A stretch of DNA of 54,713 nt from the IMG/VR virus record IMGVR_UViG_3300037264_002389, positions 74,545 through 129,257 of that record; one strand, written 5' to 3'. The number at the start of each line of letters is the position of its first letter. Positions within the stretch are counted from its first letter, which is position 1. Both the position numbers and the translations under genes were made by a program. Under the pieces are notes generated by a model. It did no database searches. It was not told the DNA's origin and saw nothing but the letters and a program-made list of their open reading frames with translations. Origin of the DNA: a virus. This document shows positions 1 through 54,713 of the stretch, piece after piece.

Positions 1-605
1 CTTCCAGTCCCTGGAAACCTATATATATAGTATATATCACATGGTTTTATGTTATCGATAACTCTGTATTGACCTTTGAATTTTTCTTCTAGTTCTTGAT
101 CTTGACCGCTTCCGATTTCCGGATATCCACCTACATTATTAAAGAATTCTTTTGAATACGCCCCCATAGCATGTGCAATTGATTTTTTGGGTTTAATATC
201 TATCGAGCCATTTTTCCAATACCATATCTTATCTGGTTTATAATAGTGTTTATTTTTCATGTTTGATATTGTATGACTTATTCTCCATGGCATACATATA
301 TCATCATCATCCCATGGAAATATAATTTCTCCAGAACATAGATGTACACATTTATTCCTTTTAGCACCAACTGAATCATAACGCATTGGAGAATTAATTA
401 TTTTGATTTCAGAAGAATTATATGATGATTTAATTTTCATTTTCTTACAGTCATTAAGAATAATTAATTCTTTTTTACCTGGCCAGTCTTGTCGTAAGAA
501 ACATTCAACAGCTTCATCTAATAATTTGGTCCTTCCATATGTTATGCACTGACATGATACGCTCGGTAAATGCTTCCAATGAGAAAAATCATATTGTCTA
601 AGCAT
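1..605 (-). CDS. GT2-family glycosyltransferase, truncated by window edge
   Basis: About 201 residues are visible, read from the ATG at 605; the C-terminus lies beyond base 1. The N-terminal half has the GT-A glycosyltransferase look: ITYGRTKLLDEAVECFL near residues 21-37, DWPGKKELIILND at 40-52, and the acidic metal/nucleotide-sugar motif WDDDD at 98-102. It probably transfers a sugar from an NDP-sugar to a glycan or protein. The start overlaps the stop of the upstream gene by 8 nt (ATGCTTAG), which indicates translational coupling. With the GT4 gene and the GDP-mannose dehydratase nearby it suggests a glycan module. The acceptor is unknown. Confidence 0.85.
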   Translation of the reverse strand, partial: MLRQYDFSHWKHLPSVSCQCITYGRTKLLDEAVECFLRQDWPGKKELIILNDCKKMKIKSSYNSSEIKIINSPMRYDSVGAKRNKCVHLCSGEIIFPWDDDDICMPWRISHTISNMKNKHYYKPDKIWYWKNGSIDIKPKKSIAHAMGAYSKEFFNNVGGYPEIGSGQDQELEEKFKGQYRVIDNIKPCDIYYIYRFPGTG

Positions 606-1437
606 ACAATTGCTCTAATCGTTGTACAATTAATTTTGACATTGGGTTAAATGTTTTCCCGTCAGAACAAGGGAACGGGTTTATATCAAAAATTAATTTA
701 ATATCGTTATTTATGTCAGAAAATCCTTCTATGTGTGCGATATCAAGACCATTTCTATATAATATTTTTCCAACGTTGCTAGTAATATTTCCTTTTAATG
801 TGTGTTCGATGCGCTCAACAGCCGCTCCAGTTTTGGGCACTCGATCTTCTGGCCTACATCTATATAAATATCCACTCATTAATTTACCACAACAATATGG
901 AACTCTAAAGAATTCACGCTTTCCATTTCTTATGTTATCAATATACTCAACTATAATATTCTTAGAAAGATGTCTGTCATTGTTTCTGTCTGGTATTACT
1001 AGATCTAAATATGATGTTTTTGTGTTTTTGATCTTTGGTGTGATGTTTTTAATTTTGGTGTTTATTATTTTATAATAATGTGGTTTTGTCCAATTCATTA
1101 ATGTTGTGTAGTTATTTAATATTTTCTTTGGTTGTATTTTGATGGTTAATGTGTTTATTCTCTGAATTAATTCTTTTGGGGTTGGATCTTTTACACAGTG
1201 CCACACAATATCAAATTTCCAATTGCTAATATCTCTAGATATCTTAAGTAATTGTTTTGAACAAAAAAGCGGATAGCATATTCTCTCTTCCAATATATTA
1301 ATACACTCTACTTCATGTCCAGATTCGATTAGATATGAAATTATCTTGTCAGGGGCTAATACCAATAAATCATTACGAGAATTTAAATGGGGTTTCCAGT
1401 TTTCATAATAAGGTGCCATTAATATTGCGATTCGCAT
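598..1437 (-). CDS. unknown protein, possible ATP-grasp-like fold
   Basis: 279 residues, not confidently recognised. The start MRIAILMAPYY looks like the first beta strand of a nucleotide- or sugar-binding fold. The C-terminus contains LIFDINPFP, which resembles the metal-binding D-x-N-x-P strand of ATP-grasp enzymes; this is the only functional hint. It lies between glycosyltransferases and is coupled by overlap to the downstream GT2 gene, so a role in glycan or sugar-ligand modification is plausible but inferred. It is divergent from the GT4 gene, with only 25 bp between the two starts. It ends in TAG, so UAG is used as a genuine stop in this genome. Confidence 0.6.
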   Translation of the reverse strand: MRIAILMAPYYENWKPHLNSRNDLLVLAPDKIISYLIESGHEVECINILEERICYPLFCSKQLLKISRDISNWKFDIVWHCVKDPTPKELIQRINTLTIKIQPKKILNNYTTLMNWTKPHYYKIINTKIKNITPKIKNTKTSYLDLVIPDRNNDRHLSKNIIVEYIDNIRNGKREFFRVPYCCGKLMSGYLYRCRPEDRVPKTGAAVERIEHTLKGNITSNVGKILYRNGLDIAHIEGFSDINNDIKLIFDINPFPCSDGKTFNPMSKLIVQRLEQLYA

Positions 1438-1462
1438 ATTTTATTTACTGTATGTAAATAAT

Positions 1463-2467
1463 ATGCGCATTTGTGTTATTGGTTACCCATCAAAAGTTGG
1501 CGGGGCTGATACCGAATTAGACCATCAAATTAGATGCTGGCAGGCAATGGATGTTGAAGTACATTTGTTGCATACCGGTTTAATTGATAGCAATTTACAA
1601 CAAATGCATATGGAAAAACGTGGCTGTATTATTCATGAACCACGTAATTGGAAATCTTGTAAGGGCATGCCAGTAATATCATATTGTAATGGTCAATTTC
1701 TGAAGAGTATACGACAAATTAGAGAATATGCCACGAAGATAATGTGGGTAAATTGTATGTCCTATTTGTTTGATCTTGAAAAGGATGCTCATAAAGATGG
1801 ATTAATCGATTTTTTCATATATCAAACCGACCATGTTATGGAAAAAGTAAGGCCAGAATTAATATTAATTAATAAAGCGTTTCACTACGAAAAAATCAGA
1901 CCTTATTTTCATAAAGATGATTTTTCATATATTAGAAATAGACCAACCGATAAATTCAGATTTGGTCGAATTTCTAGAGATGATGCGGCTAAGTTTCATC
2001 AAGCTCAATTATGGGTTTATGAAGCTATGGTTGCGCCAACGCTAAAGGAAGGAATAATTTTAGGAATTAATGACACAGTGCGAAAGAAAATCGGTCAAGA
2101 ACCAAATTGGATTAAGGGATATAAAGCTGGTGCAATTTCCGCCCAAGAACTTTATAAACATTCTGAATGCGTCATTCAGATGAGTGATACTTATGAGAAT
2201 CTACCACGTATTGCTTTTGAGGCGATGTCGAGTGGTAGTATGTTGATTGTTGATAATCGTGGTGGTTGGAAAGAATTAGTATTGCACAAACAAACCGGAT
2301 TCTTATGTAATAATCAACGTGAATTTGTTTATTATTCTTCCAGAGCTGCCTTTGAACCTGAAGAAAGACGACAAGCAACGCAAAATGCCTATGATTGGTT
2401 GAATACAAATTGGAGTATGGAATCAGCGAAAAAAGAATGGTCAAGATTGTTTAATAAAATATTCTAA
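1463..2467 (+). CDS. GT4-like glycosyltransferase (GT-B fold)
   Basis: 334 residues. The N-terminus MRICVIGYPSKVGGADTEL matches the glycine-rich start of GT-B enzymes. The C-terminal domain carries the GT4 donor-site signature (ENLPRIAFEAMSSG followed by VDNRGGWKEL, residues about 240-275), with the paired Glu residues that contact the NDP-sugar. It probably transfers a hexose in a surface or phage-DNA/protein glycosylation pathway. No strong ribosome-binding site is visible before the ATG. The gene is divergently oriented from the 598-1437 gene. Confidence 0.85.
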   Translation: MRICVIGYPSKVGGADTELDHQIRCWQAMDVEVHLLHTGLIDSNLQQMHMEKRGCIIHEPRNWKSCKGMPVISYCNGQFLKSIRQIREYATKIMWVNCMSYLFDLEKDAHKDGLIDFFIYQTDHVMEKVRPELILINKAFHYEKIRPYFHKDDFSYIRNRPTDKFRFGRISRDDAAKFHQAQLWVYEAMVAPTLKEGIILGINDTVRKKIGQEPNWIKGYKAGAISAQELYKHSECVIQMSDTYENLPRIAFEAMSSGSMLIVDNRGGWKELVLHKQTGFLCNNQREFVYYSSRAAFEPEERRQATQNAYDWLNTNWSMESAKKEWSRLFNKIF

Positions 2468-2475
2468 TGGTGGAA

Positions 2476-2895
2476 TTATTTTCGATCTGGTTTATTCTTC
2501 CAAATCATGAAAAGCTCATAGGCGCAACCCAAACACACGTTGCCTGTTAAACCAACCTTAGTTATAGAAGGAGTCCCAGGATGCTTCTTACAATCATTAT
2601 CCTTCATTATAAAATCAGTAGTGAACATCTTTGGCTTGGGCTGCTCATTTATTTCTATAGTGGTAACCTTTTTCCTAATCATCTGTGGCAATTGGATATT
2701 ACTGGTATCTGGATTGATCTCCTTTATTCCAGTAATAGCTTGAAATAGCTCCTGAAGACCACCCTTCTTCTTAGCGAGATCCAATAATAACCGCTTATCA
2801 GCAACACCACATGTCTTAGCCTGATCAATAGCAGTCTGTTTAATAATTGGGTCATTACTATTGATGGCCTCTAAAATCTTCTCGTGATCAATCAT
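2476..2895 (-). CDS. hypothetical protein with C-terminal Cys/His motif
   Basis: 139 residues, family not recognised. The N-terminal two thirds are helical and charged. The C-terminal part has a C-x2-H-P followed about 17 residues later by C-x2-C (CKKHPGTP ... VCLGCA), a possible zinc site. A similar CTKHPDK string ends the divergently transcribed small gene at 2969, so the two may share a motif. Confidence 0.6.
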   Translation of the reverse strand: MIDHEKILEAINSNDPIIKQTAIDQAKTCGVADKRLLLDLAKKKGGLQELFQAITGIKEINPDTSNIQLPQMIRKKVTTIEINEQPKPKMFTTDFIMKDNDCKKHPGTPSITKVGLTGNVCLGCAYELFMIWKNKPDRK

Positions 2896-2937
2896 ATTGC
2901 TTATATACTATTAGCTTGATATTAACTTGATATAAGA

Positions 2938-2967
2938 TGACAAGGAGGCACATGACAAGGAGGCACA
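2938..2967 (+). repeat. tandemly duplicated ribosome-binding site
   Basis: A 15-bp unit TGACAAGGAGGCACA occurs twice head to tail (2938-2952 and 2953-2967), immediately before the ATG at 2969. Each copy contains a full AAGGAGG Shine-Dalgarno sequence. Only the second copy is at a usable distance from the ATG. Confidence 0.9.
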
Positions 2968-2968
2968 A

Positions 2969-3193
2969 ATGGAAGCTGAAATAACACACCATGGCGTCCT
3001 AGATATCCAGGTTTGTGTCCCGAAAAATTGGTCTGATGCTGAGATCCTGGACTTTGCTAACTCAATCAATCCATCTGGTACAACGGGCGGCTGGGTGCTT
3101 AGAAAGCAGGGCGATTCACTTCTTTATGGAGATCCTGAACGTCAACCATGCACCAAACACCCAGATAAGATACATGTTATGTTAGATGCATAG
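2969..3193 (+). CDS. small hypothetical protein
   Basis: 74 residues, no recognised family. The start is fixed by AAGGAGG about 6 nt upstream. The product is mixed alpha/beta with a late CTKHPDKIHVML segment resembling the C..HP element in the neighbouring minus-strand gene at 2476. It ends in TAG directly against the end of the convergent gene at 3194. Confidence 0.65.
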   Translation: MEAEITHHGVLDIQVCVPKNWSDAEILDFANSINPSGTTGGWVLRKQGDSLLYGDPERQPCTKHPDKIHVMLDA

Positions 3194-3442
3194 TCATGTG
3201 CAACTAGACACAGCCTTCCAGAACTTTGATGTCTTATTAGTCCTTGGATTAATCGCTTCAACTCGCTTATATAAGACGTTCTGTCTCGTATCATACCAAT
3301 GAGTCTCTCTAGTAGTCTCCGCATCAGGTTCCAGGAAAGTATATAAAACTTCTCTACCACCCACTAATTCAACAAATCTAGCCGGATTACCTCCGACACT
3401 AGGATGTCCACGATATTGACCGATCTGATCGAGAAGACTCAT
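3194..3442 (-). CDS. small hypothetical protein
   Basis: 82 residues beginning MSLLDQIGQYRGHPSVGGNP, with a well-placed GGAG element on the minus strand. No motif is recognised. It lies downstream of the adenosine-deaminase family gene, separated by 23 bp, and is probably co-transcribed with it. Confidence 0.6.
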   Translation of the reverse strand: MSLLDQIGQYRGHPSVGGNPARFVELVGGREVLYTFLEPDAETTRETHWYDTRQNVLYKRVEAINPRTNKTSKFWKAVSSCT

Positions 3443-3465
3443 GGCTTGCTCCTCTATTATATTTG

Positions 3466-4422
3466 TTAAGATTCTAGATCAGTAAAAGCATATTTAATAG
3501 AATTCGACATTATATTAATTAATTGTTCATCATTTATACTGTGATGCTGTCTTAGCAGTTCGTATTCTTTGTCGAGAGTCGTGTTTAGTATCGCTGGATC
3601 ATCTGTTCCAATGGTTATTCGACACCCTTTTTCGATCATGCTTTTAATAGGGTGATCTTGATAATCTCTGATGACGCCAGTATAGACGTTTGAACTCAGG
3701 GCAACATCAAAACATACGTCCCGTTCGATTGCCATTTTCATTATGTCGTCATTATGGGCTGCTTGAATACCATGAGCGATACGATCAACATTCAGTTGTT
3801 CAATAGCTTGTCGTACATTCTCTCCACTTTGCGTTTCTCCAACGTGTGCCTCTAGTCCTTTCTTGGCCGATTGCCACTCTCTGCACATACCTTCATAGAA
3901 GGATGATATGAAATGAGCTTCGTCTCCTACTAAGTCTAGTCCGACTAATAAATCAGCACATTTATCAATTGTTCTTGCGTATCGTCGCTGGTTATCTCGA
4001 TTAGATTCATATTTAAGAGATAAAACTAGACCGAACATAAAGTCCCATTTTCCAGCTTGTTCTAGCATGATTTCGTGTATTAGATCAATTATATATTCTG
4101 GGGTCCAATCTGGATTATGTCTAAGATATTTGTCTATTGAAAACTTTAGTTCGACATAGTCAATCTTCTCTCCGACTATGTCCCAACATACATGCTCCAG
4201 GACTAGCCGTAGGACTTCTTCATTCCATCTAATCTCTTCTAAGAGTTTGAATTTGTTGAGGAAGGTACTGAAGTGTCGATCGTCTTTACAATTATAAGAC
4301 ATAGCTGCATGTACTTGTTCTGGTGTTAGATTCAGGGAATCTCCGTGTTGCCTTTTAAGGATTTGATAGACCGTTGAACTTCGAATAGAGCCACCTAGGT
4401 GGCGATGAAGATCTGCCTTCAT
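3466..4422 (-). CDS. adenosine deaminase family metal-dependent hydrolase
   Basis: 318 residues, the usual length for the ADA family. The metal ligands and catalytic residues are in order: HRHLGG at residues 6-11 (His-x-His), LDLVGDE mid-protein, HVGE (the HAGE-type catalytic Glu) near 200, RIAHG near 220 and TDDP near 275 (the Asp pair). The family hydrolytically deaminates adenosine, deoxyadenosine or related purine derivatives, or 6-aminofutalosine; the exact substrate cannot be read from the sequence. It follows the GDP-mannose dehydratase gene with an 18-bp gap and fits a phage nucleotide-salvage role. Confidence 0.88.
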   Translation of the reverse strand: MKADLHRHLGGSIRSSTVYQILKRQHGDSLNLTPEQVHAAMSYNCKDDRHFSTFLNKFKLLEEIRWNEEVLRLVLEHVCWDIVGEKIDYVELKFSIDKYLRHNPDWTPEYIIDLIHEIMLEQAGKWDFMFGLVLSLKYESNRDNQRRYARTIDKCADLLVGLDLVGDEAHFISSFYEGMCREWQSAKKGLEAHVGETQSGENVRQAIEQLNVDRIAHGIQAAHNDDIMKMAIERDVCFDVALSSNVYTGVIRDYQDHPIKSMIEKGCRITIGTDDPAILNTTLDKEYELLRQHHSINDEQLINIMSNSIKYAFTDLES

Positions 4423-4440
4423 ACGCCAATGGTCTCCTTT

Positions 4441-5427
4441 CTATTTTTTGAGATCTGCTACAAATTTCTCTCTGCTTGCTAATTTGAGGTCATGCTCCAC
4501 CATCAGATACACAAGATCTTTAAAGCTAGTCTTGGGTTGCCATTTTAATTTGGTTCTGGCTCTGCTGTTATCACCTTGTAAGACATTGACTTCAGTTGGT
4601 CTTTTGAGTCGGTCATCAATTTTGACATATAATCTCCAGTCGAGTTTTAGGTAACTGAAGACTAATTCAATAAATTCACTTACCGAATGTGTTTCTCCAG
4701 TGGCAATTAGATAATCATCTGGTTCTGGTTGTTGCAACATGAGCCACATGGCTTCTACATAATCTTTAGCATATCCCCAGTCACGTTGTGCGTCTAAATT
4801 ACCTAATCTTAGTTCATGTTGTAAGCCGAGTTTAATTCTTGTAGCCGCTCTGGTTATTTTGCGCGTTACGAATGTTTCTCCACGACGTTCTGATTCATGA
4901 TTCATCAGAATGCCACAACATATGAACATATCATAAGCTTCCCTATAATGAACCGCAGTATGGTGAGCAAATACCTTACTACAAGCGTAAGGACTCCTTG
5001 GATGAAATGGTGTTTGCTCGTCTTGTGGTGGTGGTGAACTTCCAAATTGTTCTGATGAGGATGCTTGGTAGAATTTAGTGTTTTGTAAGTTGCTTTGTCG
5101 TATCCCTTCTAACAATCTAAGTGTTCCTATCGCTGTGGCGTCTGCCGTATAAACCGGTTCGTCAAATGAGACTCTCACATGAGATTGGGCAGCTAAATTG
5201 TAGACTTCATCTGGTTGAACAATAGTTAAAATCTTAACCAGATTGTTTGAATCGGTTACATCACCATGATGCAGATGTAATTTATCGAATATGTGATCGA
5301 TTCTATTCGTGTTGAAAGTTGACGCTCGTCTGATTATCCCGTGAACTTCATAACGCTTTTCTAGAAGCAACTCGGCCAGATAGCTCCCATCTTGGCCTGA
5401 TATTCCTGTGATTAGTGCACGTTTCAT
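4441..5427 (-). CDS. gmd: GDP-mannose 4,6-dehydratase
   Basis: 328 residues. It is an NAD(P)-dependent extended-SDR enzyme converting GDP-mannose to GDP-4-keto-6-deoxymannose, the precursor of GDP-fucose, rhamnose or perosamine. The Rossmann motif [10 protein letters not shown] is at residues 8-17, catalytic SSSEQFG is near 122, YACSK (Tyr/Lys pair) is near 147, and the Gmd-specific [16 protein letters not shown] follows. It supplies an activated deoxysugar for the neighbouring glycosyltransferases, as seen in some giant phages. All catalytic residues appear present. Confidence 0.95.
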
Positions 5428-5482
5428 AATCGCTCCGGTTTGACTTCTATATACTGTGATATTTGCTTGATGTTAGGAATAA

Positions 5483-5902
5483 TTAACGACCGATTTTCTT
5501 GAATGTAATATCGCTTAATGGGAAGACACCATCAGCTATCGTTATGATCTGTGTTGTGCGTATCGCTGGAAATGGTGTGCATGGTGCTTTGCTGCCTCGT
5601 ACTACTCGGTTGGCGCTCTCATCGAAGCTTGGGGCAATATTATAATCTCTGACTCCAATTACGAATCTGGTTCTTCCTTCTGATTTGTTGATGAATTTAT
5701 CGCCAACTAAGCGGCGACGATCTTTTTTGAGTGCTACTTGATCGCCTTTTTGGATGTTGAGTCCGATGGCTTTGTATTCGACTGGTACGAAGTTTGGTTT
5801 AATTTTACCGAAGACGTTTATGTATATGGGTCTTTTGGGACATACGAAGTTATCTTCTACTAATATAACAGGTGCGTGGTTAAGGAGTGGCGGTATACTC
5901 AT
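5483..5902 (-). CDS. hypothetical protein
   Basis: 139 residues, beta-rich and basic, no recognised domain. Its start lies inside the last codons of the gene at 5880-6098 (23-nt overlap), so the two are co-translated. It belongs to a run of small minus-strand genes (5483-6974) whose products are not recognised. Confidence 0.55.
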   Translation of the reverse strand: MSIPPLLNHAPVILVEDNFVCPKRPIYINVFGKIKPNFVPVEYKAIGLNIQKGDQVALKKDRRRLVGDKFINKSEGRTRFVIGVRDYNIAPSFDESANRVVRGSKAPCTPFPAIRTTQIITIADGVFPLSDITFKKIGR

Positions 5903-6098
5903 GCTCTATATTTGAGGATCGAATATAATTGGTCTTGGCTTCAATTATTGTCAGGTCGATTTGCCTACCATCGATACTCTCTAGATCTGGTATCGGTTTA
6001 GGTAGTCTGCAGATTCGTAATCTGGTCGTGCCTTGTTGGTCGTGGAAGTATATTACGCCTCTTTGACGATCGATTTCTAGGATGCCATCAATTAACAT
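5880..6098 (-). CDS. small beta-rich hypothetical protein
   Basis: 72 residues with alternating hydrophobic strands (MLIDGILEIDRQRGVIYFHD), which suggests a small beta-barrel or SH3-like protein. Overlaps the next gene in the operon by 23 nt. No function assigned. Confidence 0.6.
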   Translation of the reverse strand: MLIDGILEIDRQRGVIYFHDQQGTTRLRICRLPKPIPDLESIDGRQIDLTIIEAKTNYIRSSNIEHEYTATP

Positions 6099-6109
6099 TT
6101 GTTATCCGT

Positions 6110-6442
6110 TCATGCTTCAGTAATGCTAACCTTCAGAGAATTATCATGTTGGTGCATGATTTGCGCAATGTGTTCCGCTCGTTCATAATGGGTATTACGT
6201 ATGATGATGTTCTCGTGTTTAATTGCTTTAACAATTTTCATTGAGTGCTCGTAAGTGAATCCTGCTGTGATTAATGCTTCTAGCAGTTTTTTGCTGTCTG
6301 TTCTTCTTAGAATTATGTTATATAATTTAATTGGGCCGGTTTGTTTTGGATGTTTTGCGATATGATCTAATACTTCTGCTTGGGTTTTGAAGCAGCGCGG
6401 TCTGAGTGGCAGTATGCTTCTGATGAGGCTCATTATGCTCAT
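6110..6442 (-). CDS. hypothetical protein, helical
   Basis: 110 residues. The C-terminal half (LLEALITAGFTYEHSMKIVKAI ... AEHIAQIM, discontinuous) has an alpha-beta-alpha pattern reminiscent of the ribosomal L7/L12 C-terminal or ClpS-like fold. This resemblance is weak and no function is claimed. It is separated from the previous minus-strand gene by 11 bp. Confidence 0.55.
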   Translation of the reverse strand: MSIMSLIRSILPLRPRCFKTQAEVLDHIAKHPKQTGPIKLYNIILRRTDSKKLLEALITAGFTYEHSMKIVKAIKHENIIIRNTHYERAEHIAQIMHQHDNSLKVSITEA

Positions 6443-6489
6443 GTTTATCTCCTATGCTATTGTATCTTTGTTAAGGATCTACTAAATCT

Positions 6490-6612
6490 CTATTTTGATC
6501 TTTCTAGTATAGTTTTAGGTGCTTTGCCCCATGGCGTAAGTGGTCTCTTTTTGTGGCGGCAAGAGCTGAGACTGAGCAAGCTCAATAGGACTACAATTAA
6601 GAGTTTATGCAC
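6490..6612 (-). CDS. small putative lipoprotein
   Basis: 40 residues if read from the GTG at 6612. There is a short basic start (MHK), a hydrophobic core of leucines and valines, then the lipobox-like LSSC with Cys near residue 18, followed by a basic proline-containing tail. It is probably exported and lipid-anchored in the host envelope, as are phage spanin or exclusion lipoproteins. The start is chosen because further upstream the reading frame overlaps the 6627 gene. Confidence 0.5.
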   Translation of the reverse strand: MHKLLIVVLLSLLSLSSCRHKKRPLTPWGKAPKTILERSK

Positions 6613-6626
6613 ATAAATATATTTGA

Positions 6627-6974
6627 TTATGTTTTTGTATCGTATACGCGATGAACTATTATCGCCCATCGCCTGTTGTATTGTTCTTTCACTGTATCGT
6701 AATGGTACATACCGAAGTGCCAATGTGTATCATCTTCTTCAGCGCTGACACAGCGCAATTCTCCTTGGACGATCATTGCTAATACCGTTTCTAGTGTGGC
6801 TTCTATTCCAGGACGCTTTCCGTCTTCACTCACCATTCTTTGATGTAAATCTTTACTAAATGCGAGCAGGACGTTACGTACGATATATCTTACACCGTCC
6901 GATAATTGATTGAGGTCTTTGGCCCATTGTCCTTGGTATTTGGGGCCTGCTAATGTCTTGGGTAGTTCGCGCAT
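6627..6974 (-). CDS. hypothetical protein
   Basis: 115 residues, alpha/beta, no recognised domain. It contains a Trp/His-rich HWHFGMYHYD stretch near the C-terminus. Its ribosome-binding site lies in the 3' arm (transcript sense) of a long hairpin (6978-7016), so translation may be structurally controlled. Confidence 0.6.
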   Translation of the reverse strand: MRELPKTLAGPKYQGQWAKDLNQLSDGVRYIVRNVLLAFSKDLHQRMVSEDGKRPGIEATLETVLAMIVQGELRCVSAEEDDTHWHFGMYHYDTVKEQYNRRWAIIVHRVYDTKT

Positions 6975-6977
6975 AGG

Positions 6978-7016
6978 AATAATTCCTCTATAGTATAGTT
7001 TGATAGAGGAATTATT
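6978..7016 (-). promoter_or_regulatory. 14-bp inverted repeat enclosing a ribosome-binding site
   Basis: AATAATTCCTCTAT (6978-6991) and ATAGAGGAATTATT (7003-7016) are perfect inverted repeats with an 11-nt loop. On the minus-strand transcript the second arm contains AGAGGAATTATT, the Shine-Dalgarno region of the gene starting at 6974. The same AGAGGAATTATT box precedes the gene at 7351, and related copies occur at 42933-43015. Confidence 0.7.
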
Positions 7017-7039
7017 TGTCTTGATAAGAATTATTTGTT

Positions 7040-7351
7040 TTATGAGTATCGATGTGCTACAACGATTCTGGTAAAGTTAGCTTTCCGCCAGTTAATTACG
7101 ACACTGAATCTAGTATTATTTGGAACACTGTCATTGGTTGCCATCTCGTTAACTACAGTCTGAATTTGTCTCCAAGCGTTGTGTATACGTGTTGCTTTCC
7201 CGTGGAATGTGAATTCATGATGTGCATCTAATGCTGTTATTTTCGCAGTAAATCCATTTACATTATAAGCATTTTGATCTATTGGGTGCCCTGAGCGGTG
7301 TTCAACATTAATCGTAACAAATGTCAACAAGATGGATAATATGATCTTCAT
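7040..7351 (-). CDS. putative secreted protein
   Basis: 103 residues with a short N-terminal signal-like segment (MKIILSILLTFVTINV), then a soluble beta-rich domain. No family is recognised. The start is supported by AGAGGA 8 nt upstream, part of the box shared with the 6974 gene. Confidence 0.6.
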   Translation of the reverse strand: MKIILSILLTFVTINVEHRSGHPIDQNAYNVNGFTAKITALDAHHEFTFHGKATRIHNAWRQIQTVVNEMATNDSVPNNTRFSVVINWRKANFTRIVVAHRYS

Positions 7352-7393
7352 AAATAATTCCTCTAATATAATTTTGTCCAGATTAATTGCATA

Positions 7394-7891
7394 CTATTCG
7401 TACTGGTCGACGAAGAAGTTCTCGATGATATCAATGGCATCTTGAATTGATTTTGCTTGTTGGGATATACTATCGACTATGAATGGGTGTGTAGCATATA
7501 AATTATGATTCTGTTCGTCAATGATTGCTATTACTGGTAATCGTAGTTCGTCTGCCCAAGCTAATTCATATATTGTGCCAACGATTGGTCTATTCGGGTC
7601 ATGTATAGCTAAGTTAACGACCACCAACGAGCTGATGCGTACTTGTTGCCTGTCTTTGCGTTTAAGGACACCAGCTGGTATTTTCTTGCTTTCTTTATTG
7701 AAATCGACTTTCCCGGTTTTTAGCTTACTGAACATTATTTGGTCGAATTTGCTGCGGCATGGATTTATGACGACGATGTCTAGTTTGCGCTTTTCAATTT
7801 CTTGTTCGAATTCTAGTCTCCAATTAAATGTGTCTATATTAGATGAGATGGAGCCTGATAGGTATACATAATGTTTCTTTGTATTGCGCAC
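7394..7891 (-). CDS. nucleoside 2-deoxyribosyltransferase-like protein
   Basis: 165 residues. YVYLSGSIS at the N-terminus, NPCRSKFDQ, a VRISSLVVVNL strand and GTIYELAWADELRLPVIAI (with the likely catalytic Glu) follow the pattern of the nucleoside deoxyribosyltransferase / DUF4406 fold. Family members swap bases between deoxynucleosides or hydrolyse nucleotide N-glycosidic bonds, which fits salvage together with the adenosine-deaminase-like enzyme. The specific substrate is unknown. Confidence 0.7.
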   Translation of the reverse strand: MRNTKKHYVYLSGSISSNIDTFNWRLEFEQEIEKRKLDIVVINPCRSKFDQIMFSKLKTGKVDFNKESKKIPAGVLKRKDRQQVRISSLVVVNLAIHDPNRPIVGTIYELAWADELRLPVIAIIDEQNHNLYATHPFIVDSISQQAKSIQDAIDIIENFFVDQYE

Positions 7892-7929
7892 ACTAATTAA
7901 ATACTGACATAATTTAGATATAACGGATA

Positions 7930-8481
7930 ATGGACTGTGCTACAAATGCAATTGCGTTTTGGAATCATTTGTCTCATCTAACCGATGCGAATGGCGTTAA
8001 ACATCTTCATGTTACAACATATAATATTTATTCAGCAATTATTAATTATAGCGACTATGGTGAAATTCCACCTACTCATAAATTATCTCCAGTACAAAGG
8101 ATTTTGTGTACGTTGAATAAGAATGGAGGCACATTAATCCTTGGTCGTTTGGAAAATAATAATGAGGATCTGCGCTACAATATGAAGATATGGCCCAAAA
8201 TTAATTGGAGATTTGTAGAGGACGCTCATACTAAGATGGTTATTTATACTAATAGAGACGACGTTACAAAGGTATGGGTTGGCAGTGCTAATTTGTCTGG
8301 TTCGATTAGACCAAATTTGATGTTAGAAATAAATGATAACAAGCAACGAAAATTAGTTTTGGAACATTATATAGCTTTGTCTAATCAATCTATTAAGTTA
8401 AAATCAGCATTAAAACTAGCTTCGAGGAACGCATCTATTAAGTTAAAATCAGCATTGAAACTAGCTTCGAGGAACGCATGA
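7930..8481 (+). CDS. phospholipase-D-like domain protein
   Basis: 183 residues. One HKD-type motif is visible: H100-x-K102 (HTKMVIY), an Asp about 9 residues later, and GSAN at 118-121 (WVGSANLSGS). PLD-like proteins of this size act as nucleases or phosphodiesterases and usually dimerise to bring two HKD motifs together. The C-terminus contains an exact tandem duplication of 15 residues (SIKLKSALKLASRNA twice). It is coupled to the next gene by an ATGA overlap. Confidence 0.75.
   Translation: MDCATNAIAFWNHLSHLTDANGVKHLHVTTYNIYSAIINYSDYGEIPPTHKLSPVQRILCTLNKNGGTLILGRLENNNEDLRYNMKIWPKINWRFVEDAHTKMVIYTNRDDVTKVWVGSANLSGSIRPNLMLEINDNKQRKLVLEHYIALSNQSIKLKSALKLASRNASIKLKSALKLASRNA
8389..8478 (+). 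repeat. 45-bp tandem duplication in the PLD-like gene
   Basis: Two copies, 8389-8433 and 8434-8478, differing at one base, sit directly before the stop codon. The unit is in frame, so it adds a second 15-residue amphipathic segment to the C-terminus. Confidence 0.95.
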
Positions 8482-9203
8482 GGATCATATCTGATTTTCG
8501 CGACTATTATGATTGCATTCAAGCGCACGATCTTGATAGACAGACGCTCTATATTCGTAAACCTAAAGTTATTATAATTAATGAATGGCCATTCCCAAAG
8601 ACTCCATTAAGTCCATGGAAAGGAAGTTGGTCAATAAAGCCATGCTGCATTGGATTTTGCGGTAAAGTTTACCCAACATTTAGACTTTTTAAAACTAACT
8701 CACAAGATTCGCAAGACAGTATGCCACGAGACAATGTGTTATGCCGCTCGATAGAAATGGTTGATTCATTCTTCGAATCAATAGGTGGGTATGATCGCGA
8801 TCTTTACTTTAAGAAGAAGAATAAGACGGCAAGACGGTACAATTATTATCTACATAGTGGTCATCGATCATGTTTTGAACGATATTTTGATGAATTTGAG
8901 AAACAGCGCAATAATTTCAAATCAATATTCGATGAAAGTAGAAGCCCTATTTTCGTTGCTACTTTACCTGAGAAAACTGAGATTACATTTAATGCTCGTT
9001 TAAGAGATCTTGAGTTTTATAGAGTATTCGATCCGGCACAAGCATATCAAGAGATTCTAATGTTTATAAATAATTTAGCTGTGCCGATGAAGCCAATTCC
9101 TACCATTGACGATAAGACGATGGCCGAAATTAAGGGGTTCGATCATTTAAGTTTTCGGAAAGAGCCGACTAGGAAGAGAAAGCCGACTAGGAAAAGAAAG
9201 TAA
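8478..9203 (+). CDS. conserved phage-type protein of unknown function
   Basis: 241 residues. It starts MRIISDFRDYYDCIQAHDLDR and includes IGFCGKVYPTFRL; this combination recurs in phage and bacterial proteins of unknown function. It has a basic C-terminal tail RKEPTRKRKPTRKRK generated by an 18-bp tandem repeat (9165-9200). It overlaps the PLD-like gene by 4 nt. Confidence 0.65.
   Translation: MRIISDFRDYYDCIQAHDLDRQTLYIRKPKVIIINEWPFPKTPLSPWKGSWSIKPCCIGFCGKVYPTFRLFKTNSQDSQDSMPRDNVLCRSIEMVDSFFESIGGYDRDLYFKKKNKTARRYNYYLHSGHRSCFERYFDEFEKQRNNFKSIFDESRSPIFVATLPEKTEITFNARLRDLEFYRVFDPAQAYQEILMFINNLAVPMKPIPTIDDKTMAEIKGFDHLSFRKEPTRKRKPTRKRK
9165..9200 (+). repeat. 18-bp tandem duplication at a gene 3' end
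   Basis: Two near-identical 18-bp units (9165-9182, 9183-9200), each encoding PTRKRK, sit just before the stop codon at 9201. Confidence 0.9.
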
Positions 9204-9220
9204 GGAAGGAGTAAGAAGTC

Positions 9221-10156
9221 ATGAGCCTAGCTACATATGTTGCCATTGATACTGAAACTGGCGGCATTGAGCGCGACAAATATTCGTTGTTAACAGCATG
9301 CTTTGATGTGATGGATAAAGATCTCAACGAAATAGAGAGTCTACACTTGCGTATTCGTGATGACCCATATCGTATTAATCCAGAAGCTATGATTGTTAAT
9401 AAGATTGACCTATTAGAACACGATAAAACGGCCATCCATAAGTCCGAGGCTGGTAATATATTGCGTAAGTATCTGAGGAAGCACAGTCAAGATGGTGCTA
9501 TTAAGTTAGTCCCTATTGGTCATGGTGTGTCATTCGATGTTATTTGGATTCATGAACATCTATTAAATCGGAATGAATTTGAGAAATATACTTCATATCG
9601 TAAACTTGACACTTCAATGATAGCCCAATTTTATAAGCTTATTGGTTTAATCCCAGATAATACATCTGGATCACTAGAGTCATTGTGTGCCTTTTATAAT
9701 ATTGTGCATCCAGGTGCACATGATGCTCGGAATGATAATCTTGCTACTGTTGCAGTGTTGAAAGCTATGTGTGGGGTTATGAGGGCAATGAATTTAGAGT
9801 CGATTAATAATAGGATAGCTTCAGAAAGAGCAATGAATTTAGAGTCGATTAATAATAGGATAATAGCTTCAGAAAGAGCAATGGCTGATAATATTAATAA
9901 TGAGGCGTCTGTTAAGTTGATGGATGCGATTAGTGCTGTGCCAAGTGATATTTTACGGCGTCATGCTGTAGAAAGCGAATATCAGGCAAGTAAACAACAA
10001 AAGCCAGATTTGAAACCTGATTTGCCCCATGTTTGTCTTACTTGTAATAAACCAGTGCCGAATACGGGTCGTATGGTCTGGAATAATAAAAATGAGCATA
10101 TTGGTTATGTGTGTTCTAACCATGAATGCAGCAAACACATGGGAGATAGTAATTGA
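9221..10156 (+). CDS. DnaQ-like 3'-5' exonuclease with C-terminal zinc finger
   Basis: 311 residues. The DEDDh exonuclease motifs are in order: Exo I DTETGG (D10, E12), Exo II GHGVSFDVIW (Asp near 110), and Exo III HDARNDNLAT (His/Asp near 170). The C-terminus holds CLTCNKP ... CSNHECSKH, a likely zinc-binding knuckle. Role: DNA or RNA 3'-end trimming or proofreading-type activity. Between the two domains lies a tandem duplication of a 15/16-residue unit (NLESINNRI). The start follows GGAAGGAG at a good distance. Confidence 0.85.
   Translation: MSLATYVAIDTETGGIERDKYSLLTACFDVMDKDLNEIESLHLRIRDDPYRINPEAMIVNKIDLLEHDKTAIHKSEAGNILRKYLRKHSQDGAIKLVPIGHGVSFDVIWIHEHLLNRNEFEKYTSYRKLDTSMIAQFYKLIGLIPDNTSGSLESLCAFYNIVHPGAHDARNDNLATVAVLKAMCGVMRAMNLESINNRIASERAMNLESINNRIIASERAMADNINNEASVKLMDAISAVPSDILRRHAVESEYQASKQQKPDLKPDLPHVCLTCNKPVPNTGRMVWNNKNEHIGYVCSNHECSKHMGDSN
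9785..9877 (+). repeat. 45/48-bp tandem duplication in the exonuclease gene
   Basis: Copy 1 is 9785-9829 and copy 2 is 9830-9877; they differ by one added ATA codon. The unit is in frame and falls in the linker between the nuclease and zinc-finger domains. Confidence 0.95.
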
Positions 10157-10461
10157 CTAAGGTTATTAATATTAAAAATGCTCCGGTTGGTTGGGAGAAT
10201 AATCCTAGATATGTGTATATTGGTCGTGTAGGTAAGGGGCAATCTGGTTATTTTGGTAATCCATTTAAAGTGGGACGTGGTGAACCAAGAGGTACAACTA
10301 TTGATAAATTTAGGAAATACTTTCTAGAACGGGTTAAAAACGATACAGAATTTAAAGGGCGTGTTGGTGAGTTGCACGATAAGATACTCGTGTGTTTTTG
10401 TTCGCCGCGTCCGTGCCATGGCGATGTGATTGCTGAGTTTATGAATGGTTCTCCTCCGTAA
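10153..10461 (+). CDS. DUF4326 protein
   Basis: 102 residues from a TTG start overlapping the exonuclease stop (TTGA). It contains YIGRVGKGQSGYFGNPF and LVCFCSPRPCHGDVI, the hallmark Gly-Asn-Pro-Phe and Cys-x-Cys...Pro-Cys-His-Gly of DUF4326, a small family common in phages. Biochemical function is not established. The stop lies within a 12-bp tandem duplication (10451-10474). Confidence 0.8.
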   Translation: MTKVINIKNAPVGWENNPRYVYIGRVGKGQSGYFGNPFKVGRGEPRGTTIDKFRKYFLERVKNDTEFKGRVGELHDKILVCFCSPRPCHGDVIAEFMNGSPP

Positions 10462-10476
10462 TCTCCTCCGTAATAA

Positions 10477-10550
10477 TGCTCCGGCTCGGATTCGCACCGA
10501 GATCTTCGACTTTAGAGGTCGCTATGTTGACTAGTTGCCACCACCGGAGC
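10477..10550 (-). tRNA. tRNA with anticodon CUA (amber suppressor)
   Basis: Read on the minus strand, a 7-bp acceptor stem (GCTCCGG/CCGGAGC), a T-arm CTCGG-TGCGAAT-CCGAG and an anticodon loop CTCTAAA give anticodon CTA at positions 34-36 with U33 present. The D-stem is short (3 bp). It would decode UAG. The elbow is of the A18-G19/G55-C56 type. No CCA is encoded. It stands alone, 13 kb before the main tRNA array; its acceptor stem is identical to tRNA-Leu(UAG) at 23763, suggesting common descent. Confidence 0.82.
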
Positions 10551-10641
10551 GTATGACGAATGGTCTTGGATGGGAGCGGCCCATAATAAATTACCATAGA
10601 TATTTTATATCATTAGCAAATATAGTTCTAAAGGGGAATAT

Positions 10642-11580
10642 ATGATTACTTCACGCATTGATTCTATCACTAAAATCCCACAGGAATATATGAAACCAGT
10701 CTTGCCAGCGCCAAAATCAGTAAAGATAGAATTAACTTCAGTTTGTAACTTCCAATGCGGTTTTTGTGCTAGTAAGTTGCGACTTAAGAAACGCGGCGAA
10801 ATGGATTGGAAGTTTTATCGTCGTGTTATTAAAGAAATGCGCCAAGCAGGGGTTGAAGAATTAGGTGTTTTTTACATTGGAGAGTCATTCACGCTAGATT
10901 GGTTGCCAGAAGCGATAAGTTATGCGAAACGTGTAGTTGGCTTTCCATACGTTTTCCTCACAACTAATGGCTCATTATCTGATAAGGAAACTGTTAATGC
11001 ATGTATGAAAGCTGGACTTGATTCGTTGAAATTCAGTTTTAATAATGACTATGAACAATTTGAAAATATTACTGGAGTAAGCGTTAAAAATCTCGATAAA
11101 ATAATCAAAAACATCAAAGATGCTTATGAATTACGTAAGGAGAATGGATATAAATGTGGTCTATATGCCTCTAGCATCATGTTTGATGGCGATCAACAGA
11201 AACGTATGGATATTCTAGTGGATCAGATTAAACCTTTTGTAGATCAACATTATTGGTTACCATTGTATTCATTTGGGTCGTTGGCCGAGAAACGTGAGGC
11301 AGAACTTGGTTATCGTCCGATTGCCGGTAATCAGGGTCGGATTGGAGCGCTGCGCGACCCATTACCGTGTTGGTCTGCTTTTACAGAGGGACATATTACT
11401 TATGATGGTAAGTTATCAGCATGTTGTTTTGATGCTGGTGATAAGTGGATTATGGGTGATTTGAATAAGATCTCGTTTATGGATGCTTGGAACTCCCAAG
11501 AATTTCAGAAGCTGCGTGAAGCACATTTGAAGAAAGATGTCACTGGTTCGATCTGTGAGCAATGTGTGGCCTATAGTTGA
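10642..11580 (+). CDS. radical SAM enzyme with SPASM-like C-terminus
   Basis: 312 residues. The CNFQCGFC motif near residue 38 is the CX3CX2C ligand set of a radical-SAM 4Fe-4S cluster. The C-terminal region (CWSAF ... LSACCFDAGDKWIMGDLN ... SICEQCVAY) resembles a SPASM/twitch auxiliary-cluster domain. Such enzymes modify peptides, RNA or small molecules; the substrate is unknown. AAAGGGGA precedes the ATG. No precursor peptide is obvious next to it. Confidence 0.9.
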   Translation: MITSRIDSITKIPQEYMKPVLPAPKSVKIELTSVCNFQCGFCASKLRLKKRGEMDWKFYRRVIKEMRQAGVEELGVFYIGESFTLDWLPEAISYAKRVVGFPYVFLTTNGSLSDKETVNACMKAGLDSLKFSFNNDYEQFENITGVSVKNLDKIIKNIKDAYELRKENGYKCGLYASSIMFDGDQQKRMDILVDQIKPFVDQHYWLPLYSFGSLAEKREAELGYRPIAGNQGRIGALRDPLPCWSAFTEGHITYDGKLSACCFDAGDKWIMGDLNKISFMDAWNSQEFQKLREAHLKKDVTGSICEQCVAYS

Positions 11581-11695
11581 CAGCAATGAATGATTATGAT
11601 AAAATATAAATTGAGGAGATAAAGATGCTCTAGGTTGAACACCCACCTTAATACCATGGCTTCTCCGCCAACTAACAACCATCAAGGAGATAGCC
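11581..11695 (+). promoter_or_regulatory. leader with a minimal ATG-CTC-TAG open frame
   Basis: 115 bp between genes. A good ribosome-binding site (GAGGAG, 11613-11618) precedes ATG CTC TAG at 11625-11633, a two-codon frame that would extend to eight codons if UAG were suppressed. A second Shine-Dalgarno (AAGGAG) precedes the real ATG at 11696. It may be a regulatory leader, but this is speculative. Confidence 0.3.
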
Positions 11696-12052
11696 ATGGA
11701 TACGGTCAGAATCTTAGCCATTATTCACTCAAGGCGTGCTTCCGAATTCTCTTCTAGTCTAGAATGCTTTGTTGAGACACGATTAAGCAAGAAAGATCGA
11801 CAAATAGTCGCACGTCGTGAGGCGTCGATCTGGAATATTGTAACTTGTATTGCTAAAGGCAAGCACGAACAAGCTCCCCTACATGCACCATTAGAATTAC
11901 GTGAGCAATACGTTAGATTAGCTAGGAAACGTTACGATTCATTACGTGCTTGGGCTGGCCGTCACCCAGTCCAAGCTGCATCATTGTGTGCTCCATTGAT
12001 TGCCGAGTATGATCGGAGGGCGAAACAACGTGCATTGTTGGTTTCAGCATGA
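11696..12052 (+). CDS. hypothetical basic helical protein
   Basis: 118 residues, Arg- and Ala-rich, mostly helical, no recognised family. The start is set by AAGGAG 8 nt upstream of ATG 11696. It lies directly upstream of two tRNA-like RNAs. Confidence 0.6.
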   Translation: MDTVRILAIIHSRRASEFSSSLECFVETRLSKKDRQIVARREASIWNIVTCIAKGKHEQAPLHAPLELREQYVRLARKRYDSLRAWAGRHPVQAASLCAPLIAEYDRRAKQRALLVSA

Positions 12053-12059
12053 GATAAGT

Positions 12060-12204
12060 GACCGTGGAGCCAGTATGAAGGTGCAAAGCATACTAGTCAA
12101 TACTTTGTACTGGATTACGGTAACTGTGCGGGCTAACACTTCGGTGAATGCCAGGACACATCCTGGTTTACCAGGAATGGGTTAAACTCCCATGACGGTC
12201 GCCA
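12060..12204 (+). ncRNA. 145-nt tRNA-like RNA with long internal insert
   Basis: The ends are tRNA-like: GACCGT (12060-12065) pairs with ACGGTC (12195-12200), followed by G and an encoded CCA. A T-arm ATGGG-TTAAACT-CCCAT precedes the acceptor. A possible D-arm GCC-AGTATGAA-GGT contains G18-A19, matching the A56 of the T-loop as in two Arg tRNAs here. Between the arms lie about 93 nt instead of about 23. They include CAAAG/CTTTG flanking a 14-nt loop, CAC-TTCG-GTG, and CCAGGA-CACA-TCCTGG. It could be an intron-bearing tRNA, a tRNA with a giant variable domain, or a distinct tRNA-like RNA. It lies 2 nt before the next tRNA. Confidence 0.55.
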
Positions 12205-12206
12205 AT

Positions 12207-12282
12207 GGACTCGTAGCTCAGCGGATAGAGCATCCGGATCGAAAGGTCTGGAAGGTCGGTGGTTCGAATCCATCCGAGTCCA
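12207..12282 (+). tRNA. Arg-like tRNA with enlarged anticodon arm
   Basis: Acceptor GGACTCG/CGAGTCC, D-arm GCTC-AGCGGATA-GAGC and T-arm GGTGG-TTCGAAT-CCATC are canonical and resemble bacterial Arg tRNAs. The anticodon arm is 3 nt too long: it forms a 6-bp stem TCCGGA/TCTGGA with an 8-nt loop TCGAAAGG, or a 5-bp stem with a 10-nt loop. The anticodon cannot be assigned safely. It may be a frameshift-type tRNA or a decayed gene. Confidence 0.65.
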
Positions 12283-12384
12283 CTACATTAGAAGGTATTC
12301 ATGATGCCGTTCATGCCCCAGATTGTTCTGTCTCAATTGCAAACATAATTAAGACAGAGACATTTAATTGGAGAAAATAATCTT

Positions 12385-12924
12385 ATGCCAACTAGTCAAT
12401 CCCAAGAGGTCTTACAAAAATACCTAAACCCTGTCTTCGTTGAAACCGGAACCTTAAGAGGGGATGCTGTCGAATTTGCATTAAAAGTAGGATTTAAGGA
12501 AATCTATAGTGTAGAAGTCCACAAAGCTTTCTACGATAAGTGCGTGACTCGATTTAAAGATCAGACTAATGTTCATTTATTTCTGGGAGATTCAATAGAC
12601 ACTCTTTGGAATATGATAAAAGATATTTCCGTGCCTATTACCTTCTGGTTAGATGGTCATATCTATCCACGCTCGGGTGTATCAGTTGGGAAAAAGAATA
12701 TTCCAATTATGGAAGAATTAGAAATCATTGCTCAACATCCTATTAAGACACATACGATCATGATAGACGATAGACGAGTTATGGGGACTCAATGCCATGG
12801 TTGGCAAACAATATCGGAGAAAATGGTGATTGATGGTGTTAAAAGAATCAATCCAGCCTATGAGATTAGATATGAAGATAGCTGTCATGCACGTAATGAT
12901 ATCGTGGTTGGAATTATTCCATAA
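12385..12924 (+). CDS. class I SAM-dependent methyltransferase-like protein
   Basis: 179 residues. VETGTLRGDAVEFAL at residues 18-32 resembles the motif I SAM-binding loop, YSVEVHKAFYDKC the acidic strand-2 position, LGDSIDTL motif II-like, and ITFWLDGH the strand after it. Such proteins occur in phages and polysaccharide loci. The substrate is unknown. It lies 10 bp upstream of the peptidyl-tRNA-hydrolase-like gene. Confidence 0.6.
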   Translation: MPTSQSQEVLQKYLNPVFVETGTLRGDAVEFALKVGFKEIYSVEVHKAFYDKCVTRFKDQTNVHLFLGDSIDTLWNMIKDISVPITFWLDGHIYPRSGVSVGKKNIPIMEELEIIAQHPIKTHTIMIDDRRVMGTQCHGWQTISEKMVIDGVKRINPAYEIRYEDSCHARNDIVVGIIP

Positions 12925-12934
12925 GGAGATGATA

Positions 12935-13231
12935 ATGAAAATGTACGTTCTGGTTAGACGAGACCTATCGCCTAGTCAACGAGCCGTACAAGCATGTCAT
13001 GCAGTGGCCGAGTTGCTTCTGCATCATAGGGACGATCCATAGGTTAAAAATTGGGCCGCTAACTGTAAAATCATGGTATTACTTGGAGTTGATTGCGAAA
13101 ATGATTTACTAAACTGGAAATCCAATTTAAATGGTAAAAGTGAATTATTTTATGAACCTGATATTAGTGCTCATACGGCTTTAGCTACGGTTTCAGATGG
13201 TGTTGAATTAAAATCATTGCGATTGCTATGA
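12935..13231 (+). CDS. peptidyl-tRNA hydrolase 2-like protein with in-frame UAG at codon 36
   Basis: ATG 12935 follows AAGGAG. The first 35 codons give MKMYVLVRRDLSPSQRAVQ and CHAVAELLLHH, matching PTH2 family N-termini (substrate strand and QxCHA helix). Codon 36 is TAG (13040-13042). After it the same frame stays open for 62 codons, giving VKNWAANCKIMVLLGV and EPDISAHTALAT, the expected PTH2 C-terminal half, to TGA at 13231. Either the gene is a recent nonsense pse udogene or the UAG is read by the CUA tRNA at 10477. PTH2 cleaves peptidyl-tRNA. The stop overlaps the next open frame (ATGA). Confidence 0.7.
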
Positions 13232-13266
13232 AGATAGATATAAATAGTCACAACAAGGAGAATATA

Positions 13267-13812
13267 ATGACAATTAAGGCAATCATAATTGCGGCAGTGA
13301 GCACCATTGTTGCATTAGCTCTAATTGTTGTTATATACGGGATTAGCACCAGTAATTCAGAGAAGCGTCTACGCAATACAATTAGTGCTAAACAACAGGA
13401 TAATAAATCTGAGTTCGATAATATGTGGAAGAAAATTGCACAGGTAGTCCAAGTAGGAGAGGCTGACCGTCAGAGTCTTATGGATATTTTTACTAAACAT
13501 GCAGCAGCGCGTGGCGGTGGAAATGAAAACGCTATTGTAAGTTGGGTACATGAATCAATTCCAAATGTTGACAGTTCTATCTATAAGAACATTCAGAATA
13601 TTATCGTTGGTTCAAGAGATTCATGGACAATGCGTCAGAAGGAGATTCTTGATTTTAAACGAGAACACGATAATTTATTGGACACGTTCCCAAGCAGTCT
13701 ATTTGTTGGTAGTAGGGACCGTATTGAGGTAACGATTATTACATCCAGCCACACAGAAAAGGTCTTTGAGTCTGGTAAAGACGATGGCGTTGACCTGTTT
13801 AAGAAGAAATAA
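13267..13812 (+). CDS. LemA-like membrane-anchored protein
   Basis: 181 residues from ATG 13267, chosen because AAGGAG lies 8 nt upstream; an in-frame ATG at 13228 overlaps the previous stop. It has an N-terminal transmembrane helix (IIIAAVSTIVALALIVVI), then a long helical region (NMWKKIAQVVQV ... IVGSRDSWTMRQKEILDF) resembling LemA-family helical bundles found in bacteria and giant phages. It is paired with the membrane protein at 13815. Function unknown. Confidence 0.7.
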   Translation: MTIKAIIIAAVSTIVALALIVVIYGISTSNSEKRLRNTISAKQQDNKSEFDNMWKKIAQVVQVGEADRQSLMDIFTKHAAARGGGNENAIVSWVHESIPNVDSSIYKNIQNIIVGSRDSWTMRQKEILDFKREHDNLLDTFPSSLFVGSRDRIEVTIITSSHTEKVFESGKDDGVDLFKKK

Positions 13813-13814
13813 AC

Positions 13815-14915
13815 GTGTGGCTAGCCTATGCAATCGCCTGTGTTCCACTTCTGCTTGGAGCCATATTTTGGGTCCGCAGTAAACAAATAGTATGGTTCGA
13901 ATGGGTGACTGGCTCCTGCATCGGTTTCATCATAACTGGCATATTCCACTTAATTACCATAAGCTCAATGGTGTCGGATATAGAAACGTGGAGTGGAAAG
14001 GTTGTCCAAGCCACTCACTATCCTTGGTGGCGTGCGGAATGGACCGAAGTTCAGACTACGACCGATAGTAAAGGCAATACAAGCACAAAGATTGTTCATA
14101 AGAGTAGTAACCATCCGGAATATTGGACCTGTGAAATATCATATGGACAAAAGCGATTAGAGCATATAATTGATCTAGGTTATTTTAAGTCAATCTGTAA
14201 GCAATTTGGGATTGACAAACCAAAAGCAGTTGAAGTTCACAAATCCGATTTCCATAGTGGTGATAAGAATATTTATATAGCCGATAATAAGACTAATGCG
14301 ATTATTCCATCCAACATGAGTGTTCCGTTCGAAAATCGTGTTCAAGCTGCGCCTAGCGTCTTCTCATATGTGCGCGTACCTGATAAAATTCCTGTCTATG
14401 ATTATCCTGTTTCTGATTCTTGGCAGCGTTCGAATCGTCTCCTTGGTACTGCCAAATCTGATTTTAATCTTTATAAATGGGATTGTCTTAATGCTGAGCT
14501 TGGTCCTACGATGCGTGTAAATCTGATCGTAATTGGTTTTGGAGCAGAAGATTCATCCATTGCCCAATACCAAGAAGCGAAGTGGGTTGGAGGTAAGAAG
14601 AACGATTTGGTAATATGTTATGGTAGCCAGAATGGGCAAAGACCTAATTGGGCTTATTGTTTTGGTTGGACTGAAAAAGCGATTGTTAAGCGTAATTTAG
14701 AGAGTTTGTTTTTGGAGAGCCTACCTAATAATGAATTAATTCCAAAGATTAAGCAAGAGGTTATAGCTAATTATAAGATTAAGGATTGGTCTAAATTCGA
14801 TTATATTACAATTGAGCCACCATGGTGGTCATTCGTAATATTACTTGTAGCTATGGCTATGTGTCAAGTTGGTTTCTGGTTGTTTGCGCATCACAATGAA
14901 GTACGGAAAGATTAA
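13815..14915 (+). CDS. membrane protein partnered with the LemA-like protein
   Basis: 366 residues from GTG 13815, 2 nt after the LemA-like stop. Two N-terminal transmembrane segments (residues about 3-20 and 30-50) and one C-terminal segment (about 338-358) bracket a large soluble domain with conserved-looking Trp/Tyr residues. The arrangement next to a LemA-like protein suggests a membrane complex. The biochemical role is unknown. Confidence 0.65.
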   Translation: MWLAYAIACVPLLLGAIFWVRSKQIVWFEWVTGSCIGFIITGIFHLITISSMVSDIETWSGKVVQATHYPWWRAEWTEVQTTTDSKGNTSTKIVHKSSNHPEYWTCEISYGQKRLEHIIDLGYFKSICKQFGIDKPKAVEVHKSDFHSGDKNIYIADNKTNAIIPSNMSVPFENRVQAAPSVFSYVRVPDKIPVYDYPVSDSWQRSNRLLGTAKSDFNLYKWDCLNAELGPTMRVNLIVIGFGAEDSSIAQYQEAKWVGGKKNDLVICYGSQNGQRPNWAYCFGWTEKAIVKRNLESLFLESLPNNELIPKIKQEVIANYKIKDWSKFDYITIEPPWWSFVILLVAMAMCQVGFWLFAHHNEVRKD

Positions 14916-15098
14916 TTATTTAGTTTTGTCTTTTTCTATTGGTCTCCCTTTCTGGTACCCGCACTTCTTACAGAATTGTTCAGTTGAATTTGGAAGTCCA
15001 AAGTTAATCCATGGTTCTAAGATGTCGCATTTTGGACAACGTTCTCTTGGGTCAAAGTATTCGCTGAATTCATACTCGTATTCGTGTTCGCCTTCCAT
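14916..15098 (-). CDS. small zinc-ribbon protein
   Basis: 60 residues from the ATG at 15098 (a TTG further upstream at 15125 is also in frame). An acidic, Tyr/Glu-rich N-terminus is followed by CPKC ... FCKKCGYQKG, a C4 zinc ribbon. It is embedded on the minus strand between plus-strand genes. Confidence 0.6.
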   Translation of the reverse strand: MEGEHEYEYEFSEYFDPRERCPKCDILEPWINFGLPNSTEQFCKKCGYQKGRPIEKDKTK

Positions 15099-15116
15099 AT
15101 AAGTATTTTTATTGGG

Positions 15117-15680
15117 ATGATACAAATTTATAAGATGATTGAGTCGTTTATCTTCTGGTTTTGGTCATATTGGCCTTCAACTAATTTGAAGGCTTATTCT
15201 CATTTTTATGCACATTGTCAAACCACGATGCATGATCCAATGTATAATAAGATTATATTATGCGCCGGTTATAAGATGCTTAATAGTCGCGAAAAGATTT
15301 TCATTAAACAGCATGAACAAGATCCTTATAATCAGTTTGGTGTGCTGGAAGATGAAGTCGAACGTTATGCTACAGGTAGTTTCATGCGCATAGAGGTTGG
15401 TTGCCAATATAAGACCAGGAATGATGTAGTAGTTACTATTATAAGTAGGAGCAATCATTATGGTGATTATTTCGAGGCAACATATAACGATAAGATGCTA
15501 ATATATGGTATTGATGGGCATTGTAGGCGTGACCCGTGGCATACGATGGATTGGAAACATAATCATAATTATAATCATACACATTGGGATATTGTGAAAC
15601 GGGTCGAACAGATCGAAGACGTGGAACATTCAAAAACATTGCAATATAAAATATTACGGGAGCTTGATTTCACGAGATGA
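15117..15680 (+). CDS. hypothetical protein
   Basis: 187 residues from ATG 15117, preceded by a weak GGGA. The N-terminus is aromatic and hydrophobic (IESFIFWFWSYW); the middle has His/Asn-rich DWKHNHNYNHTHWD. No family is recognised. It overlaps the next gene by 4 nt (ATGA). Confidence 0.6.
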   Translation: MIQIYKMIESFIFWFWSYWPSTNLKAYSHFYAHCQTTMHDPMYNKIILCAGYKMLNSREKIFIKQHEQDPYNQFGVLEDEVERYATGSFMRIEVGCQYKTRNDVVVTIISRSNHYGDYFEATYNDKMLIYGIDGHCRRDPWHTMDWKHNHNYNHTHWDIVKRVEQIEDVEHSKTLQYKILRELDFTR

Positions 15681-16306
15681 TTATGAGTATTTTTCGTGTA
15701 TATGGTGGTGGTGGATTAGGCGATTGTTGGGCATCAATCAATTATCTGGCTCGTCTTGGAATTTTACGAAAATCTCGCATGTTTGTTTCCCGTTATGATG
15801 TAATTGGACTCGATAGACATAAGATGATCCAGGAAATAATTGAATTGTTAAATGTCGGTGATCGTGTTATTATTAGTGATTCTAAAGCCGATAAGAACTT
15901 GCCATTAACAATATGGGCTGGTTCATATCTGGGATCACGATATCAGTGGAAATATGGACCCTACAGGCGGATTTCTTATCAACTAGATGGTATTAGCGTA
16001 GCTGATAGGAAAAATCCTCCAAATAAGGATCTTAATCGATTAACCAATTTCATCGGTGAATATGAATTCGTACGTCTCGGTAGGCCACTTAGCATTACCA
16101 AATCAGCTAAGATAATATCCAAATCAGATTTGTTCTTTGGAGTTTGTAGTGGCATGTCACATGTTTGTCATAGTGTTGGAACACCATGTTTCTTAATCCA
16201 ATATAAGAACTCGGTGCAACGATGGCATGCTAATAAGCGCTATATCTTATGTAACGGCACTAATGATTTTATAGCCAGAGCGCGATCATTTCTAGCTAAA
16301 CATTAA
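15677..16306 (+). CDS. GT9-like glycosyltransferase domain protein
   Basis: 209 residues. The C-terminal part, SDLFFGVCSGMSHVCHSVG followed by TPCFLIQY, matches the donor-binding region of GT-B family 9 (heptosyltransferase-like) proteins, in which a Gly/Ser-rich loop precedes a His helix. It is shorter than a full GT9 enzyme, so it may be a minimal or divergent member. Start ATGATTATG at 15677, coupled to the upstream gene. Confidence 0.6.
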   Translation: MIMSIFRVYGGGGLGDCWASINYLARLGILRKSRMFVSRYDVIGLDRHKMIQEIIELLNVGDRVIISDSKADKNLPLTIWAGSYLGSRYQWKYGPYRRISYQLDGISVADRKNPPNKDLNRLTNFIGEYEFVRLGRPLSITKSAKIISKSDLFFGVCSGMSHVCHSVGTPCFLIQYKNSVQRWHANKRYILCNGTNDFIARARSFLAKH

Positions 16307-16330
16307 TGTATTCTATAGAAGGAGACTAAT

Positions 16331-16738
16331 ATGTCCTTTACACCATTCGTCTATAGAGCTTGGGTTAAAAGACTTAACTGGAAGACCGGACAATTTATCG
16401 ATGGTGCTGTGCATGATGGTGACTCAGCGTGGTTCTTATTTGATCGTGGAGTCTATGAATATCTTAATGCTAATTGTCGATTATGGGGCGTCAATGCATA
16501 TGAGTTAAATGATGTAGACCCAATTAAACGACAGAAAGCACAAGAAGGCAAGATCTGGTTAAAGGATCAAATTGAGAATAAGTTGGCATATGTATTATCG
16601 AAGGGATTGGATAAGTATGGGCGTCCTTTGGTTCTTGTATGGCTTGTTGAGGCTGACTTTGGTGATAATATTAAATCAATAAATAAGCAGTTACTCGATG
16701 TTGGTTTGGCTTTACCTTTCATGGGTGAGCTGGTGTGA
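16331..16738 (+). CDS. staphylococcal-nuclease-like (TNase) protein
   Basis: 135 residues. DGDSAWF (Ca-binding Asp), CRLWGVNAYE (catalytic Arg/Glu) and DKYGRPLVLV (second Arg) reproduce the three SNase signature regions, followed by SINKQLLDVGLA. It probably hydrolyses DNA or RNA. There is no signal peptide, so it likely acts inside the cell. Preceded by AAGGAG. Its stop overlaps the GTG start of pyrD. Confidence 0.85.
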   Translation: MSFTPFVYRAWVKRLNWKTGQFIDGAVHDGDSAWFLFDRGVYEYLNANCRLWGVNAYELNDVDPIKRQKAQEGKIWLKDQIENKLAYVLSKGLDKYGRPLVLVWLVEADFGDNIKSINKQLLDVGLALPFMGELV

Positions 16739-17724
16739 TCAATAAAATAGCTTATCGCACCCTGCGTTTATTGTCTCCAGAACAAGCACACACTGTCGCC
16801 AAATGGGCAATGAAGTATAAAATATTAGCCCCTGGCCCAGTATATATGCAGAATACAGAGACAACTATGCGACACAGGTTGTTCGGTGAAGAACTAAATA
16901 ATCCACTTGGTATCGCAGCTGGATTTGATAAAAATGCTGAATTAATTGATGTTGTTCAGAGTTATGGATTTGGTTTTATTGAAATTGGCAGCATAACTTA
17001 TTTAGGTGGCCCTGGTAATCCAAAACCACGATTATTTCGATATGAAAACGATCGGCTGTTAAATCGGATGGGATTGAATGGTATTCCAGCAAGTGATGTT
17101 GCTATACGATTAAATAATGTTCGATCTAAAGTTTATGGTGTTAATATCGCAAAGACACATTCACCGGACATTATGGGTGATAAAGCAGTCCGTGATATAT
17201 GTGATAGCTATAACCTATTGAAACATTATGGGTTGTATACTGTAATTAATATTAGCTGCCCTAATACACGTGAAGGTCGTACTTTTGAAGACCCAGATGC
17301 ATTGAAAGAGTTATTATCTGCGATTGCAGCAATTAAGGGGCAGAAACCGCTGCTGGTTAAGTTATCTCCAGTATCAATCAAGAATCATGAACGATTCGAT
17401 AAGATTATTGGTATTTGTGAATTGGCCGGTATAGACGGTTATGTGGCGTCTAATACAATACCACATGAAGATACTAAACTTGGTAAAGGTGGTTTGAGTG
17501 GACCAGATATTAGACCCTATACGCTTGAAATTATTAATTCAATTCATAGGAATATTAGGAAGCCTATTATAGCTGTTGGTGGTATTACATCTTATGTAGA
17601 CATATTAGCATATATGCAGGCTGGTGCGACTGCATGCCAAGTTTATTGTGGTTTTGTTTGTGGCCATACTGCTGGTCCGCGTTTTGCCCACAACATTTTG
17701 CATGATGGAGTGATTTATGGCTAG
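16735..17724 (+). CDS. pyrD: dihydroorotate dehydrogenase (class 2-like)
   Basis: 329 residues from GTG 16735. It oxidises dihydroorotate to orotate using FMN. The class 2 landmarks are NPLGIAAGFDKNAE (54-68), FIEIGSITYLGGPGNPKPRLF, NRMGLNG, GLSG and VGGI. The catalytic-base loop reads INISCPNT with Cys175, whereas membrane (class 2) enzymes normally have Ser here and soluble class 1 enzymes have Cys. It is adjacent to a dihydroorotase-like gene, giving consecutive pathway steps. It ends in tandem stops TAG TAA. Confidence 0.92.
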   Translation: MINKIAYRTLRLLSPEQAHTVAKWAMKYKILAPGPVYMQNTETTMRHRLFGEELNNPLGIAAGFDKNAELIDVVQSYGFGFIEIGSITYLGGPGNPKPRLFRYENDRLLNRMGLNGIPASDVAIRLNNVRSKVYGVNIAKTHSPDIMGDKAVRDICDSYNLLKHYGLYTVINISCPNTREGRTFEDPDALKELLSAIAAIKGQKPLLVKLSPVSIKNHERFDKIIGICELAGIDGYVASNTIPHEDTKLGKGGLSGPDIRPYTLEIINSIHRNIRKPIIAVGGITSYVDILAYMQAGATACQVYCGFVCGHTAGPRFAHNILHDGVIYG

Positions 17725-17786
17725 TAAGTCCAATGTAAACGGGAAAATCACGCGGCTTGGCGACTTCGTAAAAGGAGGCATTTGGA

Positions 17787-18842
17787 ATGCGCATGATCTC
17801 TTGCATAGATCCACATGTTCATTTACGTGGTGAAGAATATTCTGAACCATACTTTGATTGGGGTTTTGCAGACGCCAAAGCATCTGGATTGTGTGCATTG
17901 TTAGAAATGCCAAATCCAAAACCAGCATTGACTTCACTCTCGGCAATAGATAAACGATTGTCCAAATTGAAGAGTGTTGACGTATATCATGGTGTTCATG
18001 CTGGTATTACGAATGATTTGAATCAAACAGAAACAATGCTCCACCTACTTAAACAGATTTCAATACCAGAATTGCTCAATGTTGCCGGAGATAAGATCTT
18101 TTACACACATTCTACCGGCAACATGGGTATACTTGATGAGGATATACAAAAGAAAATCTGGCAAATTAAGAATGAATTACGGTATAATGGTGTAAGTATT
18201 GGCCATTTTGAAGATGAGAAATTATTTACTGGTGCATTTGACCCAAAAGATCCGATAAGTCATTCAATACATCAAAATGCACATTCTGAGGCTATTCAAG
18301 TAGAGAGACAATATGCTTGGGCACGTGAATTTAATTTTCGTGGAGTGTTTTATATTGCGCATGTCTCCAATCCAATAACGATTGAGTTCTTAATAGAGGA
18401 GAAGAAAAAAAACCTACCATTTACAATAATTATAGAATGCACATGGCATCATATGCTTTTAAATTATAATGATTATGATATCCATAAGAATAGGGTTAAA
18501 ATGAATCCACCGATTCGTAGTCAAGAACGGCAAGAGAAGATTTTCGAACATGTTATGCGTGGTAATATTGATATTATCGGTACGGATCATGCACCACATC
18601 CAATTATAAGGAAGGATTCTGATACCCCACCATCGGGTGTTCCAGCTATACCATTCTGGCCAAAGGGAATTGAAATCTTAAGACGCGAAGGCATGTCAGA
18701 GGAGAAAATTAAAGAAATTACGTTTAGCTGTGCAAATAAGATATTTGGCCTTGAATTGCCTGAGAAAATTGTAGATGTTGAGTATAATCAAGATTTGTGG
18801 ACGAAGTATGGTTATAATCCATTTTCCAGGGTTGATAAGTGA
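17787..18842 (+). CDS. pyrC: dihydroorotase-like amidohydrolase
   Basis: 351 residues. DPHVHLRGEE (residues 8-17) supplies the metal-binding His pair and substrate-binding Arg, with YIAHVSNP near 190, a WHHMLL region near 228, KMNPPIRS near 245 and GTDHAPH (catalytic Asp) near 263. These are dihydroorotase motifs; the enzyme cyclises carbamoyl-aspartate to dihydroorotate. The start is set by AAAGGAGG 8 nt upstream. Together with pyrD it would boost pyrimidine supply during infection. A related amidohydrolase activity cannot be excluded. Confidence 0.85.
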   Translation: MRMISCIDPHVHLRGEEYSEPYFDWGFADAKASGLCALLEMPNPKPALTSLSAIDKRLSKLKSVDVYHGVHAGITNDLNQTETMLHLLKQISIPELLNVAGDKIFYTHSTGNMGILDEDIQKKIWQIKNELRYNGVSIGHFEDEKLFTGAFDPKDPISHSIHQNAHSEAIQVERQYAWAREFNFRGVFYIAHVSNPITIEFLIEEKKKNLPFTIIIECTWHHMLLNYNDYDIHKNRVKMNPPIRSQERQEKIFEHVMRGNIDIIGTDHAPHPIIRKDSDTPPSGVPAIPFWPKGIEILRREGMSEEKIKEITFSCANKIFGLELPEKIVDVEYNQDLWTKYGYNPFSRVDK

Positions 18843-18893
18843 ATGATAGTCGCGCCGTATTGGTTCCTGCTCGGTTCCACGGCGCGGTACTGC

Positions 18894-19163
18894 TTACGAC
18901 GCGACAGGCTGGACTACCGGGCGCGCATCTTCATGCGGCCATCGCCAGTATCGTCCGTGAACATTCGTGTCCTTTTTATGGGCAACGGATGTTTCGCGTT
19001 CGATCTGCCTGCCGTACTGATCCTTTTTATTTCCATCTCCGGAAATAAAAAGAACATTAATGCAACCACCCCAATCTGCCGTACATAGAGCTTGGAGCGG
19101 TCTACCAAGAGGATCATGATAAATGACATGATCTCCTGGCATCGGCTGCTTGTGCTCGGCCAT
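18894..19163 (-). CDS. conserved phage-type small protein
   Basis: 89 residues with a strong AAAGGAGG site on the minus strand. The pattern DHVIYHDPLGRP ... WGGCINVLFIS ... KDQYGRQIERETSVAH ... YWRWP is one I recognise from recurrent phage proteins without known function. The segment is GC-richer than its neighbours. The 51 bp between pyrC and this gene's end hold nothing evident. Confidence 0.75.
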   Translation of the reverse strand: MAEHKQPMPGDHVIYHDPLGRPLQALCTADWGGCINVLFISGDGNKKDQYGRQIERETSVAHKKDTNVHGRYWRWPHEDARPVVQPVAS

Positions 19164-19239
19164 TTTTAACCTCCTTTCTGTTCAGGGCCATCAATTATAT
19201 ACATGAGTTGTCATTGGTAAATAATTAGGAGGTGAGAAA

Positions 19240-19443
19240 ATGAGATTTATATTGACTATAGGTCAGAAAGTTTGGTTTATAACTGAAGATGTGCCGAATG
19301 TCCGCGCAGTTGAGGCTGGCCGGATAATAAACTTTGATGCTGAAACTGTCTGTTTATATAGAGATGATATTGGTGTAGAATTTAGACCATTGGCACAAAT
19401 CTTCCTTAAGGAAGAATTCGCAAAGCATAATCTACCCAAGTGA
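19240..19443 (+). CDS. small beta-rich protein
   Basis: 67 residues from an ATG preceded by TAGGAGGTGAG. The alternating beta pattern (ILTIGQKVWFITEDV ... AGRIINF) suggests a small SH3/KOW-like barrel. It converges on the next minus-strand gene with a 12-nt overlap. Confidence 0.65.
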   Translation: MRFILTIGQKVWFITEDVPNVRAVEAGRIINFDAETVCLYRDDIGVEFRPLAQIFLKEEFAKHNLPK

Positions 19444-19818
19444 AGCCATAAATGCAGTGAATTGAGGATCTGCATTCAAATCTGCCAAAACCGCAGTTAG
19501 ATCATCTGTTTCGATGGTTGGGCTAAGCTCATCACTGCTTCCAGCGATGTGTATTGCGCCATTGGTAGTAATAGCCATAAATCTGAAGATAGTATCTTTT
19601 ACGGTAGCTGATTGGGAGCCAGTAGCTGGTGTATGTCCAAGTGCATCAACAAAATCTTTTACCACCTGTGCTTCTTTAATCTCGGACAAGCCGGTTTCAT
19701 CACCAACGGTTCGTCGTGCTTCCTCCCGACTAGCTGCGGTGTCTTTGATTATGGCCAATGACTTCTCTGACCCATCTTGGAAATTGACACGTGCATCGAA
19801 TGCCCAAATGGTTTCCAT
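19432..19818 (-). CDS. hypothetical protein
   Basis: 128 residues with GGAGGA upstream. An alpha/beta N-terminus is followed by an acidic C-terminus. No recognised domain. Confidence 0.65.
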   Translation of the reverse strand: METIWAFDARVNFQDGSEKSLAIIKDTAASREEARRTVGDETGLSEIKEAQVVKDFVDALGHTPATGSQSATVKDTIFRFMAITTNGAIHIAGSSDELSPTIETDDLTAVLADLNADPQFTAFMASLG

Positions 19819-19870
19819 GGCTATCCTCCATAATTATTTTTGCTAATTATGAGATGATATAATAGTAATA

Positions 19871-19952
19871 GAGTGACGGTGTCCTGGAACCCCCTCCTCC
19901 ATATCCGTTACTCTAGGTTGTCCCGGTTCGAAAGAGCCGGGACAATCTTTAT
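19871..19952 (+). terminator. two adjacent hairpins, terminator or structured leader
   Basis: GAGTGACGG (19871-19879) pairs with CCGTTACTC (19905-19913). Then a 12-bp stem, TTGTCCCGGTTC / GAGCCGGGACAA (19918-19945) with a GAAA tetraloop, is followed by TCTTTATT. It could terminate transcription before the next gene or be a small structured RNA. Confidence 0.6.
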
Positions 19953-19993
19953 TGGAACGTTAGAGTCGATACAAGTCAATTAAGGAGACCATT

Positions 19994-21019
19994 ATGCCAA
20001 TTATGAAGAGTGAATTAGCCTGTGCATGTGGACGCAAGTTCAACAAGAGATTCGCCTTAACCAACCACCAAAAGAATTGTGTGGAAAACTCGAATGGTAA
20101 TGGTAATGATAATGGCAATGGCAATGGCAATGGTAAGGTCAAACTGACAGTTCCATTGACTACCACTGATCGAAATGCTTTTAAGAATTTAATTTGTGAA
20201 CGCGCCAACACAATCATGAAGGCACTTGATGATGAATTGAATGGGAAGCCAGAGAGTATTACGAATGCGCTTAGGTTTAGTAAGAACCTATTACTTAGCG
20301 CATCTCAGGTAGAACAATTAATCTCTGGCGTCGACGAACAGATTCAGGCTGAGGTAGAATCAAGAATCAGCCAAGAGAAAAATCGAATTGAGGTTGAGAT
20401 TGCTGACCTTAATGAGTCTTACTCAGAGCGTGAAGCAGAAATTAAGGAACGTCACCGGAAAGAGTGGCAAGCACTCATGGAGGAAAAGAAACAAAAGATC
20501 GGCCAGTTAAAGCAGCAACAGAAAACTCTTGCCGAAGAAATTACGAAGACTGAATGCGCTCATCTTCTCAGTGAGAAGATCAAGTTCCAGAAGCAACTGG
20601 CCTATACTAAACAAGAAGAGATGAAGCTGAATATGGAAGTTACCCAAAAGATTGCGATGGTGACGCAATGCCGTGGTCGATTGCGCCATATTATTAATGA
20701 TGCCAAGAATCGGGCTTTGGAGACGCTGTGGACTACTGAGTCGCGTACGGAGGCGCAGAGTCTAATTACCCAAATTCCAACAGTTAGTGAAGCACTCGAC
20801 CTTCTCCAAAAGAAGGATGGAATTAACGAATTGCTTCGTCGCATTAATCCCAATATGCAGTTACCAGCCCTGCCCGATCCTTCGCAACAGGAGATTAAGG
20901 CAGCTGCTGTTGAGATTGTGAAAGAAGCTAGTGAAGATGAAGATGAAGACGATGAAGAAGACGATCACGATGAGATTTACGAGAATGAAAATGACAGAAA
21001 TCGTCGTAGGAGATATTGA
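19994..21019 (+). CDS. zinc-finger, coiled-coil, acidic-tail protein
   Basis: 341 residues. N-terminal CACGRKF ... NHQKNC is a C2HC-type finger (residues 10-29), followed by an Asn-Gly repeat linker (33-47), a domain of about 80 residues, a long coiled coil (about 115-230), and an Asp/Glu-rich then Arg-rich tail. No enzyme motif. The architecture suggests a nucleic-acid-associated structural or regulatory protein. It is coupled to the next gene by stop/start overlap (TGATG). Confidence 0.7.
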   Translation: MPIMKSELACACGRKFNKRFALTNHQKNCVENSNGNGNDNGNGNGNGKVKLTVPLTTTDRNAFKNLICERANTIMKALDDELNGKPESITNALRFSKNLLLSASQVEQLISGVDEQIQAEVESRISQEKNRIEVEIADLNESYSEREAEIKERHRKEWQALMEEKKQKIGQLKQQQKTLAEEITKTECAHLLSEKIKFQKQLAYTKQEEMKLNMEVTQKIAMVTQCRGRLRHIINDAKNRALETLWTTESRTEAQSLITQIPTVSEALDLLQKKDGINELLRRINPNMQLPALPDPSQQEIKAAAVEIVKEASEDEDEDDEEDDHDEIYENENDRNRRRRY

Positions 21020-21840
21020 TGAATCCGTTAGAATGGATGAAACAGAGTTGGGAATCTGTTCGTCATAAGACTGTCAAAGTAATCAATATTCCAGCACCAC
21101 CGACGCCGGTTAAGGGTGTCATTTATATGCCTTCTTGTTGGGCGAGTAAGACCTATGATCAACAATTTGACCGTGATGAGTATAAAGTCATTACAATGGA
21201 GCATACTAAGTATGGTCCTGCTGTTCTCATGTACATGCAGTTAGAGCAGTTAATTGGTTTCTCTGATGATAATAGTCATAATGGTCTATTAATTGCTAAT
21301 CATTCTACATGTTGCGCTACTATATCGGCTGCTGATTTATATAGCAACTCTGATGGTTTGGTATATGTTGATGAGGCAGTGTTAGATCAACTTGTGATGA
21401 TGGAGCGATCCTGCCATCCTGGGTCACATTATATTGTTCCACAGGCTCCTTATTTGACGGCGTTCCTCCAATATGCACAAGCGCCACAGATCCGTGAGGA
21501 GAGGCCAATTACGATCCAGTATCTGACCCCAGAAGATGGAGAGAAATTGTTCCCATATTGTAAGTTCGATAGTAACACTGAGTTAGATGCGTATGTGCGG
21601 CGTTGCGCGATTAGTTTGGACGTGTCGTTCTTTAATACGACTGGTGGTCTTGGAAAATGGTCATTGCCATTGTTGCGAGAGTTACGTAGAAACCAAATCC
21701 TAATGGAGGGTGTTGATCATGAGCGATGGAATCAGCGATCGTTTGAAGGTACTGGCGATGCGAGCAAAGAAGATGACAGCGAAGATGTCGGAAGTACCGA
21801 GGCCGGAATTCTTCAAGATCCGGTTCGCGCAGAAGGGTGA
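21019..21840 (+). CDS. hypothetical protein
   Basis: 273 residues from ATG 21019, with TAGGAG upstream. No recognised family. Residues up to about 233 look like a folded domain. The last 40 residues are read from DNA that also encodes the N-terminus of the next gene in another frame, so the original stop may have been lost or a programmed overlap exists. Confidence 0.65.
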   Translation: MNPLEWMKQSWESVRHKTVKVINIPAPPTPVKGVIYMPSCWASKTYDQQFDRDEYKVITMEHTKYGPAVLMYMQLEQLIGFSDDNSHNGLLIANHSTCCATISAADLYSNSDGLVYVDEAVLDQLVMMERSCHPGSHYIVPQAPYLTAFLQYAQAPQIREERPITIQYLTPEDGEKLFPYCKFDSNTELDAYVRRCAISLDVSFFNTTGGLGKWSLPLLRELRRNQILMEGVDHERWNQRSFEGTGDASKEDDSEDVGSTEAGILQDPVRAEG

Positions 21841-22006
21841 GAATATTTCAGAACGTGATGCTATTGAAATCACACGCCTAGTTCGTGAGCATCGAAGTGG
21901 TAAGGCTAGCAGTCCTTCGGCTAGTTCTTCGCGTTCCAAGCCGCGTGGTAAGCGTGAGGTATCTGAACCAAGGAAGACAACGAGGTCATATGGCATGAGA
22001 TCTTGA
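21719..22006 (+). CDS. small basic protein
   Basis: 95 residues from ATG 21719, preceded by GGAGGG. A helical N-terminal half is followed by a Ser/Lys/Arg-rich tail, suggesting nucleic-acid binding. It overlaps the upstream gene by 122 nt, unusually long for this genome. Confidence 0.6.
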   Translation: MSDGISDRLKVLAMRAKKMTAKMSEVPRPEFFKIRFAQKGENISERDAIEITRLVREHRSGKASSPSASSSRSKPRGKREVSEPRKTTRSYGMRS

Positions 22007-22045
22007 AATGCTACAGGCGGCACCGGATCGCGAAGGAGAATCTCA

Positions 22046-22294
22046 ATGAAGATCGGCACCCGTGTAGCAGATAGGTATGGTGAGGTCGGTAGGATCACCA
22101 AGCTCTACGACGACTTTTCCGCCGTTGCGGCTTCGTGCCTAACCATGACGGGATACGAATGGCTGGCTGCTCAAGACCTTCCATTCCCCGATAAGGCACT
22201 GACGGAAATCTGGGCAGAAGTAACAATGGATCGTGGCTCAATATGGAGTCCCATTAGCTATTTGCGTTTGGTCGCTGAGGGCGAGAGCGCATGA
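22046..22294 (+). CDS. small hypothetical protein
   Basis: 82 residues with AAGGAG upstream. It begins MKIGTRVADRYGEVGRITKLYDD, an SH3/KOW-like opening. The DNA here is GC-richer than average, possibly a recent acquisition. Confidence 0.65.
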   Translation: MKIGTRVADRYGEVGRITKLYDDFSAVAASCLTMTGYEWLAAQDLPFPDKALTEIWAEVTMDRGSIWSPISYLRLVAEGESA

Positions 22295-22360
22295 ATCATC
22301 CACCGCCAGCCTTTTTACGGGAGTGGATTGGTCCCTGCGCCACCTAACAGAGGAAGAAAA

Positions 22361-22594
22361 ATGTTTTTGCATCGTAAAGAAACTGAAAGATTGTCAAATA
22401 CTTGGAAATGGAGATTAATGCAGATTGGCTTATTCCTATTACTTGTGGTGCCGTTGACTACGCTATGTTGTGTGTTAATGATACTTGGAACTCCTGTTCG
22501 ATTAGCAAGAGGTTTTTATAATTGGAATCGTTGTCAAATTACATCACGAAAGAAAAGTTTTGGGGAGAATTTAATTAAGGTGTTATGTAATTGA
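22361..22594 (+). CDS. small membrane protein
   Basis: 77 residues from ATG 22361, preceded by AGAGGAAG. One or two closely spaced transmembrane segments (LMQIGLFLLLVVPLTTLCCV) are flanked by basic ends. Function unknown. Confidence 0.6.
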   Translation: MFLHRKETERLSNTWKWRLMQIGLFLLLVVPLTTLCCVLMILGTPVRLARGFYNWNRCQITSRKKSFGENLIKVLCN

Positions 22595-22649
22595 ATGTTG
22601 AGTGAGTTCTTCTCCAACTTAGGTTAGCGAAAGGAAGGAACGATGAGTA

Positions 22650-23204
22650 ATGGACTTTGAGGAGGCTTTAAAAATGGAAGCACGAATGAAACCATGTGTT
22701 GAAGAAATTCTGAAGCAATATCCTATTGACATTAAAAGAGTCGATTTTTATGCCTGCAAAGGCGTGCGAACGAATAACAATGGTATTGACGCCTTAATGG
22801 ACAAGCTTGGATTTGATGCCATACTTAATTTAGATGATAAAGAAAGTAGTATTAAAACTGTACAAGTGAAGGTTGGTACCCGTAAGAACTTCAAAGAATA
22901 TGGTATGGATCGCCAATCATTTGTTATTGGTAACATTTATGATATTAATATGAAACGTGCCTTAAGTAAGCAAGTTAAATCTTATGACTTGATGTTGACC
23001 GGATATGAATTGAAAGACAGAATATTGAGTCCATATGTGTTGATAGTATGGCCATGGCTGATCCGAGCGTGGTTACAAGGCACATTGAAGATTAATGAGG
23101 ATCGTAGTGGTGAACGAAAGTTTGGCTGGGTCAAGCATGAGGACCTATTCAAGGCAAATGTAGTTGTACAGGGATGCTCAGAGCTTAAAGCATTCTATAC
23201 TTGA
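22650..23204 (+). CDS. possible PD-(D/E)XK nuclease-like protein
   Basis: 184 residues. GIDALMDKLGFDAILNL, then KTVQVKVG after about 8 residues, gives a D-x(n)-Q-V-K arrangement resembling PD-(D/E)XK active sites; this is suggestive only. ATG 22650 overlaps a five-codon frame starting at 22643 behind GGAAGGA. The stop lies on top of the -35 element of the promoter at 23201. Confidence 0.5.
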   Translation: MDFEEALKMEARMKPCVEEILKQYPIDIKRVDFYACKGVRTNNNGIDALMDKLGFDAILNLDDKESSIKTVQVKVGTRKNFKEYGMDRQSFVIGNIYDINMKRALSKQVKSYDLMLTGYELKDRILSPYVLIVWPWLIRAWLQGTLKINEDRSGERKFGWVKHEDLFKANVVVQGCSELKAFYT

Positions 23205-23229
23205 CAGACGGCATTAGATGTGATAAAGT
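23201..23229 (+). promoter_or_regulatory. strong sigma70-type promoter of the tRNA array
   Basis: TTGACA (23201-23206), a 17-bp spacer, then TAAAGT (23224-23229) with an extended TG-A before it. A nearly identical promoter, including ATGTGATAAAGTGA, stands at 34467-34495. It would drive the structured leader and the tRNA array from 23.5 kb. Confidence 0.75.
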
Positions 23230-23235
23230 GAGAAC

Positions 23236-23530
23236 ATGATGTACGATCGATTCCCCCTCCGAAGTTCCCCCAGTGCATTAGCACTAACGCTGACACCATG
23301 TATATTGCATACATGGTGCGTGGCGGGACGCGATTCGATTACGTATAATTTCGCCGGTACCGCTTAAAACCAACTGAGTTGCTCACCAGGCCGACCTGCT
23401 GAGCAACTCAGCAGGAAGGAGATGGATTATCTGGTGTTTAGCAACTCGGAAGGTTAGGGAGATACCTGTAACTCCTAGACGTGCAGCGTCAACGAACATA
23501 ACACGTGCGGTGCTAGCATCCGGTTCTTAA
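23236..23530 (+). ncRNA. structured noncoding leader before the tRNA array
   Basis: About 295 bp without a credible protein gene. It has three perfect hairpins in series: AGTGC-ATTA-GCACT (23272-23285), a 10-bp stem CACCATGTAT/ATACATGGTG (23294-23318), and a 12-bp stem CTGAGTTGCTCA/TGAGCAACTCAG (23374-23411). It may be a processed leader, a small RNA or an RNase-processing scaffold. Confidence 0.5.
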
Positions 23531-23534
23531 TTGT

Positions 23535-23611
23535 TCCTGGGTAGCTCAATAGGTAGCAGCGCCTGGCTGTTAACCAGGAGGTTGCAGGTTCGATCCCTGC
23601 CCCAGGAGCCA
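23535..23611 (+). tRNA. tRNA-Asn(GUU)
   Basis: Acceptor TCCTGGG/CCCAGGA, anticodon loop CTGTTAA, T-loop TTCGATC, G18-G19 present, CCA encoded. First tRNA of the main array. Confidence 0.95.
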
Positions 23612-23673
23612 TTTTCCGCAACCCGTTGCAGAAAGATAATGTTAGAATTTTCTCCTTGCAACTGGTTGCACTT

Positions 23674-23758
23674 GGAGGTGACGCACATCCGGGAGTGCAC
23701 TCGGCTGTAAACCGAACGTCGAAAGATACTGTGGGTTCGAATCCCACCGCCTCCACCA
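23674..23758 (+). tRNA. tRNA-Tyr(GUA)
   Basis: Class II tRNA with long variable arm, acceptor GGAGGTG/CGCCTCC, anticodon loop CTGTAAA, canonical elbow, CCA encoded. Confidence 0.93.
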
Positions 23759-23762
23759 ATTT

Positions 23763-23839
23763 GCTCCGGTAGACCAATAGCAGGAGTCACCACGCTTAGA
23801 ACGTGGGCAGTGTGGGTGCAACTCCCACCCGGAGCACCA
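23763..23839 (+). tRNA. tRNA-Leu(UAG), short variable loop
   Basis: Acceptor GCTCCGG/CCGGAGC, anticodon loop CTTAGAA, CCA encoded. The variable loop is only 5 nt (GCAGT) although bacterial Leu tRNAs are class II. Elbow A18-G19 with T-loop TGCAACT (G55-C56). Confidence 0.9.
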
Positions 23840-23843
23840 AATT

Positions 23844-23915
23844 AAGCCCGTGAACCAGCGTTCAACGAAGTCTCCAAAGCTTCGGACGTAGGGGCAGCAC
23901 CTACCGGGCTTGCCA
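23844..23915 (+). tRNA. tRNA-Trp(CCA)
   Basis: Acceptor AAGCCCG/CGGGCTT, anticodon loop CTCCAAA, CCA encoded. The T-loop GGCAGCA lacks TTC; the elbow is A18-G19/G55-C56. Confidence 0.85.
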
Positions 23916-23940
23916 TTTTGCGAGTGATTGTGGTTCGATT

Positions 23941-24014
23941 CGGAGTGTAGTAGAACGGCAGCACGCGATCCTGATAAGATCGAGATAGAGGTTCAATTCC
24001 TCTCACTCCGACCA
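23941..24014 (+). tRNA. tRNA-Ile(GAU)
   Basis: Acceptor CGGAGTG/CACTCCG, anticodon loop CTGATAA, T-loop TTCAATT, G18-G19, CCA encoded. Confidence 0.93.
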
Positions 24015-24043
24015 GATGTATTTAAGTTGGAAAGGAGAAATAC

Positions 24044-24346
24044 ATGCCCATAGATAATGACCCAAGAATCAGACCGCTTGGTGACAGGGTTCTTGTCGAA
24101 CTTGTCACGACTATGAAATCAGCCGGTGGTATTGATCTACCAGAGCAACAAGTTCAACATGGCATAATCAGAGCAATTGGTGACGGGGTTAATTTAACAA
24201 CCCATCCAATTAAAGTCGGCAATAGGGTGTTTTTGCCGCGTGGTTCGAATGTTGGTGACAAGATTATTAATCGTGCAACTAATAAAGCAACGCATATATT
24301 ACTGCCGATCAGCCATGTTGCTGCGGTAATTGATGTCGAGGATTAA
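24044..24346 (+). CDS. groES: GroES-like co-chaperonin
   Basis: 100 residues, the normal Cpn10 length. IRPLGDRVLVE at the N-terminus and a GGIDLPEQQVQHGIIRAIGDG core with the terminal HVAAVIDVED are typical of GroES. The mobile loop (TTMKSAGGIDLP) is present, so it should cap a chaperonin ring, probably the host GroEL, since no groEL is in the window. AAAGGAG precedes the ATG. Phage co-chaperonins such as T4 gp31 help fold capsid protein. Confidence 0.93.
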   Translation: MPIDNDPRIRPLGDRVLVELVTTMKSAGGIDLPEQQVQHGIIRAIGDGVNLTTHPIKVGNRVFLPRGSNVGDKIINRATNKATHILLPISHVAAVIDVED

Positions 24347-24359
24347 ACAAATATAGTAT

Positions 24360-24524
24360 ATGAGATTGGAACGTTTACATAAGCCAGTTATGGAAATCTG
24401 GCGTTCCCCAACACGAGTGTTAAAGCGTGTGAACGCCAGAGCAGTTAGATCTACTAGTACGAATCTATATAGTCCGACCAATAAGATTGACCCAAGTGAA
24501 TACTCAAAGAAACACTCGAAATAA
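24360..24524 (+). CDS. small basic hypothetical protein
   Basis: 54 residues, Arg/Lys/Ser-rich, with no strong ribosome-binding site. Fills the gap between groES and the interrupted tRNA. Not recognised. Confidence 0.45.
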   Translation: MRLERLHKPVMEIWRSPTRVLKRVNARAVRSTSTNLYSPTNKIDPSEYSKKHSK

Positions 24525-24529
24525 ATGAT

Positions 24530-24568
24530 GCCCCTATAGTATAATGGTATTACTCCTACTGGTTTCAA
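24530..24568 (+). pseudogene. interrupted tRNA A, 5' half
   Basis: GCCCCTA acceptor strand, D-arm with AATGGT, and anticodon-stem 5' strand CCTAC, then the sequence diverges in the anticodon loop. The matching 3' half is at 25330-25363, about 760 bp away: the acceptor pairs 7/7 and the anticodon stem 5/5. An intact tRNA-Thr and a LAGLIDADG-like gene lie between. The anticodon cannot be reconstructed. Confidence 0.85.
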
Positions 24569-24570
24569 TC

Positions 24571-24641
24571 GCTAGTATAGTTCAATGGCAGAACACCGTT
24601 TTGGTAAAACGGAAATGCGAGTCCGATTCTCGCTACTAGCT
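24571..24641 (+). tRNA. tRNA-Thr(GGU), nested in the split tRNA
   Basis: Acceptor GCTAGTA/TACTAGC, anticodon loop TTGGTAA, T-loop TCCGATT, no encoded CCA. It starts 2 nt after the 5' half of interrupted tRNA A. Confidence 0.9.
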
Positions 24642-24679
24642 CGTCATAGTCGAAAGTAAATATTAACAGAGGTTCGATT

Positions 24680-25306
24680 ATGCTTGGGTATAAAACATCT
24701 GTAGAAAGAATTGCTGACATTAAGAAGGCTCGGTTAAATGGTTATTCTTTGAAGCAGATTTGTAAAATGTTCAATATGAGTAAATCAACTGTTTCTGGTT
24801 ATATTCAAGGGCTACGGAAAAATAATCCAACATCCGGTAGCGGGCGTTATATGAAGGAGTTGTGGCAAAATAGGTATTCCAAAATAATGCAAGAAGCATT
24901 AATCGAATTTGAGAAGATTAGGATCGATCCAGAAATGTCTTTGTTTATTGGTTTATATTGGGGAGAAGGATCGAAAGCTAATAAACATATTGGGATAACA
25001 AACAATGATCCAAGCATCATTAGATTATGTTATAAGATATTTCGAAAATTCAGTCCACATAAAATGATTTCGATTACCATATTTTGTTATCCTGACCATA
25101 ATAAAGAGGATTGCGAGAGATTTTGGAAGGCGTTGTTGAATGTTGAGACAGTGTCTATTCGTGATGCTTTGGATCAGCGGTCTAAACCAGCTACAGCACG
25201 AGTACGAGCACGATGCCCATTCGGTAGATGTGAAATGCGTTACTGTCATTGCGAATTTTATTGGCGTCTAATGACATGGTTGAAGTGTTTTAAAGAGTTA
25301 GTCTAA
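24680..25306 (+). CDS. HTH plus LAGLIDADG-like protein (possible homing endonuclease)
   Basis: 208 residues. Residues about 8-45 form a helix-turn-helix (IKKARLNGYSLKQICKMFN, then KSTVSGYIQ). A segment MSLFIGLYWGEGSK followed by IGITNNDPSIIRL resembles the single-motif LAGLIDADG-like fold (helix ending in a G-x-Y-x-G-E-G acid, then strand and helix). The C-terminus has clustered Cys/His/Arg residues. Its position between two halves of a tRNA gene is typical of mobile or homing elements. Activity is not proven. Confidence 0.65.
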   Translation: MLGYKTSVERIADIKKARLNGYSLKQICKMFNMSKSTVSGYIQGLRKNNPTSGSGRYMKELWQNRYSKIMQEALIEFEKIRIDPEMSLFIGLYWGEGSKANKHIGITNNDPSIIRLCYKIFRKFSPHKMISITIFCYPDHNKEDCERFWKALLNVETVSIRDALDQRSKPATARVRARCPFGRCEMRYCHCEFYWRLMTWLKCFKELV

Positions 25307-25329
25307 TACAAGAAGATAGACAAGCATAA

Positions 25330-25363
25330 GTAGGGAATACAGGTTCAATTCCTGTTAGGGGCT
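25330..25363 (+). pseudogene. interrupted tRNA A, 3' half
   Basis: Anticodon-stem 3' strand GTAGG, variable GAAT, T-arm ACAGG-TTCAATT-CCTGT and acceptor TAGGGGC complete the 5' half at 24530. No encoded CCA. Confidence 0.85.
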
Positions 25364-25376
25364 GTATTTTAATGAT

Positions 25377-25766
25377 ATGTTAACAATCAAGACATATTTA
25401 GCAGCATCGACAATACATGGTGTAGGCGTATTTGCAGGTGATAACATTAATAAAGGCATGATCGTCTGCTATTACAATCCATTATTTGATCAGGCACTGA
25501 CCCCAGAAGACATACTTAAATTTCCTAAACCAGTGCGCGAGTTTATAAGATCACATGCTTATTTAGACTCTAATCGTAATAGATATATCCTACTTGCAGA
25601 CAACGGCAAGTACATTAATCACCATAATATGCCAAATACTGATTGTGATGGCGATCACGATGTATCAAACAGAAGCATATTGTGTGGTGAAGAAATAACT
25701 AGCAATTACTTTACATTCGATGCCGAGGCCGCGATTAAACTTGGCCTAAAAAAGATTGAACCGTGA
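25377..25766 (+). CDS. SET-domain protein (putative lysine methyltransferase)
   Basis: 129 residues. IHGVGVFAGDNINKGMIV, YINHHNMPNTDC and ILCGEEITSNYFTF reproduce the SET core: GxG SAM loop, N-H-x3-P-N pseudoknot and GEE-x-x-x-x-Y. It is a compact, stand-alone SET protein like those in large DNA viruses and some phages. The target protein is unknown. No clear ribosome-binding site. Confidence 0.85.
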   Translation: MLTIKTYLAASTIHGVGVFAGDNINKGMIVCYYNPLFDQALTPEDILKFPKPVREFIRSHAYLDSNRNRYILLADNGKYINHHNMPNTDCDGDHDVSNRSILCGEEITSNYFTFDAEAAIKLGLKKIEP

Positions 25767-25777
25767 AGTCTATAGTA

Positions 25778-25852
25778 GCGGGTGTGATGTCAATGGCAGC
25801 ATGCAACTCTTCCAAAGTTGATGAGTGGGTTCGAATCCCACCTCCCGCGCCA
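25778..25852 (+). tRNA. tRNA-Gly(UCC)
   Basis: Anticodon loop CTTCCAA, T-loop TTCGAAT, CCA encoded. The acceptor GCGGGTG/CTCCCGC has one T-T mismatch. Confidence 0.9.
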
Positions 25853-25863
25853 TAAGGTGAATA

Positions 25864-26139
25864 ATGGCAATTCAAATTGGATTTAAAGAAGCCAACGTAA
25901 TTCTTAAAGCGCCACCAGGAATGGAGGAACAAGTAAGCACACTTGAAGTATACAGAGATGGAACATATTGTATCTCCAAATGGCAATTCAGCGATCAAGA
26001 GATTGATGAGATGAAAAAGAATGGAAATAAATGCTATTTAATGATTCTTGGATCTTCAATGCCGCCCGTAATTGTTACATCTCTTGACCCATTTAAGACC
26101 TATGGAATACTTAAGGAAAGGAATGAAAATGAAACCTGA
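25864..26139 (+). CDS. hypothetical protein
   Basis: 91 residues with an all-beta then helical look (MAIQIGFKEANVILKAPPG). Not recognised. It begins right after tRNA-Gly behind AGGTG. Confidence 0.6.
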   Translation: MAIQIGFKEANVILKAPPGMEEQVSTLEVYRDGTYCISKWQFSDQEIDEMKKNGNKCYLMILGSSMPPVIVTSLDPFKTYGILKERNENET

Positions 26140-26428
26140 AGAGAATGAATTAAATTTGTGGATCACAAAAAATGTCTGTGATTCAGATAGCCATGATTGG
26201 GATTGGATCAATAATGATATGATTAATCTCTGGCATAGACTTTTATCTCGTGGTTGGATAATCAATATGACATCGTTTTCATCTAATAACAAGTTTATGG
26301 CGACGATAACCGTACCTGGAGTTACACATAGCTCTGGTTATCAGGATTCACCTGGAATGGCATTGTGTTTAGTTGTGAAGAGTACGATTGAGTGGTTGAG
26401 AGAGAAGGGTAATTGGCACTGTGGCTGA
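26123..26428 (+). CDS. hypothetical protein, 3' end inside tRNA-Cys
   Basis: 101 residues from ATG 26123 behind AAGGAAAGG. It contains WDWINNDMINLWHRLLSRGW and a beta C-terminus. The last 14 nt overlap the start of tRNA-Cys. No known family. Confidence 0.6.
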   Translation: MKMKPEENELNLWITKNVCDSDSHDWDWINNDMINLWHRLLSRGWIINMTSFSSNNKFMATITVPGVTHSSGYQDSPGMALCLVVKSTIEWLREKGNWHCG

Positions 26429-26491
26429 ATGGTTAAAGCGCTCGCCTGCAAAGCGAGATTTTTGCCGGTTCGATTCCGGCCAGTGCCTCCA
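26415..26491 (+). tRNA. tRNA-Cys(GCA)
   Basis: Acceptor GGCACTG/CAGTGCC, anticodon loop CTGCAAA, T-loop TTCGATT, CCA encoded. Confidence 0.95.
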
Positions 26492-26492
26492 T

Positions 26493-26568
26493 GGTCCCTT
26501 AGCTCAGCGGTGAGAGCGCGATGCTCATAACATCAGGGTCACTGGTTCGAATCCAGTAGGGACCACCA
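26493..26568 (+). tRNA. tRNA-Met(CAU) or Ile2
   Basis: Acceptor GGTCCCT/AGGGACC, anticodon loop CTCATAA, canonical elbow, CCA encoded. It lies 1 nt after tRNA-Cys. Whether C34 is modified to lysidine (Ile) cannot be told. Confidence 0.92.
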
Positions 26569-26589
26569 TTATGCTGGTATTTAATTATT

Positions 26590-26940
26590 ATGGGATATGT
26601 GCCTCCACCTCCCCCACCAGGATCTGATATGGGATTGGTAAATCAAAAACACTACATTCACAGGCCAAAAGGACTAATTTATAGCCTAAAACGTGAAGGT
26701 GATTCTGGTCCTTTTTGTCCACAATGTGGGTCATCATTGAAGTCGCATTTTTTCTTGTTCAAGACCAAAAAGTGTATACACAAGCAATGTGGTAATTATT
26801 TTAATAGACACAATGAGCCATTTTTACCTCCACGACCCACGTGTGTGCCGGTTAAGCCGCAAGCTGGTGAGTCCGTGGTAGATTCATTACCCTTGATGTT
26901 ACCAAGTAAGCTTGGATTGCGCCAACTTGATCTTGATTAA
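26590..26940 (+). CDS. zinc-ribbon protein
   Basis: 116 residues. Proline-rich N-terminus (VPPPPPPGSD), then FCPQCGSSL ... KCIHKQCGNYF, a four-Cys zinc ribbon (residues about 42-68). Function unknown. Confidence 0.65.
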   Translation: MGYVPPPPPPGSDMGLVNQKHYIHRPKGLIYSLKREGDSGPFCPQCGSSLKSHFFLFKTKKCIHKQCGNYFNRHNEPFLPPRPTCVPVKPQAGESVVDSLPLMLPSKLGLRQLDLD

Positions 26941-26941
26941 T

Positions 26942-27017
26942 GGGGATGTAGCTCAGTTGGGAGAGCGACAGGCTGGCAGTCTGTAGGTCACGGGTTCGAC
27001 CCCCGTCATCTCCACCA
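26942..27017 (+). tRNA. tRNA-Ala(GGC)
   Basis: Acceptor GGGGATG/CATCTCC, anticodon loop CTGGCAG, T-loop TTCGACC, CCA encoded. It starts 1 nt after the zinc-ribbon stop. Confidence 0.95.
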
Positions 27018-27021
27018 CACT

Positions 27022-27362
27022 ATGAAAACAATCATCGCAGGTTCTAGAACAATCACGGATTATGAGCTTGTGAAAGCCGCAATAATCGCATCACAATTTA
27101 ATATACTGAAGTAATCTCTGGAACAGCACGCGGTGTTGATTCATTGGGTGAACGATGGGCCGAAGAGAACAACATACCAATTAGACGATTCAAACCAGAT
27201 TGGGATAAATTTGGTAAATCAGCAGGATACAAACGTAATGCAGAGATGGTTGAATGCGCTGATGCTCTCATAGCAATTTGGGACGGACAGAGTAGAGGTA
27301 CGGTTCACACAATTGGATTAGCACGAGTAAAGGGTTTACAGGTTTATGTCCACAAAACTTAA
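27022..27362 (+). pseudogene. frameshifted DUF2493 (SLOG-type) gene
   Basis: MKTIIAGSRTITDYELV opens the DUF2493 pattern but meets TAA at 27112. In the +1 frame the family continues: EVISGTARGVDSLGERWAEE, IPIRRFKPDWDKFGKSAGY, RNAEMVECADALIAIWDG, then SRGTVHTI. A single-base deletion near 27100-27106 (AATATACTGAAG) explains this; programmed frameshifting is possible but no slippery heptamer is obvious. SLOG proteins bind nucleotides or their derivatives. Confidence 0.8.
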
Positions 27363-27693
27363 GTGGTTCAAAAAGACACCAATCAAGCCAGGATATTATT
27401 GGTATATTGCTAGAGTTTATATTCTAATTCAGGCTGATGCTAAAGCAGATGGTTGTAAGGTTGGTAATATTTTCGATAGAGTTGGTTTAGCATTGATTAA
27501 CCGTGATTTCAACAATAAGGTTGATTATTATTGTCATATGTATGAAATGAAGCGTAAATCTAGGCGATTATTTGTGCCAATTTGGGTTAAGCTTAACCCG
27601 AAGGAAGTTGCATGGTGGGCTGGTCCGTTTGATCATGGTAGTGTGATTAGACCGAGGTTGTCTAAGAAGATTAATAGGTTGATTAATGATTGA
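27346..27693 (+). CDS. hypothetical protein
   Basis: 115 residues, basic, Trp/Tyr-rich (KPGYYWYIARVYI). It overlaps the 3' end of the DUF2493 frame by 17 nt. Not recognised. Confidence 0.6.
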   Translation: MSTKLKWFKKTPIKPGYYWYIARVYILIQADAKADGCKVGNIFDRVGLALINRDFNNKVDYYCHMYEMKRKSRRLFVPIWVKLNPKEVAWWAGPFDHGSVIRPRLSKKINRLIND

Positions 27694-27694
27694 T

Positions 27695-27765
27695 GCGGGT
27701 GTAGCATAGTGGGAATGCGCTAGCTTGCCAAGCTAGATAAGCGGGTCCGATTCCCGCCACCCGCT
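27695..27765 (+). tRNA. tRNA-Gly(GCC)
   Basis: Acceptor GCGGGTG/CACCCGC, anticodon loop TTGCCAA, T-loop TCCGATT, no encoded CCA. Confidence 0.92.
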
Positions 27766-27847
27766 GATAGTTCGATACTGATCCAAAACGGTTTTGGTTT
27801 GGTATGAATGATCAAGGCACGTCAACATCTTGGTGAAGATTCTTGAT

Positions 27848-27923
27848 GGTGAGTATGGTGTAGTGGTCTGCACACTTGCCTGTGGCGCAAGTGGTTCGGG
27901 TTCAATCCCCGATACTCACCCCA
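27848..27923 (+). tRNA. tRNA-His(GUG)
   Basis: Acceptor GTGAGTA/TACTCAC plus the His-specific G-1:C73 pair, anticodon loop CTGTGGC, T-loop TTCAATC, CCA encoded. Confidence 0.95.
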
Positions 27924-27936
27924 TTAAAATCCTTTT

Positions 27937-28010
27937 GGGCGTGTATTTCAATGGTAGAATACAACCATGACAAGGTTGAGATAGGTGTTCGATTCACCTC
28001 ACGCCCACCA
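27937..28010 (+). tRNA. tRNA-Val(GAC)
   Basis: Acceptor GGGCGTG/CACGCCC, anticodon loop ATGACAA, T-loop TTCGATT, CCA encoded. Confidence 0.93.
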
Positions 28011-28024
28011 TTAGGAGAGCGATA

Positions 28025-28267
28025 ATGTATTGGAAGCGTCCAGTAGATTTACCATCATATAATGGTAAATATTGGCCTGAAGGCGTGCCTAATGAAAGTG
28101 ATAAGTCTACTCCTGTCTTGATTGATTTCAATGATGAGAATGGTGAGAAGTTTTCGATTGTTTATACACATGTTCAAATTGGTGAGATTGTTAAACGTAC
28201 TGGTGGCGTGTGGTTTCCATATATTCCATTAGGAGTTTCGATTGGGCCAGGGCTTAAATCCGACTGA
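28025..28267 (+). CDS. small hypothetical protein
   Basis: 80 residues with AGGAGAG upstream. It begins MYWKRPVDLPSYNGKYWPEG; a beta pattern follows. Not recognised. Confidence 0.6.
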   Translation: MYWKRPVDLPSYNGKYWPEGVPNESDKSTPVLIDFNDENGEKFSIVYTHVQIGEIVKRTGGVWFPYIPLGVSIGPGLKSD

Positions 28268-28302
28268 CTGCAGCAACGGTGCGCGCTGAAAAGCCGTTAC
28301 AT

Positions 28303-28392
28303 ATGCGGACTAATCTAGGCAATGGAAGGAGAAAAAGACTAGCAGAATTACATGAATATAAGCGAAGAATTTTAGGAACAGAAAGTCATTAA
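28303..28392 (+). CDS. possible short basic peptide
   Basis: 29 codons ending just before tRNA-Ala(UGC); Lys/Arg-rich (NGRRKRLAELHEYKRR). There is no strong ribosome-binding site, so it may be a gene remnant rather than a functional peptide. Confidence 0.3.
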   Translation: MRTNLGNGRRKRLAELHEYKRRILGTESH

Positions 28393-28394
28393 TT

Positions 28395-28469
28395 GGGGAT
28401 GTAGCTCAGTGGGAGAGCATCTGCTTTGCAAGCAGAGGGTCGCGGGTTCGACTCCCGCCATCTCCACCA
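28395..28469 (+). tRNA. tRNA-Ala(UGC)
   Basis: Acceptor GGGGATG/CATCTCC (identical to tRNA-Ala(GGC)), anticodon loop TTTGCAA, T-loop TTCGACT, CCA encoded. Confidence 0.95.
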
Positions 28470-28484
28470 ACAGGAGGACGTAGA

Positions 28485-28658
28485 GTGCGCCAAATGAACA
28501 TCAGAGAAGCCAAAGTAGTAAGCGAGATGCTTAAAGCAAAATTCAATGTTAACCAAACACCAGAACATCTAAAAACACTATCACGTAGAGGTCAATTAAG
28601 TAAAGTAACACGTGGCGATAAAAAGATAGAGGATGCGATTAGGGAGATATTAACATAA
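28485..28658 (+). CDS. small hypothetical protein
   Basis: 57 residues from GTG 28485, chosen because AGGAGG lies 7 nt upstream; an in-frame ATG is at 28494. Helical and basic. The stop overlaps the next start (TAATG). Confidence 0.55.
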   Translation: MRQMNIREAKVVSEMLKAKFNVNQTPEHLKTLSRRGQLSKVTRGDKKIEDAIREILT

Positions 28659-28843
28659 TGGGTAAGAAACGTCGTCCCAACCCAGGTTCAGATAAAGCGA
28701 TTGCATTAGGTTGTACATGCCCAGTCCTTGATAATTGTCATGGGGCTGGATATCTTGGTATGAAGAATGTATTCGTTAGGAATGGTGGATGCCCATTACA
28801 TCCGGCTATTAAAAGGAAAATACCAGGGAAGTCGGTAGGGTGA
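28658..28843 (+). CDS. conserved phage Cys-rich small protein
   Basis: 61 residues. The pattern PGSDKAIALGCTCPVLDN, G-x-G, FV...GGCPLHP recurs in phages without assigned function; the Cys and His residues may bind zinc. The 3' end overlaps tRNA-Phe by 10 nt. Confidence 0.75.
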   Translation: MGKKRRPNPGSDKAIALGCTCPVLDNCHGAGYLGMKNVFVRNGGCPLHPAIKRKIPGKSVG

Positions 28844-28908
28844 TGTAGTGGTCTGCATACCTGCCTGAAAACCAGGAAGTGGAGGTTCAATTCCTCCTCC
28901 TACCACCA
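28834..28908 (+). tRNA. tRNA-Phe(GAA)
   Basis: Acceptor GGTAGGG/TCCTACC, anticodon loop CTGAAAA with a C31-C39 mismatch closing the loop, T-loop TTCAATT, CCA encoded. Confidence 0.9.
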
Positions 28909-28920
28909 TTGAGGTGAACC

Positions 28921-29355
28921 ATGCTGGCACTTGATCAATGCATTAAAGGGCACATATACGAAGTTCATTCTAGGAATCTACACATAACTGTTTATGATGG
29001 TAAGGATGGTTTTATTGGTATACGACAAAAGTTCGATGATCGATATTTGTTTACTGAGTATCATTGGGATAAAGGTGGTACTGTTAAAGTTCTCAAAGAA
29101 ATTGGTGTATTACCACCTGATATTGAAGCAAGAGACGATCTTGGCACGATTGATGATGTGTCTGGTCGTATGATGGAAATGGATTCTGAGGCTGTTAATC
29201 CTAATAATCTTGGGCCTGGTGTTATGCGTAGTCCTGGTTGGTGGAGGTTTGTTGGTGGTGAGGTTGCGCCAAAGATTCCTGATTGTTTGCCTAGAGTTAA
29301 GGCGAATCGAGCGTTATTTGATTATTTAGATAAGATGAAATCGGACCATGATTAG
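28921..29355 (+). CDS. hypothetical protein
   Basis: 144 residues with GAGGTG upstream. The N-terminal beta domain contains GFIGIRQKFDDRYLFTEYHWD; the C-terminus is helical. Not recognised. Confidence 0.6.
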   Translation: MLALDQCIKGHIYEVHSRNLHITVYDGKDGFIGIRQKFDDRYLFTEYHWDKGGTVKVLKEIGVLPPDIEARDDLGTIDDVSGRMMEMDSEAVNPNNLGPGVMRSPGWWRFVGGEVAPKIPDCLPRVKANRALFDYLDKMKSDHD

Positions 29356-29362
29356 ATAATCC

Positions 29363-29440
29363 GCTCTCGAAGTCGAAGAAGCCGAGACGCCTCCCTGTCA
29401 CGGAGGAGATAAGCCGGTGCGAGTCCGGTCGAGAGCGCCA
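29363..29440 (+). tRNA. tRNA-Asp(GUC)
   Basis: Acceptor GCTCTCG/CGAGAGC, anticodon loop CTGTCAC, CCA encoded. The D-loop has AAGCC (A18-G19) and the T-loop is TGCGAGT (G55-C56). Confidence 0.92.
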
Positions 29441-29499
29441 TTGATTCCCTTACCACCATTATCTGATTAGATACTATAACATAGGGGTGCTACTTGATC

Positions 29500-29718
29500 A
29501 TGAAGGGTAACAAGAGATTGGAGATACAGTCTGCGAAGCGATCATATAAGACGCCAAAGTTGTTTATTGGTATGGAAGAAACGAACATAGATGAGTTTGA
29601 AAGTCGGTGTTGTAATTTTCCACTTAGCATTGAGCCACTCTGTAGGGTTGCATGTGGCAATTGTGGTAAGAGTGTTAGATTTCCGAGATATGTAGGCAAG
29701 CCAAAACAGCTTTCCTGA
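29500..29718 (+). CDS. small zinc-ribbon-like protein
   Basis: 72 residues from ATG 29500. A basic start, then SRCCNF ... CRVACGNCGKSVRF, a probable zinc site. Not recognised further. Confidence 0.55.
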   Translation: MKGNKRLEIQSAKRSYKTPKLFIGMEETNIDEFESRCCNFPLSIEPLCRVACGNCGKSVRFPRYVGKPKQLS

Positions 29719-29735
29719 AGGAAATAGGAGGTATC

Positions 29736-30707
29736 ATGAGTGAGTTTAAATGCCCAGTGGTTAGATTAGGACAAATAGAAAAACATCCGAACGCAGACAC
29801 ACTAGGAATAACTAAGATCTATGATTATCCTTGCATAGTCAAATTGGGAGAATTTCAATCAGGCGATTTAGTGGCATATATCCCAGTGGATGCAGTAGTA
29901 CCAACTCAAGATTTACGTTTCGCGTTTCTTAAAGATCATCCACGGATTAAAGCACGAAAACTTCGTGGATATTTCTCCATGGGATTAATCATTAAAGCAG
30001 AGCCAGATTGGAAGGAAGGCGATGATGTAACGCAAGTGCTTGGTATAAAGAAATATGAATCGCCACAGCCATTATCAACAGGAGGCGATAACGAGCTAGA
30101 TCCAGGTCATATGCCAACTTATACAGACATAGAAGGATTACGACGCTGGCCTGATGTTCTAAAAGATGGTGAAGAAGTGGTTGTTCTAGAGAAGATTCAT
30201 GGAGCCAATGCCAGATATCTACATCACGAAGGTCGTCTGTGGGTTGGTAGTCATAATGGAATTAAGAAGGAGAGCGAGGAGTCAGTATGGTGGAGAGCGG
30301 CTAGGCAGTATAAATTAGCCGATAAATTAGCCGAGTATCCAGGGATAGCCGTTTATGGCGAGGTGTATGGTTATGTTCAGGATTTAAGATATGGAGCACA
30401 GAAAGGCCAAGTCTCAATGATATGTTTTGATGCTTTGGATATAAAGACAAGGACTTATCTTGATTGGATGGACTTTGTTGATCTAATGAAGAGACTTGAT
30501 TTGCCGGTGGTGCCTATAATTCATCAGGGAGGATGGGATAAATCTAAGGTTCAAGAGTGGTCTAATGGTAAGTCTTTGATGCCTTTTGTGGATCATATAC
30601 GGGAGGGGTTTGTGGTCAAGCCAGTTAAATTTCGGTATGATCCACAGATTAGTAGGGTTATCCTAAAGAGGCACGGTGAGGATTATTTAACCAGAAAGGA
30701 AGGTTAA
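29736..30707 (+). CDS. RNA ligase, DRB0094-like family
   Basis: 323 residues. N-terminal OB-like domain (PVVRLGQIEKHPNADTLGI). Nucleotidyltransferase motifs: motif I EKIHGAN with the adenylated Lys153, YGEVYGYVQDL (motif IIIa region), EGFVVKP (motif IV) and a terminal VILKRHG (motif V). The family seals RNA ends using ATP. Its position inside the tRNA array suggests repair of tRNAs cut by host anticodon nucleases. AGGAGG precedes the ATG. Confidence 0.9.
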   Translation: MSEFKCPVVRLGQIEKHPNADTLGITKIYDYPCIVKLGEFQSGDLVAYIPVDAVVPTQDLRFAFLKDHPRIKARKLRGYFSMGLIIKAEPDWKEGDDVTQVLGIKKYESPQPLSTGGDNELDPGHMPTYTDIEGLRRWPDVLKDGEEVVVLEKIHGANARYLHHEGRLWVGSHNGIKKESEESVWWRAARQYKLADKLAEYPGIAVYGEVYGYVQDLRYGAQKGQVSMICFDALDIKTRTYLDWMDFVDLMKRLDLPVVPIIHQGGWDKSKVQEWSNGKSLMPFVDHIREGFVVKPVKFRYDPQISRVILKRHGEDYLTRKEG

Positions 30708-30919
30708 TGTTAACTTACGATTGTTCTGAAGTACCATGGTCGGTAGCTTATTCTTTATTGATTTGCAGGTTTTGTAGACATAATAAGAATGGCGATGTTA
30801 CTATTTGTCCTTCCTGTCAACAGAAAATTGCCGGTGTAGCTCAAGCAGAAGAGTGTCTGCCTCGTAAACAGAAGACGAAGGTGCAACTCCTTCCACCGGC
30901 TCCAGACCCAAAAATATAA
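30707..30919 (+). CDS. small zinc-finger protein overlapping tRNA-Thr(CGU)
   Basis: 70 residues; ATG overlaps the RNA-ligase stop (TAATG). ICRFCRHNKNGDVTICPSCQQK is a clear C4 ribbon. The last 25 codons are the tRNA-Thr gene read through, so the original C-terminus was probably shorter. Confidence 0.55.
   Translation: MLTYDCSEVPWSVAYSLLICRFCRHNKNGDVTICPSCQQKIAGVAQAEECLPRKQKTKVQLLPPAPDPKI
30830..30904 (+). tRNA. tRNA-Thr(CGU)
   Basis: Acceptor GCCGGTG/CACCGGC, anticodon loop CTCGTAA, CCA encoded. Elbow A18-G19 (AAGCAG) with T-loop TGCAACT (G55-C56). Confidence 0.9.
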
Positions 30920-30921
30920 AT

Positions 30922-31179
30922 ATGGAATGGATACCTCAAATTGGACAAAGAGTCCGGAGCATTGTGGACAATGAAGACCTCGATATTAATGAAGGTGATA
31001 CTGGTATTGTCCTATATGTTATAGGCCCAATGGCCGGTCGATATGGTGTACGAGTAAAATGGGATAAAATGGCGATCAGTAATAAAGGTCAATCGATTAA
31101 TAAGATTGCTCAGGTTGGTTCCACAGATCTTGAACCCATTGATATTACGCCTGAGCTAATTGCTCAATCAATTGAATAA
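30922..31179 (+). CDS. small SH3/KOW-like hypothetical protein
   Basis: 85 residues beginning MEWIPQIGQRVRSIVDNED and including GDTGIVLYVIG and GVRVKWDK, a small beta-barrel pattern. Function unknown. It ends 1 nt before the truncated tRNA-Asp. Confidence 0.6.
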   Translation: MEWIPQIGQRVRSIVDNEDLDINEGDTGIVLYVIGPMAGRYGVRVKWDKMAISNKGQSINKIAQVGSTDLEPIDITPELIAQSIE

Positions 31180-31240
31180 GCTCACGAAGGCGAAGTAGTC
31201 GAGCCGTCACCCTGTCACGGTGAAGAAAGCCGGTGCAACT
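31180..31240 (+). pseudogene. truncated second tRNA-Asp(GUC)
   Basis: GCTCACG, D-arm with TAGT, anticodon arm with CTGTCAC and the T-stem 5' half GCCGG plus loop TGCAACT are present. The T-stem 3' strand and the expected CGTGAGC acceptor are missing; the sequence changes abruptly to a coding remnant. Confidence 0.85.
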
Positions 31241-31382
31241 ATCGCAGAATTTGTAAAGACGCTGAAGCTAAATCAAAATATAATATTCTCTGCAAACCAT
31301 GTAATACTCTACATTATGTCCAACAAATTTTGAAAATTAGCGGTCATAAGATAACATGGACATTCGACGCCGGGGTCGTCTA
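31241..31382 (+). pseudogene. 3' remnant of a zinc-knuckle protein gene
   Basis: From the tRNA-Asp breakpoint one frame reads RRICKDAEAKSKYNILCKPC, then NTLHYVQQILK and ITWTF, ending at TAA inside tRNA-Thr(UGU). The Cys pattern is of the kind found in small phage zinc proteins. There is no start codon, so the 5' end is lost together with the tRNA-Asp 3' end: a deletion scar. Confidence 0.65.
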
Positions 31383-31442
31383 ACGGTAAGATGCGAAGCT
31401 TGTACCTTCGCGATCTGGGTTCAATTCCCAGCCTCGGCTCCA
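31369..31442 (+). tRNA. tRNA-Thr(UGU)
   Basis: Acceptor GCCGGGG/CCTCGGC, anticodon loop CTTGTAC, T-loop TTCAATT, canonical G18-G19, CCA encoded. Confidence 0.92.
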
Positions 31443-31496
31443 CCTTAAGAACCGGATGTTACTCGATAAATATAAGTCATGAGAGGGAGGTGAGCA

Positions 31497-32090
31497 ATGG
31501 TCCTGACAGCGCCAGTTCTCCAACTCAATAAGAACTGGGTCCCAATCGAAGTAATCACCGTAGCCCAGGCTATGGAGAAGATCTTTACTGGTCGAGCACG
31601 GGCCATTGAAGTTGATAACTTTAATCTCCATAACTTCGAGTCCTGGTCGCAGTTAGCTGCTCTGAAGAATCAGCCAGGGATTCGGACCGCTACTCTGTAT
31701 CTTAGGGTACCAGAGGTGGTTGTTCTGACTAATTACGGTGAAACGCCAGATAAGCATTTGGCGTTTTCTCGGTCTAACATCTACAAGAGGGATAGGAATA
31801 CCTGTCAATATTGTGGTGTGAGGCCAGGTACGAGTGAGTTGACGATTGACCATATCATTCCCCGCAGCAGGGGAGGCAAAAGCACATGGCTGAACTGCGT
31901 GCTTGCCTGTATTACTTGTAATAGAAAGAAGGCCGATAGGACGTTGGCTGAGTCTGGTTTAAGGTTGAGACACCAGCCAATTAAACCTGAGTGGAGTCCT
32001 AGGATTGTTCTTGCCAGGGTTAGGAATATTCCGGTTAGTTGGGAGAGATTTGTTTCGAATGCATACTGGGATCAGGAATTGAAAGAGTAG
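31497..32090 (+). CDS. HNH endonuclease, bacterial chromosomal type
   Basis: 197 residues. CQYCGVR, LTIDHIIPRSRGGKSTWLN and CITCNRKKADRT form a zinc-stabilised HNH nuclease with the catalytic His in DHIIP. The N-terminal LQLNKNWVPIEVITVAQAM and FSRSNIYKRDRNTC match a family widespread on bacterial chromosomes. It is GC-richer than the phage background, so it was probably acquired. GGGAGG precedes the start. Confidence 0.88.
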   Translation: MVLTAPVLQLNKNWVPIEVITVAQAMEKIFTGRARAIEVDNFNLHNFESWSQLAALKNQPGIRTATLYLRVPEVVVLTNYGETPDKHLAFSRSNIYKRDRNTCQYCGVRPGTSELTIDHIIPRSRGGKSTWLNCVLACITCNRKKADRTLAESGLRLRHQPIKPEWSPRIVLARVRNIPVSWERFVSNAYWDQELKE

Positions 32091-32112
32091 GTAAAGCGAT
32101 GTATATGAGGTT

Positions 32113-32243
32113 TGCAAGCCTTTAAGGTTCGGCGCTGTTGGCCACCGGGTGTGGATCTGATCTGGTGGTGAGAGCGCGGGCGACCGACTGATCCAGGCTT
32201 GCGGTATCTAGGGGCGGGAGCAGATGGGGGTGCTCCCGCCCCT
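32113..32243 (+). ncRNA. GC-rich structured RNA candidate
   Basis: GCAAGCCT (32114-32121) closes on AGGCTTGC (32195-32202) around nested stems (GCGCT/AGCGC, CCACC/GGTGG). Immediately after, a perfect 13-bp hairpin AGGGGCGGGAGCA/TGCTCCCGCCCCT (32210-32243) follows. The GC content is far above the surroundings and there is no open frame, so it may be a noncoding RNA or riboregulator. The small gene at 32264 follows. Confidence 0.5.
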
Positions 32244-32263
32244 GTCGTCAGGAGGAAGCGGAA

Positions 32264-32395
32264 ATGATCAGAGTTATTCTGTGGTCTATGGCGTGGTGCC
32301 TCTGTCTCGGCTTCTTATCGCTTCGGGTTACGTATAAGGATGGTCTTAAGATTCGGTTGCGTAGTTGGCCTGAGATATTCCGGGGCGATAAATGA
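32264..32395 (+). CDS. small membrane or exported peptide
   Basis: 43 residues behind CAGGAGGA. A hydrophobic segment (VILWSMAWCLCLGFLSL) is followed by a basic tail. It belongs to the GC-rich block with the HNH gene. Confidence 0.5.
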   Translation: MIRVILWSMAWCLCLGFLSLRVTYKDGLKIRLRSWPEIFRGDK

Positions 32396-32402
32396 TCTTT
32401 GT

Positions 32403-32476
32403 GGCGCGGTAGCCCAATTAGCAGAGGCGCTAAGCTCAAACCTTAGATGTTGCGAGTGCAAGTCTCGCCCGCGCTA
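32403..32476 (+). tRNA. tRNA-Leu(CAA), short variable loop
   Basis: Acceptor GGCGCGG/CCGCGCT (first pair G-U), anticodon loop CTCAAAC, 5-nt variable loop. Elbow A18-G19/T-loop TGCAAGT. The 3' end reads TCA rather than CCA. Confidence 0.87.
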
Positions 32477-32490
32477 TCACTTACGGATGT

Positions 32491-32567
32491 GGCGGGGTAG
32501 CCCAACTAGCAGTGGCACCTGATTTAAGATCAGGGAGTTGTGGGTGCAAATCCCACCCCCGCTACCA
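32491..32567 (+). tRNA. tRNA-Leu(UAA), short variable loop
   Basis: Acceptor GGCGGGG/CCCCGCT, anticodon loop TTTAAGA, variable GAGTT, CCA encoded. Elbow A18-G19/T-loop TGCAAAT. Confidence 0.9.
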
Positions 32568-32580
32568 AAAATAAATTACT

Positions 32581-32772
32581 ATGGATAAGCACGATTATGT
32601 TAGCTTGGCGAAGAATGAAATAATCGATGAGGCCGCATTTAATGATGATCAATTGGTGGAATTTGGGAAATTAATTCATAATCATAAAATTATGTTGGAA
32701 TCTTTAAAGACGATGTTGGAGCGATATGAATGTAAGCGATATGAATGTAATACGCCCGTGGTAAGAGAATAA
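32581..32772 (+). CDS. small hypothetical protein
   Basis: 63 residues, acidic and helical. Near the C-terminus a 15-bp tandem duplication (32720-32749) repeats RYECK. Not recognised; no strong ribosome-binding site. Confidence 0.5.
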   Translation: MDKHDYVSLAKNEIIDEAAFNDDQLVEFGKLIHNHKIMLESLKTMLERYECKRYECNTPVVRE

Positions 32773-32797
32773 GATCATGGTTATGGACGCATAAGGT

Positions 32798-33112
32798 TTA
32801 CGTTCGGAGACCGTTATTCCACTCATCTACAGACAACAAAACTTCGTTGTTGTAATCAATTCGCAACCAGTCGCTTCGCGTCACCTGGATAAAACGCCGT
32901 TCGTTCCCTTTTTCGAAGACAATATAATAAACAATTACATCTGTCGCTAGAACCTTGTGATGGTAAAACACCTTCGCCACAACTTTAACCGTGGTTTGGA
33001 TAACAATCGGTTCGGGCGGTTTGGGATCAGGTTTGCACGTACAACATTTGTCGCAAGCGGTAACTGTTGTGGTCGCCGAAAGCACCAATACCATGCACTG
33101 GACAAATTTCAC
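32798..33112 (-). CDS. putative lipoprotein
   Basis: 104 residues from GTG 33112 behind AAAAGGAGG. Signal peptide with lipobox TVTAC (Cys near 20), then CDKCCTCKPDPKPPEP and a beta domain. It is probably an envelope lipoprotein of the infected cell. Confidence 0.65.
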   Translation of the reverse strand: MKFVQCMVLVLSATTTVTACDKCCTCKPDPKPPEPIVIQTTVKVVAKVFYHHKVLATDVIVYYIVFEKGNERRFIQVTRSDWLRIDYNNEVLLSVDEWNNGLRT

Positions 33113-33154
33113 TTTGCACCTCCTTTTACTAAGAGAATACGAAAATTGCCCTTG

Positions 33155-33583
33155 TTAAGGTTTAGATTTGTCTCTTAATTCACCATAAGGTCCAGAAACT
33201 ACATCTCTTGGATTACCATGAGAAGTAGCTAATTGCCCAGTGCTTTCCCAATACCAAATATCATCGCTATGACCTACCACATAACCTGCCCAAAGTTTTT
33301 TATTATATAGTCTAAATTCACGATCTATCCAAACCCACACACCATCTCTGGTTAAATATGCCCCTGGTCTGGTAATGATAATAGAATTATAAGTTATTTC
33401 ATTACGTTTTACAAGTTCATCAACATACTCTTTATATTCTTCTCGTTCCTTGTTGCCACTTACTATTGTTTCTGTTTTAGATTCGGTTTTAGATTCGGTT
33501 TTACCTGTAAAAATTATTATAGTAGTTATTCCTATTCCTGTTATTAATCCAACCAAATAAGATTTATTCATTACAATCTTCAT
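33155..33583 (-). CDS. membrane-anchored hypothetical protein
   Basis: 142 residues. N-terminal transmembrane helix (YLVGLITGIGITTIIIF), then TESK repeats created by a 12-bp tandem repeat (33474-33497), and a C-terminal domain with GVWVWIDREFRLYNKKLW. Its ATG overlaps the stop of the upstream gene (ATGA). Confidence 0.6.
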   Translation of the reverse strand: MKIVMNKSYLVGLITGIGITTIIIFTGKTESKTESKTETIVSGNKEREEYKEYVDELVKRNEITYNSIIITRPGAYLTRDGVWVWIDREFRLYNKKLWAGYVVGHSDDIWYWESTGQLATSHGNPRDVVSGPYGELRDKSKP

Positions 33584-34314
33584 TTTGTATCTCTCTTTGT
33601 TGCTAATGCTTCTATTAGTTTATTATAAAACTCATACCAACCACTGTCTTTTAGACGATTCAATCTAGCATGTCTCGAATCATTAAACCATTCGTATTGG
33701 CTTGCCGTTACTGATAATTTCAGTTCTTTGAATGTGTCGTTGTCTTTTGGTTTGTTATTTTCTTCAACATACTTGGTATCAGTATATCGATGGATTACCA
33801 ATTCATATTTCTTATTTGCTATAATCTTCTCGTTGTGTAATTCGGGTGGTTTTCCGTCGATGCTAATAATGATGTCATAATCATTTAATATGCCTTCGGC
33901 ACAATCAAGTGGATATACAGCAGTAACTACCAAGCCGATTGTTTTGGGTCCGCAACAGTATGTTTCGGCTCCGTCTGGAAGTTGTTCTTGTTCTTCATAT
34001 TTTAATATTTCTTTCCATGAGAAGCCGATTTCACCAATTATTTCTAGATAACGTTCGTCTTTTGGTAGTATCTGGTTCTCCCATATATGTTTAATAATAT
34101 ACCAGAGTCTATGCTCGATTTCGGGGGTTTCTTTATGTTTTTTGGTGTCTTCTGCTAATATGGCTGCGTAGTTAGCTGGTAATTGTTTTAGTTCATCGCT
34201 GGCTTGTTCTCTTATGTCAAAGTCTGGGTCGCCTAATTGTAGGATTAATTTTTCTAGCTTCTCTTGTGCGAGAATATTGCCTGATAATAGGTATAATAGA
34301 AATAATTTGTTCAT
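33580..34314 (-). CDS. secreted HEAT-like plus PDZ-like protein
   Basis: 244 residues. Signal peptide (MNKLFLLYLLSGNILAQ), a HEAT-type repeat LGDPDFDIREQASDEL, and a PDZ-like segment GLVVTAVYPLDCAEGILN, then DYDIIISIDGKP. This combination is, to my knowledge, characteristic of planctomycete proteins, so it may be host-derived. It could bind peptides or act as a periplasmic scaffold; no protease residues are present. Confidence 0.65.
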   Translation of the reverse strand: MNKLFLLYLLSGNILAQEKLEKLILQLGDPDFDIREQASDELKQLPANYAAILAEDTKKHKETPEIEHRLWYIIKHIWENQILPKDERYLEIIGEIGFSWKEILKYEEQEQLPDGAETYCCGPKTIGLVVTAVYPLDCAEGILNDYDIIISIDGKPPELHNEKIIANKKYELVIHRYTDTKYVEENNKPKDNDTFKELKLSVTASQYEWFNDSRHARLNRLKDSGWYEFYNKLIEALATKRDTK

Positions 34315-34466
34315 AAGCCACCTCTATTATAACTTTACTTGGATAAATTATTTCTATTAATATAGCTGGTTCTGCACATGTGAGGCATATATTTAGAGAA
34401 GTGATAAGATGATGCCTAAATTTATGCTCTTAGGAGTTTGGATCGAAGTCAAAAATCAGGTGGTAC

Positions 34467-34495
34467 TTGACAGAGTGGTTCTAATGTGATAAAGT
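34467..34495 (+). promoter_or_regulatory. sigma70-type promoter, near copy of the 23201 promoter
   Basis: TTGACA (34467-34472), 17-bp spacer, TAAAGT (34490-34495) with TG-A extension; the ATGTGATAAAGTGA core is identical to the promoter at 23201. It is followed by a structured RNA and terminator. Confidence 0.75.
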
Positions 34496-34500
34496 GAAGT

Positions 34501-34690
34501 CAAGGTGCAATGATGATTACAGTACGAGTCAGATCCATGAAACGTTCACCAAGGCGCGAGCAACCGTCGCTCAAGCGACAGCCCGTGTCCAGTGAACGAC
34601 TGGAACCTGACTCGTAAAGCCACCGACAAGTCAGGAAGGACTCCGAAAGGGGCGGTGGCAGAGAAAGCCATCCGCCCCTTTCGCGTTTTT
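34501..34690 (+). ncRNA. ~190-nt structured RNA with its own promoter and terminator
   Basis: Begins about 6 nt after the -10 box. A 9-bp stem ACGAGTCAG/CTGACTCGT (34524-34532 / 34607-34615) encloses GTCGCT-CA-AGCGAC and CCAGT-GAACG-ACTGG hairpins. The RNA ends in an intrinsic terminator. No open frame is supported on this strand. It does not match 6S, 4.5S, RNase P or tmRNA patterns I know. Confidence 0.65.
34644..34690 (+). terminator. intrinsic terminator
   Basis: A perfect 12-bp stem CGAAAGGGGCGG/CCGCCCCTTTCG, with a loop that can itself fold, is followed by CGTTTTT. It is the strongest terminator in the window. Confidence 0.9.
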
Positions 34691-34738
34691 GGAGCAAGGA
34701 GCATGAGGGAGCAAGCCATGAGAGGAAAAGACGACGCC

Positions 34739-34773
34739 ATGACGTAAGACCCCTATTTGGAGGCTTACGTCAT
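34739..34773 (+). promoter_or_regulatory. inverted repeat around a start site
   Basis: ATGACGTAAG (34739-34748) and CTTACGTCAT (34764-34773) are perfect inverted repeats. The loop carries the GGAGG ribosome-binding site and the 3' arm ends in the AT of the start codon at 34772. It could gate translation or bind a dimeric regulator. Confidence 0.6.
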
Positions 34774-35068
34774 GAGCAGAAGCTACAAGTTTTGCCCTTT
34801 CAGGGTCCATAGGCGACCACGAGGGAAGAAGCAAGCATTGGCTGAAGGAGTACGGAATGGGGCGGTCCCACCGGATGCTTGGGATGATTTAGTACATGAC
34901 AAGCAAGCATTCTTTCCGTACGAGCTTGTCAGCCGGTTCCTTAAGGAGGGTAAGAGTCCAGCATGGATAGTTCAGAAGATTCATCATCGAGTGGGCCACA
35001 AGAGGGCCGAAGAGATGGTGAGGAAGATCCTGAACATCAAGGCGATTATAGCGTACCGTATGATGTAG
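34772..35068 (+). CDS. hypothetical basic protein
   Basis: 98 residues from ATG 34772 (GGAGG 8 nt upstream). RSYKFCPFRVHRRPRGKKQA, then a helical C-terminus (FLKEGKSPAWIVQKIHHRV). It looks conserved and is GC-richer than average, but no function is known to me. Confidence 0.65.
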   Translation: MSRSYKFCPFRVHRRPRGKKQALAEGVRNGAVPPDAWDDLVHDKQAFFPYELVSRFLKEGKSPAWIVQKIHHRVGHKRAEEMVRKILNIKAIIAYRMM

Positions 35069-35190
35069 GCGCACGAGAGACGGCCCCGGCAACTATTTGG
35101 GGTGCTGACAGGCGCGGCAACATTGAATGGCATGGGTTCCAGAAACCCACAGGAGTACAGCTCCGACCGATCGTCACCAACGCGTGGTGA
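34963..35190 (+). CDS. doubtful overlapping small frame
   Basis: 75 codons. The first 35 overlap the preceding gene in another frame and look like a shadow, but the last 40 (WGADRRGNIEWHGFQKPTG) read like real protein. A shorter gene with a non-ATG start after 35068 is possible. Confidence 0.3.
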   Translation: MDSSEDSSSSGPQEGRRDGEEDPEHQGDYSVPYDVGARETAPATIWGADRRGNIEWHGFQKPTGVQLRPIVTNAW

Positions 35191-35214
35191 GTGCCGTGAT
35201 GTTAGATGTTAGAC

Positions 35215-35291
35215 ACTCTCGTGGTGTAGTGGATTCTGCACGCGACTCTGCGGAAGTCGAGGTGAAGGTTCGATTCCTTCCGAGAGTGCCA
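35215..35291 (+). tRNA. tRNA-Arg(GCG)
   Basis: Acceptor ACTCTCG/CGAGAGT, anticodon loop CTGCGGA, T-loop TTCGATT, CCA encoded. Confidence 0.92.
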
Positions 35292-35299
35292 TTAATTCT

Positions 35300-35340
35300 G
35301 GATCGGTAGCCCAATTTGGCAGAGGCATATAGATTATCTT
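35300..35340 (+). pseudogene. interrupted tRNA B, 5' half
   Basis: GGATCGG, Leu-like D-arm (GCCCAATTTGGCAGAGGC) and the anticodon-stem strand TATAG run into the loop, where an intact tRNA-Leu(GAG) begins. The acceptor pairs fully with CCGGTCC at 35619-35625. Confidence 0.8.
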
Positions 35341-35422
35341 CGAGATGTGGCGAAATGGCAGACGCGACAGTTCGAGAGACTGTTGGGGTAATCCCATGAG
35401 AGTTCGAATCTCTCCATCTCGA
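35341..35422 (+). tRNA. tRNA-Leu(GAG), class II, nested in the split tRNA
   Basis: Acceptor CGAGATG/CATCTCG, long variable arm (TGGGGTAATCCCAT), anticodon loop TCGAGAG with C instead of U at position 33, T-loop TTCGAAT, no CCA. It is the only Leu tRNA here with the normal bacterial class II shape. Confidence 0.88.
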
Positions 35423-35478
35423 TTTTCAAGAACCACTCCTGCCAATGCGAATGTAAATAAATTGGCGGAGGTGACAAT

Positions 35479-35605
35479 GTGTCAAAATATAGTAAACAGC
35501 AACTAGAATTACTTGTGCGAGACAGCAGATCAGTAGCTGATGTTATTGTGCTACAGCAAGAAAATATGGCGTGACTGATAATACAATTAGAAAATGGTTG
35601 TGTGG
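35479..35605 (+). pseudogene. frameshifted N-terminal piece of an HTH/HNH-type gene
   Basis: From GTG 35479 (behind GCGGAGG) the frame reads SKYSKQQLELLVRDSRSVAD, then shifts by one base near 35548. The +1 frame continues ATARKYGVTDNTIRKWLC. This HTH opening is typical of phage HNH endonucleases. It runs into the 3' half of interrupted tRNA B. Confidence 0.7.
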
Positions 35606-35629
35606 GTTCAACTCCCACCCGGTCCACCA
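35602..35629 (+). pseudogene. interrupted tRNA B, 3' half
   Basis: T-arm GTGGG-TTCAACT-CCCAC and acceptor CCGGTCC plus ACCA. It pairs with GGATCGG at 35300. The anticodon-stem 3' strand is missing. Confidence 0.8.
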
Positions 35630-35632
35630 AAT

Positions 35633-35709
35633 GCACCGGTAGACCAATAGCAGGAGTCGCCAAGCTCAGAACTTGGACAGTGTGGGTGCAACTCCCACCC
35701 GGTGTACCA
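35633..35709 (+). tRNA. tRNA-Leu(CAG), short variable loop
   Basis: Acceptor GCACCGG/CCGGTGT, anticodon loop CTCAGAA, variable ACAGT, CCA encoded. Elbow A18-G19/T-loop TGCAACT. Close relative of tRNA-Leu(UAG) at 23763. Confidence 0.9.
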
Positions 35710-35717
35710 TCTTGTGC

Positions 35718-35789
35718 GGCCCTGTCTTCTAATGGTAAGGATCTTGCTCTTTCACAGCAAAGATGCCGGTTCGAATCCGGTCAGGGCTA
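35718..35789 (+). tRNA. tRNA-Glu(UUC)
   Basis: Acceptor GGCCCTG/CAGGGCT, anticodon loop CTTTCAC, T-loop TTCGAAT, no CCA. Confidence 0.92.
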
Positions 35790-35911
35790 TTATTTTAATG
35801 TGAGATCAGGCTGGCATCAGTCCACAACCATATCGGATCATTGAGTTTCATATAATATAGTATCGTGTCTTTGTCTAATTGGCTAGGATCTTTCGATTTG
35901 TCGATACGATT

Positions 35912-36376
35912 TTATGGAATGGCTTCATCTTGTTTAATTTGGTCCCACCAAGCGTTAAGATATTCTGTTACTTCATATGGCGTCTTAAATCTATGTGGTC
36001 CAGGTTTATCACTCCTGCCTCCCCAAGAACCAACAATAAGATATTCATCGCCGTCTTTCAAGACACCAGCTATTTGATCTTCTTTGCCATCGGCATTTGG
36101 CCGATATACGAGCAATTTTGGATAGGCACTATAATCTTTATTATCTTCAGCACCATAAATTGCGTAACCAGATTCATCTAAGAAGGAGTCTAATTTTAGA
36201 TTCCTAACAATCTTATCAAATTCAGGCCCCAACTTGGGGCCTGAGTTTTTGTATTTAGAGCATTTTGGATTAGTGCATTCGACAGTATTCAATCCAATAT
36301 ATGCTTGTGAGCCACAAAAAGGACACTTTCCTTCTAAAATAAGTGCTTCATCCAACTTCTTATCAAAGTTACTCAT
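35912..36376 (-). CDS. zinc-ribbon protein
   Basis: 154 residues. CPFCGSQAYIGLNTVECTNPKC is not written as one motif here: CPFCGS near residue 18 and CTNPKC near 34 form a C4 ribbon, followed by a mixed domain (YAIYGAEDNKDYSAY ... HRFKTPYEVTEYLNAWW). Not recognised. The start is the first of three tandem start units (36373-36414). Confidence 0.65.
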   Translation of the reverse strand: MSNFDKKLDEALILEGKCPFCGSQAYIGLNTVECTNPKCSKYKNSGPKLGPEFDKIVRNLKLDSFLDESGYAIYGAEDNKDYSAYPKLLVYRPNADGKEDQIAGVLKDGDEYLIVGSWGGRSDKPGPHRFKTPYEVTEYLNAWWDQIKQDEAIP

Positions 36377-36414
36377 TTTATACCCCTCATTTTATACCCC
36401 TCATTTTATACCTA
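36373..36414 (-). repeat. triple tandem repeat carrying start codons
   Basis: A 14-bp unit (TCATTTTATACCCC on the plus strand) occurs three times. On the minus strand each copy reads GGGGTATAAAATGA, a ribosome-binding site and ATG. As 14 is not a multiple of 3, the three ATGs are in different frames; only the one at 36376 opens the gene. Confidence 0.85.
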
Positions 36415-36484
36415 AATAAATTTTACTCATACATTATAATATCATATCAAAAATAGTTAGACAAGAGGTTAATAGGAGATTATA

Positions 36485-37471
36485 ATGTATAAGCAGTGGG
36501 CTTCACCTGATGGTGAAACATTTTATCCCGTTGATGAAGTTATAAAGAATTTACCGCCTGGTTATTATGAGATGGAACAAACGATGAGTTCGGTGTGTTT
36601 TACGAAGAGAAAGATTAAGAACGAAAATCTTCTAGTATTTCCAGATTCTAGTCATGGTCCGATTCTTGAAGAGATTGATAGGTTTTGGAAACTTGAACCG
36701 AAGTTTCTTGAGAGCAAGATACCATTTAAGCGTGGTATTTTGATGTATGGTCCGCCAGGATCGGGTAAGACTTGTTCTATTCGGATGGTTATTGATAATC
36801 TTGTTGAAAAACATAGTGGCATAGTAATCGATTTTCAGAACACACGTCTATTTGAGGATGGTTATAAGGTTCTTCGGCAGATTCATGCTGACATGCCTCT
36901 AGTCGTTCTGATGGAAGATCTTGATGCAATTATTAATCGGTGTGATGAGTCTAAGTTATTGAATATGTTGGATGGCATGTTGGGCATTCATAAGGTGATC
37001 TTTTTAGCTACTACGAATTATCCTGAACGTCTTGGTTCTAGGATTATGAATAGGCCATCTCGGTTTGATAGGAGAGTGTTCGTTGGTATGCCAAGCGCTA
37101 TCGCTCGTGAGACCTATATCCGGTCTAAATTGATTGGCGAGGATGATAACGTTATTAAGCGGTGGGTTGAGGACACAAATGGTCTTAGTATTGCGCACAT
37201 CAAGGAACTATATGTGGCTAATAAAATCCTTGGCGATAGTTATGATATTGCTCTTAAGACGTTGAAGGGTATGAAGTGTAAGTTGGATTCTAGTACGTTT
37301 GATGATTATGGTACGGTTAGTGAAGAGCCTGTGCAAGGACGGCTTAGTGAAGATAAGTATGCGAAGTTCGGGACTGGTGAAATATACAAGATGTTGAGAG
37401 GTACCTCTAATCCCGATGGTATTGCTAATCTGATATCTGAGGATATCAGACACGGTAATGGCCTTATTTAG
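36485..37471 (+). CDS. AAA+ ATPase
   Basis: 328 residues. Walker A GPPGSGKT (89-96), Walker B VVLMEDLDAI near 139, sensor-1 ATTNYPERL near 180 and the arginine finger region NRPSRFDRR. It is most like BCS1/FtsH-type classical AAA proteins and lacks a protease domain. It may remodel a protein complex or membrane target. TAGGAG precedes the ATG. Confidence 0.9.
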   Translation: MYKQWASPDGETFYPVDEVIKNLPPGYYEMEQTMSSVCFTKRKIKNENLLVFPDSSHGPILEEIDRFWKLEPKFLESKIPFKRGILMYGPPGSGKTCSIRMVIDNLVEKHSGIVIDFQNTRLFEDGYKVLRQIHADMPLVVLMEDLDAIINRCDESKLLNMLDGMLGIHKVIFLATTNYPERLGSRIMNRPSRFDRRVFVGMPSAIARETYIRSKLIGEDDNVIKRWVEDTNGLSIAHIKELYVANKILGDSYDIALKTLKGMKCKLDSSTFDDYGTVSEEPVQGRLSEDKYAKFGTGEIYKMLRGTSNPDGIANLISEDIRHGNGLI

Positions 37472-37614
37472 ATTGCTTTCTTTTTAGGTTTCTTTGGTTT
37501 CTTTTCTTCTTTCTCTCGTGCACACACCCCACATGGATATTTGGTGTTGAGTCCGTGTTTACAGAAAACGATGTCCTTATGTCGTTTCTGTTTATCGGTG
37601 ATGTATTCAGTCAT
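37468..37614 (-). CDS. small zinc-binding basic protein
   Basis: 48 residues behind AGGAGAA. FCKHGLNTKYPCGVCAREK is a Cys/His zinc knuckle, then a Lys-rich tail. The end overlaps the AAA gene stop by 4 nt. Confidence 0.6.
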   Translation of the reverse strand: MTEYITDKQKRHKDIVFCKHGLNTKYPCGVCAREKEEKKPKKPKKKAI

Positions 37615-37670
37615 GGTATTTCTCCTGGTGGCTAATTATTGTATCATTTAGAAATAATTGCTGAATTAGT

Positions 37671-37745
37671 GGGGGTGTACGACAAAGGAAAGTCTGCGAA
37701 TCTTCTAAGTTCGCAATCTCGGTTCGAGTCCGAGCACCCCTGCCA
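37671..37745 (+). tRNA. tRNA-Arg(UCU)
   Basis: Acceptor GGGGGTG/CACCCCT, anticodon loop CTTCTAA, T-loop TTCGAGT, CCA encoded. Confidence 0.92.
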
Positions 37746-37746
37746 T

Positions 37747-38193
37747 TTAATCTAATTGAATTCTACCAATATGGTTCTTGTTAAGAGTATCATTAGATTT
37801 CTTAACCATAACCTCCTGATAGCCAACTATATTACCTTCTTTATCGACGACTTCAATGAGTCTAGTATAATATGGAGTATCATAGCAATCGCCTGATTTT
37901 ATTATCTGTGCTGCTTCATAAGCCACATTGACGCGTCGTTTGTGTTCTAGGACTACGTCTAGTAAGACGCCATAGAGTAATGGTTGTGTCCAGTATCTCA
38001 TTTCTTCATTTATACAACCACGACTGGCTAATGCTCTTGGTAATTCTTGTATCAATCTAGTTAGTGTGTAGTTTAATTGGCCAGCAAATGCAGCTTCATA
38101 TTGGTGTTTTGCTGACGTTTTTGCTATTGCTTGTGCTAGTTCGCATATAATAAGATTCAATTCTTTTCTATCATCTTCTGGTATATATGGCAT
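37747..38193 (-). CDS. conserved phage protein of unknown function
   Basis: 148 residues. MPYIPEDDRKELNLII, GQLNYTLTRLI and YGVLLDVVLEHKRRVNVAYE match a recurrent helical phage protein (DUF6899-type, from memory). Function unknown. It ends 1 nt after tRNA-Arg(UCU). Confidence 0.75.
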   Translation of the reverse strand: MPYIPEDDRKELNLIICELAQAIAKTSAKHQYEAAFAGQLNYTLTRLIQELPRALASRGCINEEMRYWTQPLLYGVLLDVVLEHKRRVNVAYEAAQIIKSGDCYDTPYYTRLIEVVDKEGNIVGYQEVMVKKSNDTLNKNHIGRIQLD

Positions 38194-38233
38194 AGAGATC
38201 CCCCTTTCCGTCTAAAATACCTTGGAGGTGTTT

Positions 38234-38635
38234 ATGATTGATGCAATTAGGATTAATATCTCAGACAATATTGTGTTTGATAATATTAAGTTATATTCGT
38301 TAGAGGAACAGAAAGCAGCTAATATTCCTAATTTGTTTGAGGGTGGTCAGATATATTTTAGAGATAAGTTTAATAAGCGTTATGCATGTGACGATGATAT
38401 GGTTGGTGATATTACTTTACGCGAGCAGTCACCATTGCGTGAATTTGTTAAGGTTAGTCGGATCACGATTACATGGAACCAGATCGTATATTCTCCAGCC
38501 TGGATAATACCTGATAGTTTATGTGAGAAGCATGGTATACCTGTTATTTTCATTGATCAGAAACAGTTTTGTTTTATTGCTGATCGACATTTACATGTTA
38601 CTAAGGATGAGCATATTGCTCTGATTGAATTTTAG
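38234..38635 (+). CDS. two-repeat protein, paralogue of the 44397 gene
   Basis: 133 residues from ATG 38234 (GGAGG upstream). Two similar halves, each of the form I-x-I...IV-(F/Y)...I/L-P-x-x-F...F. The same architecture, with detectable similarity (EQKAANIPNLF versus EQKERGLDGLL), appears at 44397-44801. Unknown function. Confidence 0.65.
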   Translation: MIDAIRINISDNIVFDNIKLYSLEEQKAANIPNLFEGGQIYFRDKFNKRYACDDDMVGDITLREQSPLREFVKVSRITITWNQIVYSPAWIIPDSLCEKHGIPVIFIDQKQFCFIADRHLHVTKDEHIALIEF

Positions 38636-38639
38636 ATAT

Positions 38640-38714
38640 GCCCCTATAGCTCAATGACAGAGCGCAAGGCTTCGAACCTTGAGGTTCCAGGTTAAAGTCC
38701 TGGTAGGGGTACCA
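38640..38714 (+). tRNA. tRNA-Arg(UCG)
   Basis: Acceptor GCCCCTA/TAGGGGT, anticodon loop CTTCGAA, CCA encoded. D-loop AATGACA (G18-A19) with T-loop TTAAAGT (U55-A56), a second alternative elbow type. Confidence 0.9.
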
Positions 38715-39156
38715 CTAGATCATTGCTTAGATATTCTTTAATTCTAGCGTACCAATTTTCATCTTTTGATGTTTTGAGTCGGTGGCATCGAACGCACCTC
38801 ACATCACACTTAAGAATTTCTTTCCTGATTCTTTCCCAACTGCCTCTAGCTAATGCGTAAACTTGATCAACTTTATTTGTGCCGTTGCGATGGTCAAATT
38901 CTAATAGAATTGGGTTTGATTCACCGCATTCAATACATGGATGTAATGTGAGATATTTATATATGCGTACCTTATTCATAAAACAAGTCGTATTAGTTCT
39001 ATTTTTATATTCAGCTTGATGCTTTAGATAATGATTGTGACTATAGATTTTGTGGCAAGCTTTACAATAGCAATGTCGCCATAATTTTAATTTGTTCTTA
39101 AATTTAAAGTCATTGATGTCTTTCTCTTTATTACACCCTTTGCATAATTTAAGCAT
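38692..39156 (-). CDS. HNH endonuclease, phage homing type
   Basis: 154 residues from ATG 39156. N-terminal zinc-finger (LCKGCNKEKDINDF ... CKACHKIYSHNHY), then HPCIECGES, LLEFDHRNG and CVRCHRLKT, the HNH core. Free-standing HNH genes like this often home next to tRNAs or structural genes. Its 3' end overlaps the tRNA-Arg(UCG) gene on the opposite strand. Confidence 0.85.
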   Translation of the reverse strand: MLKLCKGCNKEKDINDFKFKNKLKLWRHCYCKACHKIYSHNHYLKHQAEYKNRTNTTCFMNKVRIYKYLTLHPCIECGESNPILLEFDHRNGTNKVDQVYALARGSWERIRKEILKCDVRCVRCHRLKTSKDENWYARIKEYLSNDLVVPLPGL

Positions 39157-39243
39157 ATTATATGTTTTCTTCGAATCAGTATAGTAGTACAACTCTTTAT
39201 ACTGAAATATGATTCCGGTGCCAAATATTCATAGAGGTGAATT

Positions 39244-39531
39244 GTGCAAGGACGACGAATACCAGTAGTAGACAATAAGGCCGATCCATACTTGGTTCTA
39301 GAACAACCTGGTGATTATTATGGTCCAGTGATGGGTTTTAGTGCTGATCGGCCCGCTGTATTCTATTTCTTGCCTATTGGTGAGAAGGTTTTTGCTGGTG
39401 CTCAATCGCCGCCACATACCTTTACGGAAGAGCTTGATGGCTCATTGACGATTCGTGGATCGATACTAACGCGATGGTCTAAAGGCAGTTGGCATGGTTT
39501 TCTTACTAAGGGGATTTGGAGTACGTGTTAG
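39244..39531 (+). CDS. DUF6527-like conserved small protein
   Basis: 95 residues from GTG 39244. QPGDYYGPVMGF, LPIGEK, H-x-F-x-EELDGSLTIRGSI and WHGFLTKGIW resemble a small phage/bacterial family in which a DGTLTIxxSI strand precedes WHGFLTxGxW. Function unknown. Confidence 0.65.
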   Translation: MQGRRIPVVDNKADPYLVLEQPGDYYGPVMGFSADRPAVFYFLPIGEKVFAGAQSPPHTFTEELDGSLTIRGSILTRWSKGSWHGFLTKGIWSTC

Positions 39532-39532
39532 T

Positions 39533-39606
39533 GCCCTCGTGGTGAAATGATATCATATTTCCGTCCTAAGGAAAAGTTGCGGGTTAGACTCCTGCCGAGG
39601 GTGCCA
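39533..39606 (+). tRNA. tRNA-Arg(CCU)
   Basis: Acceptor GCCCTCG/CGAGGGT, anticodon loop GTCCTAA, CCA encoded. D-loop G18-A19 with T-loop TTAGACT (U55-A56), as in tRNA-Arg(UCG). Confidence 0.9.
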
Positions 39607-39627
39607 AGTATCTAAAGATGGATTAAA

Positions 39628-39705
39628 CGGGGCGTAGCTCAGCTTGGCTAGAGCGCGTGGTTTGGGACCACGAGGTCGCAGGTTCAAATCCTGTCGCCCC
39701 GACCA
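39628..39705 (+). tRNA. tRNA-Pro(UGG)
   Basis: Acceptor CGGGGCG/CGCCCCG, anticodon loop TTTGGGA, T-loop TTCAAAT, CCA encoded. Confidence 0.95.
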
Positions 39706-39719
39706 TTAGGGGATTGATT

Positions 39720-40076
39720 ATGCCGCGTTTAATTACAAAAGCCGAGTGGCAATGCTCGCTTTGCAAAGTACGATATCAACACAAAACATATGCAGTTGAG
39801 TGTCAAGAACGGTGTAGTAATGATCGAGACCTGAGGAAATTTCGAAGAATATTCCCAGTTAGATATCGAAATGATACTAAATATATTAAGCATTGTGTTA
39901 AATGTGGTGAAAGAGTGTTAGAATACAAATATGAATTTGATGGAATTGAGACATCACGTGGGCAGATCATTTATGAAAAATCGAGACATTTAATCTTCGA
40001 CGGTTATTACTGTGATGATTGTCAATCCAAGCTTATGCGTACTTTGTGTAAGTGTTTTGATGGTAGGTTTTTATAA
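39720..40076 (+). CDS. multi-Cys zinc-finger protein
   Basis: 118 residues from ATG 39720. Three Cys pairs: QCSLCKVRY, HCVKCGERV and YCDDCQSK, indicating at least two zinc sites. Not assigned to a family. Confidence 0.65.
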   Translation: MPRLITKAEWQCSLCKVRYQHKTYAVECQERCSNDRDLRKFRRIFPVRYRNDTKYIKHCVKCGERVLEYKYEFDGIETSRGQIIYEKSRHLIFDGYYCDDCQSKLMRTLCKCFDGRFL

Positions 40077-40144
40077 TTCCTGTTTGTGTAGCAAATTTGT
40101 TGTGTGATTATTGTGTTTAATGCACATGTGAAAGGAAAAGTACC

Positions 40145-40312
40145 GTGAAGACTGAAGAAATTTGCTGTTGCCAGAATGTTCTACAAAAGAAGAATACTAA
40201 GTGTGATAAATGCTTTGAATGTAAGCATTGTAAGAAATATGTCTTATATAAGTTCTGGTTTACGCATCAAAGGCAATGTAGGCAACTGGTTTACGCATCA
40301 AAGGCAATGTAG
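40145..40312 (+). CDS. small Cys-rich protein with duplicated 3' end
   Basis: 55 residues from GTG 40145 behind AAAGGAAAAG. ICCCQN, KCDKCFECKHCKK form a likely zinc or Fe-S site. A 31-bp duplication spans its 3' end; because 31 is not a multiple of three, the second copy is read in a new frame and stops early. Confidence 0.6.
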   Translation: MKTEEICCCQNVLQKKNTKCDKCFECKHCKKYVLYKFWFTHQRQCRQLVYASKAM

Positions 40313-40316
40313 GCAA
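40255..40316 (+). repeat. 31-bp tandem duplication that alters a C-terminus
   Basis: Two perfect copies, 40255-40285 and 40286-40316. With one copy the preceding gene would continue RQASIVEV then TAA; with two it ends LVYASKAM then TAG. Confidence 0.95.
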
Positions 40317-40341
40317 GCGTCTATAGTCGAGGTATAACTTA

Positions 40342-40415
40342 CGGGGTGTAGCGTAACTTGGCATCGCGCCTGCTCCGGACGCAGGAGATTCTGGGTTCAA
40401 ATCCCAGCACCCCGA
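40342..40415 (+). tRNA. tRNA-Pro(CGG)
   Basis: Acceptor CGGGGTG/CACCCCG, anticodon loop TCCGGAC with C at position 33 in place of the near-universal U, T-loop TTCAAAT, no CCA. Confidence 0.88.
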
Positions 40416-40429
40416 TACAAAAATAGTAT

Positions 40430-41323
40430 ATGAATCCATTATATATATCACACATAATCTCAGAAGACATCTCGATTAACAATGGTTTCTTACTATTTGA
40501 AGCAATATCTGGTGAAATAAATCAAGCTGAACTTGATCCAACTAATTTTCCATACCTAGACGCTGCTAAGACAGTTGCATTGCCAACCTATGTAATAAAA
40601 GGTCGAATTAATCTCTCCAATTTATATCAGATCTTGACGAATTATGCTAAGAACTCTGGCGGCAAATTAATTTATACTGGTGAACAAGGTGCTGGATACG
40701 ACACGAAAACCCTACCAATTAGCGATCGTAAAGCTAGACACGATATTGGTGATCATGCCGCTAAACTAATAAATTTAGCACTTGTCTTTAAGGATAAGGA
40801 TGTTGATATACCATTAGGTGATACGATTAAATTATCACGTGGAAAACGTGGGTCACTTTTCAACCCTGAGGATTGGGCTAGAGCTGTTAGATCTCATCCG
40901 AATGCGATTGTTCGAGATACTCCAGAAGTGTTTGAGTTTTATTATGGACTTCGTAATGATGATGCTAAAGCGTTATTGTTAGCTTCTGGACGATACGCTG
41001 AGGGGTTATACATTATTCCAACGGTGATTAATATTGATGGTCAGGATCTTGATTGGAAGAAAGCTGTTGAAGTGTTCGTAGCTGATCCGGGTAAGTTCAT
41101 TGACGTTGGCGAAAAATATGCTCCAATTGCTAAGAGGATCAGATTGCTGTTTAGGAAGTATCTTGAAAATACTAAGCAAGGCATTTACATTGATAGAGCT
41201 AGGATTAATCCAACTGATACCGCTGAATTGTTTCTAGCCGCTAATAGTGTTGATGAATTTATGCAGAATTACAATGTTAAATCAGAGGCATATGAACGTC
41301 TTAGTAATTATTTGGTTGGTTAA
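40430..41323 (+). CDS. hypothetical protein
   Basis: 297 residues, mixed alpha/beta, no recognised motif. Lacks a clear ribosome-binding site. It contains KLIYTGEQGAGYDTKTL and a helical C-terminal half. It overlaps the convergent gene end at 41320 by 4 nt. Confidence 0.6.
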   Translation: MNPLYISHIISEDISINNGFLLFEAISGEINQAELDPTNFPYLDAAKTVALPTYVIKGRINLSNLYQILTNYAKNSGGKLIYTGEQGAGYDTKTLPISDRKARHDIGDHAAKLINLALVFKDKDVDIPLGDTIKLSRGKRGSLFNPEDWARAVRSHPNAIVRDTPEVFEFYYGLRNDDAKALLLASGRYAEGLYIIPTVINIDGQDLDWKKAVEVFVADPGKFIDVGEKYAPIAKRIRLLFRKYLENTKQGIYIDRARINPTDTAELFLAANSVDEFMQNYNVKSEAYERLSNYLVG

Positions 41324-41778
41324 ATTACAGATATTTTCGTTTTGAGTTGCTTTATTTCTAATTGATATTTCTCTAGTTGTTCTAGTTCTCCAGACGCAAT
41401 TGGGAATTCGCCGAATACCTGAGACAATACTGTGTACTTTTCTGCGGCATATCTGCTATATCCTGCTTTGAATAACTCAATCATGGTTTGTGATTCCGCT
41501 ACCCATGATTTTGATCTATTTATGGATACTAACATAAGTCTATAAGGGCCAATAGACCAGCGATTTTCTTCTGCATCCTCTCTTTCATCGTCCCATGAGT
41601 CATAGATTATTTGGTCAGATCGTTTTGATCTAATGTAATTTAGGATTTCTTCGTCGGTCATTTCTGATGGTGGCTTGCGTTGGTTGTTTCTGTCTTTGAC
41701 GATATTATAAATGTTCTGTTCGGCTAGGTCCGGGTCGAAGTCATGGTCTATTTCGTAGTCTAATATTGGCTCATCCAT
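41320..41778 (-). CDS. hypothetical acidic helical protein
   Basis: 152 residues from ATG 41778, chosen because an upstream start would read through tRNA-Pro(GGG). Acidic N-terminus (DYEIDHDFDPDLAEQ) and a coiled-coil C-terminus (LEQLEKYQLEIKQL). Not recognised. Confidence 0.6.
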   Translation of the reverse strand: MDEPILDYEIDHDFDPDLAEQNIYNIVKDRNNQRKPPSEMTDEEILNYIRSKRSDQIIYDSWDDEREDAEENRWSIGPYRLMLVSINRSKSWVAESQTMIELFKAGYSRYAAEKYTVLSQVFGEFPIASGELEQLEKYQLEIKQLKTKISVI

Positions 41779-41820
41779 ACTATAGTTATATCTTTCCTTT
41801 AGCTTTTGGCAAGCATTAGT

Positions 41821-41895
41821 CGGAGGTGAGGAAGAAAGTAATCCGCCTGCTTGGGGTGCAGGAGATAACCGGAGCATTACCGGTACCTCCGACCA
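41821..41895 (+). tRNA. tRNA-Pro(GGG)
   Basis: Acceptor CGGAGGT/ACCTCCG, anticodon loop TTGGGGT, CCA encoded. T-loop AGCATTA (G55-C56) with A18-G19 in the D-loop. Confidence 0.88.
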
Positions 41896-41910
41896 TTGAT
41901 AAAATAATAT

Positions 41911-42855
41911 ATGTTCAACCCATATTGTGGTTATGTACTTGAAGTTAAGCGTACGCTTAAGGTCGGGGGCCGAAAGATAGATGATGATATCATACGGCAG
42001 TCTTGTACTGACATGTTATGTAAGCTTTTTAGTATGCAGCATGGTAAGTATATTTCTGTCGATGGGGTTCTAGTAATCCTTGAGTCAATTCATTATACGG
42101 TTAGTCATAAAGTTGTATATGTTTCGACTCCATTCGCTCAGCGGCTTATGGAATCAGAGTTGACCGTCAATCTTGATGATCTTCATATTCCATTTAATCT
42201 ATTCGAGATGTGTTTTGATGATGATTTTGAAATTTTGGACGGGGTGAAAGCTCCGTCTTCGCTAGTCCTAGCTAAACCGGATGACACAATAATCAATTGT
42301 ATGCGCGAAATACTCGATGAAGCGAGTGGACAATATACGTTATCTCAGCACTATGGGAATGTTAAACCAAATTTTAAAATAGAAGACGAAGTTAGAAATG
42401 TTTTTAGTATTAGATTTAGGTCACCAACTGATAATGATGGCATATGTCATCTGAACATTAATACTAAAAAGTCGATGGGTGAGCCAATTGATAAGGTGAT
42501 TGATGAGATTGGGTTATTCCAAGAAAAAGCTGGTGTCACTGCTTTGTCTGTGACTGAACGAGAGATTGAGAAACGGATTGCTCGGATTGCACTTGGTATT
42601 ATCTGTTATTATAATACTGCCGAACCAGACATTCTCGATTGGCGTAATAAGTCACGTGGTAGGATGAGCGAAACTAGACCATCCGAAACGCTTCTGGGTT
42701 CTACGTTCGAACGTGCTAGCCCTGGATGGCATTTGCGACGAGCACATTGGCGTTTCTTAAAGCATGAACGATATAAACGTGATGAGGGTGGTAGTGTCCG
42801 TTGTATTTGGGTTCGTGCGGCTGAGGTTGGTTCTGATACTTGCGCTGGAACGTAG
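41911..42855 (+). CDS. unknown protein with HWR-type C-terminus
   Basis: 314 residues. The C-terminal SPGWHLRRAHWRFLKHERY, then CIWVRAAEVG, resembles the tail domain of a phage protein family that includes AcrVA2-like anti-CRISPR proteins; this is from memory and uncertain. The N-terminal 250 residues carry no recognised motif. No close ribosome-binding site. Confidence 0.55.
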   Translation: MFNPYCGYVLEVKRTLKVGGRKIDDDIIRQSCTDMLCKLFSMQHGKYISVDGVLVILESIHYTVSHKVVYVSTPFAQRLMESELTVNLDDLHIPFNLFEMCFDDDFEILDGVKAPSSLVLAKPDDTIINCMREILDEASGQYTLSQHYGNVKPNFKIEDEVRNVFSIRFRSPTDNDGICHLNINTKKSMGEPIDKVIDEIGLFQEKAGVTALSVTEREIEKRIARIALGIICYYNTAEPDILDWRNKSRGRMSETRPSETLLGSTFERASPGWHLRRAHWRFLKHERYKRDEGGSVRCIWVRAAEVGSDTCAGT

Positions 42856-43045
42856 ACATTTAAGTGTGCACATTGAGAATTGGGCTGGGTGTCGATAGTT
42901 TTTGCACGGTGAATATTGCCATAGAAATTAATTCCTCTGTACTCCATAAATAATTCCTCTGATATGGTCTTAATATCGAGGAATAATTCCTCTTATTAGA
43001 CAAATTATTCCTCAGTAAAGGTATGATTAACGAAAGGAGTTCGAC
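42856..43045. promoter_or_regulatory. intergenic region with four ATTCCTCT boxes
   Basis: 190 bp without a credible gene. Copies of (A)AT(T/A)ATTCCTC lie near 42933, 42950, 42983 and 43005. In reverse they are the AGAGGAATTATT box seen before the genes at 6974 and 7351. A 20-codon minus-strand frame starts at 42922 behind such a box and could be a leader peptide. AAAGGAG at the end serves the 43046 gene. Confidence 0.45.
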
Positions 43046-44296
43046 ATGAAAAAATTCATTCTCGCCTTAATGCTCGGTATCATCCTCTCCCTCCTGGTCT
43101 GTTTACAGGTGGCATTGGGTAACGAGCAGAATAAAGCGCTTGTGATTGCGCCGAAGAATGAAGGTGCTCCTAAGGTTGCTGTTCCAAGTACAGCAACCGC
43201 ACTAACATTCCCAGCCTTATCGACATTTAATAACATCAATTGGGTCTCGTTGATGATTGAAACAAAAGAGGGTGTATTTTCTGTACAAGTTAGTGTATGG
43301 AATTTACCTGAATTAATGTGGGTCAGACCTGGCGATAGTTTAAACACTGTGATTATTAAGGGTGAAAATCAGTCATATTTGACATCAGTTAGCCTTGTGC
43401 AAGATGGTCAACGGGTTGTTCCGGGAATGTCAGAGCGGTTTGAAATAATCAAATCGAAGAAAGATGATGGCGATGTTATCACAGTTGTTACTACTAAGGG
43501 TAAGGTTTATAAGTTAGATAAGCAATTAACTAGTATGTGGAATGGGAAGATTAGAACTGGTATGGGAGTGAAGTTTGAATCAATTCGTCGTGGTACTGAG
43601 TTCTGGGCTAGTCGCGTTATTATCGAAAATTGGGGCCAACAAAATGAATATCATAATCCGTTTGTTGATCCGATTATTGTGACCAATATTTATGTTAGGA
43701 GATATTGGTATTATATTGCGACTAATCATTCCAGTATTAGATATGAGGTTGATAGTAGGCGTGCTCCTGATGTTCGGTTGCAGAGGATTGGTGAGCCGCC
43801 TATGTTCCATTATGATCCGGAGCCTAATGGTTGTTCTAGCATGGCAGTTCTGACGCCAGTTTCAAATGGAGATGCTGGTACTACAATTAATATTACAAAT
43901 GATGTTAATTCTAATGCTAATTCTAATTCAACGTCGTCATCTACTTCTACAGCGACTAACAATAATTCTAATACAAATAATAACACAAACAATAATTCTA
44001 ACAATAACACAAACAATAACTCTAACACGAACAATAATTCTAACACGAACAATAATTCAAATAACCAGACTAATCAGAATCCGCCACAATGTCAACCGCC
44101 ACGTCCTCCGCAATGTCAACCACCACGCCCACCATGTAATCCAGGTAACGGTGGGAACGGTAATGGCAATAACGGAGTGGGCAATGGACAAGATGGTCAA
44201 CCACCAGGCAATCCGCCAATTAATGATGGACCAGGAACAGGCCCTGGCAATCCTGGCAATCAAGGCGGTGGGAATAATAATGGTCGTGGTCGTTAA
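43046..44296 (+). CDS. secreted protein with Asn-rich and Gly/Pro-rich tail
   Basis: 416 residues. Signal peptide (FILALMLGIILSLLVCLQVALG), then a beta-rich domain to about residue 270, an Asn/Ser/Thr repeat (about 285-345), a Pro-Cys segment (PPQCQPPRPP twice) and a Gly/Asn-rich tail. It is likely exported or surface displayed; low-complexity tails of this sort occur in adhesins and structural decorations. AAAGGAG precedes the ATG and a hairpin terminator follows. Confidence 0.7.
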   Translation: MKKFILALMLGIILSLLVCLQVALGNEQNKALVIAPKNEGAPKVAVPSTATALTFPALSTFNNINWVSLMIETKEGVFSVQVSVWNLPELMWVRPGDSLNTVIIKGENQSYLTSVSLVQDGQRVVPGMSERFEIIKSKKDDGDVITVVTTKGKVYKLDKQLTSMWNGKIRTGMGVKFESIRRGTEFWASRVIIENWGQQNEYHNPFVDPIIVTNIYVRRYWYYIATNHSSIRYEVDSRRAPDVRLQRIGEPPMFHYDPEPNGCSSMAVLTPVSNGDAGTTINITNDVNSNANSNSTSSSTSTATNNNSNTNNNTNNNSNNNTNNNSNTNNNSNTNNNSNNQTNQNPPQCQPPRPPQCQPPRPPCNPGNGGNGNGNNGVGNGQDGQPPGNPPINDGPGTGPGNPGNQGGGNNNGRGR

Positions 44297-44324
44297 TTAA
44301 ACTAGTAATATTATTAATCAGTAA

Positions 44325-44349
44325 ATTACCCACCACAGTGGTGGGTATT
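44325..44349 (+). terminator. hairpin terminator
   Basis: ATTACCCACC-ACAGT-GGTGGGTATT is a perfect stem followed by ATTATAT. It lies about 30 bp after the secreted-protein gene. Confidence 0.7.
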
Positions 44350-44396
44350 ATTATATCACGATAAATAAAGACCAAACATATTAGGGTGACTACACT

Positions 44397-44801
44397 ATGC
44401 TAGAAGCAGAACGGATAACTTTGCGCGGCAAAATTGTTTATGAAAAAGTACAAATCTTCTCGTCAGATGAACAAAAAGAGCGTGGACTTGATGGCCTACT
44501 TACTGATACGCAGATAACATTTAAATGTAGAGATGGAATGTTTATCACGACCACATTCCATCTCGTTCTTGTTCAAGTCAATTATCATCGTGTAAAATTC
44601 ATGAATGAATGTAGCAGAAAAATTACCAGGATAACATTATCAGGCGATAATGTATACACGAATGCGTGTCTTTTACGCAAAGATGCTTACGAAGAACTGG
44701 GCATCCCGATGATTTTTAAAGCTCCTGATCAGTTCGTGTTTGCCTGTCCAGATGGACTGTTCATAGCTAATGTCTTTCACATTGTTAAATTGGAGATTTA
44801 A
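44397..44801 (+). CDS. two-repeat protein, paralogue of the 38234 gene
   Basis: 134 residues. The two halves are clearly related: ITLRGKIVYEKVQIF ... CRDGMFITTTFHLV and ITLSGDNVYTNACLL ... CPDGLFIANVFHIV. It shares this internal duplication with the 38234 gene. Unknown function; TAATG overlap with the next frame. Confidence 0.7.
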   Translation: MLEAERITLRGKIVYEKVQIFSSDEQKERGLDGLLTDTQITFKCRDGMFITTTFHLVLVQVNYHRVKFMNECSRKITRITLSGDNVYTNACLLRKDAYEELGIPMIFKAPDQFVFACPDGLFIANVFHIVKLEI

Positions 44802-44977
44802 TGGTGGATAAATCTGATCTTGGAGTTAAGCTTGATCGAATCTTCGGACTAATGTCCGATGATCAATGTACTAAGGGTAGTGCACAATCAACCAACAAAC
44901 CCACAATGGGTGCAATAAAAGGTACCGCACCACACGCCAAAAAGCAACCATCAAAGAAACTTCATAAACATAATTAA
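44801..44977 (+). CDS. small basic protein
   Basis: 58 residues; ATG overlaps the upstream stop. A helical start (SDLGVKLDRIFGLM) and a Lys/His-rich tail. Unknown. Confidence 0.5.
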   Translation: MVDKSDLGVKLDRIFGLMSDDQCTKGSAQSTNKPTMGAIKGTAPHAKKQPSKKLHKHN

Positions 44978-45011
44978 ATCTGTACTGTCAAAAATAGGAT
45001 AGGAGGACACC

Positions 45012-45161
45012 ATGCGCACACAAGTGTTATTTGGCCAGGGCTTTCTAAAGTCGCAAAAGCCGATTGTAATCAATCAGAATCCTTTCCAAAGAATCGACGA
45101 GAAAAAGAAGCCTCTAGCTAAGACTGTCCGCAAAGCTTCTAAGGGTAAATCTAAAGATTAA
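45012..45161 (+). CDS. small basic protein
   Basis: 49 residues behind AGGAGGACACC, so translation is well supported. Lys-rich C-terminus. Unknown; last protein gene before the second tRNA block. Confidence 0.6.
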   Translation: MRTQVLFGQGFLKSQKPIVINQNPFQRIDEKKKPLAKTVRKASKGKSKD

Positions 45162-45169
45162 TTTACGTC

Positions 45170-45210
45170 CCGGTCTGTTGATGACCGGTTGGGCAACCTA
45201 TAGGGTTGCC
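45170..45210 (+). terminator. paired hairpins
   Basis: CCGGTC-TGTTGAT-GACCGG (45170-45188) and GGCAACC-TATAG-GGTTGCC (45192-45210), just before tRNA-Gln. Without a T-tract, they may be processing or attenuation structures rather than a terminator. Confidence 0.45.
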
Positions 45211-45216
45211 ATATAT

Positions 45217-45291
45217 TGCCTCATAGTGTAACGGTAACACGCCTGACTTTGGCTCAGGAAACTCCAGGTTCGATCCCTGGTGAGGCAACCA
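45217..45291 (+). tRNA. tRNA-Gln(UUG)
   Basis: Acceptor TGCCTCA/TGAGGCA, anticodon loop CTTTGGC, T-loop TTCGATC, CCA encoded. Confidence 0.95.
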
Positions 45292-45294
45292 ATT

Positions 45295-45370
45295 GGGTCG
45301 CAGGCAGATCTAGTGATTGCACCAGGTTCTTACCCTGGCGAGCTGGGAGCGTAACCCAGGCGACCCACCA
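45295..45370 (+). tRNA. tRNA-Lys(CUU)
   Basis: Acceptor GGGTCGC/GCGACCC, anticodon loop TTCTTAC, CCA encoded. T-loop AGCGTAA (G55-C56) with A18-G19 (CTAGTG). Confidence 0.88.
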
Positions 45371-45407
45371 ACTTTCTATATCGTTTAGCGATGGCTCTGT
45401 GAGAAAA

Positions 45408-45527
45408 TTCAGAACCACCCGAAGCCCCGAAGCGGGTCTAGGGAGGATGGTCCTCCCCAGTGATCTGGGTAGAGGATCTGATATTTAGAACCACCCGAAA
45501 GCGCCGATTGGGGCTTAGGGAGGATGG
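45408..45527 (+). repeat. two imperfect ~42-bp direct repeats
   Basis: AGAACCACCCGAA ... GGGAGGATGG occurs at about 45410-45450 and 45487-45527 with a variable GC-rich middle. The second copy runs into the 5' end of the next tRNA and appears to have replaced its acceptor strand. No coding function is seen in 45371-45524. Confidence 0.7.
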
Positions 45528-45595
45528 CCCATCGTCTAATGGCAGGACACCAGCCTTCTAAGCTGGAAATGCGGGTTCGATTCCCGCTGGACGCC
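45525..45595 (+). tRNA. tRNA-Arg(UCU)-like with mismatched acceptor stem
   Basis: D-arm, anticodon loop CTTCTAA and T-arm GCGGG-TTCGATT-CCCGC are sound. The 5' strand TGGCCCA pairs with TGGACGC at only four of seven positions; GCGTCCA would be expected. The upstream repeat seems to have overwritten it. No CCA. Probably non-functional. Confidence 0.65.
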
Positions 45596-45610
45596 TGATA
45601 CATATCTTAT

Positions 45611-45700
45611 GGAGAGTGAACCGGATAGGCATGCCGGAACTGTTTTGAAAGCAGATTGCACCCGAAAGGGTGTGGGGATCATGTCCTCCGCTCTCCGCCA
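45611..45700 (+). tRNA. tRNA-Ser(UGA)
   Basis: Class II, acceptor GGAGAGT/GCTCTCC, anticodon loop TTTGAAA, variable arm CACCC-GAAA-GGGTG, T-loop ATCATGT, CCA encoded. Confidence 0.92.
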
Positions 45701-45704
45701 TTAT

Positions 45705-45779
45705 TGGGGTGTAGGCTAAATGGTAAACCGCATCTTTCATACGGATGTTTTGCGAGTTCGAATCTCGCCACCCCAACCA
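45705..45779 (+). tRNA. second tRNA with CAU anticodon
   Basis: Acceptor TGGGGTG/CACCCCA, anticodon loop TTCATAC, T-loop TTCGAAT, CCA encoded. Met (elongator or initiator) or lysidine-dependent Ile. Confidence 0.88.
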
Positions 45780-45791
45780 TTAAACGAAATT

Positions 45792-45865
45792 GTCCTTGTG
45801 GTGCAGTGGCAGCACACTAGATTCTCAGTCTAGAGACGAGAGTTCAATTCTCTCCAGGGACGCCA
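45792..45865 (+). tRNA. tRNA-Glu(CUC)
   Basis: Acceptor GTCCTTG/CAGGGAC, anticodon loop TTCTCAG, T-loop TTCAATT, CCA encoded. Confidence 0.92.
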
Positions 45866-45866
45866 T

Positions 45867-45940
45867 GAGCGCATCGTACAACGGCAGTACACCACTCTTA
45901 CAAGGTGGTTATGGGGGTTCAATTCCCTCTGCGCTCACCA
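45867..45940 (+). tRNA. tRNA-Val(UAC)
   Basis: Acceptor GAGCGCA/TGCGCTC, anticodon loop CTTACAA, T-loop TTCAATT, CCA encoded. Confidence 0.93.
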
Positions 45941-45959
45941 ATTTAGTATTTCATTTATA

Positions 45960-46541
45960 ATGATACGTCTTATTTCATATCTGACCTACTTAACTCTAAT
46001 TAATATATGTTGTTATTGTCAAGATGTCTATGAATTTCGTTATATCAGACAACAAGGGCAAGATACCTATTATGGGCATGGTGGTGCAATAGCAATATCA
46101 GAACAACAGTTAATAACCTGTGCTCATTTAATTGATGGGCAACAACAAGAAATAAAAATTGGGGATCAATGGCATAAATGTGAGGTAAAGAAAATAGACA
46201 AAGAACTAGACATAGCACTATTACAAGTAACAGAAAAATTGAAATCAATCGAAATCCAAATTGATAAAAGTATGGACAAGATAACAGTTAAGATGTATCC
46301 TAGCCAGAAATTCGTAAAATCAGAAGCAACATTAATCAATAAAAGTGGTATTCTATACAATTATACAGCCAAAGGTGGATCATATGGTAGTTCAGGTGGA
46401 GTTGCCATTAAAGACGATAAATGTGTTGGTATGATAGTAGCTAACTCAGCAGCGCATGGATTACAAATAATAGACACAGTGGTGGTTTTACCGTCAAGAC
46501 GTATCTTACAATTCATGAAGGAACAAGGAGATACACCGTGA
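45960..46541 (+). CDS. secreted trypsin-like serine protease
   Basis: 193 residues. N-terminal signal segment, then the catalytic triad in order: H56 in LITCAHLI, D84 in KELDIALLQ and S144 in YGSSGGVA. The fold is the small S1/S1C-type without an obvious PDZ. It probably acts in the periplasm or outside the cell. Its TGA overlaps the GTG of the next gene. Confidence 0.8.
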   Translation: MIRLISYLTYLTLINICCYCQDVYEFRYIRQQGQDTYYGHGGAIAISEQQLITCAHLIDGQQQEIKIGDQWHKCEVKKIDKELDIALLQVTEKLKSIEIQIDKSMDKITVKMYPSQKFVKSEATLINKSGILYNYTAKGGSYGSSGGVAIKDDKCVGMIVANSAAHGLQIIDTVVVLPSRRILQFMKEQGDTP

Positions 46542-46855
46542 TTCTAAAACTTGAACGATACACGAATGAATTAGGAATGTTGATAGAGCATAGGTCTGCA
46601 GTTGGGGAACCTGATCCGAATCATAAGTTTGATAAGTTTATTGGAACAGTAGGAGTCGGCGTTGAGACACCGATGGGGAGACATGTAGAGCCTGTTGAAT
46701 TTCCGATTGTTGCTGATAGTCTTGAAGAGGCATTTGCTAAATTTAGGGATTCGGCCAAGAAACATGTAGAAAAGCTTGCAACTGCCGCTAATAGTCAAAT
46801 TATGGTTGCGAATCAGATGCCTAAAGTTCCCAATCAGAAAAAGTTAATTATATAA
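46538..46855 (+). CDS. hypothetical protein
   Basis: 105 residues from GTG 46538, coupled to the protease by GTGA overlap. A beta-rich N-terminus and a helical C-terminus (SLEEAFAKFRDSAKKHVEKL). Unknown. Confidence 0.6.
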   Translation: MILKLERYTNELGMLIEHRSAVGEPDPNHKFDKFIGTVGVGVETPMGRHVEPVEFPIVADSLEEAFAKFRDSAKKHVEKLATAANSQIMVANQMPKVPNQKKLII

Positions 46856-46876
46856 AGCTTTACCTATTACTAATTT

Positions 46877-46951
46877 GGGTCCATGGCGAAACAGGCATCG
46901 TAACTGACTTTTAATCAGTTGTTGGGGGTTCGAGTCCCCCTGGACCCACCA
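46877..46951 (+). tRNA. tRNA-Lys(UUU)
   Basis: Acceptor GGGTCCA/TGGACCC, anticodon loop CTTTTAA, T-loop TTCGAGT, CCA encoded. Confidence 0.95.
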
Positions 46952-46963
46952 ATATTATAGCAT

Positions 46964-47050
46964 GGAAGGCAAATCAATCAGGCGATTGACACTGGTTGCT
47001 AACCAGTAGGCACCTACGGGTGTGAGGTTCGAGTCCTCTGCCTTCCGCCA
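46964..47050 (+). tRNA. tRNA-Ser(GCU)
   Basis: Class II, acceptor GGAAGGC/GCCTTCC, anticodon GCT, T-loop TTCGAGT with G18-G19, CCA encoded. Confidence 0.93.
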
Positions 47051-47071
47051 TCTCGTACCGAGATTTATTCA

Positions 47072-47302
47072 TTAGTCATCCTCATAATCTAAATTATGTT
47101 TCTCAGCGAGCCAGCGTGGAATGTCAATTTCGCCTGTGTCGCCTTTTTTCTTCATTGTCTGGCGGTCGATTTGGCTCTTGGGGAACCAGAATTCAACTTT
47201 AGTTGGCGTCTTATCTGTCTCTACAACCGTGACACCGATTGCTTTCTCTGTTTCGGCTAAGAGGATTAGGTTCGATACTGTGACTAGGTCATTACTTGCC
47301 AT
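47072..47302 (-). CDS. conserved small phage protein
   Basis: 76 residues. AIGVTVVETDKTPTKVEFWF, PKSQID, GEIDIPRWLAEKHNL: the W-x-PKS-x-I ... IP-x-WLA-x-K pattern recurs in many phages without known function. Confidence 0.75.
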   Translation of the reverse strand: MASNDLVTVSNLILLAETEKAIGVTVVETDKTPTKVEFWFPKSQIDRQTMKKKGDTGEIDIPRWLAEKHNLDYEDD

Positions 47303-47316
47303 ATGTGTTCAGATAC

Positions 47317-47390
47317 TGCCCCGTCGTCTAACGGTAGGACACCAGACTCTGGATCTGGGTATTGAGGTTCGAATCCTCGCGGGGCAACCA
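47317..47390 (+). tRNA. tRNA-Gln(CUG)
   Basis: Acceptor TGCCCCG/CGGGGCA, anticodon loop CTCTGGA, T-loop TTCGAAT, CCA encoded. Confidence 0.95.
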
Positions 47391-47401
47391 AACATATAAA
47401 T

Positions 47402-47848
47402 ATGGACTTCATAGAGAAAATAAACCAGCTACTTGACCCACTCTCAGAATCTAAAAGCCTAAAGGGTTCATTGCCTAAACCATGGGGTGTATTATATGCT
47501 CACCCAAATCCAGATGGTTCAAGGAAAAGCTGTGCTAATTGTGCTACTTGGATTAAAGACTTAAAGCAGTGTGATTATCATGCTTCTAATATTATGGTAA
47601 CTAAAGATCATATATGTGGTTATCATGTTTGGGGTAAACCACACGATGGTAGGTTATTTGAGGACATTCAATATGTTGATCCGCAGTTTAGTGGGTTAGA
47701 ATTAGTATCTGGTGGTACTAGTTGTGATATTTGTGAATATTATCGTAAGACTCATAGCGATGGTGGTATTTGTAGAGTGGCTCAAGTTGATGGTAAGCAT
47801 GCTAAAGTTGATGCTCTTGGTTGCTGTGCGAGGTTCGAATCTAAATGA
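47402..47848 (+). CDS. Cys-rich protein, possible metal or Fe-S binder
   Basis: 148 residues with nine Cys: SCANCATWI, QCDYH, HICGYH, TSCDICEYY, GICRV, GCCARFE. The spacing suggests zinc or Fe-S coordination; it resembles proteins seen in phages but no function is established. Confidence 0.65.
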   Translation: MDFIEKINQLLDPLSESKSLKGSLPKPWGVLYAHPNPDGSRKSCANCATWIKDLKQCDYHASNIMVTKDHICGYHVWGKPHDGRLFEDIQYVDPQFSGLELVSGGTSCDICEYYRKTHSDGGICRVAQVDGKHAKVDALGCCARFESK

Positions 47849-47893
47849 TGTCCTTCACTTATCAATTTGTCAAAAATATTGAGAGGAGTTAAT

Positions 47894-48448
47894 ATGCTAA
47901 AAGCGACACGACTTAATGAGAGTATTCATTGTCCTTTATTTGATTTGATTGATAAATGTCTCAATGAATCTGATCGTATAACTTATGGTGGTGAACATTA
48001 TACGATAGCCGGAATGGACGCAGATGGTAGTCGAGGAATATATGGCCAAGGAAAGGTGCTGGTTGGTAAACTAAAACCAGATAAGACAGTAGAGATATGG
48101 GGAAAGCCAGGAATAGAGAAACCACGTGAAATTCATCCTCCGCCAATTTCAGGCTGGGAAGTAAGTTGGGAACAACCCGGCACTCGTGGCGCACTGCGTC
48201 AGACACAATTCTTTAAATTCACGAAAGATACTCCTGAGTGTGTCGCATGTGGTGGGTCTGGTAAGAGTACAGAGCTTGATATAGTGACGAATAAGTTTAA
48301 AAAATGTAAGATTTGTTATGGGGCTGGACGAGAGGCAGAGCGTGTGACTGATTTTGTCAAGACCCTTGCTAAACGTTCCTTAGAACCAAAGGTATCGGTT
48401 AAGCGTCTATCTAAGGCCGAAAAGCAGGAATGGCCATATAAGAAGTAA
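47894..48448 (+). CDS. DnaJ-type zinc-finger protein
   Basis: 184 residues from ATG 47894 (GAGGAG upstream). ECVACGGSGKS and KCKICYGAGRE form a pair of CxxCxGxG units like the DnaJ central domain; there is no J-domain. The N-terminal domain is not recognised. Confidence 0.65.
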   Translation: MLKATRLNESIHCPLFDLIDKCLNESDRITYGGEHYTIAGMDADGSRGIYGQGKVLVGKLKPDKTVEIWGKPGIEKPREIHPPPISGWEVSWEQPGTRGALRQTQFFKFTKDTPECVACGGSGKSTELDIVTNKFKKCKICYGAGREAERVTDFVKTLAKRSLEPKVSVKRLSKAEKQEWPYKK

Positions 48449-48583
48449 TTGTTAGTTTTGCATCGTTTGAGTTTGTCTAATCCTCTAATCATGAGTCATG
48501 TTAGCTGCCGATTCTATTTGCAATATTTATATATTCATAATTTAATTGTTATATCAGTTAAAATAATGTAGGAGGGTATCTAT

Positions 48584-48886
48584 TTGAGCCATCGGATTGT
48601 GCATCTAGAAAATAGTGATAAGGTGGTGTTAATTGATGAGAAAGACTTCAATATATGTGCTAGAATTAAATGGCGGATAAATCGACACGGTTATGCTAAG
48701 GCTGGTAGTGGGGTTGGTTTAATGCATCGGTTTATATTGAATGGTAAACTTGAGAAGGATAAATCACTTACTGTGCATCATAGGAATCATAATAAACTTG
48801 ATAATCGTAGGAGTAATTTACAAGTGGTCGATTGTGCCGAACACTTGCGTCTTGAACGGTTAGCTATTCTGAACCAGCTTCTGTGA
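48584..48886 (+). CDS. HNH homing-type endonuclease
   Basis: 100 residues from TTG 48584 behind AGGAGGG. WRINRHGYAKAG ... LMHRFILNGKL ... TVHHRNHNKLDNRRSNLQVV is the compact HNH_3 pattern with catalytic His pairs. It lacks an AP2 DNA-binding domain. The preceding 135 bp hold no gene. The 3' end overlaps the convergent gene. Confidence 0.85.
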   Translation: MSHRIVHLENSDKVVLIDEKDFNICARIKWRINRHGYAKAGSGVGLMHRFILNGKLEKDKSLTVHHRNHNKLDNRRSNLQVVDCAEHLRLERLAILNQLL

Positions 48887-49118
48887 TGGCTACTAATCGG
48901 CGGTTTTTCTGGGTAGTGATTAGGTTTAATTTCTGCATTTGGCGGATCTGGCTTAAATCAAAACGATCGTCTTCAGCTTCGAGTTTCGCTTTCGGCTTTA
49001 CAGCGATTTGCCCTGATTTGGTGAAGATTGAGCTACCTATTCGTTCTTTAACGAATATGTTTAGAAGTTGGTTACTGATATTGGTTACTTCCAATGTGTT
49101 GATAATGCTATTTGCCAT
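48864..49118 (-). CDS. small phage protein, possible structural accessory
   Basis: 84 residues behind AAAGGAGAA. NTLEVTNISNQLLNIFV opening, a helix-rich end. Likely real; function unknown. Confidence 0.6.
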   Translation of the reverse strand: MANSIINTLEVTNISNQLLNIFVKERIGSSIFTKSGQIAVKPKAKLEAEDDRFDLSQIRQMQKLNLITTQKNRRLVAITEAGSE

Positions 49119-49162
49119 GATTAGTTCTCCTTTTCAGATTTATTTTTGTCCTAAATGTATCT

Positions 49163-49252
49163 GGAGAGAAAACCAGACAGGCGTGCTGGGACCACTTGGA
49201 AGGTGGATCGCACTTGCGATACAGGTGTGAGGATCATGCCCTCTTCTCTCCG
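49163..49252 (+). tRNA. tRNA-Ser(GGA)
   Basis: Class II, acceptor GGAGAGA/TCTCTCC, anticodon loop TTGGAAG, T-loop ATCATGC, D-loop AGG; the 3' end is CTA, not CCA. Confidence 0.9.
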
Positions 49253-49271
49253 CTATTTTGCACGATATAAC

Positions 49272-49360
49272 GGAAGGTGAACTGGACAAGCGAGCCGGGA
49301 CTGCCTCGAAAACAGATCGCACCCTTAGGGTGTGAGGAGCATGACCTCCGCCTTCCGCCA
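49272..49360 (+). tRNA. tRNA-Ser(CGA)
   Basis: Class II, acceptor GGAAGGT/GCCTTCC, anticodon loop CTCGAAA, CCA encoded. T-loop AGCATGA (G55-C56) with D-loop AAGC (A18-G19), unlike the other three Ser tRNAs. Confidence 0.9.
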
Positions 49361-49385
49361 AATCTAATTAAATTAGGAGTATCGT

Positions 49386-49979
49386 ATGATTATGATTGGC
49401 GACGTTCATGGTAAAATTGATCAGTATCGACAACTTATTCAAAATGTTGATTATTCAATTCAGGTAGGCGATATGGGAGTTGGTTTTGTTGACGTACCAA
49501 TAATGCAGCCACAACATCGGTTCTTGAGAGGTAACCACGATAACCCTGATTTGTGTAGACAACATCCAAATTATCTTGGTGAATGGGGTTACTTACCTCT
49601 TCCAAAATTATTCTATGTGAGTGGAGCCTATTCGATTGATAGAGACATGCGAATAGCTGGTATTAATTGGTGGGCTGATGAAGAGTTATCACAGGAGGAG
49701 TTAGGTAAAGCGCTTACTGAGTATGCTTTAGTAAAACCTGAGATTGTCATATCGCATGATTGTCCGGTTAGCTTAATACAGACGATGTTACGTAACATCG
49801 TTACATACCCGATAGGGTCAAGGACGGGACATACGTTACAAGCAATGTTGGATGTACATAGACCAGACGCATGGATATTTGGTCATCATCACGTGAATGT
49901 AATTCAAAAGATCAAAAATACAGAGTTCGTATGTTTAGCGGAGTTAGGAACGTATATCATTCCAGATTTGATGTTTTGA
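49386..49979 (+). CDS. calcineurin-like metallophosphoesterase
   Basis: 197 residues. GDVHG (5-9), QVGDMG, RGNHDNP, ISHDCP and FGHHHVN give all five metal-ligand blocks. It acts on phosphomonoesters or diesters, in phages often protein-phosphatase or nucleotide substrates; specificity unknown. TAGGAG precedes the ATG. Confidence 0.92.
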   Translation: MIMIGDVHGKIDQYRQLIQNVDYSIQVGDMGVGFVDVPIMQPQHRFLRGNHDNPDLCRQHPNYLGEWGYLPLPKLFYVSGAYSIDRDMRIAGINWWADEELSQEELGKALTEYALVKPEIVISHDCPVSLIQTMLRNIVTYPIGSRTGHTLQAMLDVHRPDAWIFGHHHVNVIQKIKNTEFVCLAELGTYIIPDLMF

Positions 49980-50058
49980 TATTTACTGATCGATAATTAA
50001 AGTTTATTGAATACCTTGATAAGATGGTTGATCATTGGACCGTGCGAGGAAAATTACG

Positions 50059-50901
50059 ATGAATGATCGAGCCGCTTTGTTAGAAAAAGCCAAAGAGGAG
50101 AACAACGGCATGGATAAGCACGACACCAAATCCGTTGTCAATGATCAATTGCAGACAAACGTTCCATCACCATACGTCAGTATCAACATGCACATTAAGA
50201 GCGGAACGCTTGTATTTGGAATACCAATTATGTTGACAATTATCATTCTTGGTAGCATGGTTGTAAGCTGGGTATTCAGACCAACACCGACAATTCCACC
50301 AATCGAATTGCGTATTCCACCAACCAATTTGAAGGCGGATTTGACTTTGCCACCACAGAATGTCACATACAAAGCACCAGATTTACATCTAAATCAATCA
50401 CCGGCACCGGATATTAATATCACTACACCAAAGAATGACACCCCAAATGTTACTTTTATGTTACAAGACGGTAAGGGGGAAGTTCAAGTAGTTGAGAAAG
50501 TGGTCGAAAAAATTAAGGAGATACAAATTGGTATCTATGTCGATTCGCCAGAGAAAGCGAATATTACTTTTAATGACATTTTCCCTGTAGCTGAAGAATA
50601 CATCAACAAATGGCATGTTAAAAATAACAAGGATGTTAAGATTGAAAACAAGCGATGGCTTGATATTTGGAATTCAAGAATATTAGAACGGGGCAATGAA
50701 CAGACACTTGCTAATGATATGTTAATTGAGAAACGTGATGCGTTTAATCCAGAGAAGTCGAATCCAATTAGCGTCGTTGAAATGTGTAGAATTATGCTTC
50801 GATATAGAGATTCTAAACTGGCGATCCCGTCTTTCTTTAAAGAACATGTCACAGCTGATAACCTACTTAAATTGAAGATAGCGCTTGAGAAGGGTCCATG
50901 A
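50059..50901 (+). CDS. membrane-anchored hypothetical protein
   Basis: 280 residues from ATG 50059 (GCGAGGA upstream; a TTG at 50035 is also in frame). Cytoplasmic N-terminus, one transmembrane helix (FGIPIMLTIIILGSMVVSWV), a proline-rich stretch (TPTIPPIELRIPPTNL), then a soluble helical domain. ATGA overlap with the next gene. Confidence 0.65.
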   Translation: MNDRAALLEKAKEENNGMDKHDTKSVVNDQLQTNVPSPYVSINMHIKSGTLVFGIPIMLTIIILGSMVVSWVFRPTPTIPPIELRIPPTNLKADLTLPPQNVTYKAPDLHLNQSPAPDINITTPKNDTPNVTFMLQDGKGEVQVVEKVVEKIKEIQIGIYVDSPEKANITFNDIFPVAEEYINKWHVKNNKDVKIENKRWLDIWNSRILERGNEQTLANDMLIEKRDAFNPEKSNPISVVEMCRIMLRYRDSKLAIPSFFKEHVTADNLLKLKIALEKGP

Positions 50902-51437
50902 TTAGACGTATTAATCTATTCGCTGGTCCTGGTGCTGGTAAATCAACTACTGCAGCATGGCTCTATGCACAAATGAAGTCAGATATGTTCAGTGTTGAAT
51001 TAATACAAGAATATGTTAAATCATGGGCATATGATGGTAGAGAGCCATCATCATTCGACCAGATTTATCTGTTTGGTAAGCAAATGCATTCAGAAGATCG
51101 TGTATTGAAATGTGGCGTGCATCATACTATAAGTGATTCGCCATTATTCTTATCGACGTGTTACTGTGCCAAATACAACCCAGAGTTATTTGAACCACTT
51201 ATTCAAATTGAGAGGACGATTGAACGCAAATATCCGTCACTAAACATCTATATAGAACGTCATAGTAAACCTTATGTTAAAGAAGGACGTTATCAGACCT
51301 ATGATGAAGCGAAAGACATGGATAAGTTTATATTAGATCGATTAGTTTTAGCCGGGATTCATTTTAACAGGTTTCAATATAATTGTAAAGATGAAATATA
51401 TCAATTCATTCGTTCAAAACTTCCCAATTCTAAGTAA
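50898..51437 (+). CDS. P-loop ATPase/kinase-like protein
   Basis: 179 residues. NLFAGPGAGKSTTAAWLYAQM is split here as GPGAGKST (Walker A, residues about 9-16) plus helix. YVKSWAYDGREP and TISDSPLFLSTCY (DSP-type acid) resemble AAA_28 / deoxynucleoside-kinase-like phage proteins. It probably binds ATP and phosphorylates or senses a nucleotide; unproven. Confidence 0.75.
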   Translation: MIRRINLFAGPGAGKSTTAAWLYAQMKSDMFSVELIQEYVKSWAYDGREPSSFDQIYLFGKQMHSEDRVLKCGVHHTISDSPLFLSTCYCAKYNPELFEPLIQIERTIERKYPSLNIYIERHSKPYVKEGRYQTYDEAKDMDKFILDRLVLAGIHFNRFQYNCKDEIYQFIRSKLPNSK

Positions 51438-51453
51438 TTAAGTAATTAATTAT

Positions 51454-54713
<3,260 letters not shown>

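What the first reader, a model, noticed from the sequence alone, without database searches (positions are those of the whole stretch)
10477..49360. Covarying alternative tRNA elbow: A18-G19 with G55-C56 in twelve tRNAs
Aligning the D- and T-loops of every tRNA in the window shows a strict correlation. tRNAs with T-loop T-T-C (U55, C56) have G18-G19. Twelve (amber CUA, Leu UAG/CAA/UAA/CAG, Trp, Asp plus its truncated copy, Thr CGU, Pro GGG, Lys CUU, Ser CGA) have G55-C56 and, in the D-loop, A18-G19 (AGC or AGT). Within the Ser set only Ser(CGA) switches, and it switches both loops. The change replaces the near-universal G18:Psi55 pair with A18:G55 and removes the U55 target of TruB. It could help evade host nucleases or modification enzymes that read the elbow. 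I know of no described precedent.
Basis: partly seen in the sequence, partly recalled or inferred. Interest (0 to 1): 0.88.

Follow-up and report, generated by a model that had tools for sequence, protein, structure and literature searches.

The report
tRNAs with a swapped elbow pair
About a quarter of the tRNA genes in this phage have replaced a nearly universal contact that holds the bend of every tRNA (G18 with U55) by another matched pair (A18 with G55); the same swap has arisen many times in other phages and in some bacteria, often ones that lack the enzyme TruB, which modifies U55.

Summary
The window has 44 intact tRNAs: all 11 with G55-C56 carry A18-G19; all 31 with U55 or C55 and C56 carry G18-G19. 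A truncated Asp copy is also A18/G55. In 325 unselected, dereplicated viral tRNAs whose D-loop length fixes the register, 18:55 is G:U 265, A:G 52, G:C 4, G:G 3, A:U 1 (Fisher p about 1e-55). With 18:55 these are the top three non-helical pairs by normalised mutual information. The swap recurs in about 30 anticodon families, in cultured Streptomyces phages (often unannotated there), and in chromosomal tRNAs of SAR11, Patescibacteria and a Mycoplasma, so it is compatible with ordinary translation. SAR11 with A18:G55 tRNA-Phe never has TruB (0/34 against 49/113), and Patescibacteria show a weaker trend. Best reading: A18:G55 is an equivalent, modification-independent elbow, probably a split GNRA-like fold (G55-C56-R57 plus intercalated A18). 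It is either favoured where Psi55 is absent or tolerated as compensated drift. Nuclease evasion is untested. I found no description of it in the papers I could search.

The parts
10477..10550 (-). tRNA CUA (amber), A18-G19 / U54-G55-C56-G57-A58
23763..23839 (+). tRNA-Leu(UAG), short variable loop, A18-G19 / UGCAACU
   Evidence: nearest canonical relative is a Streptomyces phage Leu, AATGGCAGGA/TTCGAGT
23844..23915 (+). tRNA-Trp(CCA), short D-loop with AG, T-loop GGCAGCA (G54, G55, G58)
29363..29440 (+). tRNA-Asp(GUC), A18-G19 / UGCGAGU
30830..30904 (+). tRNA-Thr(CGU), A18-G19 / UGCAACU
31180..31238 (+). truncated Asp-like copy with AG and TGC, 3' end lost
32403..32479 (+). tRNA-Leu(CAA), A18-G19 / UGCAAGU
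32491..32567 (+). tRNA-Leu(UAA), A18-G19 / UGCAAAU
35300..35326 (+). 5' half of a split Leu-like tRNA, canonical G18-G19
35600..35629 (+). 3' half of the same split tRNA, canonical U55-C56; 90% identical to the 3' end of Leu(CAG)
35633..35709 (+). tRNA-Leu(CAG), A18-G19 / UGCAACU
38640..38714 (+). tRNA-Arg(UCG): G18-A19 with U55-A56 (19:56 variant)
39533..39606 (+). tRNA-Arg(CCU): G18-A19 with U55-A56
41821..41895 (+). tRNA-Pro(GGG), A18-G19 / AGCAUUA (A54-U58 too)
45295..45370 (+). tRNA-Lys(CUU), A18-G19 / AGCGUAA (A54-U58 too)
45611..45699 (+). tRNA-Ser(UGA), canonical G18/U55 but A54-U58 (comparator)
49163..49253 (+). tRNA-Ser(GGA), canonical G18/U55 but A54-U58 (comparator)
49272..49360 (+). 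tRNA-Ser(CGA), A18-G19 / AGCAUGA: both loops switched relative to the other Ser paralogues

Best explanation
A18-G19/G55-C56 is a working alternative to the canonical G18-G19/U55-C56 elbow, in which the 18:55 contact is exchanged as a unit (often with 54:58, sometimes 19:56) while G19:C56 and the L-shape are kept. Shown: paired exchange many times in phages and bacteria, intact stems and CCA, and presence in bacterial tRNAs that appear as single genes. Inferred structure: G55-C56-R57 makes a GNR turn and A18, slotting between R57 and residue 58, takes the place of the last A of a GNRA loop (sheared A:G pair), a split GNRA fold. Inferred reason: this elbow holds without pseudouridine 55 and cannot be a TruB substrate, so it is kept where Psi55 is missing (TruB-less bacteria) or unreliable (a burst of phage tRNAs); redundancy with host tRNAs lets phages cross the unfit intermediates.
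For: Fixed-register viral tRNAs, selected ones removed, 85% dereplicated: G:U 265, A:G 52, G:C 4, G:G 3, A:U 1 (Fisher p about 4e-55). Close same-anticodon pairs (at least 80% identical outside the elbow): when 55 differs G/U, 18 also switches in 46 of 52; when 18 differs, 55 switches in 46 of 49. 19:56, 54:58 and 18:55 rank 1-3 of 2124 non-helical column pairs by MI/min entropy, followed by the known contact 8:14. Stem scores of A18:G55 tRNAs equal those of canonical ones (20.2 against 20.1) and 95% encode CCA. A His tRNA of this type is held across 33 Streptomyces phage records; six sampled ones down to 84% identity have compensated stem changes and a constant elbow except R57. SAR11 Phe swap: TruB in 0/34 against 49/113. 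Patescibacteria: 15/37 against 173/250 with TruB, p = 0.0013. Mycoplasma SG1 (4 of its tRNAs A18:G55) has no TruB hit. All 14 control genomes have TruB. Split GNRA folds with the A supplied by a distant strand are described for the FMN riboswitch (PMC12550061).
Against: TruB loss is neither needed nor sufficient: SAR11 tRNA-His (G017, G030), 11 of 14 Patescibacteria with the Cys(GCA) form, and Verrucomicrobium G006 have the swap and TruB; most TruB-less SAR11 lack the Phe swap. The SAR11 Phe case is one clade with nearly identical sequence. Many genomes are incomplete. The split-GNRA geometry was not modelled or measured. The phage's host, and whether it has TruB, is unknown. No expression or charging data.
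Confidence: 0.6

Rival explanations
1. Compensated drift: phage tRNAs (and tRNAs in reduced or TruB-less genomes) are under relaxed constraint, one elbow base mutates, and a second mutation restores an equivalent pair. The A18:G55 state has no advantage of its own.
For: Several elbow pairs change, not one: 54:58 has at least four pair types and 19:56 takes other Watson-Crick pairs. Non-canonical 54:58 is strongly enriched with G55 (64/127 against 70/987), as general relaxation would give. The swap is concentrated in tRNA-rich loci (0/146 in loci with 1-3 unselected tRNAs, 9/326 in loci with 9 or more).
Against: Half-swapped tRNAs are very rare (4 of 325), A18:G55 dominates over other conceivable pairs, and it is fixed in SAR11, whose populations are very large (established knowledge), where drift is weak.
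Confidence: 0.33
2. Evasion: the swapped elbow escapes host nucleases, toxins or modification enzymes that recognise G18/U55 during phage defence.
For: Phage tRNAs are known to evade tRNA-targeting defences by anticodon-loop changes (PMC10264068) and other tRNA-based evasion exists (PMC11555353). The window encodes a predicted RNA ligase of the RNA_ligase/PHA02142 type (29736-30707), consistent with, but not proof of, tRNA repair.
Against: Most tRNAs of the phage keep the canonical elbow; the swap also occurs in bacterial chromosomal tRNAs, where evading one's own defences makes little sense; the defence papers I searched for the term do not mention the elbow.
Confidence: 0.1
3. One duplicated tRNA family with shifted anticodons, or degenerate genes or misalignment, so that the twelve cases are one event or an artefact.
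For: Leu UAG and Leu CAG are 90% identical and share an acceptor pattern with the amber tRNA; one Asp copy is truncated.
Against: Asp, Thr, Pro, Lys, Trp and Ser copies are unrelated to the Leu group. About 30 anticodons show the switch against close same-anticodon relatives. Stems are intact. The register is fixed when the D-arm is 15 nt.
Confidence: 0.03

Closest known systems
Canonical tRNA elbow (G18:Psi55, G19:C56, T54:A58)
   Same: Cloverleaf, G19:C56, 7-nt T-loop, A14, U33, CCA
   Different: 18:55 is A:G; 54:58 often A:U or G:G; no U55 for TruB
Staphylococcal non-proteinogenic tRNA-Gly with GUGC in place of GTPsiC (from memory, not tested)
   Same: G55 in a natural bacterial tRNA
   Different: As remembered, those also lack the G18-G19 pair and serve peptidoglycan synthesis; here G19:C56 is kept and A18 is paired with G55 across many isoacceptors
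tRNA-Pyl with non-canonical elbow (PMC7609411)
   Same: Natural amber-decoding tRNA type without G18-G19/TPsiC; ARAGORN labels the window CUA gene Pyl
   Different: tRNA-Pyl has a short D-loop and lacks G19 and C56; the window gene has a normal D-loop with G19 and C56
Split GNRA-like motif with the A in trans, e.g. FMN riboswitch (PMC12550061)
   Same: GNR turn with an A from a distant strand intercalated between positions 4 and 6
   Different: Not described for tRNA in that paper; here inferred from sequence only
Phage tRNAs with altered anticodon loops (PMC10264068)
   Same: Phage tRNA arrays departing from conserved host tRNA bases
   Different: There the anticodon loop changes; here the elbow changes with compensation
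In vitro selected suppressor tRNAs with altered D/T loops (Zagryadskaya et al. 2003, 2004; cited in PMC7912444, full text not held)
   Same: Alternative 54:58 and D/T-loop combinations can support function
   Different: Laboratory libraries, not natural; whether A18:G55 was among them could not be checked

Membership tests
Functional elongator tRNA | Cloverleaf with intact acceptor, anticodon and T stems and U33 | tested here: met
Functional elongator tRNA | G19:C56 tertiary Watson-Crick pair | tested here: met
   all G55 tRNAs of the window have G19 and C56
Functional elongator tRNA | G18 with U/Psi55 | tested here: not met
   A18:G55 in 11 intact tRNAs
Functional elongator tRNA | Aminoacylation and decoding in vivo | not testable with these tools
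   supported indirectly: SAR11 tRNA-Phe and Mycoplasma SG1 Asp, Gln and Glu of this type; SG1 has 28 tRNA genes in all
tRNA-Pyl | Short D-loop, loss of G19/C56 | tested here: not met
   CUA tRNA 10477 has A18-G19 and G55-C56
Split GNRA-like motif | Sequence G-N-R plus an A at the intercalating position | tested here: met
   G55-C56-R57 + A18 in 52 of 55 fixed-register G55 viral tRNAs
Split GNRA-like motif | trans Sugar-Hoogsteen G:A geometry | not testable with these tools
   needs an experimental structure or 3D modelling
TruB-independent elbow | Occurs where Psi55 synthase is absent | tested here: inconclusive
   strong in one SAR11 clade, moderate in Patescibacteria, counterexamples exist

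The most novel reading that the evidence does not exclude
Natural tRNAs come in a second structural class with a GNRA-like, pseudouridine-independent elbow (A18:G55), repeatedly invented by phages and TruB-less bacteria, so that three 'universal' tRNA contacts (18:55, 54:58, 19:56) are in fact exchangeable as matched modules.
Probability: 0.5. Interest if true: 0.88.

Novelty: new variant of a known kind. Interest (0 to 1): 0.8.

Why it matters
Positions 18, 19, 54, 55, 56 and 58 hardly vary in cellular tRNAs, so their pairing rests mainly on crystal structures. Phage tRNAs vary there in a compensated way and so give comparative proof of the elbow contacts. They also offer natural double mutants for asking what Psi55 is for: if A18:G55 bypasses TruB, a long-standing question about a near-universal modification becomes testable in a simple suppressor assay. 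In practice, annotation pipelines miss some of these genes: ARAGORN missed Trp, Asp, Pro GGG, Lys CUU and Ser CGA here, and in most Streptomyces phage records the conserved His gene is unannotated.

Tried and rejected
Exact D-arm pattern in viral contigs: no hit. Near relatives of the phage by DNA: none useful; by TerL, short contigs without tRNAs plus more distant phages. Raw pattern counts for A18/U55 and G18/G55 are not comparable with A18/G55 because variable D-loop lengths let the pattern match one base off; only aligned, fixed-register counts were used, and pattern-eligible tRNAs were removed. Amber recoding: reading TAG as Gln gives no general lengthening of ORFs, so no recoding is claimed. 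First TruB test on 41 SAR11 genomes was too small (4 of 4 without TruB) and was widened to 147. Mollicutes gave only two genomes with hits in 198, with no TruB census there. The Patescibacteria split into Cys (11/14 TruB+) and other tRNAs (4/23 TruB+, p = 1.5e-6) was made after seeing the data and is treated as a lead only. Term searches of the eLife, SAR11-signature, tRNAscan-SE and retron papers for the elbow: nothing. The G18/G55 exceptions in variable-register tRNAs are partly misregistered A18-G19-G20 loops (GCTCAGTAGGAGAGC).
Full report
What is in the window. The window is positions 74545-129257 of a 129,257-base virus record. The record encodes a large terminase related to those of T4-like and cyanophage myoviruses. 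ARAGORN finds 36 tRNAs and Rfam 35. A cloverleaf finder that does not require canonical loop bases, plus reading by eye, adds Trp, Asp, Pro GGG, Lys CUU and the Ser genes. I tabulated 44 intact tRNAs. All 11 with G55-C56 have A18-G19 (Trp with a short D-loop), and so does a truncated Asp copy. All 29 with U55-C56 and the two with C55-C56 have G18-G19. Two Arg tRNAs have U55-A56 with G18-A19. Five tRNAs have A54-U58 instead of U54-A58, and Trp has G54-G58. Next to the swapped Leu CAG lie the two halves of a split Leu-like tRNA that keep the old pair in both halves (GG in 35300-35326, TTC in 35600-35629).

Is it more than a family resemblance? The Leu tRNAs of the swapped set are related to each other (two are 90% identical), but the Asp, Thr, Pro, Lys, Trp and Ser members are not related to them. 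The short-armed Leu tRNAs have close canonical relatives in Streptomyces phage Daubenski (AATGGCAGGA...TTCGAGT against AATAGCAGGA...TGCAACT), so within the two loops the paired bases changed together, along with one or two T-loop neighbours.

Test in other viruses. Pattern scans of IMG/VR supplied several hundred loci. I found tRNAs with a finder blind to T-loop and D-loop bases, removed every tRNA eligible for the selecting pattern, dereplicated at 85% identity, and used only tRNAs with a 15-nt D-arm, where the register is forced. In 325 such tRNAs 18:55 is G:U 265, A:G 52, G:C 4, G:G 3, A:U 1. 19:56 is G:C 311, A:U 8, with 6 others. In all 1155 tRNAs 54:58 is U:A 1019, A:U 64, G:G 30, A:A 21, C:A 14. 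Non-canonical 54:58 goes with G55 (64 of 127 against 70 of 987; p about 1.5e-31). A mutual-information ranking of all 2124 non-helical column pairs puts 19:56, 54:58 and 18:55 first, followed by the known contact 8:14. As a rough control for common descent I paired each tRNA with a close same-anticodon relative, each used once. Of 52 pairs at 80% identity or more that differ G/U at 55, 46 also differ A/G at 18; of 49 that differ A/G at 18, 46 differ G/U at 55. The pairs are disjoint but not a full phylogenetic analysis, and this set includes the pattern-selected tRNAs (which include loci selected for G18/G55 and A18/U55, so exceptions were not excluded).

How common. In loci fetched by a canonical tRNA, 1.5% of the other tRNAs are A18:G55; in loci fetched by one swapped tRNA, 22% of the others are. 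The swap is therefore rare overall and concentrated in certain tRNA-rich phages. An extreme case is a 238-kb contig in which most tRNAs are swapped and several have also exchanged 19:56. In cultured Streptomyces phages a His tRNA with A18/G55 and G54/G58 is present in 33 records, usually unannotated. Six sampled members down to 84% identity show compensated stem changes with a constant elbow except R57, the mark of purifying selection.

Bacteria. The same pattern hits bacterial genomes: tRNA-Phe of SAR11 (34 of 147 genomes), tRNA-His of some SAR11, tRNA-Cys and others in Patescibacteria, tRNA arrays in Verrucomicrobia and Nostoc, and four tRNAs of Mycoplasma SG1, a 0.62-Mb chromosome with 28 tRNA genes, which also has 19:56 as U:A, C:G and A:U. 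These look like ordinary housekeeping tRNAs, so the swapped elbow must work in translation. I did not prove for SAR11 that no second tRNA-Phe exists.

TruB. PF01509 is found in all 14 control genomes. It is absent in all 34 SAR11 with the swapped Phe and present in 49 of the other 113 (p = 1.4e-7; one clade, so effectively one event). In Patescibacteria 15 of 37 genomes with a swapped tRNA have TruB against 173 of 250 without (p = 0.0013). A post-hoc split shows the Cys form indifferent to TruB and the others strongly TruB-poor. Mycoplasma SG1 has no hit. Counterexamples with TruB exist (SAR11 G017 and G030, Verrucomicrobium G006). Absence of TruB thus looks permissive or favouring, not required.

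Mechanism. In the canonical elbow residue 18 slots between R57 and residue 58 and touches residue 55 (PMC4810234, PMC7912444). If 55 is G, G55-C56-R57 has the sequence of a GNR turn, and an A at 18 would sit where the last A of a GNRA loop sits. GNRA folds with that A supplied by a distant strand, intercalated between positions 4 and 6, are described for the FMN riboswitch and other RNAs (PMC12550061). This explains why G55 asks for A and not G at 18. It is an inference from sequence and precedent, not a measured structure. The functional step, independence from Psi55, is inferred from chemistry (no U55) and the TruB association. Compensated drift in redundant phage tRNAs explains most of the same facts and remains the main rival; very rare intermediates and fixation in SAR11 speak against pure drift. 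Evasion of defence nucleases is possible but has no evidence.

Novelty. Ten full-text searches and targeted reading found no description of A18:G55 tRNAs or of elbow covariation in phages. Subscription journals are mostly not held, and the in vitro selection papers on D/T loops (Zagryadskaya et al.) could not be read, so a precedent there is possible.

Limits. The tRNA finder requires G53-C61 and U33 and can miss odd genes. IMG/VR contigs may include some non-viral sequence. Genome completeness is not given for the bacterial sets. Nothing about expression, charging or modification was measured.

Noticed in passing
38640-38714 and 39533-39606: Two Arg tRNAs (UCG, CCU) have G18-A19 with U55-A56, so 19:56 would be A:A, a pair not seen in the fixed-register viral set.
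   Followed up: partly
35300-35629: A Leu-like tRNA is split into two halves about 275 bases apart with an intact long-armed tRNA-Leu(GAG) between them; the halves keep pairing acceptor ends.
   Followed up: partly
12207-12283: tRNA with an 8-nt anticodon loop (GAAA), canonical elbow; possible frameshift-type or damaged tRNA.
   Followed up: no
23763-23839, 32403-32567, 35633-35709: Leu-anticodon tRNAs with a short variable loop, unlike bacterial tRNA-Leu; the same type occurs with canonical elbows in Streptomyces, Mycobacterium, Gordonia and Pseudomonas phages and in cyanophage S-CRM01. What they are charged with is unclear.
   Followed up: partly
10477-10550 (-): CUA (amber) tRNA in a genome whose ORFs show no general TAG recoding.
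   Followed up: partly
29736-30707: RNA ligase with PHA02142 OB-fold domain inside the tRNA region; possible tRNA repair.
   Followed up: partly
3466-4422 (-), 4441-5427 (-), 16735-17724: Adenosine deaminase, GDP-mannose 4,6-dehydratase and dihydroorotate dehydrogenase genes in a phage.
   Followed up: partly
52253-54616 (-): 787-aa ORF made almost entirely of GPVGPV/APV collagen-like repeats.
   Followed up: no
L002:10537-13455: Apparent portal-protein frame that carries a long insertion with intein-like features (CSTVCTPTGYKLLKDI...HNFVADGVVIHN); read by eye only.
   Followed up: no
L593:1-20000 (238-kb contig, record range 183000-202999): tRNA array in which 18:55 and 19:56 are both exchanged in several genes (A18/U19 with G55/A56, A18/A19 with G55/U56).
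   Followed up: partly
L014:30128-30197 and relatives: His(GTG) tRNA with swapped elbow, unannotated in most Streptomyces phage records.
   Followed up: yes
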